Shown here: positions 1-64,000 of the stretch, one piece after another
How the letters are laid out: each line of letters begins with the position of its first letter
Numbering within the stretch: the stretch's first letter is position 1
Origin: Tridacna crocea
Taxonomy: Eukaryota; Mollusca; Bivalvia; Cardiida; Cardiidae
Assembly: GCA_943736015.1 (NCBI GenBank)
Contig: OX031064.1
Span: forward strand, 36,197,361-36,261,360
Direction: 5' to 3'
DNA: 64,000 bases
Notes under the pieces: generated by a model
Told to the model about the DNA's origin: nothing
Database searches by the model: none
What the model saw: only the letters and a program-made list of their open reading frames with translations
Made by a program: the position numbers and the translations under genes

Positions 1-420
1 GTTCCCTTTAAAGGCTACGTAGCCTCTTAGGGTATTTATAGATTTCGCGCCAAAAATCAATAAAGCATTGTGGGAATGTCAAGTGACTGACACATGACTA
101 ATAACGCTTAAATTCCATTACATAGCAAACGTGTAATAATTATTTTCCATAATGTCCTCTTCGGACGCTATGTTTGAAACTTGGTCTGTGTATTCCTGTA
201 TGAAAAGAGAGAAGTGATCATCTAAAATCTAAAAATAGAACATGTCTCCCATTGGTGTCAACCTGGGCGATAGTAAATCTCTAATTTCTCGTGTTGTTAG
301 ATGGTTTTTGACTACTGGGGTTTTATGAACGCAAGTCAAAAGGCTTTGGGAGTACAAGGATGATTTTTTTGCATTTTTGTGCAATTTTCGTCCCCAAATC
401 TGAAGGGCCACCTGTAAAAT
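1..420. repeat. Dispersed repeat J, copy 1
   Basis: A roughly 400-bp repeat that recurs at 7105-7500 and 21246-21632. The three copies share landmarks in the same order: a segment ending in TTTCGCGCCAAAAA, then CATTGTGGGAATGTCA, TTCGGACGCTATGTTTGA, GTCTCCC.TTGGTGTC and finally GAAGGGCC. The 21-kb copy begins at a similar point (CCCTTAAAAGG), so this copy is probably nearly full length and not cut by the window edge. No coding potential is conserved between copies. Transposon class unknown. Confidence 0.75.
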
Positions 421-485
421 CTGCAGTTGTATTAACCCTAGATGACATTACTGGGTGAGCACTTCAGAGCCAATGACCCTTTTAC

Positions 486-714
486 TTAACCCTTTACTCC
501 ATAGGTACTCATTTCTACCTATTGCTTGTAGGAGCCTTTGGAAAACATTGTGGCAAAAGGTGAAATTGCTCGTGATGAGCAATTTCACCTTTTGTCACAA
601 AGTTTTCTATGCTATCAAAAGGTGTCATATACACATAAGAAACGGGTTCATCCTTGCTGTTATATAGGGTCAGTTAGAGATACCCTAGAAATGCCTTATG
701 GGGTAAAGGGTTAA
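486..714 (-). mobile_element. TTAA MITE family B
   Basis: Bounded by TTAA on both sides with CCCTTTAC...GTAAAGGG termini. The centre is a long palindrome of the B type (GTGGCAAAAGGTGAAATTG and its complement), here with a TGTCACAAAG variant in the right arm. The arm carrying ATAGGTACTCATTTC is on the left, which defines the minus orientation. Confidence 0.85.
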
Positions 715-1163
715 TTTTCAATCAGCTGGAAAAGTTTAAGGCTTTTTCTCGTTTTGTTGCTGATAGTTGTCCTATTTCACAAAAAAATAAAGTGTACTGG
801 GTGCTTTATTTTTTTCAGTTTTCAAAAAGGCTTTATGTTTGCCTTTGCTTTGGTTTTTGTTTAACTTGAATGGTTTTCAGTTCTGGAGTAAGTGAAACCA
901 TAGTCAGATGAGAAATTTTCCAACCATTTTCTTTATATGTATGTTTTGATTTTACTTTTGAAATGTAAACTATCTTTTTAACTGGAAATGTGAACTACCT
1001 TTTTAACTGGAAATGTAAACTATCTTTTTAACAAAAAGGACCATCTTCGTTGACCAGTTTCGATTCATTCTTTTATGCATGGAGAGTAACGTAATGCTTA
1101 AACCTGCGTTCCAAGGATTAAAAAGCGCATGATCAGCATAAAAATGCATGCAAAATCTAATTG

Positions 1164-1389
1164 TTAACCCTTTACCACATGGCAAAATTTTAGACCTATC
1201 CAAATTGAAAGCTTTTGCAGATGACATTTTCATAGTGTCTCAAATGATGCAATTTTTCTTTGGCAAGTTAGAAATCATTGTGGGAAAAGGAGAAAATGCT
1301 GGATACCAGCATTTTCTCCTTTTCCCATGTTTTCAAAAGCCTTATTCCTCAAGGTTGTTAAAAGTTGTCATTGTGCGGTAAAGGGTTAA
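1164..1389 (-). mobile_element. TTAA MITE family A
   Basis: TTAACCCTTTACC...GGTAAAGGGTTAA ends enclose a near-perfect central palindrome (GGAGAAAATGCTGG/CCAGCATTTTCTCC). The long arm (TCCAAATTGAAAGC, GCAGATGACA) is on the left. If the 1486-1529 exon candidate is real, the copy lies in the intron upstream of it. Confidence 0.88.
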
Positions 1390-1485
1390 TAATTGTAGTT
1401 CCCTATGTGAAACTCTTATATGCATTTTTGTCTTATTTGTCATTTTAAGTTCAGAAAGTTTTATGTTTTTATCACTGATATGTAG

Positions 1486-1529
1486 CACTTGAAATGCCTT
1501 TATCCCTCACTGAAGATGGAGATCAGATG
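1486..1529 (+). CDS. Possible 44-bp internal exon of the plus-strand gene
   Basis: Preceded by a T-rich tract and ATATGTAG (acceptor) and followed by GTATAAGT (donor). Read from its first base it gives HLKCLYPSLKMEIR plus TG. That two-base remainder joins the first G of the exon at 2910 to make TGG (Trp) and keeps the frame open into it. Phase fit and splice sites are the only evidence; I do not recognise the peptide. It would be a very small exon, and the call could be chance in AT-rich sequence. Confidence 0.33.
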
Positions 1530-1656
1530 GTATAAGTATAAGTAGTATGATCTTGATCCCACACAGTTCAATATTGTGTCATATAATCTAATTCAAATTG
1601 ATTTGATTTTGATATATTTGCACCTTTCTGAAATCTTTGAAGACTATGAATTATTG

Positions 1657-1838
1657 TGTAACCCTGTACCATGTATTCCACTGTGTTTTCAAGCCTGAGG
1701 GAGAAAGCCTTCATTAACTATGTGAGAAAAGGAGAAAATGGTGATCACTGGCATTTTCCCCTTTTCCCATAATGCTTGTAAGTTTTTCCCCTCTTTCATA
1801 ATCAAATTCTGCCCGCAAATCCTATCATTGTCCAAAGT
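1657..1838 (+). mobile_element. Degenerate family A MITE
   Basis: ACCCTGTACCATGTATTCC, TTTTCAAGCCTGAGGGAGAAAG and the core GAGAAAAGGAGAAAATG...CATTTTCCCCTTTTCCC are recognisable, but the outer ends and one arm are eroded. An old copy. Confidence 0.6.
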
Positions 1839-1950
1839 TATGCCATCTGGACCAATTAGAAACTTCACTAATATAGCGATCAAATAATCCAGATTGGAAT
1901 ACTCACAAAGCCGACAAAGAGAGTTATAGAGTTTAGTTTACACTTTTGTA

Positions 1951-2145
1951 TTAACCATTCACCACACAATCCCCAAGTTCTAACAGTCTCGAGGAAAACG
2001 GCTGTTGAAAACATTTTAGAAAGGGACAAATGATGTCAATCTCCCATTTTTTCCATTTCCCAAAATTCCTTTTACCTGTTCAAGTGCAAGAGCACTTTTT
2101 TTTTCCATTTTTAAATTTGTCTGCCGCAGTTGCTTTCAACTATGC
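1951..2145 (+). mobile_element. Degenerate family A MITE, core palindrome decayed
   Basis: TTAACCATTCACCACACAATCCC begins the short arm, followed by GAGGAAAACGGCTGTTGAAAACATT. The central palindrome has diverged (AAAGGGACAAATGATG...CATTTTTTCCATTTCCC). The long arm is only partly seen (GTCTGCCGCAGTTGCTTTCAA). Confidence 0.5.
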
Positions 2146-2171
2146 GTAGGAAGCAATCTGTAAGGAAAGGA

Positions 2172-2401
2172 TTCAACTCTTTACCAAACAACAAAATTTT
2201 GAACTAGTCCAAATTGAAAGCAGAGACAGACAAAGAAGTAAATGTGACTAGAAAATTGAAATTTAATTTGGGAAGGGTTGAAAACATCGTTGGAAAAGGA
2301 GAAAATGCTGGTTACCAGCATTTTCTCCTTTTCCAACAATGTTTTCAAAAGCTCCCTTTCTTAGGGTCGTCAAAAGTATGGATTGTGTAGTAAAGGGTTA
2401 G
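2172..2401 (-). mobile_element. TTAA MITE family A
   Basis: Complete copy with a perfect core palindrome. The flanking tetranucleotides have mutated to TTCA (left) and TTAG (right), each one substitution from TTAA, so this insertion is older than its neighbours. Confidence 0.82.
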
Positions 2402-2909
2402 TTGAATTCTTAGTTTCAGTTTCTGCCATAGTTTGTTTCTTGTCAATAAAATACATTTATTTCACAATTCTGTCGTATACTAGTCTTCCATTGGCATTAA
2501 TCTTTGGTCCTTTTTTTTTTTTTCTTGTTAAATTTTCCGGACTCAGAATAAGTAATAAATGAAAACTAGAAAGGGGTTTTGTGTTTCTGGGATTAAGACA
2601 GCTATTATTGCGGAAGAAAGTGACGGTGAACTGGCCTTTTTTTTTTCAATTTAGATACTGTGATGCAATAGACAGTTGTTTCATAATGCATGTAGAAGTT
2701 ATCAATATCTTGATTACAGTATCTTCCAGACCTTTGCACACTTGTTACAATTTTGACCCTATCATTTGCAGGTGCTTTGGATTTCATAGAACCTTAAATT
2801 TGTTTTGTAGAGAAGATTTAGTTAAATGTACACAGAAATAAGTAAAATGATGCAGAGATAATATTTTTTTCTAGACACAAAACGAATCCCTTCTTTTTTT
2901 TTTCCCCAG

Positions 2910-3016
2910 GTCGGATGGACAGAATGAATTGGAGGCTATAATTGTTTTGGAGGAATTTTGTAAAGAGCTCTCGGCCATTGCCTTTGTTAAACATCATGCT
3001 TCAGTTACTGGAGACA
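2910..3016 (+). CDS. 3'-terminal exon of an unidentified plus-strand gene
   Basis: A T-run followed by CCCCAG gives a strong acceptor. After one base that completes a split codon, the frame reads [20 protein letters not shown], then [17 protein letters not shown] and a stop (TGA). The peptide is acidic then basic, probably helical, and resembles the end of a helical-repeat or adaptor protein, but I cannot assign a family. Downstream the sequence becomes repetitive and contains two AATAAA signals (about 3129 and 3178), as expected of a 3' UTR. The rest of the gene must lie upstream, mostly outside the window. Confidence 0.55.
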
Positions 3017-3160
3017 GATCTTGAACAGAGTCGGATGAAAAGATTGCAGTGATTGGTTGGAGTCTGGTGTCAGAAGTTCAGGGATTGGTTGGAGAGTGAT
3101 GAAGGAAGTGCAGTGATTGGTTCGAATCTAATAAAAGAAGTGCATTGATTGGTTTGTTCA
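3010..3160. repeat. Degenerate minisatellite in the presumed 3' UTR
   Basis: Four imperfect units of about 40-45 bp share the core GAAGTGCAGTGATTGGTTGG, with variants such as GAAGTTCAGGGATTGGTTGG. It begins just after the stop codon of the exon at 2910 and overlaps the first AATAAA. Confidence 0.6.
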
Positions 3161-3183
3161 TAGTTAATATCATCTTTAATAAA
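3128..3183 (+). promoter_or_regulatory. Two candidate polyadenylation signals
   Basis: CTAATAAAAG at about 3128 and TTTAATAAAAGG at about 3177 lie 110-165 bases after the stop of the terminal exon at 2910-3016. This is the expected position for 3' end formation of that gene. Confidence 0.4.
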
Positions 3184-3330
3184 AGGCCCTCTCTTGAATT
3201 TTTTTGCCAGTCTCCCGTATTTAAAAGATAAATTGCATGAGGATTTTTTTGAGTAAATTTTTGTCATTTTGTTTGTTGTGCTTATATTTCATTAGACTAT
3301 AAAATATTAATAGAAAAACAGTCTGACTCA

Positions 3331-3560
3331 TTAACCCTTTACCAAACAATCACCGGCTTTTTACAACCCAGAGGAAGAGGCCTTCTGAAAACATTGTGGG
3401 AAAAGGAGAAAATGCTGGTAACCAGCATTTTCTCCTTTTCCTACAATGTTTGCTACTCTTTTAAAGTCAAGTTTCAGTTTTTGAGTCACGTTTATTTTAT
3501 TGTCTGCAAATGCTTTCAAACTGGACAAGTCTAAAGTTGCGTCTTTAGGTAAAGAGTTAA
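3331..3560 (+). mobile_element. TTAA MITE family A
   Basis: TTAA on both sides and intact ends. The core palindrome is near-perfect, with CCTACAATG in the right arm. It belongs to a subgroup with GAGTCACGTTTATTTT in the long arm, shared with 25881-26109 (about 90% alike by eye). Confidence 0.87.
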
Positions 3561-3631
3561 CAGACAGTAAAGTGTTTAAGAAAACAGTTACTGACCACAA
3601 AATAAATGGGTTTCAAATACCGAGAAACAAG

Positions 3632-3858
3632 TTAACTCTTTACCAAGGGACAAAATTTTAAATTGGTCCAAATTCAATGCATATTTACAGGACAGAAGAA
3701 ATGTGAATCAAAAATTGAAACTGGTTTTAGAAAGGCTAAGAGAAGTGTGAGAAAAGGAGAAAATGCTGGTTACCAGCATTTCTCCTTTGCCCCATATATT
3801 TTCAAAAGGCTTCTTTTTCAGAGTTGTTTAAAGTTGTGATTGTGTGGTAAGGGGTTAA
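3632..3858 (-). mobile_element. TTAA MITE family A
   Basis: TTAACTCTTTACCAAGGG...GGTAAGGGGTTAA. The core is intact. It lies 71 bp from the copy at 3331-3560 in the opposite orientation. Confidence 0.86.
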
Positions 3859-3859
3859 A

Positions 3860-4509
3860 AGGATAATAATCCTCATCTGGTGAGGAGAAAATCTTGTTTT
3901 CACAGTATTTTCTTGTAAGCTGTTTTCGGCATGTTCGTAAAACCAGAGGACAGATTAATGAAGGATGAAGAAATGACAGTTTTCTTATTTGAAATATATG
4001 TTATGCATGAATGTATAAATTATATTGTTGACTTCTATACAAATATGTGCCAAATATCGTTATGTACTCATATCTCATGACAATTTTAAAATTTCAAGCC
4101 AAGTTTACTTTTAGTTAATTTTCATGGTACGCAATAGTTTATATTTGTCTTAATATTTTGTTTCAAGGTAGGAAAAATAGTTTATATTTGTCTTAAACTT
4201 TTGTTTGGTAAGTTATCTTTTTGACATTATTTGCAATTTTTATTTGAACTGTCAAACTTTTTTCACATATTTTATTATTTTTTTTCTTGAGTTTATATGA
4301 ACTGACATACATGTATTATGGACAACTGCAGTTATGAAAACGATGATTAATTAAATGATTGATCGAAGAGTTTCAATATTATTTTCAATCACATCAATGC
4401 TACAGCTTAGTCATTCATGTATGTCCAAAGTTTTGCCAGTTCTGGGGTAGATCTTTAAATGTATTACACAAGGACACTCCCACAAATTATGTTTAACTCA
4501 AATTATATG
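3860..4509. other. AT-rich stretch without recognisable features
   Basis: No open frame with splice-site support and no known repeat was seen. A short direct repeat (ATAGTTTATATTTGTCTTAA) occurs twice, at about 4135 and 4179. Confidence 0.5.
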
Positions 4510-4666
4510 TAATTCAAAAGTTGAAATTTGTTTCCAGCAAGGTAGAAAACATTGTGGGAAATGGAGAAAATTCTGGTTACCAGCATTTTGTCCTTTTCCC
4601 ACAATGTTTTCAAAAGGCTTCTATCTCAGGGTCGTTAAAAGTCGGGATTGTGTGGTAAAGAGTTAA
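4510..4666 (-). mobile_element. 5'-truncated family A MITE
   Basis: Only the inner part of the long arm (TTGAAATTTGTTTCCAGCA), the core and the short arm ending GGTAAAGAGTTAA remain. The core has two unpaired substitutions (AAATTCTGG, TTTTGTCC). Confidence 0.7.
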
Positions 4667-4804
4667 ACACTTACTTGTATCAGCTCATTTGCATTTGTGT
4701 TCACTTCTTGTAAGAGTACATATGTAGGGGTACATAGAAGGAGAAGCAAACTCATGGGCCTGTGAAAAATCTTTGTATAATTGTTAACAGATTGATTTTG
4801 CTAT

Positions 4805-4930
4805 CAACCCTCTCACAAAACAAACCCAAATTGCAACTACCTGGAAAAGAAGGCCTTTAAAAAATTTAGGGGAAAAGAAAAAAGTGCTAGTAACTAACAT
4901 GTTCTCATTTTTTTCACCATGTTTTCTACC
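4805..4930 (+). mobile_element. Degenerate family A MITE
   Basis: AACCCTCTCACAAAACAAACCC and AAAGTGCTAGTAACTAACATG are recognisable as a short arm and a decayed core. The long arm passes into the minisatellite at 4934. Confidence 0.5.
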
Positions 4931-4933
4931 TGT

Positions 4934-5083
4934 TCAAAGACAAATTCTATCATACTAGCAACACTAAATTTTCAAAGACAAATTCCATCATACACCCAAC
5001 ATTAAATTTTCAAAGACAAATGGCATTGTATGACCAACATTAAATTTTCGAAGATAAATGCCATTATACGACCAACATTAAAC
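4934..5083. repeat. Minisatellite, about 38 bp x 4
   Basis: Units start TTCAAAGACAAATTC and end CAACATTAAATT, with the middle varying (CATCATACACC, GCATTGTATGACC, GCCATTATACGACC). The first unit resembles the arm of a degenerate A element, so the array may have grown from a MITE arm. Confidence 0.7.
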
Positions 5084-5313
5084 CTGTCATCTTCAAATGT
5101 TCAGTTTTGATTTGTTTGAATTTTTTTCTTTTGGTAAAGAATTTTAACGCTGGAAAAATATCAAATAGGTTTGAATTTTTTTCATGTGGTAAAGTTTTTT
5201 CAAGTTAGATATATCTGAAAGGGACTTCAGGTTTCAGTATCTAAAATTGTTTATTGAAAACCAAAGGCTTATAATAGCAATCCTTCTCTTTACTGAAATC
5301 CAAAGTATTTCAT

Positions 5314-5539
5314 TTAACCCTTTCCCAAACAAGCCCTTGTTTTTACGTGTCTGCAGTTTAAGTCTTTTGAAAACACTGTGGGAAAAGGAGAAATTGCTCG
5401 TGACGAGCAATTTCTCCTTTTCCCACAATGTTTTCTACCCATTTGAAGAACCTTCTGCCATTTTTGGCAACTGAAATTGTTGTCTGCAAACTCTGAGAGT
5501 TTGGAAGAGTCTAAAATTTGTTGTTTGGGAAAGGGTTAA
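5314..5539 (+). mobile_element. TTAA MITE family C
   Basis: Ends are TTAACCCTTTCCCAAACAAGCCC and GTTTGGGAAAGGGTTAA. The core palindrome is of C type (GGAGAAATTGCTCG/CGAGCAATTTCTCC). The arms (TTTTTACGTGTCTGCAG and GTTTGGAAGAGTCTAAAAT) distinguish it from A. Confidence 0.87.
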
Positions 5540-5805
5540 GTACTAGTATATGTACTTTTACAACAGTTTTTATCATATTTAATGTGTTGTTTTAATTTGT
5601 GCTTATTTTACAATATGGCCATTTTTTAAATCCAAATTATAAATATATTTGAGCATTTTGTTACTGCATGAATAACGAGGAAAATTTTTTAAAGCAGCCG
5701 ATCTGTTTATTTGCCATAGAAATGTATATCTAAAGTTGCAACTGTACTTATGGGTTCAAATAACAAGAAATTTAGCTATCTTCTGACACAAAGCAGTTTT
5801 CCTGC

Positions 5806-6069
5806 TTAACCCATCACCACACAATTCCTACCGTTGACGTCCCTGAGAAAGAAGCCTTTAGAAAACTTTGTGGGAAAAGGAGAAAATGCTGGTTACAAAA
5901 CATAGTGGGAAAGGAGAAAATTGCTGGTAACCAGCATTTTCTCCTTTTCAAGCACAGTTTTCTACCCTTCACAAAACGGATGTCAAATTTTCAGTAACTT
6001 TTATTTTGTCATCTGCAAATGCTGTCGATTTGGACAAACCTAAAATTTTTTCGTTTAGTAATGAGTTAA
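5806..6069 (+). mobile_element. TTAA MITE family A with duplicated half-core
   Basis: TTAA flanks are intact. The left half of the core occurs twice: GGAGAAAATGCTGGTTAC runs into a second AAAACATAGTGGGAAAGG before the palindrome closes. This makes the copy about 35 bp longer than usual and is consistent with template slippage at the hairpin during replication. Confidence 0.82.
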
Positions 6070-6266
6070 TGTGATATGAAGCTTTCAAGCTTATAAACCC
6101 AAAGTATGTTATTTCAAAATTATTATGGTGGGAAAATTATGTCGTTATTAGACAGTGTAAATCATGATCTGACTTCATGTTCCTTGCAGTTTGATCTTGA
6201 TCTACATTGTTGGCATAAAATCATTGAATTGTGCTTAGTAGCCTTGGGGTTAACATTACATTGCTT

Positions 6267-6470
6267 TTATCCCTTTACCCCATAAGGCATTTCTATGGTA
6301 TCTCTTAATAATAGCAAGGATGAAACAGTTTCGTATGTGTATATGACACCTTTTGATAGCATAGAAAACATGGTGACAAAAGATGAGCAATTTCACCTTT
6401 TGCCACAATGTTTTCCAAAGGCTCCTACAAGCAATGCGTAGAAATGAGTGTCTATGGAGTAAAGGGTTAT
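6267..6470 (+). mobile_element. Family B MITE flanked by TTAT, deleted core
   Basis: CCCTTTACCCCATAAGGC...GTAAAGGG ends are flanked by TTAT on both sides and not by TTAA. About 15 bp of the left core arm is missing, so the hairpin is lost. Confidence 0.78.
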
Positions 6471-6684
6471 ACATGATACCAAGTAAGTCATCACATAATC
6501 AGAATCTATGAAATGCATTTTGTTTTAAAATCTCACCAAACTACGAAATGGAATGGTCCTTAGACATGCACATAATTTACCCCATTCAAAAAACACAGAT
6601 TAGTCTGTGCAGGTCGGGCAGGCTGACCTGGGTCAAAACTTTTTGCAGGCATTTTGAAAGTCCTTTTCACAGTGTGTCACTCAA

Positions 6685-6906
6685 TTATCTCTTTATGAAG
6701 CGACAAAATGTTCGTAATTGAAAGCACTTGCAGACGACAATATGAAAGTCACTGAAAATTTGAAATTAATTTTGGAAAGAGTAGAAAAAATTGTGGGAAA
6801 AGGAGAAAATGCTGGTTACCAGCATTTTCTCCTTTTCCCACAATGTTTTCAAAAGGCCCTTTATCTCAGGGTCGTTAAAAGTCGGGATTGTGTGGTAATG
6901 GGTTCT
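6685..6906 (-). mobile_element. Family A MITE, eroded ends
   Basis: The core palindrome is perfect, but the left end is TTATCTCTTTATG and the right end TAATGGGTTCT, so the terminal repeats and target duplications have decayed. Confidence 0.75.
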
Positions 6907-7025
6907 CCACTACTTTGCATCTAAACACTTTTAGCAACTCTCAACTTGTGCAAAAAATACACTCCACATTGAATGCATGATAATGCAGACAAAAATTAAT
7001 GGCGGCTCAAGTGGATGGCGTTGTG

Positions 7026-7104
7026 TCGAAACTATAAAACATAGTGGGAAGAGGAGAAAATGCTGGTTACCAACATTTTCTTTATTTTCCTTATTGTTTT
7101 CAAA
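7026..7104 (-). mobile_element. Family A core fragment interrupted by repeat J
   Basis: AAACATAGTGGGAAGAGGAG through TTTTCAAAAGGCATATTCTCC is the middle of an A element. The adjoining sequence on the right is repeat J, so the short arm is lost or displaced. Confidence 0.6.
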
Positions 7105-7500
7105 AGGCATATTCTCCAAGGCTATTTTTAGATTTCGCGCCAAAAATAAAAAAAGCATTGTGGGAATGTCAAGTGACTTGCACATGACTAATAACGCTCA
7201 AATTGCATGACATTACAAACAAGTAATAATTATTTTCCATAATGTCTTCTTCGGATGCTATGTTTGAAGCTTCGTGAGTGTATTTCCTGTATGTAAATGA
7301 GCGAATTACACATGTAAAAATAGAACGTGTCTCCCGTTGGTGTCGACCTGGGCCATAGTAAATCTGTAATTTCTCTTGCTGCCGGATGGTATTTGACTAT
7401 TGGGGTTCATGAATGCAAATTTAAAAGGCTTAGGGAGTATAAAGATGATTTTTTTTGCATTTTTGTAAAATTTTCGTCATAAAATCGGAAGGGCCACATT
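7105..7500. repeat. Dispersed repeat J, copy 2
   Basis: Co-linear with 1-420 and 21246-21632. It lacks about 15 bp at its left end (ACGTAGCCTCTTAGG). Confidence 0.75.
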
Positions 7501-7741
7501 TAAACATTGGAGTGGTTGGCAAAGTGATAACTTAGATGGCGGAAGTTGTAACTTGTAAAATTTACAACTCTGCATGCCTTGTACATAATACTATGAATTA
7601 CTTACTTCTTGAACATGTCATGAGTCAAATGAAAAACATTAATAATTAAAATCAAAGAGAAAAATGCTTACAGGAAAACTGTTTATGTATTTGAACTAAA
7701 TATGAGTGTGTTTTAGAGTACTTAATATATATATTAAAATA

Positions 7742-7970
7742 TTAACCCTTTACCCCATAAGACATTTCTATGGTATCTCTGACCCTAAGTAACAGCAAGG
7801 ATGAAGCCATTTCTTATGTGTAAAATGACACATTTTGATAGTGTAGGAAAACATTGGGGCAAAAGGTGAAATTGCTCTTCACAAGCAATTTCACCTTTTG
7901 CCACAATGTTTTCCCAAAGGGTCCTACAAGCAATGCGTGGAAATGAAGTATCTATGGAGTAAAGGGTTAA
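7742..7970 (+). mobile_element. TTAA MITE family B, chained to D
   Basis: Complete B element with TTAA at both ends and a B-type core (GGTGAAATTGCTCTTCACAAG variant). Its right-hand TTAA is directly followed by a family D element. Confidence 0.87.
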
Positions 7971-8169
7971 GCCATAGGCTGCTAAGCACGACTCTCTAAA
8001 CATTTGCGGACAATGTTGATCAAGATCAGACTCCACACAACATCCAGTCAGATCTTTGATCTACACTGTCCAATAAGGAGCTATTTTGCTGAAAAAAATA
8101 AATATTATCAATCGAGATTTTACTATTTGAAAGTTTCATTTAATTTTTTTTCCAGGATAAGGGTTTTAA
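7967..8169 (+). mobile_element. Family D MITE chained to B
   Basis: Starts at the TTAA shared with the preceding B copy: GGCTGCTAAGCACGACTC, then the stem AGATCAGACTCCACAC..GTCAGATCT (imperfect), ending CCAGGATAAGGGTTTTAA. Right TTAA slightly altered. Confidence 0.7.
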
Positions 8170-8180
8170 AAGCTCATGGT

Positions 8181-8406
8181 TTCAACACTTTACTGCACAA
8201 TTCCAAACTTTAACCATCCTTAGAAAGAAGCCTTTTTGAAAACATTGTGGGAAAAGGAGAAATCTGAGCAGCTCTTTTTCTCTACATACAATGTTTTCTA
8301 CCCTGTCCAAGAAAATCTGGAACAACTGTAGTCACATTAAAATTGTCGTCTGCAAATGCTTTTAATTGTTACAAGGCTAAAATTTTGTCGTCTGGTAAAG
8401 GTTTAG
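8181..8406 (+). mobile_element. Family A MITE with decayed core
   Basis: Short arm TTTACTGCACAATTCC and long arm GTCGTCTGCAAATGCTTTTAA are clear. One core arm is deleted (GGAGAAATCTGAGCAGCTC). Flanks are TTCA and TTAG. Confidence 0.7.
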
Positions 8407-8639
8407 ATGACATCGACAGGAAAATTATTATGGATATTCATGACCCAAAGTTATTCAACTGTTGTTAATTACCAGTTTTTCTTAGTATGGTTTGAAAGCT
8501 TTTGTTTGATCTGCTTTTAGGAAAGGTTTATCAGTATACAGTAGATCAAGATTGGATGCATAATAAGGCAATAACAATTAGACAACTGCACAAACAACTA
8601 TGTCCCGACTTTATTCCATTCAGTAGTATGATGTGTTTT

Positions 8640-9130
8640 GGTCAATGACTCTATAATAAAAACATTCAAGTAGAAAGATCCCCGTGGGGTCCCGTTTTTT
8701 TTTTTAACTGTATAGAATAGGACCTCGGCCTTTCTCTATGGCGACTTAAAAATGGGAGACAAATAGCTGCTTTCCTCGTAATTTGTACGATTGCAGCAGG
8801 CTGGGTAGTTCTTATTGGAAATCCTATATTTTTTTTTCTCAACAAAAATAGGGTTTGGAATGGGAATCAATTGGCCTGTGGGACCCCGTGTGGTTTAATC
8901 GGGGATATAATAATAAATCACTGCAGTCCTGCGATCGCCACATCTGCCATTTCATCAGGCGGAACAAAAATGACAGCATGCTAGTCGTACAAGGTGACAA
9001 AAGGCATCATTTTGTGTTTTGTCCATTCCTCATTTATCATGTTTGTCTTATGTGGTTGCACATGTATGTTATTTTCACCTCACTACGTAAGTGCGCCCAA
9101 TATGACCTAAGTTGTTGACGGGCCTCAAAA
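8640..9130. other. Unassigned stretch with a short inverted repeat
   Basis: CCCCGTGGGGTCCCG near 8681 and GGGACCCCGTGTGG near 8880 are inverted copies about 200 bp apart and could bound a small element. The 87-residue frame starting at 8855 has no recognisable domain. Confidence 0.3.
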
Positions 9131-9149
9131 CGCTATTCATTGAATTATC

Positions 9150-9515
9150 ATACAATTTTAAGCTCACATGAGCACGAAGTGCTCTTGGTGAGCTTTTGTG
9201 ATCGCCCAATGTCCGTCGCCCATTGTGCGTCATCCACAATTTCTTTAAACATCTCCTCCCAAACCACTGGGCCAATTTTGATTAAACTTGGTAGGGATCT
9301 TCCTTGGGTGAAGCTCCACCAAAGTTGTTGAAGAGTTTAAATTCCAGCCATAACAACCAAAAGGAAAAAAATAGCAAAATTTTTAAAATTCTTCTTATCT
9401 GAAACTAGAAGGCATAGAACTTTGATATTTGGTATGTAGCATCTCCTAGTGGACCTTTACCAAGATTGTTCATAGTTCATATGATGCCCCTGAGGTGAAA
9501 ATGCCCACCCCCCCT
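9150..9515 (+). repeat. Dispersed repeat N
   Basis: Starts around TTTTAAGCTCACATGAGCAC and contains GTGAGCTTTTGTGATCGCCC, GTCCGTCGCCCATTGTGCGT and later GTTCATATGATGCCCCTGAGGT. I recall this block as very common in bivalve genomes (recollection, not searched). Only one copy is in the window. No gene is implied. Confidence 0.5.
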
Positions 9516-9548
9516 TTTAATGACTGATAAGCTGAAATTTGTTTTTGT

Positions 9549-9668
9549 AACTTTATAGCAACAGAAGAAAATGTTTGTTACCAGCATTTTCTCCTTGCTT
9601 GACAATATTATTGAAAGCCTTTTTTCCCTAGAACTGTCAAACACTTGATTGTATGAGAAAGGATCAAT
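9549..9668 (-). mobile_element. Degenerate family A fragment
   Basis: AGAAGAAAATGTTTGTTACC and AGCATTTTCTCCTTGCTTGAC show the core; the short arm CTGTCAAACACTTGATTGTATG follows. Confidence 0.5.
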
Positions 9669-9991
9669 TTTTCATCTGGACAACATTAGTAAGGGGCATA
9701 TGCATTTTACTTCTGCGATTCTTGAAAAGGTTCAGGCATTATTTCCACATCTGCCATAGAGATCACTGTCTTCCACTTTTATAAACCTCCCCCCCCCCTT
9801 CTGTGCATAACAACAATGTTACAGGTGTATACTGGAATATTGTAGGCTGCCCGACTGGTTGTCCATACAGTTTTCAGCCAATTTGCCTGAAATTTGTATT
9901 GTGACCATCCAACTATGGCACTTTGGCACTTTTGCGCATGGAAGTTTTTATATGATTGGTTGTCTGTTATTGAAGTTACAAGGCTGCTCTT

Positions 9992-10220
9992 TTAACCCAT
10001 TACCACGCAATCCCTACTTTTGACGACCCTGAGAATGAAGCCTTTAGAAAACATTGTGGGAAAAGGAGAAAATGCTGGTAACCAGCATTTTCTCTTTTTC
10101 CCACAATGTTTTCTACCCTTCACAGAACAAATTTCAAATTTTCAGTCCCTTTTATTTTGTTGTCTGCAAATGCATTCGATTTGGACAAACCTAAAATTTT
10201 GTGGTTTGGTAATGAGTTAA
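9992..10220 (+). mobile_element. TTAA MITE family A
   Basis: TTAACCCATTACCACGCAATC...GGTAATGAGTTAA with a near-perfect core. It belongs to the CCCATTACC/GGTAATGAG subgroup, which also includes 56800-57030, 61311-61539 and 42581-42810. Confidence 0.88.
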
Positions 10221-10589
10221 AATCGCCTTACACATTTGAATTATACTGAATGGAGGGGGATGGGGTGGTTATACTTTTCATATTATTAGTGGGCTTTTCT
10301 CATTTCATGTTTTAATAATGTCAGCCTGATGTACATGTATATTATGTAATTGTATGTTTTATTAATACATGTATATGTGCAATCTTAAGAGTTTACAAAG
10401 ATGATAATAATATGTAGTGATTTTGTTATTGACTTGTGACACATTACTGTGACAGTGTGGCACATTCTTTGGCCAGTTCTAGAGAGACCTGCTATGTATT
10501 GTTTTACCAGGGTCAGAAAAGATATTGTAACAATAATTTCAAGAATCCATATGCAAGACAAGCCTCACAGAATTAGGGTTCTGTTTCTT
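10221..10589. other. No feature seen
   Basis: AT-rich, with a GGAGGGGGATGGGGTGG run near 10250 and repeated ACATGTATAT. No supported exon or repeat family. Confidence 0.4.
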
Positions 10590-10812
10590 TTTTCACCAGC
10601 AGACAACATATTTCAACTCGTCTCACCTGAAAGCATTTGTAGATGACAATTCATTGTAACTGAAATGCTTAGATTTGTCTTTCGTCAGCTGGAAAACATT
10701 GTGGGAAATGGAGAAAATGCTGGTTACCAGCATTTTCTCCTTTTCCCAAAATGTTTTCAAAAGGGTTTTCTATAGGTTAATTCAAACTGTGTATTGTATG
10801 GTAAAGGCTTAA
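10590..10812 (-). mobile_element. Family A MITE, eroded long arm
   Basis: The core palindrome is perfect apart from one G/A change. The right end GGTAAAGGCTTAA keeps TTAA; the left end has diverged. Confidence 0.7.
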
Positions 10813-10957
10813 TCATGTCAAGCATTGCGTAACTGCGAGTTAGTTGTCCTTTTTGTTATAGTCGAGATTATAAGTACTCGTTTGTTGTTTTAGTGTTGAC
10901 CTTATTGTTTTGCAATTTTGTGTGTTTTGCGGAGTTGTTGTATGTCAATCCCAGCAT

Positions 10958-11160
10958 TTAACCCTCTACCAAACAACACAAAATTTTAGACTTGTCCAAA
11001 CTGAAAGCATTGTCAGGGAACAAAATAAATGTGGGTCTAAAATTGAAATTGGATTTTGGAAGGTTAAAAGGGAAAAAAAAAAAAAATGCAGGTTACCAAG
11101 GTTTTGAAAGTGTTCTTTGTTGAAGTAATGAAAACTTATGATTGTTTGGTAAGGAGTTAA
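10958..11160 (-). mobile_element. TTAA MITE family A lacking half the core
   Basis: TTAACCCTCTACC...GGTAAGGAGTTAA with intact arms. After GCAGGTTACC the sequence jumps to AAGGTTTTGAAAG, so the right half of the palindrome is gone. The left half has become an A-run. Such a deletion would abolish any hairpin. Confidence 0.78.
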
Positions 11161-11247
11161 ACCATAGGAATGTTTAAAAGCCATTTAACCTTTTTTTTTT
11201 TTGAAAGCATGTCTATATGTATACTGTTATTGGGTGTGCTGTGCCAG

Positions 11248-11450
11248 TGTCAACTCTGTACCAAAGGATAAACCATTTGAGATGTTTATTTGAAAAGCAT
11301 TTACTACTAACATGGTAAAAATGGCACCTATACGTGTAGTAAGATAATTTGGAGAGGATAGAAAACATTGCTTAGGTAAAGAAGAAAATGCTGGTAACCA
11401 GCCTTTTGTCTGTTACCGCAGTTTTTTCCAAAAATGTTCTTTTTAATTGG
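11248..11450 (-). mobile_element. Degenerate family A MITE
   Basis: AACTCTGTACCAAAGGATAA and GATAGAAAACATTGC.. AATGCTGGTAACCAGCC are still visible; the rest is decayed. Confidence 0.5.
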
Positions 11451-11553
11451 GAAAAAGTTTGAAATACTGAATTATCTTACAAACCGCCTTTAACGTTTTC
11501 ATTTGAGTTGTTACAAAAATTTGTTTTAAACGCCAACCTGTTTCAGATTTTAT

Positions 11554-11822
11554 ATATGGAGTGCAACACGCGAAAAGGTGCATTCGGACATTTGCGTAAA
11601 GTGTCGTCTCGGATTAGCCTGCGCAGTCCGCGCAGGCTAATCCGAGACGGCACTTTACGACTACATTAGATTTTGTGTTACAGTAGACTTGCGTAAAACA
11701 TAAAATCACATAAAATCGGAGAGTGTCGTTTCGGATTAGCCTGTGCGGACTGCACACGCTGATCAGAGACGACACTTTACGCAAATGTCCGAATGACCCT
11801 TTTCGCGTGTTGCACTCCATAT
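11554..11822. mobile_element. Double-hairpin MITE family E
   Basis: Perfect inverted ends (ATATGGAGTGCAACACGCG and its complement CGCGTGTTGCACTCCATAT) enclose two separate hairpins built on GGATTAGCCTGCGC-N5-GCGCAGGCTAATCC and its relatives, joined by an AT-rich spacer. Flanks are TATA-like, suggesting a TA or TATA target. Other copies are at 16047, 17248, 34989, 41849 and 43721. No coding capacity. Confidence 0.88.
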
Positions 11823-11825
11823 GTG

Positions 11826-12088
11826 ACCTGCCATGCCAAAAAGGATATTCTGGGAATTCCATACATCCATTTGATGAGAAAAGATCGAAGATTGTGCTGG
11901 TCAATTTAAATTGATAGTTCAGAAATGATTGTAAAGTACGGAAGAATGACCGATTTTTATGCAGAAAATATCGTTTAAGCGAAAAGTGTTAACTCCGGTC
12001 AGCCTACGCAATCCACGCAGTCTGACCATGATCGACACTGTGCACAGTTCCCAGATGGTCATTTTTTGACTGACGGGTCACATATATG
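11826..12088. mobile_element. MITE family P, copy 1
   Basis: Ends GTGACCTGCCATGCC..AAAAAGG and CATTTTTTGACTGACGGGTCAC are inverted. Inside is a stem GGTCAGCCTACGC-N5-CGCAGTCTGACC-like hairpin. Co-linear with 22275-22540. It directly abuts the E element at 11554. Confidence 0.75.
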
Positions 12089-12381
12089 TAATTCTCATGA
12101 CTGGCATGCAGTTAATAAGGTTACACAATAATGTCTTCCATGATGTTTTAGTTGATGCATAATATATTAATTTTAAAAGAAAATCTCATCTTCCAGGTGT
12201 TATTGAGTATTTACACTTGTTTTATTGTTGCGGCCTAGATGTACAATAATGAATAAAAATGTTAAATGATGTATTGACATCAATTTTTGCTCTCTTTGTT
12301 TTATTTCATGACTCTTACTGTTCTGGTATTTACACCAGCTAGTGAGTGTGACTATTTTCACCCCCATCAACTACAATCAAG

Positions 12382-12610
12382 TTAACCCTTTACCCCATAA
12401 GGCATTTCTATGGTATCTCTAATTGACCCTAAATAACAGCAAGGATGAAGCCGTTTCTTATGTGTGTATGACACCTTTTGATAGTGTAGAAAACATTGTG
12501 GCAAAAGATGAAATTGCTCATCACGAGCAATTTCACCTTTTGCCACAATGTTTTCCAAAGGCTCCTACAAGCAATGCGTAGAAATGAGTATCTATGGAGA
12601 AAAGGGTTAA
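12382..12610 (+). mobile_element. TTAA MITE family B, chained to A
   Basis: Complete B copy with a near-perfect core (GAAATTGCTCATCACGAGCAATTTC). Its right TTAA (12607-12610) is also the left TTAA of the following A copy. Confidence 0.9.
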
Positions 12611-12822
12611 CTCTTTACCAAACAAAGAAATTGAAGACTGGTCCAAATTGAAAACATGCGCTGATGACAAAATAATCGTAACTCAAAATTTGAAATTTAA
12701 TTCCAGCACGGCAGAAAAACATTGTGGGAAAAAAGAGAAAATGCTGGTAAGCAGCATTTTCTCCTTTTCCCACAATGTTTTCAATAGGCTTCTACCTCGG
12801 GGATTGTTTGGTAAAGGATTAA
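12607..12822 (-). mobile_element. TTAA MITE family A, chained to B
   Basis: TTAACTCTTTACCAAACAAAG...GGTAAAGGATTAA. The core is intact except for an extra A (GGGAAAAAAGAG) and one change at the centre (GGTAAGC). The short arm lost about 10 bp. Confidence 0.85.
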
Positions 12823-12824
12823 GG

Positions 12825-13194
12825 TTTGTTTGGTTGTTTGTCTTTAAAGCCCAGGAGAGATTGGAGATGGTAATGTAATGTAAAAAGGCCCAGATGAGTG
12901 TATCTAGGGCCATTGTGGTCCTCTTCGTTCTTCTTTTCAGATCTAGAAACAGGGCAACAGAACTCTGGTATATTTGGGCACGTACAGTTCTAGTTCTCAT
13001 CCACTATTGTGATTGGTTAAAAATTCATATCTCCGCCAAATGACAGAGCCTGGGGGCTTCTTTATCCTAATTTCCTAAATTAGCAATATGAGATTTTCTA
13101 GGCAATAGAAAAAACACAAGTATTTCTATTAAAAAGTTATTTTTTGAGAAAAAAATCTCCTTATCTGTCATTATAGACTAAAGATCAGACTGCA
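12825..13194. other. No gene seen
   Basis: Mixed sequence following the A copy, including a minus-strand frame that is mostly MITE complement. Nothing supportable. Confidence 0.4.
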
Positions 13195-13275
13195 TGTTCT
13201 GTGATGTCTGATCTTGCACCATACCCGCTGCAAAAAGCGCTCTTAGTGGCACTTAGCAGCTTAAGGGTAATAGCA
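13180..13275 (-). mobile_element. Family D fragment
   Basis: GATCAGACTGCATGTTCTG..ATGTCTGATC hairpin followed by CAAAAAGCGCTCTTAGTGGC, ACTTAGCAGC and TTAAGGGTAA. These are the right side of an inverted D copy. Confidence 0.55.
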
Positions 13276-13554
13276 CGTTATCGTAGATGCACTGCCCATT
13301 TGATACTTAAATTGAGCTTGGCCGCCGCAACTTCTCAGGACTATCGATATCACAGTTGATATAAGATTAGACTCCAAGTTTTATACAGTCTGAACATGAT
13401 TACTACTGTTCTCAAAGAGCAAATTCAATATTACTGGAGGCACCAGAGGGGTTAACACTTGTCTAGATCTAATGAATGTCTTATTATGAATTATTCAAGA
13501 TTTTTTACCCTTTAATTCCCCCGGGCGAAAACAGGGACTTTAGCAAATGGCATA

Positions 13555-13605
13555 GATAAAGATCAGACTGCACACTACATGCAGTCTGATCTTTTATCCA
13601 TGTTT
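13555..13605. repeat. Family D stem fragment
   Basis: AAAGATCAGACTGCAC and GCAGTCTGATCTTTT form the D-type stem with a variant loop. The D arms are absent. Confidence 0.5.
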
Positions 13606-13751
13606 GTTTGGTCTAGCTCATTTGAATTTTGGTGCAACATATTTTCAGCCAATGAAAGCAATCAAGTTGATCTATTAGGTGTGGAAGGAATGTACTATTT
13701 ACCAGATGACAAATTATTTTTCCAAATTGAAACCAATCTTTGACAACTGAT

Positions 13752-13976
13752 TTAACCCTTTCCCAAATGACAAATTTTCGACTGTCCCAGACTCAAAGTG
13801 TTTGCAGATGACAATTTTGAATCTGACGAGAGTAGCAGAAAGTTTTCCTATAGGCTGGAAAACACAGTGGGAAAAGGATAAATTGCTCATTACAAGCAAT
13901 TTCTCCTTTTCCCACAGTGTTTTCTAAAGACTTGTACTGCAGACACGTAAAAACCAAGGCTTGTTTGGGAAAGTAA
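13752..13976 (-). mobile_element. Family C MITE, right end truncated
   Basis: TTAACCCTTTCCCAAATGAC at the left and GGCTTGTTTGGGAAAGTAAAG at the right, where the terminal GGGTTAA is replaced. The core is of C type with paired changes at the centre (GCTCATTACAAGC). Confidence 0.78.
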
Positions 13977-13999
13977 AGGTAGCTGAAGTGGTGGATTTT

Positions 14000-14385
14000 T
14001 TCTTGGATAGGGTAGTTAGAATTGAATGGAAATGAGAAAGACCTTGTCATTTTCTCCTTTTCTCACAAATGCCACATTTATTGTTAAAACGTGGAGCAAT
14101 CTAAAGACTTATTCATTAGACCATGTATATTGTGACTAGAGTTGAGCCTATTGTTCCGTGAGTGAGGTTAAGTAAGTGGGGGAGGCACAGGTTCAAGTCC
14201 CAAGCTCGATCAGTTCCTTTCCAACAATTGATGATTGACATTGCAATATGATTCGTAATTTTCTGACCTCTTAAAATTTTTCCGACAATGGTTATGTATG
14301 GAAGCGGCCAGTGTCTTGAAAAGAATGCTCATGATGCAAAATCCTAGTAAAAGAAACCTGTTAGATGCATAGATAGTAGTCCTGG
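14000..14385. other. Unassigned, contains a tRNA-like box B
   Basis: GGTTCAAGTCC at 14190-14200 matches the RNA polymerase III B box, and the upstream 60 bp could hold a weak A box, so a degenerate tRNA-derived SINE head is possible. No cloverleaf could be drawn with confidence. Confidence 0.3.
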
Positions 14386-14515
14386 TCGCAGTGATATAAA
14401 CTATATAATGAAACTGGCAATAAACACCATTTACATGGTTTGTTTTTTAAAATGGTGTTTATCACCGGTTTCGATACACCATTTATATCGATGCCACCAG
14501 GACACCTATGTATGT
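14385..14515. repeat. Inverted repeat
   Basis: AAACACCATTTACATGG, AAATGGTGTTTATCACCGG and ACACCATTTATATCG are alternating inverted copies of an ACACCATTTA motif, flanked by CCTGGTCGCAGTGATATAAA and ATATCGATGCCACCAGGAC, which are themselves inverted. A small foldback element. Confidence 0.6.
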
Positions 14516-15164
14516 AACTTAAACATGTAGTGTAACCCTTTGGCTAGAAAACAAAATTTATGACTCTTATGTAATGAAAAGGGTAAGCAGAAGAGAATGA
14601 AATATCACTCAAGTGATGCAGCGTCTCTTTGAAAGGGTAGACAGCATAGTTTCAATAGAAAAAATATAATGTTGGTTCAAGGCACATTATTTTCCTTTTT
14701 CATCAATGATACTAGGGGTGTTTTTAATCCCTGGATATTTTGTAAAGACTGTATGTCAATTTCCGCAAAAAATGCATATGTAGTTTTAATAGCAGTATTT
14801 GTTATAGTATAGTAGATATTGTAGTAGTATGGTAGTAATAGTAGTTATTGTGGTAATGGTATCCAAGTAGTAGAATAGCAGTAGTGGCAGAATGTTACTA
14901 TTACTGAAAACAATCCTCTAACGTTGTTACCTCCTATGCTGATGAAGAAATTTAACGATTTCCATGCAAATTTTGAAAACCAATAGTTAATGATAACAAA
15001 TTTTGCTCATCAGAGAAGTCTCACAACATGAGACACATAGGCATCTGTAGTTTGACTCCTGGCACCCATAGACTATATAGCATAAACAAGAGATTTAACT
15101 TGGTTCAGCCTATTACTTGCCCCCAATTACAAAAAGGTAATTTATCTTTTCTTTACTAACAGTT

Positions 15165-15995
15165 ATTTTCCTTATTCTTTCAACAACTGAGAGCGAAAAC
15201 ATTTTTCTACCGGATAAACACAACTGATTGTCAGTTGCTAATGCAGTCTGGCTGTTACAGTCACTCAAACTTTAGTAAACTCCCTCAAAAATCTGGGCCA
15301 TTGACAATGGTTTGTAATCCGACTTGTAAGATATAAAATACACTTGGATCCAATAAAACACAGTATTAACGCCTAACATCCAAACATGTTTCGAAATATA
15401 AATGACCTGTAGTCTTTGTGTTCAACAAAGTCAAATGGTCTCAGAATTCGTGGACTTTTTTTCCAGATGCAAATTTCAAACAGTTGCCAACATCTTGGGT
15501 CACGCCACACTGTTTGGCATGAGAAATTTCACTGGTTGGTATGTTATGACATTCATGCACTCAACCAATGAAATTTTTTAAAGCTGCTCACACCTTTTAC
15601 ATAGGCGTAACTTCTATAACGCACACCACGCACATGCGTAATATAAAAAAAATCGAGAATAGGTCGTAGGTTGCCTCTTTTCGTGTATTTTTCAGTTTTA
15701 TTGATTCCGAATTGCTCTCGTCAACTGCCTCAAAAATGGCAAACTTCGGCGTGCGTATTATTTATTTTTTCCTGGTTACGCCTATGCTTTATCATTTGGA
15801 ACCAGAAATTTCATTGGTTTACATGTGTGACTGGCAGTATCTTATGTACGAAATCTTGCCAATGGCTAAGATTTTTGTGGCAGTTTACAATTTGAAGGAC
15901 TGTAGCAGCCAGACTGCATTAGCCGCTGACAAATAGTCATGATTTTCTGATAGACAAAAGATGTAAATAAGGAGAATACCTGCGTAGAAAAGATA
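15165..15995. mobile_element. Element L with ~150-bp terminal inverted repeats
   Basis: The left block (TTGTCAGTTGCTAATGCAGT, CTGGCTGTTACAGTC, then GGGCCATTGACAATGG) reappears inverted at 15840-15990 (CTTGCCAATGGCTAAG, GACTGTAGCAGCCAG, ACTGCATTAGCCGCTGACAA). Further inward, GAAATTTCACTGGTT near 15530 pairs with AACCAGAAATTTCATTGG near 15800. The element is therefore a long foldback of about 830 bp. The open frames inside it (74 residues each) are palindrome by-products. Confidence 0.65.
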
Positions 15996-16046
15996 CCTCT
16001 GGGGGAGAATAACATGCTGCATACAGTTAAATCCCTTGTTTATGAT

Positions 16047-16314
16047 ATATGGCCTGCAACACGCGAAAAGGAGCATTCAGACGTCTGCGTAAAGTGTCGT
16101 CACGGATCAGCCTGGGCTGTCCAGAACAGGCTAATCAGAAACGACACTTTCCGTTCTAACGTGATTTTCTGTTTGGCAAAAGTCTACTGTAGCACAAAAT
16201 CTAATGCAGTCGTAAAGTGCAGTCTCAGATTAGCCTGCGCAGACTGCGCAGGCTGATCCGAGACGACACGTTACGCAAATGTCGCAATGCCCCTTTTCTG
16301 GTGTTGCAAGCCAA
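16047..16314. mobile_element. Double-hairpin MITE family E
   Basis: ATATGGCCTGCAACACGCG...GTGTTGCAAGCCAATTAT with two hairpins. The first hairpin is imperfect (CAGCCTGGGCTGTCC); the second is intact (GATTAGCCTGCGC-N5-GCGCAGGCTGATC). Confidence 0.85.
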
Positions 16315-16344
16315 TTATAGTGTATGCGTGACAGGAGTCAACCA

Positions 16345-16440
16345 TGAAGATCAAAGATCAGACTGCACAGAATGTGCAGTCTGATCTTTGATCTATAATG
16401 TTTGCAAAAATCCAACCAAGTCGCTAAGCAGCTTATGTAG
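16345..16440 (-). mobile_element. Family D fragment
   Basis: AAGATCAAAGATCAGACTGC...GCAGTCTGATCTTTGATC stem followed by AAGTCGCTAAGCAGCTTA, the D terminal arm in reverse. Left arm missing. Confidence 0.6.
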
Positions 16441-16629
16441 ATACTGAAGGAAGCTAATGTAGTGTAATACTAGTGGTACTTACAGTAATTGTAGTAGTAG
16501 TCTAGTAGAAGAATGTTACTGTTTTCGTAAAACAGATTCACACCTAAAGGAGCTTTTCGAAATCGACTATACAACACAGACCAATCTTTTTCAACACCAA
16601 GTCCTCCAAGACCTGTCTCTTGACCTGCA

Positions 16630-17120
16630 ATGAGAACAAAAAGATTCAAGGACAAATACCAATGGTCAGAAGTTGCTAGACATCTGTGAAAATAACATTC
16701 TCTTTTCACTGAATGGTAGGCTCTTATTTTTAGATAAAGAATTGGGCCAGTATACATTCAGAAATAAATCCATATTAGATTGTATTATTGCAACAGCAGA
16801 TTACTTTAGAACACTAGAAAATTTTGAAATTACAGATACTGACCCCTTATTCTCCGATGGTCACAATGCCTTGTCTTGGCAAACAAGATAAATATAAACA
16901 AAACATGAATACTTACCTCTCTCAAAATTTAGAACCACCAACCACCATCTCCCCATCAAAGCTGGTTGATAATTATGACGGTACCCCACTTGTCTACAGG
17001 AAATGCCCGCTCTGTGACTCTGACCAGGTAAGCTCTGAAAAACATTACTTGTTTGATTGCTCCTACTTGGAACCACATTATAAGGTAACAATATCTGACA
17101 TGCAAATTATCTACATCGAC
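16630..17120 (+). pseudogene. Remnant of a non-LTR retrotransposon (endonuclease plus C-terminal zinc knuckle)
   Basis: The frame at 16632-16889 reads NTNGQKLLDICENNILFSLN, GRLLFLDKELGQYTFRNKS, ILDCIIATADYF and PLFSDGHNALSW. This is the layout of the C-terminal half of the apurinic-like endonuclease of LINE elements (NGxxLLDxC, LNGR, TFxNxS-IDY, SDH). About 120 bp later another frame gives RKCPLCDSDQVSSEKHYLFD plus C, the CX2C...HX4C knuckle that sits at the end of many LINE reverse transcriptases. The roughly 700-residue reverse transcriptase between them is missing, and a stop lies just upstream. Clearly dead. Confidence 0.7.
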
Positions 17121-17162
17121 ATGAAATGTCTATAGAAACAATTTTTGCTATTACATCAATCC

Positions 17163-17245
17163 AAGAACTTAAACCACAGGAATTTGACAATCTATAACCA
17201 AACTAATTGATAATTTATGAACAAAAAAATCTCCCCTATATAATA
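17163..17245. repeat. Left arm of a long inverted repeat split by element E
   Basis: This block, from AACCACAGGAATTTGACAAT to AAAAAATCTCCCCTATA, is the inverted counterpart of 17512-17595 (TATAGGGGAGATTTTTTTT to GTCAAATTCCTGTGC). The arms are roughly 85% alike by eye over about 80 bp and meet exactly at the E element. Confidence 0.8.
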
Positions 17246-17247
17246 TA

Positions 17248-17516
17248 ATATGGCTTGCAACACATGAAAAGGGGCATTTGGATATTTGCGTAAAGTGCCA
17301 TCTCGGATCAGCCTGCGCAATCCGCGCAGGCTGATCCGAGATGGCACTTTACGACTACTTTAGATTTTGTCCCTCAGTAGACATGCATGAAACAGGAAAA
17401 TACATTAAAACAGAAAGTGTCGTTGCAGATCAGCCTGTGCGGACTGCGCAGGCTGATCCGAAACGACACTTTACGCAAATGTCCAAATGTCCTTTTTACC
17501 GTGTTGCAAGCCATAT
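17248..17516. mobile_element. Double-hairpin MITE family E, inserted at a palindrome centre
   Basis: ATATGGCTTGCAACACATG...CGTGTTGCAAGCCATAT with two near-perfect hairpins (GGATCAGCCTGCGC-N5-GCGCAGGCTGATCC). The TATA-like flanks agree with a TA-type target duplication. It is the best preserved E copy in the window. Confidence 0.88.
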
Positions 17517-17595
17517 AGGGGAGATTTTTTTTCTTCATAATTTATCATTGATTTTGGTTATAGAATGTCAAATTCCTGTGCTTAAACAGCTGAGT
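17512..17595. repeat. Right arm of the inverted repeat split by E
   Basis: See 17163-17245. AGATTTTTTTTCTTCATAAT, TTGGTTATAGAATGTC and AAATTCCTGTGCTTAAAC match the complement of the left arm. Confidence 0.8.
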
Positions 17596-17879
17596 GTAGG
17601 CCTATTTGAGAAAAGGGGCATGCAAAAGTTCGTAGGATAGATCTTAACTGTGATTTTTCCTGTGATTTTTCCTTCTATGCCCCCTGTAACTTTCATGTTT
17701 TCACCAATTTACATATTAATAACAGTTTTCTGTCTTTCTGATGTGACCAGGCATTTTTTGGTGTTAATTAGACTGGGACCACACAGACATGAGTTCCGAT
17801 TCCGGTCCGCACTCCTTCGCTTCCCTGTAAAGTTTTTTCTTTTGTTTTTGTGTTCGTCACAGCATGTTTACAACCCTTG

Positions 17880-18310
17880 AACTAGAAGACACTACTTTTA
17901 GCGCATTAATGGACGGTGTGGACTGGAATCAGAGAGCACACTAACTAACTGGCGGTTTGATCTTATATCTACATCGAACAACGAGTGCAAACATTCGGGC
18001 AAGAAAATGATTACTGATTAGCATCTCGGGTTATTCACTTGGCAATCTAGGAGCCGCATAATCATTTCTTGTAGATCTAAATTTCTATAAATTACTTACC
18101 CCCGATACGATCATGAAAATATTCTCCTTGGAATTAATTTCTTACACTGTATTTCTGCAAATCCCAATTAATAAGTCATCGTGCCCCGTCTGTTTGTAAA
18201 AAAGTCTCGTGGGTTGTCTTTACTAAGCGAATCCCATTGACCAATGATTTTACATGTACGCATCGAGTAGCCGCGCGGGCTAGCACGTGCTAAGCATGCT
18301 TTCGTTGCCG
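17880..18310. other. No feature seen
   Basis: Ordinary-looking intergenic DNA, less AT-rich in places (CATCGAGTAGCCGCGCGGGC near 18260). No supported gene. Confidence 0.4.
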
Positions 18311-18319
18311 GTTAATTTC

Positions 18320-18960
18320 GGGCACGGTAAAAGAGATTGTGTCAAAATGGCCCGGTGCCAAAACGGCCCTCTTTTTGTCACTAATTAAAAACCATTGAAG
18401 AAACGTCAATTAGATCATAGTTACTTTTATAAAATTCACTTATTTAGTTTAATAAGAATTAACTGATCACCTGTATTTTAGTCATGTGAATGGACTGAGA
18501 TGGTCTCCTGCTATTTATACGAATTTAGTGAACCATGTAAAGCGACGTATCTTTTTTAGAAATTTTGGAGGTGTCGTTTTCAACATAAGTAATTTGAGCA
18601 TAACTGAGGTAAAAAAAAAAAAGCGTGGGAAAGCAAACCACAAAGTATACATTTTTAGAGGAATTCCAGCTGATCATGAAAAAAGAACGGGGAGAGGGGT
18701 CGGGGAATGGGCAGAGGAGGGAGAAAAATAAAATGAAGTCACAGTATAATGTCGGATAGAAATGCAGAGTACGAGTATGGAGAATTTAGGCCAAAGCTCC
18801 ATTAATAAATTTCATTATTTGAATATATAGATAAGAGTACAGAAAGTTATAAAATTCACTCTGTGAAAGTGGGCCGTTTTTGTACCCATAACACTGTGTC
18901 GTTTCGCTAATGTGGGCCATTTTGGACCTGGCCGTTTTGGAAGTGGGCCGTTTCGACCCT
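18320..18960. mobile_element. Possible element with GGCC-type inverted ends
   Basis: CAAAATGGCCCGGTGCCAAAACGGCC near 18343 (given here as two abutting motifs) has inverted relatives near 18870-18950 (GTGGGCCGTTTTTG, GTGGGCCATTTTGG, CTGGCCGTTTTGG, GTGGGCCGTTTCG). This suggests a roughly 600-bp element with degenerate repeated ends. The AAAAAAAAAAAAGCGTGGG stretch inside has no coding support. Confidence 0.45.
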
Positions 18961-19098
18961 ATCCCCAGTTAAAGCATATATTGACATAATCTGTTTATGT
19001 CTGTTTCGTAGTGAGCAACCTCTCCCTCTGCCAGATTATTTTCCTACGTTTGAATGCCTTTGGTTCATGTTTATATCCCATACATATGTTTACGATGT

Positions 19099-19325
19099 TT
19101 AAATCTTTACCACACAAACCTTTCAACGACCCTAAAGAAAGAGGCCTTTTGAAAACCTTGTGGGAAAAGGAGAAAATGCTGGTAATCAGCATTTTCTCCT
19201 TTTTCCACAATGTTTTCTACCCTGTTTGGAAACTAATTTCGATTTTTGAGTTATGTTAATTTCGTCGTCTGCAAGTGTTTTCAATTCGGACCAGTCTATA
19301 ATTCTGTCGTTTGGTAAAAGGTTAA
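19099..19325 (+). mobile_element. TTAA MITE family A
   Basis: TTAAATCTTTACCACACAAAC...GGTAAAAGGTTAA. The core is near-perfect with a central change (GGTAATCAGC). TTAA is kept at both ends. Confidence 0.85.
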
Positions 19326-19417
19326 TGCATCTCTGTAATCCATGGTACCAAGCAAGTTATCAAATACTTACGAATCCGTTATCACTATTCTTTTTTTTAA
19401 AAGCAGACTAGATCGCG

Positions 19418-19505
19418 AGTTAGTCATCTTCGCCAGCCAAGGTTACGATCACTACGTGTGGTAGCGTAGTGGATCGTAACCCTTGGCTTGTGTAGATGCG
19501 AGTTA
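19418..19505. mobile_element. Short palindromic derivative of element G
   Basis: TCGCCAGCCAAGGTTACGATC and GATCGTAACCCTTGGCTTG are the terminal repeats of element G (24270, 60050), here almost back to back with only a short ACTACGTGTGGTAGCGTAGT centre. It looks like a G element reduced to its ends. Confidence 0.75.
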
Positions 19506-19542
19506 GTCTGATCCTTATACATACAGAATTATTGATAAATAG

Positions 19543-19655
19543 CGAAAAGTTTCGGCTCAGGTCAGCCTGCGCGGACTGCGCAGGCTGACCTGGGTCGATT
19601 CTTTTCGCATATGCATTAAGCCCCCTTTATTCACAGAGTATGGCTCATTTATTCT
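19543..19655. mobile_element. MITE family O, right part
   Basis: GGTCAGCCTGCGC-N5-GCGCAGGCTGACC stem followed by GGGTCGATTCTTTTCGC, TTAAGCCCCCTTTATTCAC and AGAGTATGGCTC, which matches the right end of the fuller copy at 37649-37888. Confidence 0.75.
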
Positions 19656-20039
19656 CATTAAAATAGGCCGGTTAACTTACTATCCGTAAATCATCTAACA
19701 AAGGTAGCTTGACAAACCTCGTAGGATATCGGTATATTATTCATGACCCTAGTATATGTATACAATAGCTCTTTTTTTTTTTCTCCCTTAATTAGTAATA
19801 AGGATATCAATAAGCATAATTGTTATTTAAATTTTTTAGGGTATTTTTGACAAGTTAATTTCTGGACACCATACATGTATGGAGAAGCACCCGCTATCTG
19901 ATTTTTGACCGTTAAAAAATGCAACGTGCATTTACAGATGATGGGTCCTTTTTTAGTTTTAAAATAGTATAGCGGCCCGTATGTGAAGAATGCATTTGCA
20001 TAAATCCATGGATGTCTTATGTCGTTCTTTTATTGTTGT

Positions 20040-20312
20040 TTAATGCAACGAATCGTGTTTGTATTAATATGTATTTGTCCATATATTGAACCAAAGGAAT
20101 GTGGTATAGTTTGGATTCATCAAATCGTAGAACCAGACTGTGTTTATATTAATCCATTTGTCCATATAATGAACCATAGAAGCATGGTACTGTTTGGATT
20201 CATCAAAATTATGGAACCAAACTGTATTTGCAGTAATACATTTGTCCTTATATTGAACCAAAGAGGCATGGTATGGTATGGATATCAATTATTGAGCCAA
20301 TCTGTATTTGTA
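20040..20312. repeat. 83-85-bp tandem repeat, about 3.5 units
   Basis: Units contain TTTGTCCATATATTGAACC, AGTTTGGATTCATCAAA and GAACCAGACTGTGTTTATATTAATCC. The unit junction holds TTAA (20064, 20149). The array continues after the C element at 20605-20640 (TTCATTTGTCCTTATATTAA), so that element interrupts it. Confidence 0.8.
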
Positions 20313-20604
20313 TTAACCCTCTCCCAAACAAGCCCTGGTTTTTACGTGTCTGCAGTAAAAGTCTTTTGAAAACACCGTGGGAAAAGGAGAATTTGCTCGT
20401 AACGAGCAATTTCTCCTTTTCCCACAGTGTTTTCTACCCTTTTTGACCTTTTTGATAACTTCCTGCCTTTTTCTTAAAATCCAAAATTGTCGTCTGCAAC
20501 CTCTTTCAGTTTGGAAGAGTCCAAAATTTGTCGTTTGGGAAAGGTCGTCTGCAAACTCTTTCAGTTTGGAAGAGTCAAAAATTTGTCGTTTGGGAAAGGG
20601 TTAA
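20313..20604 (+). mobile_element. TTAA MITE family C with duplicated 3' arm
   Basis: Starts TTAACCCTCTCCCAAACAAG and ends GGGAAAGGGTTAA. The last 55-60 bp of the long arm (GTCGTCTGCAA.CTCTTTCAG through TTTGTCGTTTGGGAAAGG) occur twice in tandem, making it about 60 bp longer than other C copies. It interrupts a tandem repeat exactly at TTAA. Confidence 0.88.
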
Positions 20605-20639
20605 TTCATTTGTCCTTATATTAACTCAAAGAACCATGA

Positions 20640-21245
20640 TATGCTTTCATTTAGACATTATATTTATCGAAAATTCCTTTTTATAATTTCAGTCGAGCTA
20701 TTTATTGAACCAACTGTTCTTGTATAATTGTACGATACCAATTCAACCATATATTGATTCACAGTCATGGCTTTCCATACATTTGTAGCATTAGCCAAGG
20801 TGTTCACATGTCATCCATTACATTATAAACTTCCATTTTCATTTTCTTTTCGAAAAAAAAAAATGCAAGATTTATTTGCTGTCACTGTCACTGTGATCAG
20901 GTAGCTGAGCAACCCAAGGTTGACGGGAATACATACGTCATTGGCATTAAATATGCTGACATGTCATTACTGACGTGAAGGGCCATTAAACAAAGAACCG
21001 AGTCTATTAATATTCAAAAGGGAACGTTAATAATACCGCCAATCATTTAAACTCGCTGTAGAAACTAGAATTGTCAAACGTTTCATATACCCTCCCCATT
21101 TAATCCTTTATTATACACTGACCACTTTTAAAGGTGGATATTTAGAATTTTTACATCTCACCAAATTAAAAAAAATATACATATCACTGAAATTCATTGG
21201 AAAAACTAATATAAATCATCAATAATTAAGATTCATAAAATTAAT
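20640..21245. other. No feature seen
   Basis: AT-rich, no family recognised and no supported frame. A short CACTGTCACTGTG run lies near 20884. Confidence 0.4.
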
Positions 21246-21632
21246 ATTCCCTTAAAAGGTTACGTAGCCTCTTAAGGTATTTTTAGATTTCGTGCCAAAA
21301 AACCAATAAGGCATGATGGGAATGTCACATGACTGGTACGTGACTCATAACGCTTAAATTCCATTACATAACAAACATGTAATAATTGATTTCCATAATG
21401 TCTTCCTCGGACGCTATGTTTGAAACCTCGTCTGTGTATTCCTGTATGTAAATGAGCGAATTGATCATCTAAAAATAAAACGTGTCTCCCGTTGGTGTCA
21501 ACCCGGACCGTAGTATATCTGTAATTTCTCGTGTTGTCGGATGGTTTTAAACTACTGGGGGTTTATGAATGTAACTTAATAGGCTTTTTTGCATTTTTGT
21601 AAAATCATCGTCCCAAAATCTGAAGGGCCATC
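21246..21632. repeat. Dispersed repeat J, copy 3
   Basis: Co-linear with 1-420. It carries a deletion of about 30 bp before GCATTTTTGTAAAATC relative to copies 1 and 2. It abuts an A remnant on the right. Confidence 0.78.
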
Positions 21633-21633
21633 T

Positions 21634-21823
21634 TTAACGCCAGTTAGAAAAGAAGCTTTTGGAAAACAAAGTGGGAAAAGGAGAGTGCTGGTTACCAGTT
21701 TTCCACAGTGTTTTCTATTCTATCGGGGTCGAATTTCATTAATTGAGTCGCATTTAAATTTTTGTCTGCAAATGCTTTCAATTTGGACAAGCTTAAAAAT
21801 TGCCAGTTGACAAAAAGTTAGAT
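21634..21823 (+). mobile_element. Family A MITE, shortened core
   Basis: The long arm GTCTGCAAATGCTTTCAATT is preserved. The core is reduced to GGAGAGTGCTGGTTACCAG then TTTTCCACAG, so the palindrome is broken. The left end is lost. Confidence 0.65.
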
Positions 21824-21858
21824 GCCTGCATTTTATAAAAGTGTCTGTCGCTACTAAA

Positions 21859-21901
21859 TAATAATAATAATTATTATTATTATTAACATTATTATTACTA
21901 C
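21859..21901. repeat. AAT/ATT microsatellite
   Basis: AATAATAATAATTATTATTA continuing with imperfect ATT triplets; the switch from AAT to ATT makes it self-complementary. Confidence 0.85.
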
Positions 21902-21947
21902 AAGAATCTTCCAGATCTTTAATTCGAAAGGATTTTCCCAATTTCGA

Positions 21948-22040
21948 ACGAGCCATGCCCTGTGATTAGGGTGGGGGCTTAATGCATCTACTTTGAGTGT
22001 CGACCAGATCAGCCTGCGCATTCCGCACAGGCTGACCTTC
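21948..22040. mobile_element. MITE family O fragment
   Basis: GAGCCATGCCCTGTGATTAG, GGGGGCTTAATGCATC, then a GATCAGCCTGCGC-N5-GCACAGGCTGACC stem. The left half of an O element. Confidence 0.65.
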
Positions 22041-22274
22041 ATTTACAAAACTGTGACAAAACAGACTGTGTACCAGAGCAATTTCTCAAGAAAATGGATT
22101 TTGACAGCAAATTCTGTGGAAGTCTGCCTATTAAACTCACCACTGTTGGAGAGGTCTGACCTCTCCAATAAATGTATCAAACGGTAACACCCTGGCGGTA
22201 CCAAGAATGACTAGAACGAACCATGACGAACCAACTTATAGCCCGATTCGACCATTATTTTTACACGTATATAT

Positions 22275-22540
22275 ATGTAACTCATCAAGCAAAAAGTGAC
22301 CATCTGGGAATTCTGTACATCTATTAGATGAAAATAGATCAACGATAGTGCAGTTCAGTTTAAGTTGATAATTCTAAAATGACTGTATAACAAGGTACAA
22401 TGACCATTTTTCATACCGAAAATGTCATTAAAGCGAAAAGTGCCAAGCCTGGTCAGCCTGCGCAATTCGCGCAGTCTGACCAGGGTTGACACTTTTCGCA
22501 GTTCCCAGAAGGTCCCTTTTTGCTTGACGGTTCACATGCA
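22275..22540. mobile_element. MITE family P, copy 2
   Basis: GTAACTCATCAAGCAAAAAG and GTCCCTTTTTGCTTGACGG are terminal inverted repeats, with GACCATCTGGGAA / TTCCCAGAAGGTC just inside. A hairpin GGTCAGCCTGCGC-N5-GCGCAGTCTGACC lies near the right end. Co-linear with 11826-12088. Confidence 0.82.
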
Positions 22541-22544
22541 TGTA

Positions 22545-23235
22545 CCTCAGCTGAACTATGGGAAACTTTTACCCCTTTTCACTTTCACAACATATCGTGC
22601 GCAATAAATGTTACAGAACTGCTGACTGTAATTAGGTTCTATCGATTTGTCTGTTATATCATGTATGACAGAATAGCCAATATAGGCATGTCACACATAG
22701 TTTCAAACTCCCGAGTGACACATTGACATTAAAGATAATTCTTGTAAACAGTCGTATGAATATTTTACTGTCTACTTCAGAAACACGTCTATCCATAAAC
22801 TATGGACCGTTTTTTCACAACCTTTTGGACCTTAGGATGAATATTTTAGGTTTGTTTCATTAGCACTTTTATCAGCAGGCTGGTATCTCATTGTCAGGAC
22901 CTAATATTTCCGTAAGCCAGTCCGTGATCAACCAATCAGATCAGTTTTTAGATAGGGATCGGGACTACTTTTATCTAACCCACTGATCAGCCGGAAGTGC
23001 TGAGCGCGTAACTGGGATTTCCCCCTTTGTCAAAAAAGTTCCTGTTTTACGTAGTTTGTTGTGAAACGGAAAGGGTTGTCCGTATACAGATGGGTAGATC
23101 TATTGAATTAATGTCGTCTGTAATGTTTGCAAATAAGATAAGGCTGATCGGGTTTCTTGCTATTCCTCCCTATGACTGTGCAGTGTGATCCTGATTCACT
23201 CTTGATTTCCTTTGACACTACCAAACTTTCTTTTT
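22545..23235. other. No gene seen
   Basis: Mixed sequence without a recognised repeat or a spliced frame. Confidence 0.4.
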
Positions 23236-23252
23236 TCAAAGACAGATGAATG

Positions 23253-23312
23253 GACGGGCGGACAGACGGAAGGACGGGCGGGCAGACAGACAGACAGACG
23301 GACAGACAGACT
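23253..23312. repeat. GACG/GACA simple repeat
   Basis: ACGGGCGGACAGACGGAAGG, GGCAGACAGACAGACAGACG and GGACAGACAGAC tetranucleotide runs. Confidence 0.85.
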
Positions 23313-23579
23313 CAAACGATACACAGTGATGTGGGTACAGATATACACATTTCTTTCTCAGGATAAGATACAGTACTTCAAAATGCCATAGCGACAGGAG
23401 TTCATATTTTATTAATGATAACATTATAGTAACGGATAACGTAACATGTATTTGTAACAATATAAACAGTATTAACAAAAAATGTAAATTGAAACAATAT
23501 AAACAAATATTGAAGAATTATCATTTATGAATGTTGACGAGAAGCACTTTCATTGAATAACCCCTTGCTTTCATTTTAT

Positions 23580-24011
23580 TTAACTCTTTACCAAACGACA
23601 AAATTGTATATTAGTCCAAATTGGTAGCATTTACAGACGACAAAATTAATGATTTCGACTGAAAAAAATGCCATTTGTTTTTTGAAGGATAGAAAACAAT
23701 GTGGGAAAAGGAGAAAATGCTGGTTATCAGCATTTTCTCCTTTTCCCACAATGTTTTCAAAAGGCATTTTCTGTGTAGCAGAGCTCCAGATAAGAGGGAG
23801 TGATGGTATCCTAAATCCATTATTTTTCTTCCAAACACTTTATTGTGGGTACTCATTTGAATCGTCTCGACGAGACGATTCTAATGAGTACCCATAACAT
23901 AGGGTTTTCAGCACTATAACAAACATTTTTAGTTTTGAAATGAAAATCACTCCCTCTATCTCGAGCTCTGTGTAGGTCGTTAAAAGTCGGGATTTTGTGG
24001 TAAAGAGTTAG
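23580..24011 (-). mobile_element. Family A MITE interrupted by a hAT-like element
   Basis: Left arm TTAACTCTTTACCAAACGAC, a perfect core palindrome, then the short arm is cut after GGCATTTTCTGTGTAG and resumes at GTCGTTAAAAGTCGGG, ending GGTAAAGAGTTAG. Without the insert it would be about 230 bp. Confidence 0.88.
23779..23967. mobile_element. hAT-like MITE (element I) nested in an A copy
   Basis: Starts CAGAGCTCCAGATAAGAGGG and ends inverted (CACTCCCTCTATCTCGAGCT). It is flanked by the 8-bp direct repeat CTGTGTAG (23771-23778, 23968-23975). An 8-bp duplication and a CAGAG/CAGGG start fit the hAT superfamily. The centre holds a hairpin, GGGTACTCATTTGAATCG-TCTC... and its complement. The left end could also be read with a 5-bp duplication (TGTAG). 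Confidence 0.75.
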
Positions 24012-24059
24012 ATGAGACTTGTCCATGGTGGAAAGTACCCGGAATATTGATTAAACAAT

Positions 24060-24262
24060 TTCAGCACCTTCGGCAAAAACAAGGACACTAAAGGTGCAGT
24101 CCGATCTTTTATCTATACCGTTCCCTTGATAACACCTAGGCTGCTAAGCGCGAAGCGAACCATTGACCTATTGCGGACTGTGTAGATTAAGATCAGATTT
24201 TGGATATACAATGTCCGTTCAGGAGAACTTTTCGCCAAACAAAAAGTTTGAAATAGTATAAA
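24060..24262 (+). mobile_element. Family D fragment(s)
   Basis: GGCTGCTAAGCGCGAAGC, ATTGCGGACTGTGTAGATTA and AGATCAGATTTTGG..ACAATGTCCG give a D element with a decayed stem at 24147-24262. Just upstream GGTGCAGTCCGATCTTTTATC is another D-like stem half. Confidence 0.6.
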
Positions 24263-24269
24263 TCGGGTT

Positions 24270-24835
24270 TTTACCATCTTCGCAAGCCAAGGGTTACGAT
24301 CCACTACGCTACTCTACCCTTGGCGGATTGAGCTTGATTTCGACAATCACCCGATACGCATTTTCATTGGTTGCAGCTAGCTCTAACTGTATCAAATCAA
24401 ATCGCTCGTAGCTTTTCATCTTTGATAAAAATAGAACAGTGTCGCGATGAAAATAGAAGGTAAACATGATTACCTACGTGGATGTGTGCAGGATCTGTAA
24501 TGATTTATTACCTAAGAAAGCATAGACGAACAATATTTACATAAAGTTTCAATGTGACCAATCAATTATCAGATGTTTTAAACTATATCCCAGCACCTGA
24601 CCATGGAATGTCGAAGTACGTTTATGGTTATTGCTTCATGTTGAATTATTGTATTCGTAAGCGTTTTGTAAAACGAAATTTCATTGGCTATAAGAAATAT
24701 GATGTAAAGGGAGATAATAAGCAGCATCCAATGGGGGGGCGTGTCACGGGAATCTCGAAATCGGGCTCAATCCGCCAAGGTAAGATCCACGTAGTAATCG
24801 TAACCTTGGCTTACGAAGATGGGATTTTACTATCG
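24270..24835. mobile_element. Terminal-inverted-repeat element G, copy 1
   Basis: CATCTTCGCAAGCCAAGGG-TTACGATCCACTACG at the left and CGTAGTAATCGTAACCTTGG-CTTACGAAGATG at the right are inverted. Just inside, CTTGGCGGATTGAGC pairs with GCTCAATCCGCCAAGG. Copy 2 (60050-60475) is co-linear for most of its length, with a deletion. The 109-residue frame at 24554-24883 is not kept open in copy 2, so it is not a conserved protein. Confidence 0.8.
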
Positions 24836-24862
24836 GTTACTAACTTCTATCGCAAGATAATG

Positions 24863-25235
24863 CTTAAAGTAGTAGACCCCTAATAGAAAACAGCTATTTC
24901 CACAATAATATTAGCCTACAAAATTTGCTATGATTAAAAAACAAGTGTTATTGTACTGCTTTAACCAAGCCACTTTTCCCTTTTTGTCTTTTCTAGAATT
25001 ATAATTCATAAATCTAAAACCACTATATTTCCATTACAAAGAGAGATAGTAATTTCCTCCCTTTTCTGGAAACTAACTAAAGTATCTACAAATAATTTCA
25101 AGATAGGCATATAGAAATTTCTGGTCGGTTAAAAATATACAAAAGTATTATACCTGTATAAATCCGTATTTATCAACTATCAAGAAAACTTTATGCAATG
25201 CAGCACTACAAGTATTAGGGGTCTACTACCTTAAG
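24863..25235. mobile_element. Element H with 23-bp terminal inverted repeats; holds a MITE empty site
   Basis: CTTAAAGTAGTAGACCCC-TAATA at the left is matched by TATTAGGGGTCTACTACC-TTAAG at the right (one mismatch). The interior (AAAACAGCTATTTC, TGTACTGCTTTAAC, AAATAATTTCAAGATAG, TCTGGTCGGTTAAAAAT) matches 56550-57095. In that copy a family A element occupies the TTAA that is empty here at 25129-25132. Confidence 0.82.
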
Positions 25236-25254
25236 TCAAGAGTGGCTGATGAGA

Positions 25255-25380
25255 CAGGGCTCCAGATCAGAGTGAGCGATGGTATTGCAAATCAATTATT
25301 TCTCTTCCAAACCCTATGTTGTGGGTACTCATTAGAATTGTCTCTATGAGACAATTTTAATGAGTACCCATAACAAAAGG
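25255..25380. mobile_element. hAT-like element I, left part
   Basis: CAGGGCTCCAGATCAGAGTG, then TCTTCCAAACCCTATGTTGT and the hairpin GGGTACTCATTAGAATTGTC / GACAATTTTAATGAGTACCC. Co-linear with 23779-23920; the right end is missing. Confidence 0.68.
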
Positions 25381-25384
25381 TTTA

Positions 25385-25880
25385 AGTATTTTCAAATTTG
25401 AACTCAACATCGAAAGGTAGACTGGTCATTCAACATACAGAAAATCAACTAGTAGCAAATAGTTTCGACTCAGGTCAGCCTGTCGTTACTGTTAGCAAAT
25501 GAATTAGGCCCCTTTTTTTTACAGAGCATTGCTAATTAATATTGATCAGTCGAAATTAGACGACCTGCGAAACACACGGCGCTAAATTGACAAACATGAT
25601 CATTATGGATTTTTTTTTTAGTCAGCATTTAATGCAATATCTTCCAGGATTTTTTCCCGTGTATTGCATTCATACTGGTCCATAGTTTTGGTGCTCTTGC
25701 TTCAAAAAATTTTTGCAGATTGCAGAAGGCGACTGTCAGCCGACATTTCTCGATTTGAGAAAGATCACACTTGCTAAAAACTTAGCAGTCAATGTAGAAA
25801 CGGCTTACAAGCAATTTCTCTTCTTTGACCAAAGTTTTATCACTTGATTTTATTCCATTATGTCAGACCTAGTGTTACAA
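25385..25880. other. O fragment, otherwise nothing recognised
   Basis: TTTCGACTCAGGTCAGCCTG near 25463 and AAATGAATTAGGCCCCTTTT are pieces of family O. The rest shows no gene. Confidence 0.45.
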
Positions 25881-26109
25881 TTAATTCCTTTACCAAAGAT
25901 TTCCTGGTTTTACGGCCCAGTAGAAGAAGCCTTCTGAAAACATTGTGGGAAAAGGAGAAAATGCTGGTAACCAGCATTTTCTCCTTTTCCAACAAGGTTT
26001 TCTACTCTTCTAAAGTCAAGTTACAATTTTTGAGTCACGTTTATTTTGTCGTCTGCAAATGCTTTGAATTTGGACAAGTGTAAAGTTCTGTAGTTTAGTA
26101 AAGAGTTAA
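25881..26109 (+). mobile_element. TTAA MITE family A
   Basis: TTAATTCCTTTACCAAAG...TTAGTAAAGAGTTAA. The core is near-perfect (CCAACAAGG in the right arm). Closest by eye to 3331-3560. Confidence 0.85.
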
Positions 26110-26124
26110 TTAGCAGCACACTGG

Positions 26125-26200
26125 GACCGGTATCTCAGTTGATTACATACAGAGCAAGGCAACCAGGGGTCCCTGGTTCGAGTCCAAAATCAGCAGGATT
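26125..26200 (+). repeat. tRNA-like SINE head
   Basis: GGTATCTCAGTTGATTACA resembles an A box and GGTTCGAGTCC (26175-26185) is a good B box about 45 bp later, with CCAGGGGTCCCTGG between them. A tRNA-derived SINE or tRNA pseudogene; no acceptor stem pairing was found. It runs directly into a left-truncated A element. Confidence 0.5.
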
Positions 26201-26241
26201 AATTTTCGGGGATTAGAAATAAGTAAGTAAGAAATAAGTTG

Positions 26242-26372
26242 TGAAGGGTAGAAAACATTGTGGGAAAAGGAGAAAATGCTGGTTACCAGCATTTTCTCCT
26301 TTTCCCACAATGTTTTCTAAAGGCTTCTTTCTCAGGGGCGTCAAAAGTAGGGATTGTGTGGTAATGGGTTAA
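26242..26372 (-). mobile_element. Family A MITE, left arm missing
   Basis: Begins inside the long arm at GTGAAGGGTAGAAAACATTG, keeps a perfect core and the short arm to GGTAATGGGTTAA. The truncation point meets the tail of the tRNA-like repeat. Confidence 0.78.
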
Positions 26373-26792
26373 CATTAATGTTTTGCATAGTATCCACGAA
26401 AAATAACTTTAGGAAAGTACAGACAGATACACTTGCCGTCACGATATCACTAAAATAATGTTGCATACGGGGTTTAACACCAAACAAACAAATAACAAAA
26501 ACAACAACAACAACAACAACAACAAAATCAAATTGATAATTCTTTTTTTTTCAAGAAAATTTTTAAATATCGTCCGATGCAGATTTATCTAGATCTAAAA
26601 GCTGTAAATGTAAATTCGCTTTTCATTTTACCATGGCGTTATGCTGACTTTCCGCGCAGCCTTTGATGTTTTAAGTTATGTGTCATGCATTATTGAAATT
26701 GCACGTTACATGGCCACAACAATAGCTTGTAAATATTTGAAACAATATGCATTCAATCGAAACTACTGCACTTCACCCTGTCTGCTCCAAGC
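26372..26792. other. AAC microsatellite and unassigned sequence
   Basis: CAACAACAACAACAACAAC at about 26500-26525; nothing else recognised. Confidence 0.5.
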
Positions 26793-27021
26793 TTAACTCA
26801 TTACAAAACGACAAAATTTTAGGTTTGTCCAGACCAAAAGCATTTGCAGATGACAAAATAAATGTGACTAAAAATTTGAAACTTGTTTTGTGACGGGTAG
26901 AAAACATAGTGGGAAAAGGAGAAAATGCTGGTTACCAGCATTTTCTCCTTTTCCCACCATGTTTTCTAAAGGCTTCTTCCTCAGGGTCGTCAAAAGTAGG
27001 AATTGTGTGGTGATGGAATAA
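26793..27021 (-). mobile_element. Family A MITE
   Basis: TTAACTCATTACAAAACGAC at the left; right end GGTGATGGAATAA has lost the terminal GGGTTAA. Core perfect except CCACCATG. Confidence 0.82.
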
Positions 27022-27039
27022 AGTGGAGTATTTTTTTTG

Positions 27040-27150
27040 CCGACTGTGTAGATTAAATTAAGACTGTCCTCTGCGAACAGAGTAGATCAAGATCAGACTG
27101 CTATAAAATGCAGACTGATCTTTGATCTTCTCTGTCCGTTCTTTTTTTTA
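27040..27150 (+). mobile_element. Family D fragment
   Basis: GACTGTGTAGATTAAATTAA, then CAGAGTAGATCAAGATCAG and CTGATCTTTGATC..TCTGTCCG. A D stem with a partly duplicated left flank. Confidence 0.55.
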
Positions 27151-27620
27151 AACATTGTCGTGGGGAAAAAACACTTCTTTGCGATGCTTTGGTTTGTTTT
27201 CAAAACTGTCAAGTATATTTCATTTTACGCTTGAACTCTTTACGAAACAAAAAAATTCCCGATTGTACAACTTGAAACATTGGCAGAAAACTGAGATCAG
27301 GATTAATGGTCCATCATTTAATTATTCTAACTATTGGAAAATGATAAATCGATAGTAAAAAATCGAAAGAAATGTCCTCAGAACTCGGTCAACAGTCTGT
27401 TTATTCTTGCGCATGTTGTACTATTTTTTGCTCGCTGTATCTGTTTACCGCTTTTGAAACTCTATTAGACCTGTTCAGCACGAAAGCGGTGCAGACGACA
27501 AAGTGAATGTGGCTAAATCGATGGCATCTTTATCTCAAAGGAGACAAAACATTGTGGAAAACAGAGATGTCCATTTAAATTCTTATCATTCTAAAGAAAA
27601 CTCAAAAATATATATAAAAT
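27150..27620. other. Degenerate A fragments, no gene
   Basis: AACTCTTTACGAAACAAAA near 27235 and AGACAAAACATTGTGGAAAAC near 27544 are remnants of A arms. No supported frame. Confidence 0.35.
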
Positions 27621-27624
27621 CTAG

Positions 27625-27720
27625 TTTTGACTGCGCATTCCGGGCAGGCTGACCCGAGTCGACACTTTTTGCAGATGCAGAAGCCCCCCTTGTTACAGAG
27701 CGTGGTCCTTTCATTCTGCG
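27625..27720. mobile_element. MITE family O, right fragment
   Basis: GGGCAGGCTGACCCGAGTCG, ACACTTTTTGCAG and AGCCCCCCTTGTTACAGAG. It abuts the TTAA of the next MITE. Confidence 0.6.
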
Positions 27721-27951
27721 TTAACCCTTTACCTGATATGCCAATTTTGGGGCTCTTCCATTTCAGCAGCAAATAAAGATATGATGTCAAAAATATGGAC
27801 AAATAAGGATACAAATATCTGAATGAATGGAAAACATTGTGGGAAAAGGAGAAATTGCTCGTTACGAGCAATTTCTCCTTTTCCTACAATGTTTTCAAAA
27901 GCTGTCTCTTGTTAATACGTCAAAATGAGTATCTATGGAGTAAAAGGTTAA
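27721..27951. mobile_element. TTAA MITE, B/C mosaic
   Basis: The left arm (ATGCCAATTTTGGGGCTC, AAATAAAGATATGATGTC) is unique in the window. The core is the perfect C palindrome (GGAGAAATTGCTCG-TTACGAGCAATTTCTCC). The right end (AAAATGAGTATCTATGGAG-TAAAAGGTTAA) is the B terminus. TTAA is present at both ends. Confidence 0.85.
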
Positions 27952-28172
27952 AAAGAAACGATGTGTCTCGATATACCTCGAAAGGATTTTTTCGAGAGTA
28001 ATCATTAGTAGGGACGTTGCAATAAGCCTGCTAAATGTACATGCCAAATGAATAAACTTATGTTAGACCGTGCATGTTCTGATCAAATGCACTTTAAACA
28101 AAGATTAAAGGAGAAAAACGAGAACATTAATAGCAAATGTTTAGTAACAAGTACAAAAAATAAGTTACTTTC

Positions 28173-28440
28173 TTAACCCTTTACCCCATTAGGCATTTCT
28201 ATGGTATCTGTTATTGACCCTAAATAACAGCAAGGATGAAGCTGTTTCTTATGCATATATGACACCTTTTGATAGCATGGAAAACATTGTGGCAAAAGGT
28301 GAAATTGCTCGTCACGAGCAATTTCACCTTTTGCCACAATGTTTTCCAAAGGCTCCTACAAGCAATGCGTAGAAATCAGTATCTATGGAGTAAAGGTTAA
28401 ATTCTGTGTAGAAATGAGTATCTATGGAGTAAAGGGTTAA
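28173..28440 (+). mobile_element. TTAA MITE family B with duplicated 3' end
   Basis: Perfect B core (GGTGAAATTGCTCGTCACG-AGCAATTTCACC). The last 40 bp (TGTAGAAATGAGTATC, TATGGAGTAAAGGG, TTAA) occur twice, so there is a TTAA at 28397 as well as at 28437. Confidence 0.88.
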
Positions 28441-29636
28441 TACATGCAAAGGAAACCTTCATCAGTAACACGTACGGAAAGTTTATAAGGGATACGTACA
28501 ATCGGAAAAGTAAGGTGGCGTATTTCTGCCACAAAATACGAGATAGCTATGATGAGAATTTTAGAAAACTACCAAAATAAATTGATGTTCCCTAGAAGTT
28601 TTATCGAGATAGTAAAGAATTTCATGCAAAAAAAAAATCATCCCGATAAACTTCATGTCTTGACGCAAATTTTCTCAATTGTGCACGAAGGGAGCTGACA
28701 TCTGAGATAGAATTATCGTGATAGTAATATTCCTTTCTCGCTATCTATAAATAGGATCTCATCATTTGGATGAACTTACAAGATTGCAGTTAGTAAAATT
28801 TCGAATCAGAAAGACCAATCGAAATGCCTTCTATGAACAACTTTACAACCATTCAGGGAATTGGAGAATTCATATGGTTATAGACTGAGATATCTCGAGA
28901 CTGTATCTAATTATGGATACTGCGAATGTCAGTTGTGGGCACGAAAGCAAAAATCAAAGTACTGAAAGTACTGACAGACTAGCGAATTTGAAATAAGTGG
29001 CTATAGTAAAGATAAAACTTGGTGGGTTTATACAAGATTGAGGAAAACTTGTAAAATTCAGGTTTGAGTCAACTGCATGTCCACCGGCTCATTGCGGTTA
29101 TTAAGTTCTGTCCGAATCCAGTTCAATCCATTGATTTAACCCAACGCTCTTTACGCCTAATTTGGCAAAATAAGAAAAACTATAAATACTTTGTTAACAT
29201 TTAGTTGAAAACAAGTTATTTCGTTGAAATGATATCCCTTAAAAAAACTTCTTTAATAGAAACATACCAGAGGTTCCGCGTTTTGTATGTACACGTGACC
29301 TTTTCGTTATTGGTCCATAAAAAATACGCTAAGACCTCCCCTTTTTTTATAACATGGCATTTCAATAAATGAAAATAAATTTTGCTTGTTTTTTGGCTTT
29401 TGATAAACAATATAAATATGAAGGTTCATAAAATTTTGTCCTTTAGATATAATTAAAGGGATATCGGTTCAAAAAGGAAATATACATCAAGTCCCCTTTT
29501 TCCATGGCAGAACATCAAATGAAAAAATACCTATATCAGTGGTATATCATAAGGAACACATGTACAAAGTTTAATAAATTTTCAAAGAGGATTTTATGAG
29601 ATATATGTCCGGACGGGCAAATGAACAGATAGACAG
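28441..29636. other. Longest repeat-poor stretch; no gene found
   Basis: About 1.2 kb without A-P family repeats. No splice-supported frame, tRNA or known motif. The 64-residue minus frame at 29216-29410 is AT-rich with no domain. It may be ordinary intergenic DNA. Confidence 0.4.
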
Positions 29637-29800
29637 TGTATATTATATCAGATTGCACAGACTGCAGTCTGATCTTGGATTCACACTGTCCAATAAAGGT
29701 ATATTTTTTTTCTCCAAAATGTAACTTTGAAAAATAGGAATATTCAGGTTTTTTTATCAGCTTGAAAGTTTCTTTTTAGCAGATGAAGAATTAAGCTTAA
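29637..29800 (+). mobile_element. Family D MITE, left end missing
   Basis: ATCAGATTGCACAGACTGCA-GTCTGATC stem shortened at the loop, then CACTGTCCAATAAAGG, GTTTTTTTATCAGCTTGAAAG and TAGCAGATGAAG. Confidence 0.6.
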
Positions 29801-29833
29801 TGGATTATAAATTTTATCAACAGCATAAGATAA

Positions 29834-30078
29834 TTAAAATCTTTACAAAACAAAACAAAAAAAAAAAAAAAAAAAAAAAAATCATTTGTCCAAACTCAAA
29901 GCTGTACCAGATTATAAACGTAAAATATGGCTCAATCGATGAAAACTAATGCTAAAAGGGCAGAAAGCAATTTGGAAAAAGGAGGATTTGCTGGTTGCCA
30001 ACATTTTCTCCTTTTCCTGCTATGTTTTCACGGGGCATCTTACCCAGTGTAGTTAAATTTTGTGATCGCATAGTAGAG
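29834..30078 (-). mobile_element. Degenerate family A MITE with poly(A) expansion
   Basis: TTAAAATCTTTACAAAAC, then an A-run of about 25, TTTGTCCAAACTCAAAGC, a decayed core (GGAGGATTTGCTGGTTGCC-AACATTTTCTCC) and a diverged short arm. The A-run sits where other copies have GACAAAATTTTAG. Confidence 0.6.
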
Positions 30079-30089
30079 TGTGAACATCC

Positions 30090-30780
30090 AATACGTAAAA
30101 TAACAGTTTAACGCACCAGGTTCACCTACATAATGATCTGAACAATGAATGACTGAAGATATGACAAGGGTTCCCTGGACAGTGAACATTAATGTTACTG
30201 GGATTTGCTACAAGTTACCTTGGTGTATCTATTTTTAGATTCATTGATAATGCTACTGTGTAGGAATAGATGTATGTGTAAGTGCCTGATTTGCATAAGT
30301 GACTTACTTTACATACAAGGAAACATCTTGTACCTTATCAATGCCATATTGTTCAGTCTATTATTTTTTGAAGTCGACATGTTCAAATCGTGATAGTAGA
30401 GATTTTATGTTCAGTTTTGTCAAAATCGTCATATATAATCGATTTAATATTACTAATAGAAAGAATTATTTTTCTGCGAGACAGTATTTGGCAACTGTGG
30501 GGGTTTTTGTTTACATTAAGTCTGGCTCAATCTGGATACTTATACACCAGCTTCGCTAGTCTAAAACTCATGATAACAGATTGTCGCAATATCTTTATCG
30601 TAAAAACAATTCATTATCTAGATAATAATTCCAGGAACCTTTGTTTTACCACGATAGTTCTCTTGAAATATCACAGTAGAGCTCTATCTCGTATCTCGCA
30701 GCAGAAATATGCCACCATAGAAAACTTTGCTGTTTACGCTTACAAAACAGAAACTTACGTCATAGAAGTACTAAGCAAAA
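30090..30780. other. No supported gene
   Basis: Overlapping frames of 62-134 residues are present (longest 30390-30794, plus). They have AT-rich composition, no domain and no splice context that I can defend. Confidence 0.35.
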
Positions 30781-30784
30781 CGCG

Positions 30785-31075
30785 CAAATACTAATACTTA
30801 AAAATACACTTGACAAATAATACGTACAAAACATAAAACTTACATTGAACACATACATAATATTAAACTTAACCGGTAGCGCGTACCAAACGAGAAACTT
30901 AACACACACAAAACAAGTGAAAAACTTAATCGGCAACATGTACAAGATGGTGAACATAACAGGTAAGGCGTACATAATGGTAAACTTAACTGGTAACACG
31001 TAAAATACGCGAAACTTAACCGGTAAAACGAGCGAATCAAACAGAAAACTTAACTGGTAATTTGTAAAAAGCGGA
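30785..31075. repeat. Degenerate 29-30-bp minisatellite
   Basis: Units look like AAACTTAACCGGTAAC-GCGTACAAAATGG, with about nine units drifting in spacing and sequence. On the minus strand the period near 30 keeps one frame open, giving repeated LPVKFTIMYA-like decapeptides in a 134-residue frame; this is a consequence of the repeat and not evidence of a protein. Confidence 0.7.
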
Positions 31076-31439
31076 TAACTATAAATGTAACAATTATAAA
31101 ACTGGAAACTGAACTGGTTGGTAACACAGATATACAAGAGAACTTGACTACTTAACAAGCTCAAACAGTATATATCTTAAGTGTTAACAGTTTTCAGCAT
31201 TTCTTTATATCTAAGGTCAATTATTTTAAGGTTTTACATAAAAAATCTTTTATTGAGGGGGTCTGAAACCAACCCCATTCTCATGCCTTAAAGACAGATT
31301 TTTGAAAGTTTTGGGACATGCCGAAAGTTTCCAAGTGCAAAGAAACCGCAGATCAGGGATACCCTGGAGTGTACACGTATATCACTACTTCGTAAATGCA
31401 AACAGGCGAATAATTTTATATTTTACAAAACAGTTGTGC

Positions 31440-31636
31440 TTTCATGACCCCTAGAAAGTAAGTAGACATCTAAAAATATTGTTGGCAAAGGAGTAAATGC
31501 CAGCAACAAGCATTTTTTCTTATTTTGGTCACATTTTCCCCCCTACTTTTTCAAAGGCAATTTGAATAAATTTGAATCACTTAAAATTTTTCGTCTGTAA
31601 ATACTGAATATGGACAAGTTTTAAAGTGGCAATTGT
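31440..31636 (+). mobile_element. Degenerate family A MITE
   Basis: CATGACCCCTAGAAAGTAAG, core GGAGTAAATGCCAGCAACAA-GCATTTTTTC, long arm TTCGTCTGTAAATACTG and ATGGACAAGTTTTAAAG. Confidence 0.6.
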
Positions 31637-31672
31637 TGAAGAATGAAACCATATTCAGAAGAATATAAATCG

Positions 31673-31866
31673 TGTTTATTATATACCTAGCAGTGAAATC
31701 CTGGAATTTCCCAGTGTAATAAATTTTGATATCATCACTAGTGACGTTATCAACTTTCACTTTCACTTCCTGCCGTAATTTGGGAACTACTTTTTTTTTC
31801 GACTACATTTTTTTCGACTTTCAAACGCAAAATTACAAATAATGATCTTAATAAGGTATATAATAA
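31673..31866 (-). mobile_element. Composite element F+Q, copy 1: Q part
   Basis: On the minus strand the frame reads VKVKVDNVTSDDIKIYYTGK then FQDFTARYII. The same peptide occurs in copies 2 (47080-47395) and 3 (58737-59052) with few changes. The frame runs into AG-GTATAT, a donor-like end. The outer boundary TTATTATATACCT mirrors the inner AGGTATATAATAAA. This copy is shortened by about 120 bp relative to the others. Confidence 0.65.
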
Positions 31867-31867
31867 A

Positions 31868-32031
31868 TAGAATAATCAACTGGGTATTTTTTATATGAAA
31901 AATATCTCACTCAGATGCGTCGTAAGGCGTTAAAAAAACTCGTGCTGCGCACTCGTTTTTTCAACGCCTAACAACGCATCCTCGTGAGATATTTTTCATA
32001 TCAAAAACAACCAGTTGATTATCCTCTATTT
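31868..32031. mobile_element. Composite element F+Q, copy 1: F palindrome
   Basis: AATAATCAACTGGGTATTTT...AACAACCAGTTGATTATCC. The arms contain ATGAAAAATATCTCAC, GATGCGTCGTAAGGCG and a centre AACTCGTGCTGCGCACTCG. The whole 165 bp folds on itself. Confidence 0.82.
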
Positions 32032-32139
32032 AGCTTACTTTTGAGTACAGAACTGACAGTTTGATCGTTGACATCGTCAACAATATGGATATATAGGGTC
32101 TGACATGAGTTGGTCGTTGAGATAAAGATTTATTAAACG

Positions 32140-32205
32140 AGTCTACAAAAATATTATTAAGCTAGCCTTTGGAAAGCTTAATAACATTTTTTGTGGACGA
32201 AGTCC
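32140..32205. repeat. Inverted repeat
   Basis: ACAAAAATATTATTAAGCTA and AGCTTAATAACATTTTTTGT pair around a CCTTTGG loop. Confidence 0.6.
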
Positions 32206-32452
32206 AAAAGGTGTTAACCCACAGGCATGCATGTATCAAGTGTAGTGAAATTTACATGAAGCCTGTGCACTTACTTTGACAGGTACATTACGAACGAAAA
32301 AAGTTCCAAAGAAACTTGCATAATTTATTTTTGTTTGAGTCTAACAGTGATTAAATTAACAACTTTATTACGGTATGAACTTTGGCCGCTAATTTCCTTC
32401 AGAAACCTAGGTCAGCATTGTTTTACAAATGAAGCGTATAATTTCAGAGTAA

Positions 32453-32524
32453 TGACCAAATACAGCACTATTTTCTTATCTCACAAGTGTGTGTGAGACA
32501 AGAAAATTCGTGATGGCTGTATCA
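32453..32524. repeat. Inverted repeat
   Basis: TACAGCACTATTTTCTTATC-TCACA and TGTGTGAGACAAGAAAAT-TCGTGATGGCTGTA form a hairpin with a few mismatches. Confidence 0.6.
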
Positions 32525-32824
32525 CATTGAAAACAAAGAGATCTATGTTAAATGTTTATTATATAATAATAAAGCTATTTGCTGCACAACGTTAATTTTG
32601 ATTAACGTCTAAGCTTCAGAAGAGCTTACATCTAATTCGAAATTTCACTCTTAAACAATATGCAAAGCAGTGAGAAAAACGTGGAAATTGCATTTTTTTA
32701 AAAGATTTTTTCGTATTGAACCATAAAAGACTTTCACAATTTACTGTTCATAACTTCTAACACCATCTATTACTTTGCAAAAGATCTAACTTGTTTTCTA
32801 TATTGTTTTATCTATTTTTGTAAC

Positions 32825-33018
32825 CTGCTTAGCGCCACTCACTGGCCTGTTGCAGACAGTGTAGATTAAGATCAGACTTCACAGAACGTGCAATCTGATC
32901 GTTGATCTACACTGTCCGATAAGAAGAAAACTTTCCCTGGAAAATACATTTTAAAAAACACTATTTGGGTTTTTATCATTTGCTTGAAAGTTTAACATAA
33001 CTTATCTAGCAGGATATA
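32825..33018 (+). mobile_element. Family D MITE
   Basis: TTAGCGCCACTCACTGGCC, GACAGTGTAGATTAAGATCA, stem AGATCAGACTTCACA..CGTGCAATCTGATC, CACTGTCCGATAAG, TGGGTTTTTATCATTTG and TAGCAGGATAT. TTAA ends are lost. Confidence 0.7.
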
Positions 33019-33154
33019 TGTTGATACTATAGCACGTTGCGGATTAACATTCCTTTTTCGGCTACTTTAATATGGTATTACTCTCAGACGATAGCAGTGT
33101 CTTTTTAGGGTCGACTGACTTCATAATTCTGGGGAAAACAGGTATTCCTCACGG

Positions 33155-33376
33155 GTTACTCCATAGATACTCATTTCTACGCATTGCTTGTATGAGCCTT
33201 TGGAAAACATTGGGGCAAAAGGTGAAATTGCTCGTCACGAGCAATTTCACCTTTTGCCACAATGTTTTCTACACTATCAAAAGGTGTCTTATACACATAA
33301 GAAACGGCTTTATCCTTGCTCTTATTTATGGTTTAATTAGAGATAACATAGAAAAGCCTTATGGGGTAAAGGGTTA
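33155..33376 (-). mobile_element. Family B MITE, left terminus lost
   Basis: ACTCCATAGATACTCATTTC, a B core with GGGGC in one arm, and the right end ATGGGGTAAAGGGTTAA. The left TTAACCCTTT is replaced by CACGGGTT. Confidence 0.82.
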
Positions 33377-33379
33377 AAT

Positions 33380-34180
33380 ATCCGCTGTACTGTCTATGTA
33401 ATGGTGGATGCATTTTACCTGTCTTCTTTCTATATGTTTGTTTTATACTACTCAATATTTGCTAAGGATCAATTCGATATTTCAATACAGGAATACGTGA
33501 CATAAATACGTTTTTCCTTGAGAAAAATTTATTTCCTTAGATAGTTTATATCATCAGTGTGGCAGTGTTACGTACTGAAAAACCAAACCAAATGCATGCC
33601 GCGCATACATATCGGCTCAATATAAGATGGTGATCCCTAGCAAATGTTGAGTAGTATATTATGATGTGTATGTCAACAAAGGCTTAAATTATCATCTGAG
33701 AGTAATAAATTGCAACTGAAAAAGATCGACCCACTACCCACGGTTCCTTCTAAAGTGCAGGCCTAATTCGAAATGTTCGGTTAATTAGTTTTACACGGGT
33801 TGAGGACTTTCCTGTAAATATTTAAACAGTGAGAAATATTTTCATATAAGGACTGTAAATTCTAATTATAGGGTCTCTATTGTAACATCTCACATCCTTG
33901 AACAACTTTGTTTGATGTAGGTGTTTATATCCTTGATCGAGAATTTTGTCCGTAGAAATTCTCTAACAGAAATGAATAGCCCATTTTCCAACAACCCCGT
34001 GGAAGAACCAAGACGGTTTCCCAGAAATTGTTGTAAACCAAAAAAAAATCTACCATTTTGCCGACAATAATGAAGAAAATACCTCATCATTAGATATATC
34101 TTATTTACCGTTTCCATAATTATGCTCTCAGCTTGGGTGGAAAAGTCTAAAAACGTGTTGTCGGGTAAAAGGTTAGGTCA
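33380..34180. other. Mostly unassigned; degenerate A arm at the right
   Basis: AAAAGTCTAAAAACGTGTTG-TCGGGTAAAAGGTTAGG near 34140-34175 is the end of an eroded A or C element whose other parts (CCATTTTCCAACAACCCCG near 33981) are barely recognisable. No gene is supported. Confidence 0.35.
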
Positions 34181-34336
34181 TTCAAATACATTGGAACCAT
34201 TTGACTATAGCATGACAAAGCCAAATGGGTTCATCTGAGAACTCAACGTATATGATTGCTAAGACAGGTTGCTTTCTTAAAAAGGTGGCAGCTACGAATT
34301 GCTTTACAATATAGCCATGCACTGTTAAGTGGAAAC

Positions 34337-34555
34337 TTAACCCTTTGGCGCTAAGCGCGACTCGCTGACCTTTTGCGGACGGTGCAGATCAAGATCAGAC
34401 TGCACAAAACGTGCAGTCAGATCTTTGATCTACACTGTCCGGTAAGGGGATATTATTTCCCTACACATAACTTTGAATCAGCAATATTTTTTTGGTTATA
34501 AATATCGAAACGAAAATTTAATTTTAGTTCAATGATTTAGCAGGATAAGGTTTAA
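34337..34555 (+). mobile_element. TTAA MITE family D, chained to A
   Basis: TTAACCCTTTGGCGCTAAGC-GCGACTCGCTGACC at the left and TTAGCAGGATAAGG-TTTAA at the right. Stem GATCAGACTGCAC-N5-GTGCAGTCAGATC. The right TTAA (34552-34555) is the left TTAA of the next A element. Confidence 0.88.
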
Positions 34556-34780
34556 CTCCTTACCACACGAGAAAACTTTAGACTTGTCCAAATTGAAAGC
34601 ATTTGCAGACGACAAAGTAAAGGTGACTAAAAGTTAGAAATTTGTTCTGGGAAGGGTAGAAAACACTGTGGGAAAAGGAGAAAATGCTGGTTACTAGCAT
34701 TTTCTCCTTTTCCCATAGTGTTTTCAAAAGGCTTCTTTCTCAGGGGCGTCAAAAGTAGGGATTATGTGGTAATGGGTTAA
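34552..34780 (-). mobile_element. TTAA MITE family A, chained to D
   Basis: TTAACTCCTTACCACACGAG...GGTAATGGGTTAA, core near-perfect with matching changes in both arms (AAACACTGTGGG / CCCATAGTGTTTTC has one mismatch). Confidence 0.88.
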
Positions 34781-34988
34781 TAGATCTACAAAGAGTATAG
34801 ATTCAGGCCAGCCTGCGCTTTCTAGATGGATACTTTTTGCCACTGCGCAATTTTCTGCACCTTAAAGGACCATTTTACCTCATAATTCAGTCGTAAACAA
34901 AATAGGTTTTGTCGATCCATGATTATGTAATGACGTACTTGTTATCATGCGGGAATATCTGAGCACAGAGCACATATACACATATATT

Positions 34989-35256
34989 TATGACCTGCAG
35001 CACGCAAAATGGGGCATTCTGACACTTGCGTAAAGTGTCGTCTCGGATCAGCCTGTTGCAGTCCGCGCAGGCTAATCCAAAACGACACTTTCCGTTTTTA
35101 TGCAATTATTTGTTTTGCGAAAATCTCCTGAAACACAAAATCTAATGTAATCGTAAAATGCCGTCTCGGATTAGCCTGCGCGGACTGCACAGGTTGATCC
35201 GAGACGACACTTTACGCAGATGTCCGAATGTTCCTTTTTGCACGGTGCAAGCCATA
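34989..35256. mobile_element. Double-hairpin MITE family E just downstream of the TRIM/NHL stop
   Basis: TATGACCTGCAGCACGC...GGTGCAAGCCATATA. The two hairpins are GGATCAGCCTG(TT)GCAGTCC-type and GGATTAGCCTGCGC-N5-TGCACAGGTTGATCC. It ends 55 bp from the stop codon of the minus-strand gene and so probably lies in its 3' UTR. Confidence 0.85.
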
Positions 35257-35310
35257 TACTTATATATTCTCTTCAACGTGGATATAGAGAGGTTTATGTG
35301 TATTGGGCTC

Positions 35311-36381
35311 TCAGGACATTGGTCTACCATAGAATCCGTTCGGACATTCACTGCAAGGGTCAGTTATGACCATATTGCCACCATTGGGGTTAAAGCACAG
35401 AGCTCTTGGAGTCTTGATACCATGCTTGCTACGACAGATGGTCTCCTGGTAGACACCACCACTAGATACTCGCTGTATATTTGCAGACTCTTTGCCACAT
35501 ATATACAGCCAATTGTTTCTATCTATTGCGACCCCTGTCGGGTACTCAAGTTCACGATGAGAGTAGACAAACTTGAGTTCACCCATTATTGAAAATGCTA
35601 GGACCGCTTCGACAGCGGCGTCTGAAATATATATCACAGTATTGAAATAATTTACACAAACATGGAGGGGGCATTTGAAAAAGTTTTCACCCGTATCGGA
35701 GTACTGTATAATGGACAGTAACTGACCGAATTCGGAGAAAATTCGGACGGATGGATACCTAGACCATGGATCACAAGTTAAAACGAAGTTATTCATAATC
35801 TTACAGATCCCAAAACATTCACAGTCTGTGTTGAACGAACCGTCGATTCGTAAATGGGGTTCACACTCCACAAAGAAAACAGTGTTCAATTTAGGAACAG
35901 TGACTGCTGCTCGTCCGTCACACACTTGTACCACATCCCAAGGATTTTTATCGAATTCTAATTTATCACACACAACGCCGTGTTTGTTAAACATTTTTAA
36001 GACGCCATTATTCCAATCTGTCAACAGAAGGTCTTCCGGTGTGACGTAAGCACATCCGGTAAAGCAGCATTTGGGCATATTCTCTTCCTCTGTCCCTGTG
36101 AATATTTCTAACTCTGTCGATGAAGACCCTTCCTCGTCCCCTTCCTGACCCGGAAGACAAAGAAAAGGGGGCAACAGCGGAGTATCGAGGTTTGTGGTAA
36201 CGTATGCATATTTACTTATGTTGTAGATTTCCTCGAATTCAGCAGTTGGTTGAAACTCATAACAATAGTGACAGCTGGGCGGAAGTTCTTCCGTCATAGA
36301 TTTTGTGAGAGCTGTTGTTTTGTCTATGGCCTCTGATATAACTTTCTTGTAATTTTCGAAGTCCTTATAATCCTCTGGTAC
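35311..36381 (-). CDS. TRIM/NHL-type protein, terminal exon (coiled-coil end plus beta-propeller)
   Basis: The exon starts after TTTCTTACAACAG (36382 side) and reads VPEDYKDFENYKKVISEAID first, completing the coiled-coil region, then runs 357 codons including the stop. A low-complexity acidic linker (GQEGDEEGSSSTELEIF) precedes a C-terminal part of about 250 residues with NHL-like blades: PEDLLLTDWNNGVLKMF, YPTGVAIDRNNWLYICG, NIQRVSSGG and TPRALCFNPNGGNMVITD. This is the pattern of the propeller of TRIM-like proteins common in bivalves, which often act as ubiquitin ligases or RNA/protein scaffolds. Ligase activity cannot be claimed because no RING is seen. The internal ATG at 36297 is not the real start. 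The phase-0 junction matches the exon at 52002-52127. Confidence 0.88.
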   Translation of the reverse strand, partial: VPEDYKDFENYKKVISEAIDKTTALTKSMTEELPPSCHYCYEFQPTAEFEEIYNISKYAYVTTNLDTPLLPPFLCLPGQEGDEEGSSSTELEIFTGTEEENMPKCCFTGCAYVTPEDLLLTDWNNGVLKMFNKHGVVCDKLEFDKNPWDVVQVCDGRAAVTVPKLNTVFFVECEPHLRIDGSFNTDCECFGICKIMNNFVLTCDPWSRYPSVRIFSEFGQLLSIIQYSDTGENFFKCPLHVCVNYFNTVIYISDAAVEAVLAFSIMGELKFVYSHRELEYPTGVAIDRNNWLYICGKESANIQRVSSGGVYQETICRSKHGIKTPRALCFNPNGGNMVITDPCSECPNGFYGRPMS

Positions 36382-36437
36382 CTGTTGTAAGAAAATGAGA
36401 AAAAAATGATTGATTCCGAAATTAATATATCAAGAAA

Positions 36438-36651
36438 TTAACCTTTATCTCGTGAAATAAGTATGCTGAACTTTTCAAGCTGATAGTAAAAAAACCCAAA
36501 TTTAACTATTGCAAAGGTATTTCTAACGGAATAATATCTCCTGATCGGCTGGCGTTGATCAAAGATCAGACTGCACGTTTTGTGCAGTCTGATCTTGATC
36601 TACACTCTCCGCAAAAGGTCAGTGGGTGGCGTATAGCAGCGTAAGGGTTAA
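36438..36651 (-). mobile_element. TTAA MITE family D, complete
   Basis: TTAACCTTTATCTCG...CGTAAGGGTTAA; stem GATCAGACTGCAC-N5-GTGCAGTCTGATC. It is inverted relative to 34337 and lies 57 bp inside the last intron of the TRIM/NHL gene. Confidence 0.85.
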
Positions 36652-36867
36652 TAAAAAAAATCGAGCCTTATCCACCTTAGAATAGGAACCAAGTGAATCA
36701 ACAGGGTGTATACATAACAATTTAGACTTGTAGAATGTTTATGCAATGTAAAAATGTACGTTACCAAGAAAACAATTCAATAATTCAAATACGTCGAGCA
36801 GGATTACGACCAGACTTCAACTGTATTGTAGTAACTTCCAATAAACAAATTAATAAACACTGTGCAT

Positions 36868-37195
36868 GCGCGGATCCAGATATCTTTCTCGGTGGAGCGG
36901 GGGGGGGTCCCACCGAAAACGCACGATCGTTATTATATAATACTTTGATTTCCAGATTTCAATGGATGTAAGCCGTTTACAAGAAAAGTCAACGTTTCCA
37001 GTTCTAACCATGAGGAGGTCTCCACATTTAGAACCCTTTTTTTTTAAATTTATGACTGTATTTTACATAAATGCTGTGCAATATAAACCAGTACCATTTC
37101 ATGAATCCGATAACTACATTTTTGCCAAAATTCCGGGGGGGGGGGTCCAGACCCCCCCCCCCCCCCGTCCCCCCTCTGGATCCGCCAATGATGTG
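36868..37195. mobile_element. Element with GCGGATCCAG ends
   Basis: TGCGCGGATCCAGATATC at the left and CCCTCTGGATCCGCCAATG at the right are inverted. The inside has G-runs and C-runs, GGGGGGGGGTCCCACC near the left end and GGGGGGGGGTCCAGACCCCC near the right. Probably a small terminal-repeat element that resembles a widespread G-rich repeat in invertebrates (recollection). Confidence 0.6.
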
Positions 37196-37379
37196 AGCAA
37201 TTAGAACAATATCTACCAGAGTACTATCAAAATTCAAAATGAAGATAAATAAATACATAAAAGAAGATAAATAGATAGATAGATGAGAAAAATAAATAAA
37301 TAAATAAATACTATCAAAAATGCAAAGAAGTGGACTTGTACAGGTAAAGGAACCCCATGCATCAAGACGTGCCGTCTGA

Positions 37380-37428
37380 CCTGGTATCTGTCCTACCTGG
37401 TATCTGTCCTACCTGGTATCTGTCCTAC
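37380..37428. repeat. 16-bp tandem repeat x 3
   Basis: CTGGTATCTGTCCTAC repeated three times, perfectly. Confidence 0.92.
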
Positions 37429-37431
37429 ACT

Positions 37432-37620
37432 GCAGTATATTTATTTCATAGTTTTAAGATTTGATTGCATAAAAATAAGTTTAATTATATGATCATAAAT
37501 GATAGACTCTTCTACACTATAGAACGTATTTACCTCACATAATGCTAGATTTAACTGGATCACGATATACTTATCTAACACATATTAGACCTGAATGCAT
37601 TAAGACATATTTACTACGCC
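37432..37620. repeat. Solo copy of the unit that leads the 80-bp satellite
   Basis: GCAGTATATTTATTTCATAG through ACACATATTAGACCTGAATG and CATTAAGACATATTTAC match 44218-44410 closely (about 90% by eye) and include the first satellite monomer only. Confidence 0.8.
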
Positions 37621-37648
37621 TCATAATTTGCGATATAAATGTATATCT

Positions 37649-37888
37649 GAGCCATGCTGCTTGAAAAGGGGGCTTAAAGCATTTGCAAAACGTATCGACC
37701 CATGTCAGCCTGCGCGACTGCGCAGTCTGACATGAGTCGATACTTTTTGCTATTTTTTTCTGCATGTGAAGGACCATTCTATCTGCATATTTAATCAATT
37801 ATAAGAATGAATTCATTATATGAATCTGGGAAGAAGTGTCATGTATTAATGGAGATGTATTAAGCCCCCTTTTGGCAGAGCATGGCTC
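37649..37888. mobile_element. MITE family O, fullest copy
   Basis: Inverted ends GAGCCATGCTGCTTGAAAAG-GGGGCTTAA and TTAAGCCCCCTTTTGGCAG-AGCATGGCTC. Inside is GTATCGACCCATGTCAGCCT-GCGCGACTGCGCAGTCTGAC, a stem followed by TTTTTGC and AGGACCATTCTATCTGC. Confidence 0.82.
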
Positions 37889-37906
37889 GTGTATTTCCAA
37901 ACTAAA

Positions 37907-37922
37907 ACACACACACACACAC
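37907..37922. repeat. CA microsatellite
   Basis: ACACACACACACACAC, eight repeats. Confidence 0.9.
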
Positions 37923-38179
37923 AAAATATATAATGTTCATTGCATTTTTGTAGTGTCTGAACCTTGTAGAATATTGCATTAATTCCAATTTCCAAGTCTT
38001 GACTCTTTAATGCTGCCGATGAATGTATTTTTGTTTTACATAGACAAAAGTTTACTTTTACTGACGATAAAGGAGACCATTTGCTAGTTATGAAAATAAC
38101 TTCCAAGGAAAATCATGGAAACCGTCGTGGGAAAAAGCATTTTTCTTACCAATGGAATATGAAAACTGTAGTAGATCTA

Positions 38180-38342
38180 GAATAAATAGAGGATATTTGG
38201 TTTTTTTTTTTCGGTGAAAGATCGAAATCTATTTCATCGAGTGAACACCATCGGTAATATTTTCACGAGTGGCGCAGCCGATGATGTTCATGAGATGAAA
38301 GAAATTTCGATCTTTCACCGAAAAAAATAAATATTCTATTAA
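38180..38342. mobile_element. Palindromic foldback element
   Basis: TCGGTGAAAGATCGAAATC-TATTTCATCGAGTGAACA and TGTTCATGAGATGAAAGAAA-TTTCGATCTTTCACCGA pair, with centre CACGAGTGGCGCAGCCG. AGAGGATATTTGG / AAATATTCTATT at the edges resembles the F palindrome boundary. Confidence 0.75.
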
Positions 38343-38648
38343 TATCATGCTTTTAGCCTATTCTGGGAGGAGCTTTATCAAAGTCCAGTACAGTTCTTTT
38401 CCGTTATTTCCCGTGGCGTACCCCTCCAGCATAGCAACGCATTACAATATTACGTCAAGCGCGAGAAATGTAAGGTAAATGACGTCATATTTCCAATCTG
38501 GTTGTCAGGCACGCGCAATTAACCAAGGCAACAAGAACATGAAAATCGGTATTTTCACTGGTGGTACCAGTGTAAGATCGAAAAGTATTTTCGCTGCTCT
38601 ATTTCTCGATATCCTACCGGAGAGCATAAAATTACATATGATATTTAT

Positions 38649-38877
38649 TTAACCCTTTCCCAAATGACAAATTTTAGACTGTCCCAATCTCAAAGTGTTT
38701 GCAGATGACAATTTTGAATTTGATAAGAGTGGCAGAAATTTTCCGATAGGCTAGAAAACACTGTGGGGAGAAGGAGAAATTGCTCGTTACGAGCATTTTC
38801 TCCTTTTCCCATAGTGTTTTCTTAAAACTTATACTGCAGACACGTAAAAACCCGGGCTTGTTTGGGGAAAGAGTTAA
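38649..38877 (-). mobile_element. TTAA MITE family C, chained to A
   Basis: TTAACCCTTTCCCAAATGAC...GGGCTTGTTTGGGGAAAGAG-TTAA. Core GGAGAAATTGCTCGTTACG-AGCATTTTCTCC shows one A-type substitution in the right arm. Confidence 0.86.
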
Positions 38878-39104
38878 CCCTTTACGAAACAATCCTTGGT
38901 TTTTACGGCCCTGAGATAGAAGCCTTTTGAAAACATTGTAGGAAAAAGGAGAAAATGCTGGTTACCAGCATTTTCTCCTTTTCCCACAACGTTTTCTACC
39001 ATGCTGGAAACAAATTTCAATTTTTAGGTTACGTTTATTTTATCGTCTGTAAGTGCCGTCAATTTGGACCGGTAAAAATTTTTGTCGTGTGGGGAAAGGG
39101 TTAA
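38874..39104 (+). mobile_element. TTAA MITE family A, chained to C
   Basis: TTAACCCTTTACGAAACAATC...GGGGAAAGGGTTAA. Core perfect at the centre. Shares TTAA 38874-38877 with the preceding C. Confidence 0.86.
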
Positions 39105-39365
39105 GACGTGTTGCGTGATTTTTGTCGCTTTAGAACAATAATATAGATTTACTAGATCTATATAAGAGGCAATCTCGACAAATCCATTAAAAATCTAGTA
39201 CAGGTCGAAGTCTTTGACGTTTGTTTACGTATACATACGCAGAACTCTCACAAAAGTACATCAACTCTTAACAGCACATAAGAAAAAATTCACCCCGTAT
39301 TCTGTTAAATAAGCGTAAAGAAACTTTCTAGATCTATTTCAAATTTTGGCAGGAAAATATCTACT

Positions 39366-39465
39366 CATCGGACAGGGTAGATTAAAGATCAGACTGCACA
39401 CTCTGTGCAGTCTGATCTTTGATCTACACTGTCCGCGAAAGGTCCCTAAGTCGCTCTAAGTTTTG
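39366..39465 (-). mobile_element. Family D fragment
   Basis: ATCGGACAGGGTAGATTAAA, a perfect stem (GATCAGACTGCAC-N5-GTGCAGTCTGATC) and ACTGTCCGCGAAAGGTCCC-TAAGTCGC. The outer arms are missing. Confidence 0.7.
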
Positions 39466-39608
39466 TAGGCTGAAATGGGATGTGTCTGCAACTACAAATA
39501 TAATGTTTTTGAAATTGTAGATGCAAAATTTTACGAGTGAAGTAGATAATTCTGGTTACCGATTCTGGTTACCATCATTTTGATTCAATTCTCCTCCCAA
39601 AAACGTTT

Positions 39609-39836
39609 TTAACTCATTGCCAGACGACAAAATTTTAAACTTGTCCAAATTGAAATCACTTGTAGACGACAAAATAAAAATGAATGAAAATTTGAAATTT
39701 GTTTTGTGAAGGGTAGAAAACATTGTGGGAAAAGGAGAAAATGCTGGTTACCAGCATTTTCTCCTTTTCCAACAATGTTTTCTAAAGGCTTCTTTTTCAG
39801 GGGCGTCAAAAGTAGGATTGTGTGGTAATGGGTTAA
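39609..39836 (-). mobile_element. TTAA MITE family A
   Basis: TTAACTCATTGCCAGACGAC...GGTAATGGGTTAA with a near-perfect core. Confidence 0.88.
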
Positions 39837-40192
39837 AACAGAAGGTTTTTCCTTAGGTGATGCTAAAATAAACGATTGCGTAGTAAAGGTTCGAACAAAG
39901 TATTATCTTAAAGCATAAGTGATCGGTCTTTGTACTGTATTGCGTATCCTTGCGTCACTCATGTTTGAAATCATATGCCGGAAATGACGCATTATTGAAT
40001 GGCTAACCGTCCAAACAGCCTGTTTACTTATCGGAAGAACGTTAACAATTCACGCCTTTTAAAAATTCAAGTTGCTGATACATCATTTCAACTTCAAAGA
40101 CTGTAAACTTAACTCTGAATGAAACGATACAGAACAAAAGGAGGAGATACAGAAACGAGATTAAATGAAACGAAAGGCAGACTGTTATAGAT

Positions 40193-40395
40193 CTGGGGCC
40201 GTATTCACCAACCATTCTTGAGAATATTCTCAGTCTTATTCTCCAAGGTTTTCTACATTTGTAAGTAATACAACTTCTGATTGGCTAAACCGAATGGTTA
40301 AGCCAATCAGAAGTTGTGTTACTTACAAATATAGAAAATTCTGGAGAATAAGACAAAGAACGTTCTTAAGACTGGTTGGTGAATATGGCCCCTGT
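40193..40395. mobile_element. Foldback element, near-perfect 200-bp palindrome
   Basis: GGGGCCGTATTCACCAACCA and TGGTTGGTGAATATGGCCCC are the outer ends; the arms continue through AGTCTTATTCTCCAAGG, TTGTAAGTAATACAACTTCT and GATTGGCTAAACCGAATGG to the centre. A relative is at 49738-50035. Confidence 0.85.
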
Positions 40396-40402
40396 TTTCA
40401 TT

Positions 40403-40632
40403 TTAACTCTTTACCACACGACAAAATTTTAGACTGGTTCAAATTGAAAGCATTTGCAGACAACAAAATAAAGGTGACTGAAAAATTGAAATTTGTTTTG
40501 TGAAGGGTAGAAAACACTGTGGGAAAAGGAGAAAATGCTGGTTACCAGCATTTTTTCCTTTTTTTCACAGTGTTTTCAAAAGGCTTCTTTCTCAGGGGCG
40601 TCAAATGAAGGGATTGTGTGGTAATGGGTTAA
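40403..40632 (-). mobile_element. TTAA MITE family A
   Basis: TTAACTCTTTACCACACGAC...GGTAATGGGTTAA; the right core arm has decayed slightly (TTTTTTCCTTTTTTTCACAG). Confidence 0.85.
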
Positions 40633-40854
40633 AGATCTCTATTTCGAATTTTTTTTTTTTACCTATTGTTTTTTTTTTTTATTCGTACATCCCATCATTT
40701 ATTAAATTGTCCTGTGATCACAGCATATTTTTTTGTTTATATATAAAACGATTTCAAATATCAAGGGAGTGCTGAAAAGTTCATATAGATCTAGATCTAT
40801 TTTGAAGAGGGAATAAATTCTAAATTCCGTTAACCTATTTTTCATGCGGAGGAT

Positions 40855-41095
40855 AATCAGAGGCGGTGTAATGCAGAAAAAAATCACCCTACCCGACAAA
40901 ATGACCCGGTTCATTATTCTACGTAGAGAAATGACCCCAGAAGTCATTTCACTACTAAGAAAAATGACCCGGGTCATTATTCTACGTAGAGAATTGACCC
41001 ATGGATCATTCTTCTACGTAGATAAATGACCCATGGGTAATTCCTTTACGTAGAGAAATGACCCATGGGTTATTTTGTAATGGGGGTAATTTCTC
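40855..41095. repeat. Self-complementary minisatellite, ~42 bp
   Basis: About five units alternate AAATGACCC(AT)GGGTCATT-type palindromes with CTACGTAGAGAAATG. Each unit is thus made of two small palindromes. The left edge GGTGTAATGCAGAAAAAAATC and the right edge GGTAATTTCTCTGCATTACAGC are inverted, so the array lies inside a small terminal-repeat element. Confidence 0.72.
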
Positions 41096-41124
41096 TGCAT
41101 TACAGCTGCGCTAAATACTTCAAC

Positions 41125-41262
41125 GTTCGATTTTGTCTTATAGAAGACTTGCATGACAAAGAAAATCACACACGATCAAAATGTGTCGTCTCGGATTATC
41201 ATGCGCGGACTGCGCAGGCTGATTCGAGACGAAACTTTTCGCGTGTTTCAAGCCATATATTA
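41125..41262. mobile_element. Family E fragment, right half
   Basis: TTATAGAAGACTTGCATGAC, one hairpin (GGATTATCATGCGC-N5-GCGCAGGCTGATTC) and the end TTTTCGCGTGTTTCAAGCC. Confidence 0.7.
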
Positions 41263-41362
41263 TGTATATACCACTTGCATTTAATCCTAGTTCAGCAGGG
41301 GAAAGGAGTTGTTATTCAAACGAAAATTGAGTTAGATTTATTCCTTACATGTAGATCTAAGT

Positions 41363-41592
41363 TTAACTCATTACCACACAATCCCTACTTTTGACGCCCC
41401 TGAGAAGAGGCCTTCAGAAAACATTGTGGGAAAAGGAGAAAATGCTGGTAACCAGCATTTTCTCCTTTTCCCACAAAGTTTTCTATACACTTCCAAAATC
41501 TATTTTCAATTGTTGATTCACATTTATTTTGTCGTCTGCAAATGCTTTCGAATTGGACAAGTGCAAAATTTTGTCAAATGGTAAACAGTTAA
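41363..41592 (+). mobile_element. TTAA MITE family A
   Basis: TTAACTCATTACCACACAATC...TGGTAAACAGTTAA with a near-perfect core. Confidence 0.87.
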
Positions 41593-41729
41593 ATGACGTT
41601 ACAGATACTTGTATTGTCTAGTTTTTCCTCGTCATTTTAAGAAACTTTCTTTTTCCTGCGTGTCGTAAAAACTCAAGATGGCATGGTAAAATGATCCTTT
41701 GACATGCGAAAATTTACAAACAAAAAAAA

Positions 41730-41765
41730 AAAATGTCGACCCATGTCAGCCTAGTTCTATTTCTG
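41730..41765. repeat. Family O stem fragment
   Basis: TGTCGACCCATGTCAGCCTA, the left stem half only. Confidence 0.45.
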
Positions 41766-41848
41766 CTACCTCATACAGGTAGTTAGTAAGTTCCTGTTCT
41801 ACCTACATGTATGTTAACTGATTATCTTTAATTCTTGTGGTTTTATAG

Positions 41849-42115
41849 ATGACTTGCAACACGCGAAAAGGGACACTCGGCAATTTGCGTAAAGTGTCGT
41901 CTCGGATCAGCCAGCGTAGTCCGTGCAGGATGATCCGAGACGACACTTTCCGAGCATGTGTGATTTTCTGTTTCATGCAAGTCTACTTTAGGTCAAAATC
42001 GAATGTTGGCGTAAAGTGCCATCTCGGATTATCCTGCGCCGTCTGCTCAGGCTGATCCGAGACGACACTTTACGCAAATGTCCGAATGCCTATTTCCCCG
42101 TATTGCACGCCATAT
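41849..42115. mobile_element. Double-hairpin MITE family E
   Basis: GATGACTTGCAACACGCG...GTATTGCACGCCATATG with hairpins GGATCAGCCAGCGT-N5-GTGCAGGATGATCC and GGATTATCCTGCGC-N5-GCTCAGGCTGATCC. Confidence 0.83.
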
Positions 42116-42355
42116 GTAGGCCTATACAGTAATGGTGAGGATTTCCCTGTACAAGGTAAACCACTATTATGTTGCTGATCTCAGACGCACCTTTCGTTGA
42201 AAAAAAAAAAAGAAACCTTGAAAAGCATGAAGTGACAAGTTTGTTTCTATATCCTTTTTCCTGTCGAAGCTTATCCAATATTTACCTGGAGTTTGCGACT
42301 CTGGTTATGGTAAACAACAGGGTCGATACAGCGTCAACCATCAAGGTCACGTGAC

Positions 42356-42584
42356 TTAACTCTTTTCCAAACAACAAAATTGTAGATTGGCCCAAATTGA
42401 GAGCACTTACAGACGACAAAATAAGCGTAACTCAAAAATCTAAATTTGATTCTAGCAGGGTAGAAAACATTATGGGAAAAGGAGAAAATGCTGGTTACCA
42501 GCATTTTCTCCTTTTCCCATAATGTTTTCAAAAGGCTTCTCTCTTAGGGTCGTAAAAACCAGGGATTGTTTTGTAAAGGGTTAA
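42356..42584 (-). mobile_element. TTAA MITE family A, first of a tandem pair
   Basis: TTAACTCTTTTCCAAACAAC...TTTGTAAAGGGTTAA. Core flanks changed in both arms (ATTATGGG / CCCATAAT), so the palindrome is retained. Confidence 0.9.
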
Positions 42585-42810
42585 CCCATTGCCACACAAT
42601 CCGCCTACTTTTGAAAACCCCGAGAAAGAAGTCTTTAGGAAACATTGTGGGAAAAGGGGAAAATGCTGGTTACCAGCATTTTCTCCCTTTCCCACAATGT
42701 TTTCTATCTTTCAAAAAACAAACTTCAAATTTTCAGTCATTTTATTTTGTCGTCTGCAAATGCTTTCAATTTGGACAAGTCAAAAATTTTGTCGTGTGGT
42801 AATGAGTTAA
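42581..42810 (+). mobile_element. TTAA MITE family A, second of a tandem pair
   Basis: TTAACCCATTGCCACACAATC...GGTAATGAGTTAA. Core flanks again changed together (AAGGGGAAAATG / CATTTTCTCCCTTT, partly). It shares TTAA 42581-42584 with the preceding copy, in opposite orientation. Confidence 0.9.
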
Positions 42811-43320
42811 CCCGTTTATAGGCTGAAAGGTACTGTATCTTTCAAATATTATATTTAATAACTCTAACATGGTGGACCTGTTGTGAAAGGACAGAAAACA
42901 TAACGGTCGAAAGGAAAGAAATAAAAAAGAAATTTGGCCAACTGGTGTCAAATGCGTTCCTGCCATGTACGTGGTGATACAGAATCGTCTGTTAAAGGTT
43001 AAACCAAGAAAGTTTTGATGCACAACATCATTGGCGCCGTAAATCAGTTGTTTTTGAAATAAGGCACATTACAGCATTTCAAATTGTCCACAGTAAATTT
43101 ATGTAGAACGGTGTGAAATGAACTGAGAAGCCCTAAACAATTTTTTAGAATACAATTGAAAATTTTAAAAAGAAAGGGGCAGTAATAGTAAGACACAATA
43201 ATATAACCATTCTTTGACAAAAATTAACGTAAGTTCAATTGGAGCTATGCACCAAAGCAGTTGTCACTCGGCAAACAACACAAAAAAATATTATTAAAAC
43301 TAGGTTGTACATTACCAAAT
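42811..43320. other. No feature seen
   Basis: AT-rich; the minus frame at 42766-43023 is partly A-element complement. Confidence 0.35.
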
Positions 43321-43329
43321 TGATATTAA

Positions 43330-43480
43330 AATAAACCAAATTGGACACGAAATGATCAAAGTGAGTACGAAATGACCAAGATAGCAAGTGTATAGGTAGG
43401 TACGAAATGACCAAAGTTGTACGAAATGGCCTAGGTACGAAATGATCTTTTACGAAATGGCCGGAAGCCAAATAATCAAT
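43330..43480. repeat. Degenerate ACGAAATGACC repeat
   Basis: Six spaced copies of TACGAAATGACC/ATGGCC variants. Similar in style to the GGCC-type repeats at 18320-18960. Confidence 0.55.
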
Positions 43481-43720
43481 ATGGCTGCCTCCATAGGTAC
43501 TTTTCGAAAGCGAATAAATATAGTGCCGCCGCTTATACGGCGCCACAATAAGCGCCAACAGGAACTGACATAATAATTGAAAAATGTTTTTCTTTATACA
43601 TTTGAAAAAAAAAGTTTTCTATATCACCATCATTGTGTAATATTGATAAATGATATTGATTACAAAACCTGTAGGGGTACCCAGTGCCCCATCGCCAAGG
43701 CTCGGATATTTTCACTCTAT

Positions 43721-43988
43721 AATTGGCTTGCAACACGCGAAAGGGACATTTGGAGTTTTGCGTAAAGTGTCGTCTCGGATCAGCCTGTGGAGTCTACGCA
43801 GGCAAATCCGAGACGGTACTTTACGACTAAATTAGATTTTATTCTACAGCAGACTTGTCCAAAACAGAAAATTACTTGAAAACGGAAAGTGTCGCTTCAG
43901 ATTAGCCTGCACGGACTTCACAGGCTGATCCGGAATGACGCTTTACGTAAATATCCGACTGTCCCTTTTCGTGTGTTGCAGGCCAGTT
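43721..43988. mobile_element. Double-hairpin MITE family E
   Basis: AATTGGCTTGCAACACGCG...GTGTGTTGCAGGCCAGTT with hairpins GGATCAGCCTGTGG-N5-CGCAGGCAAATCC and AGATTAGCCTGCAC-N5-CACAGGCTGATCC. Confidence 0.83.
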
Positions 43989-43995
43989 GTAGGTG

Positions 43996-44212
43996 TTAAC
44001 TCTTATCCTGCTGATTAAGTTTAAGATGCCTTTAATATGTTGATAGAAAAATATCCAAAAGTTTCTATTTCAAACTTATTTCTTCGAAGAAAAAATATCA
44101 TGTTATCGGACAGAGTAGATCAAAGATCAGACTGCACGTTTCGTGCAGTCTGATCTTGCTCTACACTGTCCGAAAAAGGTGGGTGAATTGCGCGTAGCAG
44201 CCTAAGGCTTAT
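43996..44212 (-). mobile_element. Family D MITE
   Basis: TTAACTCTTATCCTGCTGA...GCGTAGCAGCCTAAGGCTTAT; stem GATCAGACTGCAC-N5-GTGCAGTCTGATC. The right flank is TTAT. It lies between E and the satellite leader. Confidence 0.8.
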
Positions 44213-44217
44213 ATTCA

Positions 44218-44370
44218 ACAGTATATTTATTTCATAGTTTTAAGATTTGCTTGCGTTAAAATTGATTTAATTATATGATCATAAATGTTTGACTCTACTA
44301 CACTATGGAACGTATTTACCTCACGTAATGCTAGATTTAACTGGGTCACGATATATTTATTTAACACATA
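44218..44370. repeat. Satellite leader sequence
   Basis: Non-tandem block preceding the array; co-linear with 37432-37590. Confidence 0.75.
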
Positions 44371-45380
44371 CTAGACCTGAATGCACTAGGACATATTTAC
44401 GTCATAGATGCCAGACTTGTCCTGAGGTATGCTTGTACACCTCAAATCAGCTAGACCTGACTGCACTAAGACATATTTACGTCATAGATGCCAGGCTTGT
44501 ACTGCGGTATGCTTGTTCACCTCAAATCAGCTAGACCTGACTGCATTAAGACATATTTACGTCATAGATACCAAGCTCGTACAGCAGTAAGCTTGTAAAC
44601 CTCAAATCGGCTAGACCTGAATGCACTAAGACATATTTACGTAATATATACCAGGCTTGCACTGCGGTGTCCTTGTACACCTCAAATCAACTAGACCTGA
44701 CTGCACTTAGACATATTTACGTCATAGATACCAGGCTTGCACTGCGGTGTCCTTGTACACCTCAAATCAGCTAGACCTGAATGCACTAAGACATATTTAT
44801 GTCTTAGATACCAGGCTTGCACTGCGGTATGCTTGTTCACCTCAAATCATCTTGATATGACTGCACTAAGACATATGTAGATGCCAGGCTTGTACTCCAG
44901 TATACTTTTACACCTCAAATCACTTAGACCTCAATGCACAAAGACATATTATATACGTCATAGATGCCAGGCTTGTACTGCCTCAAATCAACTAGATCTG
45001 ACTGCACTAATACATATGTAGATGCCAGGCTTGTACTGCGGTATACTTGTACACCTCAAATCATCTTGACCTGACTGCACTAAAGACATATGTAGATGCC
45101 AGGCTTGTAGTGCGGTATACGTGTACACTTCAAATCAGATAGACCTGAATGCAGTAAGACATATTTAGCTCATAAATGCCAGGCATGCAATGCGGTATAC
45201 TTGTACACCTCAAATTCATCTTTACCTGACCGCACTAAGACATATTTACGTCATAGATGCCAAGCTTGTACTGCGGTGTGCTTGTACACCTCAAATCAGC
45301 TAGACCTGAATGTACTAAGACATATTTAGGTCATAAATGCCAGGCTTGCACTGTGGTATACTTGTACACCTTAAATCATT
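44371..45380. repeat. 80-bp satellite array, about 13 units
   Basis: The first seven units start at exact 80-bp intervals (44371, 44451, 44531, 44611, 44691, 44771, 44851) with CTAGACCTGAATGCACTAAG, ACATATTTACGTCATAGATG, CCAGGCTTGTACTGCGGTAT and GCTTGTACACCTCAAATCAG. Later units are shortened by small deletions (ACATATGTAGATGCC) and restart near 44923, 44990, 45064, 45139, 45219 and 45300. It ends at ACCTTAAATCATTTTTGCC. Confidence 0.93.
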
Positions 45381-45384
45381 TTTG

Positions 45385-46080
45385 CCGTAACAAGGGCATG
45401 GCCTTTGATCAGACTGTGTGATCTTAATCATTTTATCTTGCCCTACTTTCTTATATACAATACAAATCATTAAAGTTTTATAAAGCCCGTGTATAATCAA
45501 TAGATAGATCCTAATCAATGGTTTGTGCCCTTGGCTTCTCAGGGATGAAGTTCAATGATCTATCTCAAGTGCGTCAGAAATTCTCTTTCTATTGGTAATT
45601 AGAACTAAAAAAATCAACATCTCCACCTTTTCTTGTACAAATACGACTGAATACGCTAACCTTGATGCTAACCTTGAAATCTGGATAGTTTTATGAGGGA
45701 AAAGCGCTTGCTTATGAAAAGCAATTTTCCCGTATCGTTTCCTTTCCTTCTTAAAAAGAGGCTTTTCCCCTATCCCTGTGTACATATGTCATTGTTGTAA
45801 TTTGTTACATATTAAGACGGTATAGAAATCAATTAAAATACGCTTGACTTTTACACTGCGAGTGCTGTTTATAAGCACGAATCGACAAGTTCGTTAATTA
45901 ACCAATAACATGTGATCATGCCCAACACGTGATCTGGGTAAAATGAAAATAAATGAACAAAGACCAAATGATCCTATTTTTGCAAAGTCTGAAAAAAAAA
46001 AGAAATAGAAAAATGAAGAACTATCCTGTGTCAAAAAATGCCCCTCTTATCACGATGTTCTCCTCTCTTTCATTATATAT
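45385..46080. other. No supported gene
   Basis: Contains AAAGCGCTTGCTTATGAAAA-GCAATTTTCCC near 45705, a weak C-like core remnant. Otherwise unassigned. Confidence 0.35.
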
Positions 46081-46168
46081 TTTTCCTGGGAAAAATAACT
46101 TTTTTTAAAGTAATTGGTTAATTTTTTCCTGGGAAAAAGAACTTTTTTTCTTTTAAGTAACGGGTTAA
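46070..46168. repeat. Tandem duplication, ~55 bp x 2
   Basis: TTTTTCCTGGGAAAAATAAC and TTTTTCCTGGGAAAAAGAAC each lead into a T-run, AAGTAA and GGTTAATT. Confidence 0.75.
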
Positions 46169-46302
46169 TTAATTTGATAAGTCGCACTTGACCGAAATAA
46201 CCTGCAAAGACGTGGGAAAAAAAATCAATCCTTTAAAAGCTGACTGCAAACTTCTCCTGTTACCAATTTCTCTGTGGGTATAAACGAGGATGGGACGGTT
46301 TT

Positions 46303-46502
46303 TTAACCCTAAGATTGCTAAACGCGATTCACTGACCCTTTGCGGACAATGTAGATCAAGATCAGACTGCACAGAACGTGCAGTCTGATCTTGAATCTAC
46401 ACTGTCCGATAAGGAGATGTTTTTCCCCAAAAAACATAAGTTTTAATTGGCAATATTTGGGTTTTTTTACTATCGATTGTGATAAACTAGGATAAAGGTT
46501 AA
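46303..46502 (+). mobile_element. TTAA MITE family D, chained to A
   Basis: TTAACCCTAAGATTGCTAAAC-GCGATTC, a perfect stem (GATCAGACTGCAC-N5-GTGCAGTCTGATC) and AACTAGGATAAAGGTTAA. Shares TTAA 46499-46502 with the next element. Confidence 0.87.
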
Positions 46503-46731
46503 CTCATTACCAAACGACAAAATTTAAGGTTTGTCCAAATCGAAAGCATTTGCAGACGACGAAATAAAAGTGACTGAAAATTTGAAATTTATTTTGTGAA
46601 GGGTAGAAAACGTTGTGGGAAAGGGAGAAAATGCTTGTAACCAGCATTTTCTCCTTTTCCCACAATGTTTTCTAAAGGTTTCTTTCTCAGGGTCGTCAAC
46701 AGTAGGGATCGTCACTGTGGTTTTGGGTTAA
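46499..46731 (-). mobile_element. TTAA MITE family A, chained to D
   Basis: TTAACTCATTACCAAACGAC...GTTTTGGGTTAA; core slightly altered (AAATGCTTGTAACC). Confidence 0.86.
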
Positions 46732-46914
46732 AGCAAAAGTTTAATGTTAACGCCAACTATCGCATTATTTCAGTCATATTACAGCGTCAGCTCTGTACTT
46801 TGAACCTAAAAAAATACCTTCGATATCAATTTCGTCTACTCCTTATCTTGAACTAGCTACGCCCCCCTTTCCCCTCCCCGTATAAATGTGCTTTAAGTAT
46901 CACAAGATTAACAA

Positions 46915-47078
46915 ATAGAGGATAATCAACTGGTTATTTTTGATATGAAAAATATCTCACGAGGATGCGTTGTTATGCGTTGAAAAAACGAGTGCGCAGC
47001 ACGAGTTTTTTTAACGCCTTACAACGCATCCGAGTGAGATATTTTTCATATAAAAAATAACCAGTTGATTATTCCATT
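46915..47078. mobile_element. Composite element F+Q, copy 2: F palindrome
   Basis: AGAGGATAATCAACTGGTTA...AATAACCAGTTGATTATTCC; centre AACGAGTGCGCAGCACGAG. Inverted with respect to copy 1. Confidence 0.85.
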
Positions 47079-47079
47079 T

Positions 47080-47395
47080 ATTATATACCTTATTAACATT
47101 ATTATTTTCAATTTTTCATTTGAAAATCGAAGTCAATACTTTGTATAGAGAGAAGAAATCAGGGACATAGTGTGGATGAATACATAATTCAAAAGAACAA
47201 AACGAGATTACTGGTTGAAAATATAGAACATACATTTAACACTATCTATAAGTGTTTATTGGGAAAAAAAGTAGTTCCTAAATTACAGCAGGAAGTGAAA
47301 GTAAAAGTTGATATCGTTACTAGTGATGATATCAAATTTTATTACACTGGGAAATTCCAGGATTTCACTGCTAGGTATATAATAAATAAGTAAGT
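47080..47395 (+). mobile_element. Composite element F+Q, copy 2: Q part with open frame
   Basis: Longest Q frame (47172-47393): MDEYIIQKNKTRLLVENIEH, then a segment ending KLQQEVKVKVDIVTSDDIK and FYYTGKFQDFTARYII. The stretch from QEVKVKV to ARYII is held in all three copies, with indels absent and changes mostly conservative. I do not recognise the domain. The Q block ends TATATAATAAAT, mirroring its start ATTTATTATATACC. Confidence 0.6.
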
Positions 47396-47897
47396 CATGC
47401 TCTGTCGATAGGGGCCTTACCCCTTTCATCCAACAATCACCAGTTTTAACAATCCGCTCATATCTTTATAAAACGAAATACCATAATACGATGAATAATG
47501 AAAATAGTGAACTATTTGGATCATAAATTGTAATATAACATACCATTATATTTTATTTTCGACTTAAAGTATACAGCATATTGTGAGATAATACAAATAA
47601 ATTCAATAAATACACTGTAAGTGGAAAGCAAATAGGTATAAAAAAACATAAAGTTGTTTGTTTGATTCGTAAACAAAATAAATTGATGAATAAATTTTAA
47701 AAACCAGCTGTTCATGTTTCTTTACTATTTCAGATGATATAGATATAATTTCGACAGACGTTATTTCAAATGGCAGATGATCGTAGATGTGAGAGCATTT
47801 CATATTGTAGTTAAGCATATGGAAGCATACAGGAATGAAGTACACGAGTTAAATCACCACATTACATGGATATGGGGCAAAGGACTTGGTACTTAAC
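47396..47897. other. No feature seen
   Basis: AT-rich; nothing supportable. Confidence 0.4.
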
Positions 47898-48125
47898 TTA
47901 GCCCTTTCCCAAACGACAAATTTTAGACTCTTCCAAACTGAAAGAGATTGCAGACGACAATTTTAAACTTGATGAAAATGACTGAAAATTCGCCAAAAGG
48001 GTAGAAAACACTGTGGGAAAAGGAGAAATTGCTCGTTACGAGCAATTTCTCCTTTTCCCACAGTGTTGTCAAAAGACTTATATTGCAGACACGTAAAAAC
48101 CAGGGCTTGTTTGAGAAAGGGTTAA
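47898..48125 (-). mobile_element. Family C MITE
   Basis: Left flank TTAG then CCCTTTCCCAAACGAC; right end TTTGAGAAAGGGTTAA. Perfect C core (GAAATTGCTCGTTACGAGC). Confidence 0.86.
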
Positions 48126-48215
48126 GAAATATATAGTGTTCAAATAAAACGTAGATAGATCTAGATTAATATAGAAACCGATTACAAGTTTTGTTCAAAG
48201 AATCAGTACTTCATC

Positions 48216-48444
48216 TTAACCCATTACCACACGAGAAAGTTTTAGACTTGTCCAAATTGAAAGCATTTGCAGACGACAAAATAAAGGTGACTGAAAAATA
48301 GAAATTTGTTCTGGGAAGGGTAGAAAACACTGTGGGAAAAGGAGAAAATGCTGGTTACCAGAATTTTCTCCTTTTCCCACAGTGTTTTCAAAAGGCTTCT
48401 TTCTCAGGGGCGTCAAAAGTAGGGATTGTGTGGTAATGGGTTAA
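48216..48444 (-). mobile_element. TTAA MITE family A
   Basis: TTAACCCATTACCACACGAG...GGTAATGGGTTAA. One core mismatch (CCAGAATTTTC). Nearly identical to 34552-34780 by eye, so probably a recent relative. Confidence 0.88.
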
Positions 48445-48587
48445 TGAGCATGATTAAATATGGATTTAGAATCAACAGTTAAAATATCCAAAGGAACATG
48501 CAGAAAAGAATGCATAAAAATATCTAATACCATAAAAGATCTGAAACTGTTTAAAAAAAAAAGAAAAGAACTATATACTCTTATTCC

Positions 48588-48816
48588 TTAACCCTTTCCC
48601 AAACGATAAATTTTAGACTCTTTCAAACTCAAACAGTTTGCAGACGACAATTTCAAATTTGATAAAAATGGCAGAAAGTTCTCTAAATGGATAGAAAACA
48701 CTGTGGGAAAAGGAGAAATTGCTCATTACGAGCAATATCTCCTTTTCCCACAGTGTTTTCAAAAGACTTGTACTGCAGACACGTAAAAACCAGGGCTTGT
48801 TTGGGAAAGGGTTTAA
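48588..48816 (-). mobile_element. TTAA MITE family C, chained to D
   Basis: TTAACCCTTTCCCAAACGAT...TTGGGAAAGGGTTTAA; core with one change (CAATATCTCC). Confidence 0.87.
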
Positions 48817-48915
48817 CTGTTAAGCGCGATTCACTGAACTTTGGCGGACAGTGTAGATCAAGATCAGACTGCACAGAACGTGCAGTCTGATCCTGATCTA
48901 AATTATCCGATGAGG
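48813..48915 (+). mobile_element. Family D MITE, right half missing, chained to C
   Basis: TTAACTGTTAAGCGCGATTC, stem GATCAGACTGCAC-N5-GTGCAGTCTGATC and AAATTATCCGATGAGGAG, where the match to D stops. Confidence 0.75.
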
Positions 48916-49520
48916 AGACATGTACATTCTGCCACTGGCACATGCATATTCGTATTGACATAAACTTGTTTGAACTAAAAGGAAAAAACAACAACAACTA
49001 TAGAGATAAAATCTACACTGGGATGATGAACCCAGTTATAAAATCTATCGACCTTACTCTAGTTACAGCATTGTGCAATAATTAACGTATTTTATATGAA
49101 TAGAAACAGATAATTCTGGAAGAACAATCATGCACTAATATCAATTGTTTTCAACTTATTTGCCGCCAGTTTTTTTTTCGGGTCTATAACCCGAATCTCA
49201 CGGTAAAAAAGTTTATGCAGTCATCGTTTTGTATCAAATCGCAGATTTTGTATATCAAACATCAGAATACATGTCATGTGCAGCCTGATCTTGATCTATG
49301 TCGTTCACTAAGACTTATTATATTTTATAACTCGTGATAAAAAGGTCAAAACATGCATTTGTAATTCATACAATGGTGTTAATAGCTTCTACCTTTGCCA
49401 CAGTCACAGGTTTCTGTCGAAATGATGAAATCGAAAAAAAATATAAACAAGAAAATATTGTGCCGCATGCGGCGCCGCCACAATAACTGAAGCTATGGTT
49501 TTTCATTGTTCTTTGGTTTT

Positions 49521-49525
<5 letters not shown>

Positions 49526-49558
<33 letters not shown>
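49526..49558. repeat. ATT microsatellite
   Basis: Uninterrupted TTATTATTATTATTATTA run of about 11 triplets. Confidence 0.93.
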
Positions 49559-49561
<3 letters not shown>

Positions 49562-49737
49562 AGAGTTCTGTTACATCATTTTTTTTCTACGACCCTGCTT
49601 TATCCAACAAATGAAAACGTAGAAGCAAAAAGGACAACTTTTTGTAAAAAAAGCCTAGGAAATTATTTAACCTTTTAGGCTCATGAACAAAAACAAGTTT
49701 TTTTTTTGCAGACAACACAGATTATAGTGAAACTGAA

Positions 49738-50035
49738 CAGTCCTTGTCAATGAGAAAGTAACAGAACTTCTGATTGGCTAAACCATTTGGTTTAGCCAAT
49801 CAGAAATTCTGTTACTTACACAGTCCTGGGTCCGTATTCACCAACCGTTTTCTATGAACATTCTTAGTCTTATTCTTCAAAATTTTGTCAATGTGAAAGT
49901 AACAGAACTTCTGATTGGCTAAACCATTTGGTTTAGCCAATCAGAACTTCTATTACTTTCACAGTTAGGAAATTTTGAAGAATAAGACTAAGAATGTTCT
50001 TAAAAATGGTTGTTGAATACGGACCCAGAAGGTAC
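49738..50035. mobile_element. Foldback element with a duplicated hairpin tip
   Basis: TGGGTCCGTATTCACCAACC and TTGAATACGGACCCA bound an element of about 205 bp at 49828-50031, related to 40193-40395. Immediately left, 49752-49820 carries a second copy of its tip (AGTAACAGAACTTCTGATTG-GCTAAACC and the inverted arm), so a hairpin lies both inside and outside the element. Confidence 0.8.
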
Positions 50036-50690
50036 TGTTTGATCTTATAGATCTATGCTGTGCATTGTTCATTGTACTCTTAATTTGGATGAGTCTAAAA
50101 TTTGATTATCTGGTAAAGGGTTTAAGCTTCCTAACTTAAAATAAAAAATTGGACTTGAACTTAAGCCCCTTTTTTTTAAAGAAATTTTTCTTTTTTTTTT
50201 TAACAAGTAATTTCCATCTATTTTGAAATCTTACACTTATACAATCCTATAACCACTGAACAGCAGAGTTTCCTTAAAACTATCTATTTAGTCTTGTAAA
50301 CTGAAAACAGAAATTTAACTTCTTCAATAGCCTATATGCACCGTTCTTTTTGTTAACTTTATGTCATTAAGTCAGTATGTTATAAGATCTTAATCAAATA
50401 CAAGACTGCTACAAGATCTTAACAAATACAGTAATATGAGCGGGCAACAGCAGATTTCCTGAACAGTACCCGTTCAAACTTGATAGCATCTAGCCGGAAC
50501 CATGTCATATCGAAATCTGATACTATAATATTTTGCCACGTTTCACCAGTATGACACCGTCATGACATCAATACGTGTCCCGATAGCAGTAATTTTTCAA
50601 TTCGCCTCCCTGCAGAGTTCGACAGAGTTTGACTTAGTAACGTGCATTTATTTACAAAAGCAATAATCGGTATAGGGGCTCTCTGACAAT
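50036..50690. other. Unassigned
   Basis: AATTTGATTATCTGGTAAAG-GGTTTAAGC near 50100-50125 is an eroded A terminus. No gene was seen. Confidence 0.35.
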
Positions 50691-50775
50691 GGGGTTTTAA
50701 TGCATCTGCCAACAGTGTCGACCCATGTCAGCCTGCGCCATCAAACCTTTTTGCTTTTGACTAATTTTCAGCATA
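50690..50775. mobile_element. Family O fragment
   Basis: GGTTTTAATGCATCTGCCAA, GTGTCGACCCATGTCAGCCT-GCGCC then TTTTTGCTTTTGAC and AAGGACAATGCTACC. Confidence 0.55.
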
Positions 50776-50894
50776 TTAAGGACAATGCTACCTTATCATT
50801 CAATAGGTCGTTAGATTAAATGAGTTTTGTGGACGCATGGTTATTTTGTTTGGTATCTCGCATCACACAGATGCAGAAAAAAAAAATCGTTTCC

Positions 50895-51306
50895 CATGGC
50901 AACTGCAGCACACGAAAAGGACCATTCCGACTTGTAAAGTGTCGTATCGGATCAGCCTGCGTAATCGGCGCAGGCTAATCCGAAACGACACTTTCCATTT
51001 TTCTGTACTTTTGTACGGTAGCACAAAATTTATTATTATACTGCAAAGAAATTTCTCGTGATCTGATTGGATAATATGCCCCGAACATATATATATCATG
51101 TACACTGGCAAAACCAACGTAATAGAAGCTTCCCTTTTGGGAGCCCCCTATACATGACTACGCAATCAAAAAAAAAAACTTCCAAAATGGCGGTGTCAGT
51201 CAAGATAAAGATCGCCTCGGATTAGTGTGTGCGGACTGTGCAGGCTGCTCCGAGACGACACTTTACGCAAATGACCGAATGCCCCTTTTCGCGCTACAAG
51301 GCATAT
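50895..51306. mobile_element. Family E element carrying a ~190-bp insert
   Basis: Left hairpin GGATCAGCCTGCGT-N5-GCGCAGGCTAATCC and right hairpin GGATTAGTGTGTGC-N5-TGCAGGCTGCTCC belong to E. Between them TACTGCAAAGAAATTTCTCG, ATGCCCCGAACATATATA, CATGTACACTGGCAAAACC and CAAAATGGCGGTGTCA replace the normal spacer. The same insert is at 53960-54770. Confidence 0.72.
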
Positions 51307-51410
51307 GTAATTTTTTGTTTGTGAGAAACTTATCCTGTTTGCCATGGTTATTGTCAATAATATAGGAAAAGACTTCGTTTGAGCCGTGGTGTGTAAAAAT
51401 GGGGCTTAAT

Positions 51411-51638
51411 AAACCCTTAACCAAACAACGAAATTTGAGACAGGTCTAAATTGAAAGCACTTGCAGACAACAAAATGAACGTAACCAATAAATTGAAATT
51501 TGTTTTAGGAAAAACAGAAAACATAGTGGGAAAAGGAGAAAATGCTGGTTACCAGCATTTTCTCCTTTTCCCACAATGTTTTCAAAAGGCTTCTATCTTG
51601 GGATCGTAAACATCACGGATTGTTTGGTAAAGGGTTAA
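51411..51638 (-). mobile_element. Family A MITE
   Basis: Left end AATAAACCCTTAACCAAAC is slightly rearranged; right end GGTAAAGGGTTAA. Core perfect. Confidence 0.83.
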
Positions 51639-51644
51639 TTTGAG

Positions 51645-51862
51645 AAAAGTATCGAACCATACGCAGGCGGACATAGGTCGAAACTTTTTGCTGTAGGTCA
51701 ATTTTCTGCGTGTCACAGGACCATTATACTTCAAGATCCAGATGATTGATATATTTTATGAAACCATAATAATGTGAAAACTTGCTCGGTATAACCATCG
51801 GTATAATACACAACAGAAATGCATGTAACCCCTTTTGGCCAAAACATGGCGCATAATAAACA
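51645..51862. mobile_element. MITE family O, stem lost
   Basis: GTATCGAACCATACGCAGG, CGAAACTTTTTGCTG, AGGACCATTATACTTC and ACCCCTTTTGGCCAAAACATG. The right terminus is diverged. Confidence 0.6.
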
Positions 51863-51874
51863 TACAAGACTAGC

Positions 51875-51950
51875 AGTCGAGCAAGTTACATAGTCGCTAG
51901 GGTTGCTAGATTATGGTTTCGAAGGTAGCAAGTTCGAATCCAGGCTATGA
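51875..51950 (+). repeat. tRNA-like sequence
   Basis: AGTTCGAATCC at 51931-51941 fits a B box; CATAGTCGCTAGGGTTG about 30 bp upstream is a poor A box. No cloverleaf. It lies about 50 bp beyond the exon end inside the TRIM/NHL intron. Confidence 0.35.
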
Positions 51951-52001
51951 CATACAATTTTTTTTGTAAAGGTTAAGAATAGTCAGATTTAATGTTGATA
52001 C

Positions 52002-52127
52002 CTGTAAAGACTGCCAGATGAGCCGACCTTCGTGTCGTTGCTTGTGACATTGTGCAATTCTGCGATTGGCCGCTTCCGTATTAGCTTTATGAAATTCTTC
52101 TAAACGCTCAAGAAATGGTTCTTTCAT
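52002..52127 (-). CDS. TRIM/NHL-type protein, coiled-coil exon
   Basis: Acceptor GTATTTCAG and donor CAG-GTATCA bound 42 codons: MKEPFLERLEEFHKANTEAA then NRRIAQCHKQRHEGRLIWQS and LQ. The peptide is highly charged and helical, as in the coiled coil of TRIM proteins. Both ends are phase 0, matching 55639-55707 upstream and 35311-36381 downstream. The ATG at its start lies just after the acceptor and is probably not the initiator. Confidence 0.85.
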
Positions 52128-52189
52128 CTGAAATACGATAGGCATTTACGTATGTTAACGACTGAAAAAAAAAAGAAACATAGAAATCG

Positions 52190-52345
52190 TTGTTTGCGTA
52201 TGTCATATTCTTCGAAAATTCGGCCTGTCTGCTCTGACGCATCACCCACCCCTTTGTTTTCGGAGGTATACTGGAATCATCCTGTCCGTCCGTCCATGTG
52301 TCCGTCGTATGTCCGTCTGTGTACAAAAATCTAGCATTGCCTGTT
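52190..52345. repeat. Repeat shared with 59700-59765, and a GTCC-rich run
   Basis: TGCGTATGTCATATTCTTCG-AAAATTCGGCCTGTCTGCTC recurs at 59720 (TGCGCATGTCATAATCTTC-AAAGATTCGACCTGTCTGC). It is followed by CTGTCCGTCCGTCCATGTG. Origin unknown. Confidence 0.55.
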
Positions 52346-52729
52346 TCTGTCAAAGCGCTGGCGGGGTATTAAGTCACATTCAGTGACAGCTCTTGTATGT
52401 ACCCGGTAAAAATATGCCTACTACCAAAGCTATTAGCCAATTGCCTAAGCATGTAGGGCTGTTTTAATAAATGGCTGGTGCATAGGTTACATGACAGCTG
52501 TTCATAGCTGAATGAATCGCACCAGGAAGCGTTTTATTGAGTAAACGTTTATATTAGTTTAAAATTTCAAGTAACGGTCGTTGTATTGAATCACCGAGAT
52601 GCTTTTTAATCTAGCACCATATAAACGATAGAGACTGCTCTTCATCTGTAACAGAGGAGAGTACTCTCGTGGTGCTTCTTGTGTCTAACTTTTATTAAGA
52701 ATTTTCCCTCTATGTTAGCTCTAATTGTT

Positions 52730-52963
52730 TTAACCCGTTACCCCACAGGGCATTTCTACGGTATCTCTAAATTAATTGACCCTAGATAACAGCAAGGATG
52801 AAGCCGTTTCTTATGTGTATATGATACCTTTTGATAGCATAGAAAACATTGTGACAAAAGGTGAAAGTGCTCGTCACGAGCAATTTCACCTTTTGCAACA
52901 ATTTTTTCCAAAGGCTCCTGCAAGCAATACGTAGAAATTAGTATCTATGGAGTACAGGGTTAA
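52730..52963 (+). mobile_element. TTAA MITE family B
   Basis: TTAACCCGTTACCCCACAGG...GGAGTACAGGGTTAA; core with a few single-arm changes (GAAAGTGCTCG, TTGCAACAATT). It lies in the intron between the exons at 52002 and 55639. Confidence 0.86.
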
Positions 52964-53376
52964 ATTCAAAAAGAGGCTAAACCATAAAGGAGTATTCTAT
53001 TTATACATTGGCATCCAATGTCAATATTCTAGAAATGCGACACGTCAAAATGCAATTTCACATCAGGAAACAATTAATTGATTTCATATAAACGAAACAA
53101 AATTTGTTATTTGTTTTTTTCTGATGCTTCAATATACCATTTTTATGCAGACTGCATGGCTGTTCTTTTTGTAAACAATGTATTCAGGCGATTTCGTTAA
53201 ACTTTTCTATTCTGAACAATGAGGCTGATGGAAAAGAAAGTAACGGCAATTAAATGTCATGCATATGTTAACCCTTATGAAAGGGGAAAATGCTTGTTTT
53301 TTTTTTTATGGTACAGTATAGCATTTTATGCTGGCACACTGATCGTGTAGTCAACAATGCAATTAAATGTCTTGTA

Positions 53377-53786
53377 TGATAATCCTTACGCAAGGAGATC
53401 TTGAAATCATTGTGGTAAAACGAAAAAATGCTGGTAACCAACGTTTTCTCCTTTGCCAACAATGTTGTTTCACCTTTTAATCACAATTCCTTCTTTTTAA
53501 CCCTTTCCCAAACAAGCCCTTGTTTTAACGTGTCTGCGGTACAAGTCCTTAGAAATAAAACTGTGGGAAAAGGAGAAATTGCTCGTAACGAGCAATTTCT
53601 CCTTTTCCCAAAGTGTTTTCTACCCATTTGGAGAACTTCCTGCCATTTTTATCAAATTCAAAATTGTCGTCTGCAAACTCTTTGAGTTTGGCAGGGTCTA
53701 AAATTTGTCGTTTGGGAAAGGGTTAAGCAATATTCGGTTGATCAGTTTTGGCAAGTCCAAAATTCTGTCCTTTGGTAAAAGGTTAA
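53377..53786 (+). mobile_element. Family A MITE split by a nested C element
   Basis: Left part: ATAATCCTTACGCAAGG, core AAAAATGCTGGTAACCAACG-TTTTCTCC, ACAATGTTGTTTCACC. The right part resumes after the C copy: AGTTTTGGCAAGTCCAAAAT, GTCCTTTGGTAAAAGG-TTAA. Removing the C copy restores an A layout of about 180 bp. Confidence 0.72.
53497..53726 (+). mobile_element. TTAA MITE family C nested in an A copy
   Basis: TTAACCCTTTCCCAAACAAGC...TTTGGGAAAGGGTTAA with a near-perfect C core. The TTAA used belonged to the arm of the older A element. Confidence 0.87.
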
Positions 53787-53838
53787 TAGAGTGCGGAAGG
53801 AACTAAATTACACCCATTTCAACAATACTTCACATATA

Positions 53839-54770
53839 ATTAGCCTGTAACACATGAAAAGTGGCATTCGCGCAGGCTAATCCGAAACGCACTTTCCGTC
53901 TTTATGTAAATTTCTGTTTTGCACAAGTTTACTGTAGCACAAAAGCTACATCTATGATTATACTGCAAAGAAATTTATCGCGATCTCCTTGGAAAATATA
54001 TGCCCCGAACATAATAATAGTTATGGCCTTTTCTCATTTCTCCGTTCTTTCTCGCTTCTCCGTTCATGTACTAAAGCGGAAGGAATAAGCGCTCGTGACG
54101 TTTTGTTCCACCCTGGTTCTATTCTACTCTGTCAGATATTATGAATAACAACCTATCCTACATCGATATTATTTTTCTATCGAATAAGACACAAAAATGC
54201 AACAAAAGAGAGTAATTTTCACAGCTTGAAAGAAAAAATTTCATTAGATACAATAAAAAGCAAATTTTCAATGTTTTTCAACATTAAATACGCCTAAAAG
54301 GGTTGTGTTTACCCTTTACTATGAATAAGCTAGTCCCTCTGAACAAGAGTATAGAATATTTATCGGTCTTTAGCGACCAGCCTTGACTTTCAATCAAATG
54401 AATGGAAAAATGAGAAAGTGGCCATACTACCCAGGTTGGCGAGGTAGGGTTGAAAAAATCCTCGGATCGAACCTTTTGATGCAAGTTGTAGTGACTTTTT
54501 TTAGTAACAAGTTTGATTTACATTTTATATTTGATCACTACACGAAAATTTTGATTCCTTGACTGAAAATGTGAATTTTGTGAGCTTATTTAGGCTTAGG
54601 TGAACGGAGAAAGGAGAACACAGTATATATATCATGTACACTGGCAAAACCAACGTAAAAGCAGTTTCCGTTTCGGGAGGCCCGTGTACATTACTACAAT
54701 ATCAACATAACATCCAAAATGGCGGCGTTGACCAGGATTAACATCCAGATTATGCCCCAAGCTGCATGTT
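53839..54770. mobile_element. Second copy of the E-plus-insert composite, itself interrupted
   Basis: GCCTGTAACACATGAAAAG, GCGCAGGCTAATCCGAAAC, then TATACTGCAAAGAAATTTAT and ATGCCCCGAACATAAT match 50895-51070. The match resumes at about 54618 (ATATATATCATGTACACTGG, AAAATGGCGGCGTTGACC). The 600 bp between (about 54015-54617) is an additional insertion with inverted ends TTCTCGCTTCTCCGTTCATG and GTGAACGGAGAAAGGAGAAC. Confidence 0.62.
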
Positions 54771-54779
54771 TTACCAAGG

Positions 54780-55014
54780 CTTCAGTGACGTCATTTCCCT
54801 GTGACGTCAGTTTTCATTGACTTCGGGCACTCAGAAGGGCAATTCTACTCATTTTAAACCAAAAACTAGGTTAAAATTCGCTTTACAAAAGTTATTGAAT
54901 TGGGGCACTTAAAAGGAAAATTCTAATTCATCAGCGTAATCAATTTTTTAAAACGTAAAACACATCAAATTCACCTAACCAACGTTGGAATGGTAAAAAT
55001 TTGCAGTATAATGA
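54780..55014. other. No feature seen
   Basis: Intronic sequence of the TRIM/NHL gene, no repeat recognised apart from short GTGACGTCA motifs near 54787. Confidence 0.4.
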
Positions 55015-55016
55015 AT

Positions 55017-55172
55017 TAGTTGTACGGTCAGGTGGCAGGGGACTTGGACACTTGTTCACGGCTGTGTCAAATCATGTCGCCACCTCGCCTTCGGCTCGGG
55101 GCGATATGATTCACCACAGCCGTAAACAAGTTTTCAAGTCCCCTGCCACCTGACCATACAACTAATAATGTA
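55017..55172. mobile_element. Palindromic foldback element
   Basis: ATTAGTTGTACGGTCAGGTG-GCAGGGGACTTG and CAAGTCCCCTGCCACCTG-ACCATACAACTAAT pair almost perfectly; the centre CTCGCCTTCGGCTCGGGGCG forms its own small hairpin. Same architecture as F and 38180-38342, but unrelated in sequence. Confidence 0.82.
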
Positions 55173-55638
55173 GTCGTATTTTAGTGTCGTCTTGGCGTAG
55201 CCTGCGCGGCCTGAGAAGGCTGATCCGACACAATCCTTAGACTCGGTATTCTATGATGTCTATCTTGATCCACACTCTCTGTAATCTAACCAACATCAAT
55301 TTTGCTGAACGCGCTATGGTTTAAAGATTAGTTTTCCCAATACAGGCAAAAAACATTCTACAATTACAGTGATCGCCGGAAACGTAAACAAATTAAATGT
55401 ATTATGAAGCTCTAATTAAAGAGAAAAAAAAAGTTCTTGGCGAAGAATTGATCAATTTATCTATTGTTGCGAATCATGAGAACCGAGAAAAATCTTTAAA
55501 TTCATGACGGCTTAGGAAACATTTTTCACATGTTGAGACTGTTTTATTTGTGAAAATCAAGAAAGAATGGATGAAATTTGAAGAAAAGATAAATAACACA
55601 TCGCATCGCTTAAATTGTCTTGTCGCAGCCGGACTGAC

Positions 55639-55707
55639 CTGCCAGACATCAGGCCAAGTTTTGCTTTTACTTGCCGATATATGTTCATTTGACACATTCT
55701 CACTGAC
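55639..55707 (-). CDS. TRIM/NHL-type protein, short linker exon
   Basis: Acceptor CATTTTCAG and donor CAG-GTCAGT bound 23 codons: VSENVSNEHISASKSKTWPD then VWQ. Polar, probably a linker between coiled-coil segments. Phase 0 at both ends. Confidence 0.75.
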
Positions 55708-56083
55708 CTGAAAATGACTTGTCGAAAGAAGTTTCAAGATTTTTTTCTATATATTTGTTACTTCTTGCAAAATGCTGTTTTTACGCTTATTCCCCATCTG
55801 AATACTGAGGCCAGATAAAAAATACTATGTTCAAAACGACCCTAAACTTTCTGCTGAAAAGAGCACAAACCTATGTCAAAAAGTGCCACTTTTGAAAAAT
55901 ATTTTTTGAGAACGTTGCTGTGAAAAAAGCAGATTTAAACAACATCAAATATGTCAAATATGTCATCAAATTTGATTCTTTCAAAATGAACGAGTCTTCA
56001 CTTTTGTTCTCTGGTGCGATTAAATCATTAAATATATTAACAATAAAAAACATAAATCTATTTACATAATAAAAGTATTATAC

Positions 56084-56292
56084 CTTTAGGATATTTGTCA
56101 CCAAATCTTCCATCATATCCATGTGCTGTTCTTCCACTTCCACTTTTCGTTGACACAGAAATTGCTTGGCGTCCTCTCGGTCCTCCAGAATTACACCCGA
56201 ATAATCGTAAATCTTTTTCAGGCGTTCACTAAAGATAGTCAAAGCAAGGCTTGGTGAGCCGTTTGAGGACCTTGAAGCGCTGCTGGTTGTTC
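56084..56292 (-). CDS. TRIM/NHL-type protein, first visible exon (coiled coil)
   Basis: Acceptor ATCTATTTTACAG and donor AAG-GTATAA. After two bases completing a split codon it encodes 69 residues: a Ser-rich start (TTSSASRSSNGSPSLALTIF), then SERLKKIYDYSGVILEDRED, AKQFLCQRKVEVEEQHMDMM and EDLVTNILK, a charged helix typical of a TRIM coiled coil. The split codon requires at least one more exon upstream (higher coordinates), where a start and any RING or B-box would lie; I found none down to 64000. Confidence 0.82.
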
Positions 56293-56317
56293 CTGTAAAA
56301 TAGATTTGATGTTGTCG

Positions 56318-56475
56318 GTTTACTTCAAAAACCTCGTAACTACAGCTTGTTTCAAGCTGTAGTTACGAGGTTTTTGAGGTAAACCGACGATATGTCTATT
56401 CATGTTTCCTCGACGCTGTAGTTACGAGGTTTTTGAAGTAAACCGACGATATGTCTATTCATGTTTCCTCGAATT
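56318..56475. repeat. Palindrome with a 58-bp tandem duplication
   Basis: TACTTCAAAAACCTCGTAAC-TACAGCTTG pairs with CAAGCTGTAGTTACGAGG-TTTTTGAGGTA. The right arm plus ACCGACGATATGTCTATTC-ATGTTTCCTCGA then repeats in tandem. A related palindrome is at 60495-60578. Confidence 0.8.
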
Positions 56476-56549
56476 GTTCAATATGTTTGCTGCAAAAAGA
56501 TCTTTTGAATATGTATGTGGTATTTATTTCATGTATTAAATCCCTTAAG

Positions 56550-57095
56550 GAAAACAGCTATTTCAACTATAATATTATCCTACAAAATTAGCTAAAATTA
56601 AAAATGAGCAGGCCCTAATCTACTATTGTACTGCTTTAACTGAGCTACTTTTTCCTTTTTTTTTCTCCTTCTTAGAATTATCATTTATAAATCTTAAACC
56701 ACTGTATTCTCATAACAGAGGAAGGTAATAATCACCGCCATTTACAGGACACTATCAACAAATAATTTCAAGATAGATATCAAAGGAATATCTGGTCGGT
56801 TAACCCATTGTCACACAATCCCTATTTTGACGACCTTGAGACAGAAACCTTTAGAAAACATAATGGGAAAAGGAGAAAATCATGGCTGCTAACCAGCATT
56901 TTCTCCTTTTCACACAATGTTTTCTACCCTTCAAAAAACAAATTTCAAATTTTCGGTCACTTTTATTTTGTCGTCTGCAAATGCTTTCGATTTGGACAAG
57001 CCTAAATATTGTCGTTTGGTAATGAGTTAAAAATGCAAAAGTATTGTATCAGTATAAATCCTTATCTATCAATTTGAAGCACTGCGTCTTAGTAC
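56550..57095. repeat. Copy of element H interior with an A insertion
   Basis: AAAACAGCTATTTCAACTAT, TGTACTGCTTTAACTGAGC, AAATAATTTCAAGATAGAT and TCTGGTCGGTTAA correspond to 24885-25213. The terminal inverted repeats of H are not recognisable here. Confidence 0.78.
56800..57030 (+). mobile_element. TTAA MITE family A, type copy with a known empty site
   Basis: About 227 bp plus TTAA duplication. Layout: CCCATTGTCACACAATCCC end, short arm (TTGACGACCTTGAGA), AAAACATAATGGG, core palindrome (here with a CATGGCTG insertion), CACAATGTTTTCTACCC, long arm (AAATTTCAAATTTTCGGTCA, TTTGTCGTCTGCAAATGC, TTTGGACAAGCCTAAA) and TTGGTAATGAG. TTAA duplication and CCC/GGG termini are the hallmarks of piggyBac-type elements. 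It has no coding capacity and must move by a transposase encoded elsewhere. Confidence 0.93.
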
Positions 57096-57194
57096 CTGAT
57101 GAAAATCGTTTCATGAATTGAACTCAGTACTGCTTTCAGACGATCTTTACTGTGTCGGCTTATATATCTATATTTTGATTCTTTTTGTAATCAT

Positions 57195-57312
57195 TTCTAA
57201 AACGTTCACTAAAACTACCCATGCTTAATGAATCTTTTGATGAACATGAATCTGCAGAATTTCTTCTGGCCAGCGTTTTCCTTTCTGTTTTGCTTTTTAA
57301 GGTGATGAGCGG
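57195..57312 (-). pseudogene. Decayed exon-like copy of the TRIM/NHL coiled-coil start
   Basis: On the minus strand one frame reads KTLARRNSADSCSSKDSLSM then GSFSERFRNDYKKNQNIDI and a stop. This resembles SRSSNGSPSLALTIFSERLK of the exon at 56084-56292: Ser-rich stretch, then FSER and a basic helix. A CAG in the same phase precedes it (AAAACAG-AAAGG), though without a good pyrimidine tract. Likely a duplicated, disabled exon; chance similarity is possible. Confidence 0.35.
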
Positions 57313-57599
57313 TCTGATGAAGGCTTAACCGATTAAACTCCTTCTGTGTCTATTTTCGTCTTATAACCTAGCACACCGAACCGCTCTCCAGAAAAAAAAT
57401 GCTCTACACCAGCATTTTTTTGTTTGTTTGTTTACTATTCCGTGTAACCCTTAATAAGTTCCTAATTTGCAAAGATATTTACAAGATTCGTTAGTCTTTG
57501 ATTAAAAGGCCCACACAAAGGTAAGTTATATGTCATACTTAAGACTTGGATGTGATCCTAGTGTTTTTCTTTAAAATACACGTATATGGGGGAGACTTA

Positions 57600-58345
57600 T
57601 ATAATACACTCAACAGAAAAGTTAAGAAAATTGTGTTCAAGGGGCTATGACAAAAGATCAAGAACCCTCGAAGAATTTTGAATTTCATAGTATTATATAG
57701 CATCCATTTTCTTCAAAAGGGTGCTTTATTTGAATAAAGAGCACCAATAGCGGCTTAAGTAATAAATGTCAAAGTCGAATAGTCTTCAAGTCATATTTCA
57801 CAAATTACAGTGTTGATTGTTATGGACAAAAAGTGTCACTGTAGAGTCTCACCCAAAAAAGAGTTTTTAAAATTGGCCCTCAGGCTTTTTACTTATCTTG
57901 AGTAATTTGAACCATACTTTCCAGACATACTCGACTTTTCAATTTTTATATCGGTTCGATATCTACATTTCTATCGTCCAGGATTCTTTCGTTAAAACAA
58001 CGTCGACCTTGACTTCTGGGCTACTTTGACACAGTGTCACAACAAGGCTTTTAGTGCTATAAAGGTGAAGAAAACGTTTTTTTTTCCCAAGCAATTAAAC
58101 GTATCTAACAAAATTAGTAAAAATCGAATAATTGTTTGCTTTGGTACTTCTTTGTTCCATTGTTTTCTGAGATTTCTCTAACCTTTTTGGGGGTATATTA
58201 TGTGTTCAACTCAATCCCGCAGTGTTGAACGCAGGTGCATTCAGGGTTTTGGTTTCGGATAGAAAGATTCCAGATCGCAAATGAATTTGGTATGCTGATC
58301 AGGTAAAATTGATACACTCACCGGTCAAAAGTTTAACTAAAATCA
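57600..58345. repeat. Pair of direct repeats resembling Tc1/mariner ends
   Basis: ATACACTCAACAGAAAAGTT-AAG at about 57603 and ATACACTCACCGGTCAAAAG-TTTAAC at about 58314 are similar and in the same orientation, with no transposase frame between them. The second resembles the CGGTCAAAAGTTT start common in Tc1/mariner elements. Confidence 0.35.
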
Positions 58346-58524
58346 AATACATAGTTAGGGTTCAATATCATTTATAACGGGCGAAGTAATGGTATAGTCA
58401 CGGACGTTGTCGACCAGAATTATACATTGTTTGCTTAGTAAAACAAACTTAAGATTTTCAGCCAATATTGAAAACCCATAGTAAACGATTTTAAAATTTT
58501 GCTCGTCTCAGATATCTCGAAGTA

Positions 58525-58615
58525 TCGGAAAGTGTAGATATTTAAGATCAGACTGCACAATTTGATTTTGAACGACACCGTCCTGAAAAGCCAACAACGT
58601 CGCGCTTATAAGACT
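58525..58615. repeat. Family D-like fragment
   Basis: AGTGTAGATATTTAAGATCA-GACTGCAC is a D left stem; the right stem is missing. Confidence 0.5.
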
Positions 58616-58736
58616 CAATTTCGCGTTATATCATAGGCCTACCTTGCCAAGACAGTAGTTTGAAAACATTAGTTAATATCCGTAGTCAGTGTAGGTGACA
58701 AAGGTCTAGGAGGAGACAAATACACGCTATCTTGTT

Positions 58737-59052
58737 TTATTATATACCTAGCACTGAAATCCTGGAATTTCCGAGTGTAATAAATTTTGATATCATCACT
58801 AGTGACGATATTAACTTTCACTTTCACTTCCTGCCGTAATTTAGGAACTACTTCTTTTCATTAAGCACTTATAGATAGTGTTAATTGTAAAATAGCGACT
58901 TTTTCAGTTTTGTGAAGTTTCGTTTTGTTCTTTTAAATTATGTATTCATCCGCACTATGTCCATGATTTCTTCTCTCTATCCAAAGTATTGATTTCGACT
59001 TTCAAACAAAAAAAAAAATAAAAATAATAATGGTAATAAAGTATATAGTAAA
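58737..59052 (-). mobile_element. Composite element F+Q, copy 3: Q part
   Basis: Minus-strand frame ...KLRQEVKVKVNIVTSDDIKI then YYTRKFQDFSARYII, matching copies 1 and 2. Upstream in this frame the longer N-terminal region of copy 2 is present as DNA (ATGTATTCATCCGCACTATG in plus orientation) but not shown to be open. Confidence 0.6.
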
Positions 59053-59054
59053 TA

Positions 59055-59215
59055 GAATAATCAACTGGTTATTTTTTTACATGAAAAATATCTCACTCGG
59101 ATGCGTCGTAAGGCGTTGAAAAACTCGTGCTGCGCAATCGTTTTTATAGCGCCTAACAACGCATCCTTGTGAGATATTTTTTATATCAAAAATAACCAGA
59201 TGATTATCCTCTATA
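59055..59215. mobile_element. Composite element F+Q, copy 3: F palindrome
   Basis: AATAATCAACTGGTTATTTT...AAATAACCAGATGATTATCC; centre AACTCGTGCTGCGCAATCG with a few single-arm changes. Same side of Q as in copy 1. Confidence 0.82.
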
Positions 59216-59219
59216 TACT

Positions 59220-60045
59220 CCATTTGAATGGTATAAAAACGAACCTATCTGAATATTTTACAAAACACACGTGGGAAAAAAAATAATTGAAGAATTTAAA
59301 AATGATTTTAACTAGTTTTTCCATTAAACCAATGTTAAATTTATCATCTGAAAAAGGTTGAGAGACTGCATAAAATAGAAAGCACGGTCAATTGGAAAGC
59401 ACTTACAAATGAGGCTGAGCTTATTGAAAAACTAGGTTCACAATAACCTACCCTTACGCAGACACTTTATCAGTTGATTGAATACGGTAACTTTCAAGAA
59501 ACATTGCTGGAAAAACAGAAATTGACCTGAGGTATGCCTTCTTTCGTTTCTTTTTGGAATGATACTATTGAATCCCAAAATTGTAGATAATTTATACAAT
59601 GAACCAGCCTTGATAGCACATGTATGGAGATGATGAAATGTGTTTGTAACATAAATACACAGTACAAGGAAAATAATTTGGGCGTTCGAAGAGACACACC
59701 ACTAATGAAATAATTTTGTCTGCGCATGTCATAATCTTCAAAGATTCGACCTGTCTGCTCTGCGCAAGTTTGAACTCTCATAATTTCGCAAATAGAACAC
59801 AAAACTAGGATTTAAACATATTTTGTAAGCTTTCTTTTGAAATAAAAATATTTACATTTAATTTTACTTGAGTTATTTACACTCCCGAAACAATTCGAAA
59901 TGGCCGCCACGTACGATAAAGTTCGTCAGTGTTTTTTTGCGAGATTTACATGTTATAAACGAATTCTACAAGCTTTTTAGTTAATGAAAGGTTTCATAAT
60001 TTGTGTTTGGTTACTTAAAGTTAATCACATTTCGCTGAAATACAG
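59220..60045. other. Unassigned; shared motif at 59700-59765
   Basis: Apart from the block shared with 52190, no repeat or gene is supported. The 102-residue minus frame at 59494-59802 covers that shared block and has no domain. Confidence 0.35.
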
Positions 60046-60049
60046 ATTA

Positions 60050-60475
60050 AGCCATCTTCGCAAGCCAAGACTGACGATTCACTACCGTTACTCTACCCTT
60101 GGCGGATCGAGCTTGATTTTTACATTCACCCGATACGCTTTTTCATTGGATGCAGCCAGCTCTAACTGCAACGAATGAAATCGCTCGTAGCATTTCATCT
60201 TTGATAAAAATAGAACAACGTCCCTACCTTTCGAATAGAAGGTGAACATGGAAACCCACGAGGATGTCTGCTTATCGCTTCATGTGTATTCGTAAGCGGT
60301 TTGTAAAACGATATTACATTGGTTTTTAGAAATATGATGTAAAGGGGGGGGGGGGGGTAATAACCAGCATCCAATAGAGGGCGCATCGCAGGAATCTCGA
60401 AATCGGGTTCAATCCGCCAAGGTAAGATCCACGTAGTGATCGTAACCTTGGCTCGCGAAGATGAGATTAAACCGC
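60050..60475. mobile_element. Terminal-inverted-repeat element G, copy 2
   Basis: CATCTTCGCAAGCCAAGACT at the left, CTTGGCTCGCGAAGATGAG at the right, and inner TTGGCGGATCGAGCTTG / GTTCAATCCGCCAAGG. Co-linear with 24270-24835 but lacks about 130 bp of the middle. Contains a G-run of 15 at about 60344. Confidence 0.8.
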
Positions 60476-60494
60476 CGCACAGAAAGGCAGTATA

Positions 60495-60578
60495 TCGTCG
60501 GTGTACTTCCAAAACCTCGTAACTACAGCTTGCTACAAGATGCAGTTACGAGGTTTTGGAAGTACACCGACGATATAG
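60495..60578. repeat. Palindrome related to 56318-56475
   Basis: ATCGTCGGTGTACTTCCAAA-ACCTCGTAACTACAGCTTG and its inverted arm ending GGTTTTGGAAGTACACCGAC-GAT. Confidence 0.82.
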
Positions 60579-60579
60579 C

Positions 60580-61310
60580 GCTTTATCTTTACAACTGGAA
60601 AATCTACAACAGACTTGAGACGGTACGGTGTACAATGAATGTCAAAATATGGAAAAAAATCACCTTAGCGTCTCATTATTTCGCATACACCCATCCCCGT
60701 ATGCCTGGCAAAAGAAGGTCTCAAATCGCAGCTGTTAGCCTATTACCCAAGCATGTAGGGCTATTAAAATAAATGGCCGGTTCACAGGTTACATGCTAGC
60801 CGATCATAGATGACTGAATGGCACCAGACAGCGTTTTATTGAGAAAACGTTTATTCTATTTCAAAGTAACAGTAACGGTTGTTGTTTTGAAAAAATACTC
60901 CGCTTCTATACGCAGACTGTCAATATTATATAGACGTGTATTTGTAGAATGCATTCTAGCGGGAGATAATGGATTCCAACTTGATACTGTATTTGTACAC
61001 TATGGCATTCAATAAACACTCCCAATAAGTATAATTTTTGTCCTCCTATACAAAAGCGCAATACTCTTTTCATCATCAAGTACCGTAGTGGTTAATCATA
61101 TGTAGATGGTATATTCATCTGTTTTATTCCGCCACAGATCTATCGGGACAACTTCCGGCACATATTGACTGTGCCTTAAAATATACATGTATATCAAACA
61201 TTCAAAAGTTTATCCGTCTAAAATCCTTTGTCAACCAAACAATAGTACAAACTTGGACATCAAATAAATCAGTTCACACGAACTTGTTGAAATAGAACAC
61301 GGAATGCAAA
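60580..61310. other. No gene found
   Basis: Contains CAAGCATGTAGGGCTATTAA-AATAAATGGCCGG and CAGCGTTTTATTGAGAAAACG-TTTAT, blocks also present near 52445-52560 in the same order, so this is a diverged dispersed repeat. No coding support. Confidence 0.4.
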
Positions 61311-61539
61311 TTAACCCATTGCCACACAATCCCTACTTTTGACACCCCTGAGAAAGAATCCTTTAGAAAACATGGTGGGAAAAGGAGAAAATGCTGGTAA
61401 CCAGCATTTTCTCCTTTTCCCACAAAGTTTTCTACCCTTCACAAAACAAATTTCAAATTTTCTGTCACTTTTATTTTGTCGTCTGCAAATGCTTTCGATT
61501 TGTACAAGCCTAAGATATTGTCGTTTGGTAATGAGTTAA
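61311..61539 (+). mobile_element. TTAA MITE family A
   Basis: TTAACCCATTGCCACACAATC...GGTAATGAGTTAA with a near-perfect core; same subgroup as 56800-57030. Confidence 0.88.
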
Positions 61540-61685
61540 ACCAGTTCACACAAACTTGGTGCAGATGGAACTCTTGTACTACTGAAACATCTAGATCTAA
61601 ATATCGAAATTTTACACGTCATTTTTCGACGAAGCTTTTTCACACATGTACGTCCTTTGTTCGTGTAAAAGATAGTCCTTGTTTG

Positions 61686-61910
61686 ACTCTTAACCACATA
61701 ATCCAGCGTTTTAACAACATGGAAAAAGGAAAGAGCAAAGCTTTTGAAACACTGTTGGAAAAGGAGAGGTCGCAGGAGGTCAGCATTTTCTCCTATTCCC
61801 TTTTTTTCTTCCTGCTAAAGACAAATCAAAACAATTTACCTACATTTGATTTGTATTCAGCAGTTCTCTGATGCTGGACAAGTCCATAACTTTTAAGTAA
61901 ACGGTTTAAA
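61686..61910 (+). mobile_element. Degenerate family A MITE
   Basis: CTTAACCACATAATCCAGCG, AACACTGTTGGAAAAGGAG, GTCAGCATTTTCTCC, GGACAAGTCCATAAC and AAGTAAACGGTTTAA. Core centre replaced. Confidence 0.6.
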
Positions 61911-62244
61911 GCAGCTTTACAGCGATCATTTTGCTTGTCTGCAAAAGGCTGTTTTTGATATACTGAGGAGGCGTGTTTTCACGCAGCATGGTTACACGTT
62001 AACGTTGGCGGAACAAAGGAAAATAGCTGGTCAACTGTGATGTCTGGCCGATACATTTTAAACCCTTTGTATTGGAATTACCCTAGCGAACATCAAGCCG
62101 GGACTTTAATTCAAACGGCTCAGTATTCTTAACCATTTTCATTGTAGAAATACTCCCACCGAAACCTTACTGCATGCTTTCGGGCTCTTGGCAAAGAACA
62201 CGGTATACACCAAAGGTCAGACTGCACTTTTTGTACAGGATTAA

Positions 62245-62360
62245 GCGTCTGAAAAAAAGTATCGGCTCATGTCAGCTTGCGCAATCCGCGCAGGCTGACC
62301 TGAATCGAAACCTTTTTGCTATACGTAAATGTTTCCGCATGTCGAAGGACCACTCTCGCC
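62245..62360. mobile_element. Family O fragment
   Basis: AAGTATCGGCTCATGTCAGC-TTGCGC-N5-GCGCAGGCTGACC, then AATCGAAACCTTTTTGC and AAGGACCACTCTCG. Confidence 0.62.
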
Positions 62361-62452
62361 CGTGTTTCTGTCAGCTGTTAGACAACAATGGATTTTGCGG
62401 ATCCATGATTATTGTGTTATCTTGTTTGGTTGAATGCATAACGGTGATGTAT

Positions 62453-62682
62453 TAACTCATTATACCAAACGACAAAATTTTAAGTTTGTCCAAATCGAAA
62501 GCATTTGCAGACGACAAAATATAAGTGACTGAAAATTTGAAATTTGCTTTGTGAAGGGTAGAAAACATTGTTGGAAAAGGAGAAAATGCTGGTTACCAGC
62601 ATTTTCTCCTTTTCCCACAGTGTTTTCTAAAGGTTTCTTTCTCAGGGGCGTCAAAAGTAGGGATTTTGAGGTAATGGGTTAA
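62453..62682 (-). mobile_element. TTAA MITE family A
   Basis: TTAACTCATTATACCAAACG...AGGTAATGGGTTAA; core perfect except GTTGGAAAAGG in one arm. Confidence 0.88.
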
Positions 62683-64000
62683 AGCCCCTGTAAAGTCCAA
62701 AAATAGGTAATTTTCACCGTTTATAACTCGAAAATACATGTATATCGGATAACCAACCCATCACAACACTCACATATAAGATAGGAGAAAACTCGAATAT
62801 GTCACTTACTACATTGTTTGCCGTGAAATACGGAGGCGAAAATGCCCGGAGAAGCCCATGGGTTTCAGAGACGGCATTTAGGCACCTGTAAACAGTTTGT
62901 TTCGAATTGGCCAGGGTCAAAATTAGAAATAATTGAGAAAGGTAGGTTTTCAGGGCAATTTTGATAAGAAGAAGAGTTACTACATCCATGAATTGTGTTA
63001 GATTAAGGAAAAGAAGCATTTAGTTTGTCTATGAGTCAGGGGGTTATGACCTTTCCTTCCTTGTTCTATAGGTTTGACCCCAAATGCGAAAATGAGGGGT
63101 CATGGAGCTAGCGGTTATTTTTAGCGGCAATAATAAGGGTAAGGTAAGGGCATGAAAGATTGCGAAAAAACACCATGGTAACGTGCTATTTTTGACTTCA
63201 ACCCCAGATCATGTGTTGTTTTGAGTTTCAATTGAGATTAGCATTTTCAGGCTAGCTTCCTGGGTTTGCATTTTGTGAATTATGGAATATAGGCTTAAAT
63301 GGCGTGTTTTGTCAGTTTTTTTTTCCGACCATCCCACGTGCCTGTATTGATCAGTAATTCTAATATTTCATAAGTTGAACATTATTTATTGATAAAATCT
63401 TCAGAAATAGGATTGTGCTGTTGTATTTAAGTTTGTTTTTTAATATATAATTTCAGGTTAATTGTGTTGACCAATTGTCACATATATTTGTTTTGGCGTC
63501 ATTCGCCCCCAGAATTTTTCACACCGAAACTGTGTCCTGCTGCCTTATCGAGACAACCTTCTTTATCGTTCGTCTATATTCGAACTAGGCCTTTGCGAAC
63601 GTCACATGACACCGTTGCATCTCATTAGTGCGAAACAGTATTATTGTTTGCAATCCCAATAGTATGTCGTCGGATATGGAGTAGGATAGCTCATTCTGAA
63701 CCTGTTTTCTTTTTAGATGTTGTAAACTTTACCTGTATTGATGATAAATGAAAAAACGATGATCAACCTGTGTAGTCGTTTTGTTTACAATGTCGATAAA
63801 CTTACGTTTTTCAGCCACGGAATTTTTACAAAACGATCAAGTGAATGAGAGGTTTGTTTCAACGTCTTCAGTGATCACGTGGTGTTTACGCCACTATTAC
63901 GCCACTGCAGAGATTTACGACGAAAAATCGGCTTATCGTCGGCGATCATCAATGTAAGGAAAAAAAAAACACGCAAAAAACAGATAATGGAGCATGGTAA
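62683..64000. other. Unassigned right edge
   Basis: No A-P family repeats. A 101-residue hydrophobic minus frame lies at 62714-63019 (LNLTQFMDVVTLLLIKIALK), without a recognised domain. Near 63867 GATCACGTGGTGTTTACG contains an E-box. I cannot call an exon of the minus-strand gene here. Confidence 0.35.

Follow-up and report, generated by a model that had tools for sequence, protein, structure and literature searches.

A 67-nt hairpin common to several MITE families of Tridacna crocea as a candidate cis-acting transposition module

In a 64,000-nt stretch of the Tridacna crocea genome (GCA_943736015.1, OX031064.1, positions 36,197,361-36,261,360, forward strand; hereafter, the window), conservation in several MITE families is highest in an internal hairpin, and the differences in this hairpin between families are mostly matched on both arms. 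The elements designated D, E, O and P would have inherited one ancestral hairpin of 67 nt, as would, more distantly, those designated X. The reading that we favor, with a probability of about one half, is that this hairpin constitutes a cis-acting transposition module, that E, O and P belong to one family, and that D and X are piggyBac-type elements. The hairpin would act in cis and presumably help the MITEs to transpose, its palindrome most likely serving a transposase or a cofactor as a symmetric site for binding or bending, or folding out as a hairpin. Spreading lineages would begin with a well-paired hairpin, and the inserted copies would then decay, one arm at a time. Because the arms differ between families mostly by matched changes, even where the ends are unlike, it is suggested that the hairpin helps the elements to multiply.

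Detection and extent of the hairpin

The 31-bp motif reported in the earlier note was matched 25 times in the window with at most 3 mismatches, versus no match in 100 dinucleotide shuffles, and the four stems named there were located exactly, at 17306 (E), 19560 (O), 22451 (P) and, for D, at positions such as 36564, 39387 and 44125. A more permissive scan, requiring 20 or more of the 26 stem letters and having no shuffle control of its own, gave 43 candidates, 30 of which composed the stem alignment; those at 6598, 13365, 13561, 22007, 27091, 27624, 29646, 37350, 41194, 49260, 55195, 58546 and 62215 were excluded because they were decayed, incomplete or difficult to orient. The candidate at 37350, with 5 of 13 pairs formed, looks like a chance match.

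The shared unit proved to be larger than the 31 bp originally assigned to it, this segment being the tip of a 67-nt hairpin. The stem columns matched in register 0, out of 23 registers, for D/E (p = 5e-5), D/O (1e-4) and D/P (5e-5), as well as for each pair among E, O and P (5e-5). With the outer 19 columns alone, the E, O and P pairs gave p values of at most 1e-4, and D/E, D/O and D/P gave 0.039, 0.025 and 0.003, respectively; the oriented comparison of the D-outer and E-outer sequences over 24 nt outside the tip gave p = 0.0009. A likeness confined to the tip was therefore rejected. In addition, a model of the E half found 8 of the 11 oriented D copies (E ≤ 10), all 8 favoring the predicted orientation, one of them by a hair. 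A generic palindrome was also rejected, as none of 40 comparisons with four other hairpin families of the window fell below 0.01 (34 columns).

The loop, previously thought to vary freely, was asymmetric and had a preferred sequence in both D and E. It read AGAAC in 33 of 44 D copies oriented by their arms alone (from a sample of 50 copies, 6 of them not orientable, taken mostly from one part of contig C1) and AGTCC in 7 of 14 cases in E, and these preferences led us to reject random loops. In the window, both loops of P run in the reverse sense (GGATT and GAATT).

Elements, ends and kinship of the families

As had been proposed, the hairpin occurs twice per E element, namely in six elements of 263-264 bp and in one with a rearranged middle. 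The former were located at 11557-11819 (plus strand; tips 11612-11642 and 11734-11764), 16050-16313 (tips 16105 and 16228), 17251-17513 (tips 17306 and 17428; hairpin 17289-17353 with 30 of 30 pairs), 34991-35254 (tips 35046 and 35169), 41850-42112 (tips 41905 and 42027) and 43723-43985 (tips 43778 and 43900), and the latter, with a longer middle, at 50901-51309 (tips 50950 and 51220). The first E element is separated by the two bases TA from a P element (11822-12082), both ends of which are alike and which carries a hairpin (11979-12045) near its right end only; a second P element (22276-22536) has its hairpin at 22433-22499, the ends of both having been placed by eye. O was represented by a hairpin (19542-19608) with its outer arm extending to 19647, by a hairpin with outer arm at 37648-37750, and by an O-like hairpin at 62252-62318 near a decayed D-like tip at 62215.

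Four unrelated families with four independent acquisitions had been envisaged; E, O and P nevertheless look like a single MITE family, alike beyond the hairpin too as judged from their sequences. The outer arms of P and E (p = 0.0013) and the inner arms of O and P (p = 0.0027) were alike, these arm comparisons relying on rough orientation scoring of small samples (8 E, 13 O, 4 P and 10 D sequences). A 37-nt outer arm, from the terminal TG to the hairpin, was present in 11 of 14 E halves, in both P copies and in 2 of 6 O-like copies. A search with the E-half model, whose span takes in the hairpin, recovered O and P copies with values of about 2e-15 across 97-115 nt for the best and between 1e-9 and 1e-5 for the weaker ones. 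Against a single family, the outer arms alone fell below significance for O/E (p = 0.07) and O/P (p = 0.08). The termini of all three read TG...CA and lie in TA-rich places. At the ends of the E elements TTAA was not encountered, the flanks being TA-rich; in 5 of 11 cases the flanks shared 2 bp, and in none of the 11 did they share 4 bp.

The ends of D differ from these, as the earlier note had stated, and look piggyBac-like, with TTAA and CCCTT. On the plus strand, D elements were found at 34337-34529 (tip 34393-34423), 46303-46490 (tip 46360-46390; its right TTAA coincides, by eye, with one end of an X element), 32820-33004 (tip 32870-32900), 48808-48999 (tip 48862-48892) and 7966-8145 (tip 8024-8054), and on the minus strand at 36457-36652 (tip 36564-36594), 44019-44211 (tip 44125-44155), 39283-39475 (tip 39387-39417), 13081-13270 (tip 13183-13213) and 6069-6254 (tip 6166-6196). 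A further minus-strand tip, at 16356-16386, has its long arm displaced by the E element 16050-16313. TTAA was present at the short-arm end in 14 of 32 scorable arms, versus 8.8% at random, the long-arm end having been judged by eye only; the hairpin lay 35 nt from TTAA in 8 of those 14 arms, and the terminus reads, by eye, CCCTTA.

Simple vertical descent, in which D and E/O/P derive from a single ancestor through gradual change of its ends, bears directly on these arms. The outer arms of D and E match weakly in the few-sequence comparison (p = 0.014), and the short arms are close in length, 35 nt after TTAA in D and 37 nt in E/O/P. Since the outer D/E comparison gave p = 0.14 with the window consensus, the remaining D arm comparisons with E/O/P gave p values from 0.07 to 1.0, and the target sites differ, we regard such descent as possible yet rather unlikely. 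Beyond the hairpin, the D arms are not demonstrably like those of E/O/P, and the hairpin would be the only sharing shown so far. Among 56 D hairpins, arms of the main type occurred on both sides in 38, on one side in 11 and on neither in 7, and within the last group one pair had both arms in common and one pair the short arm (limit of 300 shuffles).

An unbiased hairpin scan detected 74 hairpins in the window and none in each of 5 shuffles, and the largest group was family X, which was absent from the earlier note and is the commonest element of the window, with TTAA ends. Of 42 centres picked by pattern, one of another family was dropped and 41 copies were aligned, including an example at 26249-26319 and one at 28278-28348 from a subfamily with mirrored stem changes, each with 35 of 35 pairs; a looser rule gave 48 copies in the window and 154 with genome stretches added. 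TTAA was present in both end windows in 31 of the 41 copies, versus 25% and 41% in random windows of those lengths. By eye, one end reads CCCTTT or CCCATT and the other CTCTTT or CTCATT, departing from a strict CC[C/T]T, and the consensus hairpin lies 51 nt from TTAA. The stem differed from the majority at 6-7% versus 23-31% in the flanks, the corresponding rates of singletons being 1.3-1.5% and 1.5-2.2%, and all five stem variants with at least 7 cells in the window alignment were mirrored. Over 42 columns (34 well-paired copies), X matched D (p = 1.5e-4), O (3e-4) and P (0.003), 17 comparisons having been made, and matched E weakly (p = 0.049; 0.15 in the register test with 40 copies). X carries a distant version of the hairpin, in the same register.

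Because the D ends differ, the hairpin is homologous, some D hairpins lie in other arms and X has a distant version, one hairpin does lie behind at least two kinds of ends. The original notion of one hairpin in differing families thus survives for the ends, and fails in treating E, O and P as separate families. The same distribution, in which one hairpin accompanies TG...CA as well as TTAA termini and some D hairpins have arms unlike the main ones, would be expected if recombination or gene conversion between kinds of MITE spread the module, whatever its use. Exact tips numbered 19,858 for D, 8,574 for E/O and 173,350 for X in the genome; mixed D/E tips were rare by comparison with the first two, at 111 places, many of those listed having P-type loops, and we consider this route improbable. 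Long inverted repeats are likewise a feature of foldback elements and palindromic MITEs, but in D, O, P and X the arms that flank the hairpin do not form such repeats with each other.

Paired changes between and within families

Stem positions 2, 7 and 11 had been described as varying mostly as complementary pairs, and the column counts of the stem alignment bore this out: A-U 25 and G-C 5 at columns 23/53; C-G 15, A-U 11 and other 4 at 28/48; and G-C 15, A-U 11, G-U 2 and other 2 at 34/43. Across the alignment, 120 cells were changed on both sides, versus 51.6 in shuffles (0/500) and 8 to 21 in slid controls; pairs having a two-sided change numbered 19 versus 14.5 (4/500), and pair types 42 versus 37.9 (24/500). 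Between the D and E consensus sequences, 19 pairs were the same, 9 mirrored and 2 one-sided, so that 9 of the 11 changed pairs were changed on both arms, and D/OP gave 20 same, 8 mirrored and 2 others. Mirrored changes thus exceeded the shuffles across the alignment and dominated the D/E consensus differences. Three observations count against a transposition module, namely the weak X/E match, the two unpaired pairs in the E consensus, and the E/OP comparison, in which only 3 of 7 changed pairs were cleanly mirrored.

Within families the variants, whether private or repeated, were mostly one-armed, which likewise weighs against such a module. Among variants in at least 2 copies, one-armed outnumbered mirrored ones by 13 to 1 in E and by 7 to 0 in D; 56 D outer stems contained 66 one-armed variant types versus 12 mirrored, and among 154 ungapped X hairpins the types in at least 5 copies were 61 one-armed versus 6 mirrored, a ratio that recurrent decay can produce. 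Since the changes are mirrored between families and mostly one-armed within them, pairing is renewed or selected as lineages arise and then decays. Support for the earlier idea that the module is useful is only indirect, coming from the mirrored changes between families.

The same contrast would be expected from resets at founding if arm-to-arm copying, by fold-back synthesis or template switching, mirrored one-armed differences in a single step and the reset copies founded lineages, without stepwise selection. The hairpin at 17289-17353 may be an instance, being fully paired because its outer arm bears two neighbouring changes otherwise found in inner arms. If such copying were frequent in inserted copies, an excess of private mirrored changes (private within the sample) would be expected; they did not exceed chance in E (4 versus 2.2 expected, p = 0.13) or D (2 versus 2.1, p = 0.66) and were few in the X copies of the window (2 versus 37). 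Frequent arm-to-arm correction in inserted E and D copies was therefore rejected, and we judge arm copying as a whole to be unlikely.

Compensatory change is also typical of structured RNA, and selection could act on a folded RNA if transcripts of the 67-nt stem fed or evaded small-RNA silencing. Five example strands had folding energies between -30.7 and -42.5 kcal/mol under DNA parameters (z from -9.6 to -17.3). At the gathering threshold, however, no Rfam family, and thus no known structured RNA, was found in the window, and the wobble-like mismatches had no consistent strand preference (GT versus CA: E, 24 versus 23; P, 7 versus 2; O, 2 versus 5; D, 7 versus 21), so that a consistent strand signal was rejected. 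A role as RNA therefore seems to us of low probability.

Transposases, known systems and copy number

Matches to PF13843 numbered 118 in the genome, many of them within open frames some 460 to 668 aa long (piggyBac transposase). These open frames, together with palindrome binding by the Trichoplusia ni (T. ni) piggyBac transposase, count in favor of a transposition module. In PMC7351741, the latter is described as binding a palindromic internal repeat via a dimer of its C-terminal domain (CRD). That repeat, like the hairpin here, is a palindrome inside the end of a transposon with asymmetric ends; it is 19 bp long and located at bp 17-33 of the end (PMC7351741), versus 67 nt with a loop here. 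The much greater length of the present palindrome and its differing distance from TTAA, 35 nt in D versus 51 nt in X, count against the module, as do the autonomous elements: among 10 piggyBac elements examined, the 4 with recognisable ends had no such hairpin between the ends and the transposase domain. Across a 10-nt stretch in register, one D-like end agreed with one autonomous end (p = 0.010, and 0.012 for the other end), in a set of 88 comparisons. In their apparent TTAA, CYCTT-like ends, their short non-coding sequence and their very many copies, D and X resemble piggyBac/TTAA MITEs in general, from which they differ in having a long internal hairpin as their best conserved part.

The closest precedent, likened here by description only, is provided by the CMITEs of Acropora coral, which PMC2872659 describes as piggyBac-related TTAA MITEs whose families differ in their TIRs, a TIR starting CC[C/T]T being the hallmark of piggyBac-type MITEs. 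They share a 75-base internal region, better conserved between families than the TIRs and, save for limited similarity beside the TIRs, undetected in their autonomous relative; this region is suspected of taking part in transposition (PMC2872659). Here too, TTAA families that differ in their ends may have an internal region in common; in contrast to the corals, the module is a hairpin, its changes are mirrored between families, and it also occurs in a non-TTAA family; a word search of the PMC2872659 text met neither "hairpin", "palindrom-" nor "stem". Whether pairing matters would also bear on the unexplained conserved internal region of the coral CMITEs. Passages of PMC10294476 and PMC11707139 had no relevance to the hairpin, no published description of it was found in searches of one open-access library, and literature matches to the motif letters were judged to be chance.

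A tRNA search of the window and a Pfam search of 4 of its 13 listed ORFs found nothing. Similar repeats occur in bivalve molluscs, and the reason for the very high copy number of some MITEs is an open question. It is conceivable, if doubtful, that the hairpin is a portable module acting by its fold rather than its letters, which crossed between MITEs mobilised by different transposases and drove about 208,000 exact-tip copies in this genome (34,855 + 173,350). Viral contigs gave 0 matches; in prokaryotic genome contigs 41 stretches were found, 3 of which were matched by the E and D models, over the tip only.

Occurrence of the hairpin in the window and the genome

The motif described in the earlier note, a hairpin tip with a 13-bp stem and a 5-nt loop, proved to be real, as it matched the window at 25 places with up to 3 mismatches and was found at 0 in 100 shuffles. 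An unbiased scan identified 74 hairpins in the window (0 in 5 shuffled copies), the biggest group being a family absent from that note, here termed X, of which 41 copies were aligned. Four further long-hairpin groups (23833-23907 and 25309-25383; 31901-31993 and 46951-47043; 40249-40338, 49756-49817 and 49892-49963; 56314-56388 and 60491-60577) were unlike the shared module and served solely as controls in the comparison of the X hairpin. Searching the genome (1,048,827,098 bases in 31 contigs, the first 18 of 40 to 77 Mb) with exact patterns located the general tip at 34,855 places, the tip of MITE family D at 19,858 and that of families E and O at 8,574; the X core gave 173,350 and 173,559 matches on the two strands, at largely identical places, and the reversed control patterns gave 0 matches. 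A mixed D/E tip occurred 57 and 54 times on the two strands, and in many of those listed the loop was GAATT, as in family P, of which they may be mutated copies.

Extent and relatedness of the hairpin families

The hairpin measured 67 nt in D, E, O and P, its stem extending past the tip, so that the shared module stood but was larger than the 31 bp claimed. The same span was the commonest in X (32/83 in the genome sample), and many D hairpins had an extra base in one arm. Stem columns were alike in every pairing among D, E, O and P (p 5e-5 to 1e-4), register zero being the best of 23 for all six pairs. With the columns beyond the tip alone, E, O and P were mutually alike (p at most 1e-4), and D was less like them (p 0.003 to 0.039). 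Among 17 comparisons made, the X hairpin resembled those of D (p 1.5e-4) and O (p 3e-4), and weakly that of E (p 0.15 and 0.049); the other window hairpins, compared over 34 columns, fell below 0.01 in 0/40 cases. Contrary to the free variation proposed for the loops, they were asymmetric, reading AGAAC in 33/44 sampled D copies (from the short to the long flanking arm) and AGTCC in 7/14 E copies. The P loops, GGATT and GAATT, were in the opposite sense to these, suggesting a possible inversion of the P tip.

The description of four unrelated families could not be kept, as E, O and P are taken here as one on the likeness of the arms flanking their hairpins. The outer arms of P and E were alike (p 0.0013), as were the inner arms of O and P (p 0.0027), and the outer arm measured 37 nt from the terminal TG to the hairpin in 11/14 E halves, 2/2 P and 2/6 O-like copies; significance was not reached by the O/E (p 0.07) and O/P (0.08) outer arms or the P/E (0.14) and O/E (0.80) inner arms. 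Searching with a model of the E half (outer arm, hairpin and inner arm) recovered P and O copies, the strongest at about 2e-15 and the weaker ranging from 1e-9 to 1e-5; the hairpin itself accounts for much of this match. E comprised two such halves, inverted, with an intact length of 263-264 bp; its flanks, compared as a possible target duplication, agreed over 2 bp in 5/11 elements and over 4 bp in 0/11. At 11819-11822, an E element end and a P element start lay just two bases (TA) apart, so that one of the two elements probably landed at the other's border.

X carried TTAA in both end windows in 31/41 copies. TTAA occurred in the expected 14-nt window of 14/32 scorable D short arms (8.8% for random windows), its commonest distance from the hairpin being 35 nt (8/14), and the ends in the best copies were TTAACCCTTAGGCTGCTAA and TTAACCCTTATCCTGCTAA. 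Comparison of D and E outer arms gave p 0.14, and 0.014 with other samples; as far as shown, the hairpin would be the sole part that D has in common with E/O/P. Arms of the main type flanked 38 of 56 D hairpins on both sides, 11 on one side and 7 on neither. Within the last 7, both arms were common to the sampled stretches L101 and L102, and the short arm to L057 and L120, suggesting that the D hairpin may occupy more than one family.

Paired and unpaired change in the stem

Across 30 aligned sequences and 30 stem pairs, two-sided change was observed in 19/30 pairs (shuffles 14.5, 4/500 as high) and in 120 cells (51.6, 0/500 as high), and 86.3% of cells were paired (shuffles 74.8%, slid controls 27 to 34%). 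A count of pair types gave a less striking contrast (42 versus 37.9, 24/500). The compensatory change sought was evident between families, where changed pairs were mirrored, that is, altered on both arms, in 9/11 cases between the D and E consensuses and 8/10 between D and O/P, but just 3/7 between E and O/P; the E consensus itself had two unpaired stem pairs. In the X window copies, all five variants with at least 7 cells were mirrored. Within E, D and X, however, change was mostly one-armed: for private changes, seen in single copies, the one-armed and mirrored counts were 29 to 4 (E), 32 to 2 (D) and 37 to 2 (X), with no excess of mirrored ones over shuffles in E and D, and for variants in at least 2 copies they were 13 to 1 (E) and 7 to 0 (D). 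In larger samples the outer stems of D had 31 such one-armed variants to 6 mirrored ones, and X had 129 to 15 variant types, many of the one-armed types in X necessarily coming from recurrent decay of older copies. These observations thus indicate that pairing was good when the lineages were founded and decayed afterwards; it may be renewed by selection or by arm-to-arm copying. Despite its one-armed variants, the stem was the best-conserved part of X: it diverged from the majority by 6 to 7%, whereas the TTAACCCTTTACC end did so by 16% and the flanks by 23 to 31%, and singleton rates were similar (1.3 to 1.5% in the stem, 1.5 to 2.6% elsewhere). The E hairpin at 17289-17353 paired at 30/30 positions because its outer arm has two changes that elsewhere occur in inner arms, and may represent one arm-to-arm copy event.

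Known counterparts and possible role

The closest case in the literature consulted is that of the coral CMITEs, TTAA families that differ in their ends but share a conserved internal region of 75 bases (PMC2872659), which there too is unexplained by autonomous elements. The text consulted does not state whether the region is a hairpin, whereas the module here is one; new relative to CMITEs are this hairpin, its mirrored between-family differences and its location behind a second, non-TTAA end type. The piggyBac transposase domain had 118 matches in the genome, many within long open frames, and recognisable TTAA-CCC ends were present in 4/10 elements examined. A long hairpin between these ends and the domain was found in 0/4, so that the autonomous elements seen leave the internal region unexplained; two hairpins nearby were both outside the ends and X-type. 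By eye, two autonomous piggyBac elements (L134 and L143) had short palindromes just internal to their terminal TTAA.

In T. ni piggyBac, a C-terminal-domain dimer binds a palindromic repeat within the transposon end, as described in PMC7351741, and by analogy a symmetric site bound by protein would be a natural candidate role for the hairpin. The mirrored letter changes between families would fit a hairpin acting as a fold at least as well; that it works as RNA is possible, though unsupported by wobble counts or Rfam.

Elsewhere in the window, a 372-codon open frame on the minus strand (35311-36429) had no Pfam match at E<=0.01. Overlapping palindromes about ATGACCCATGGGTCAT-like units lay at 40900-41075, with similar ones in L057:5323-5492, and tandem repeats of 80-bp period at 44291-45459. 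The arms of a hairpin at L050:498-550 resembled, by eye only, inverted copies of a tRNA fragment.
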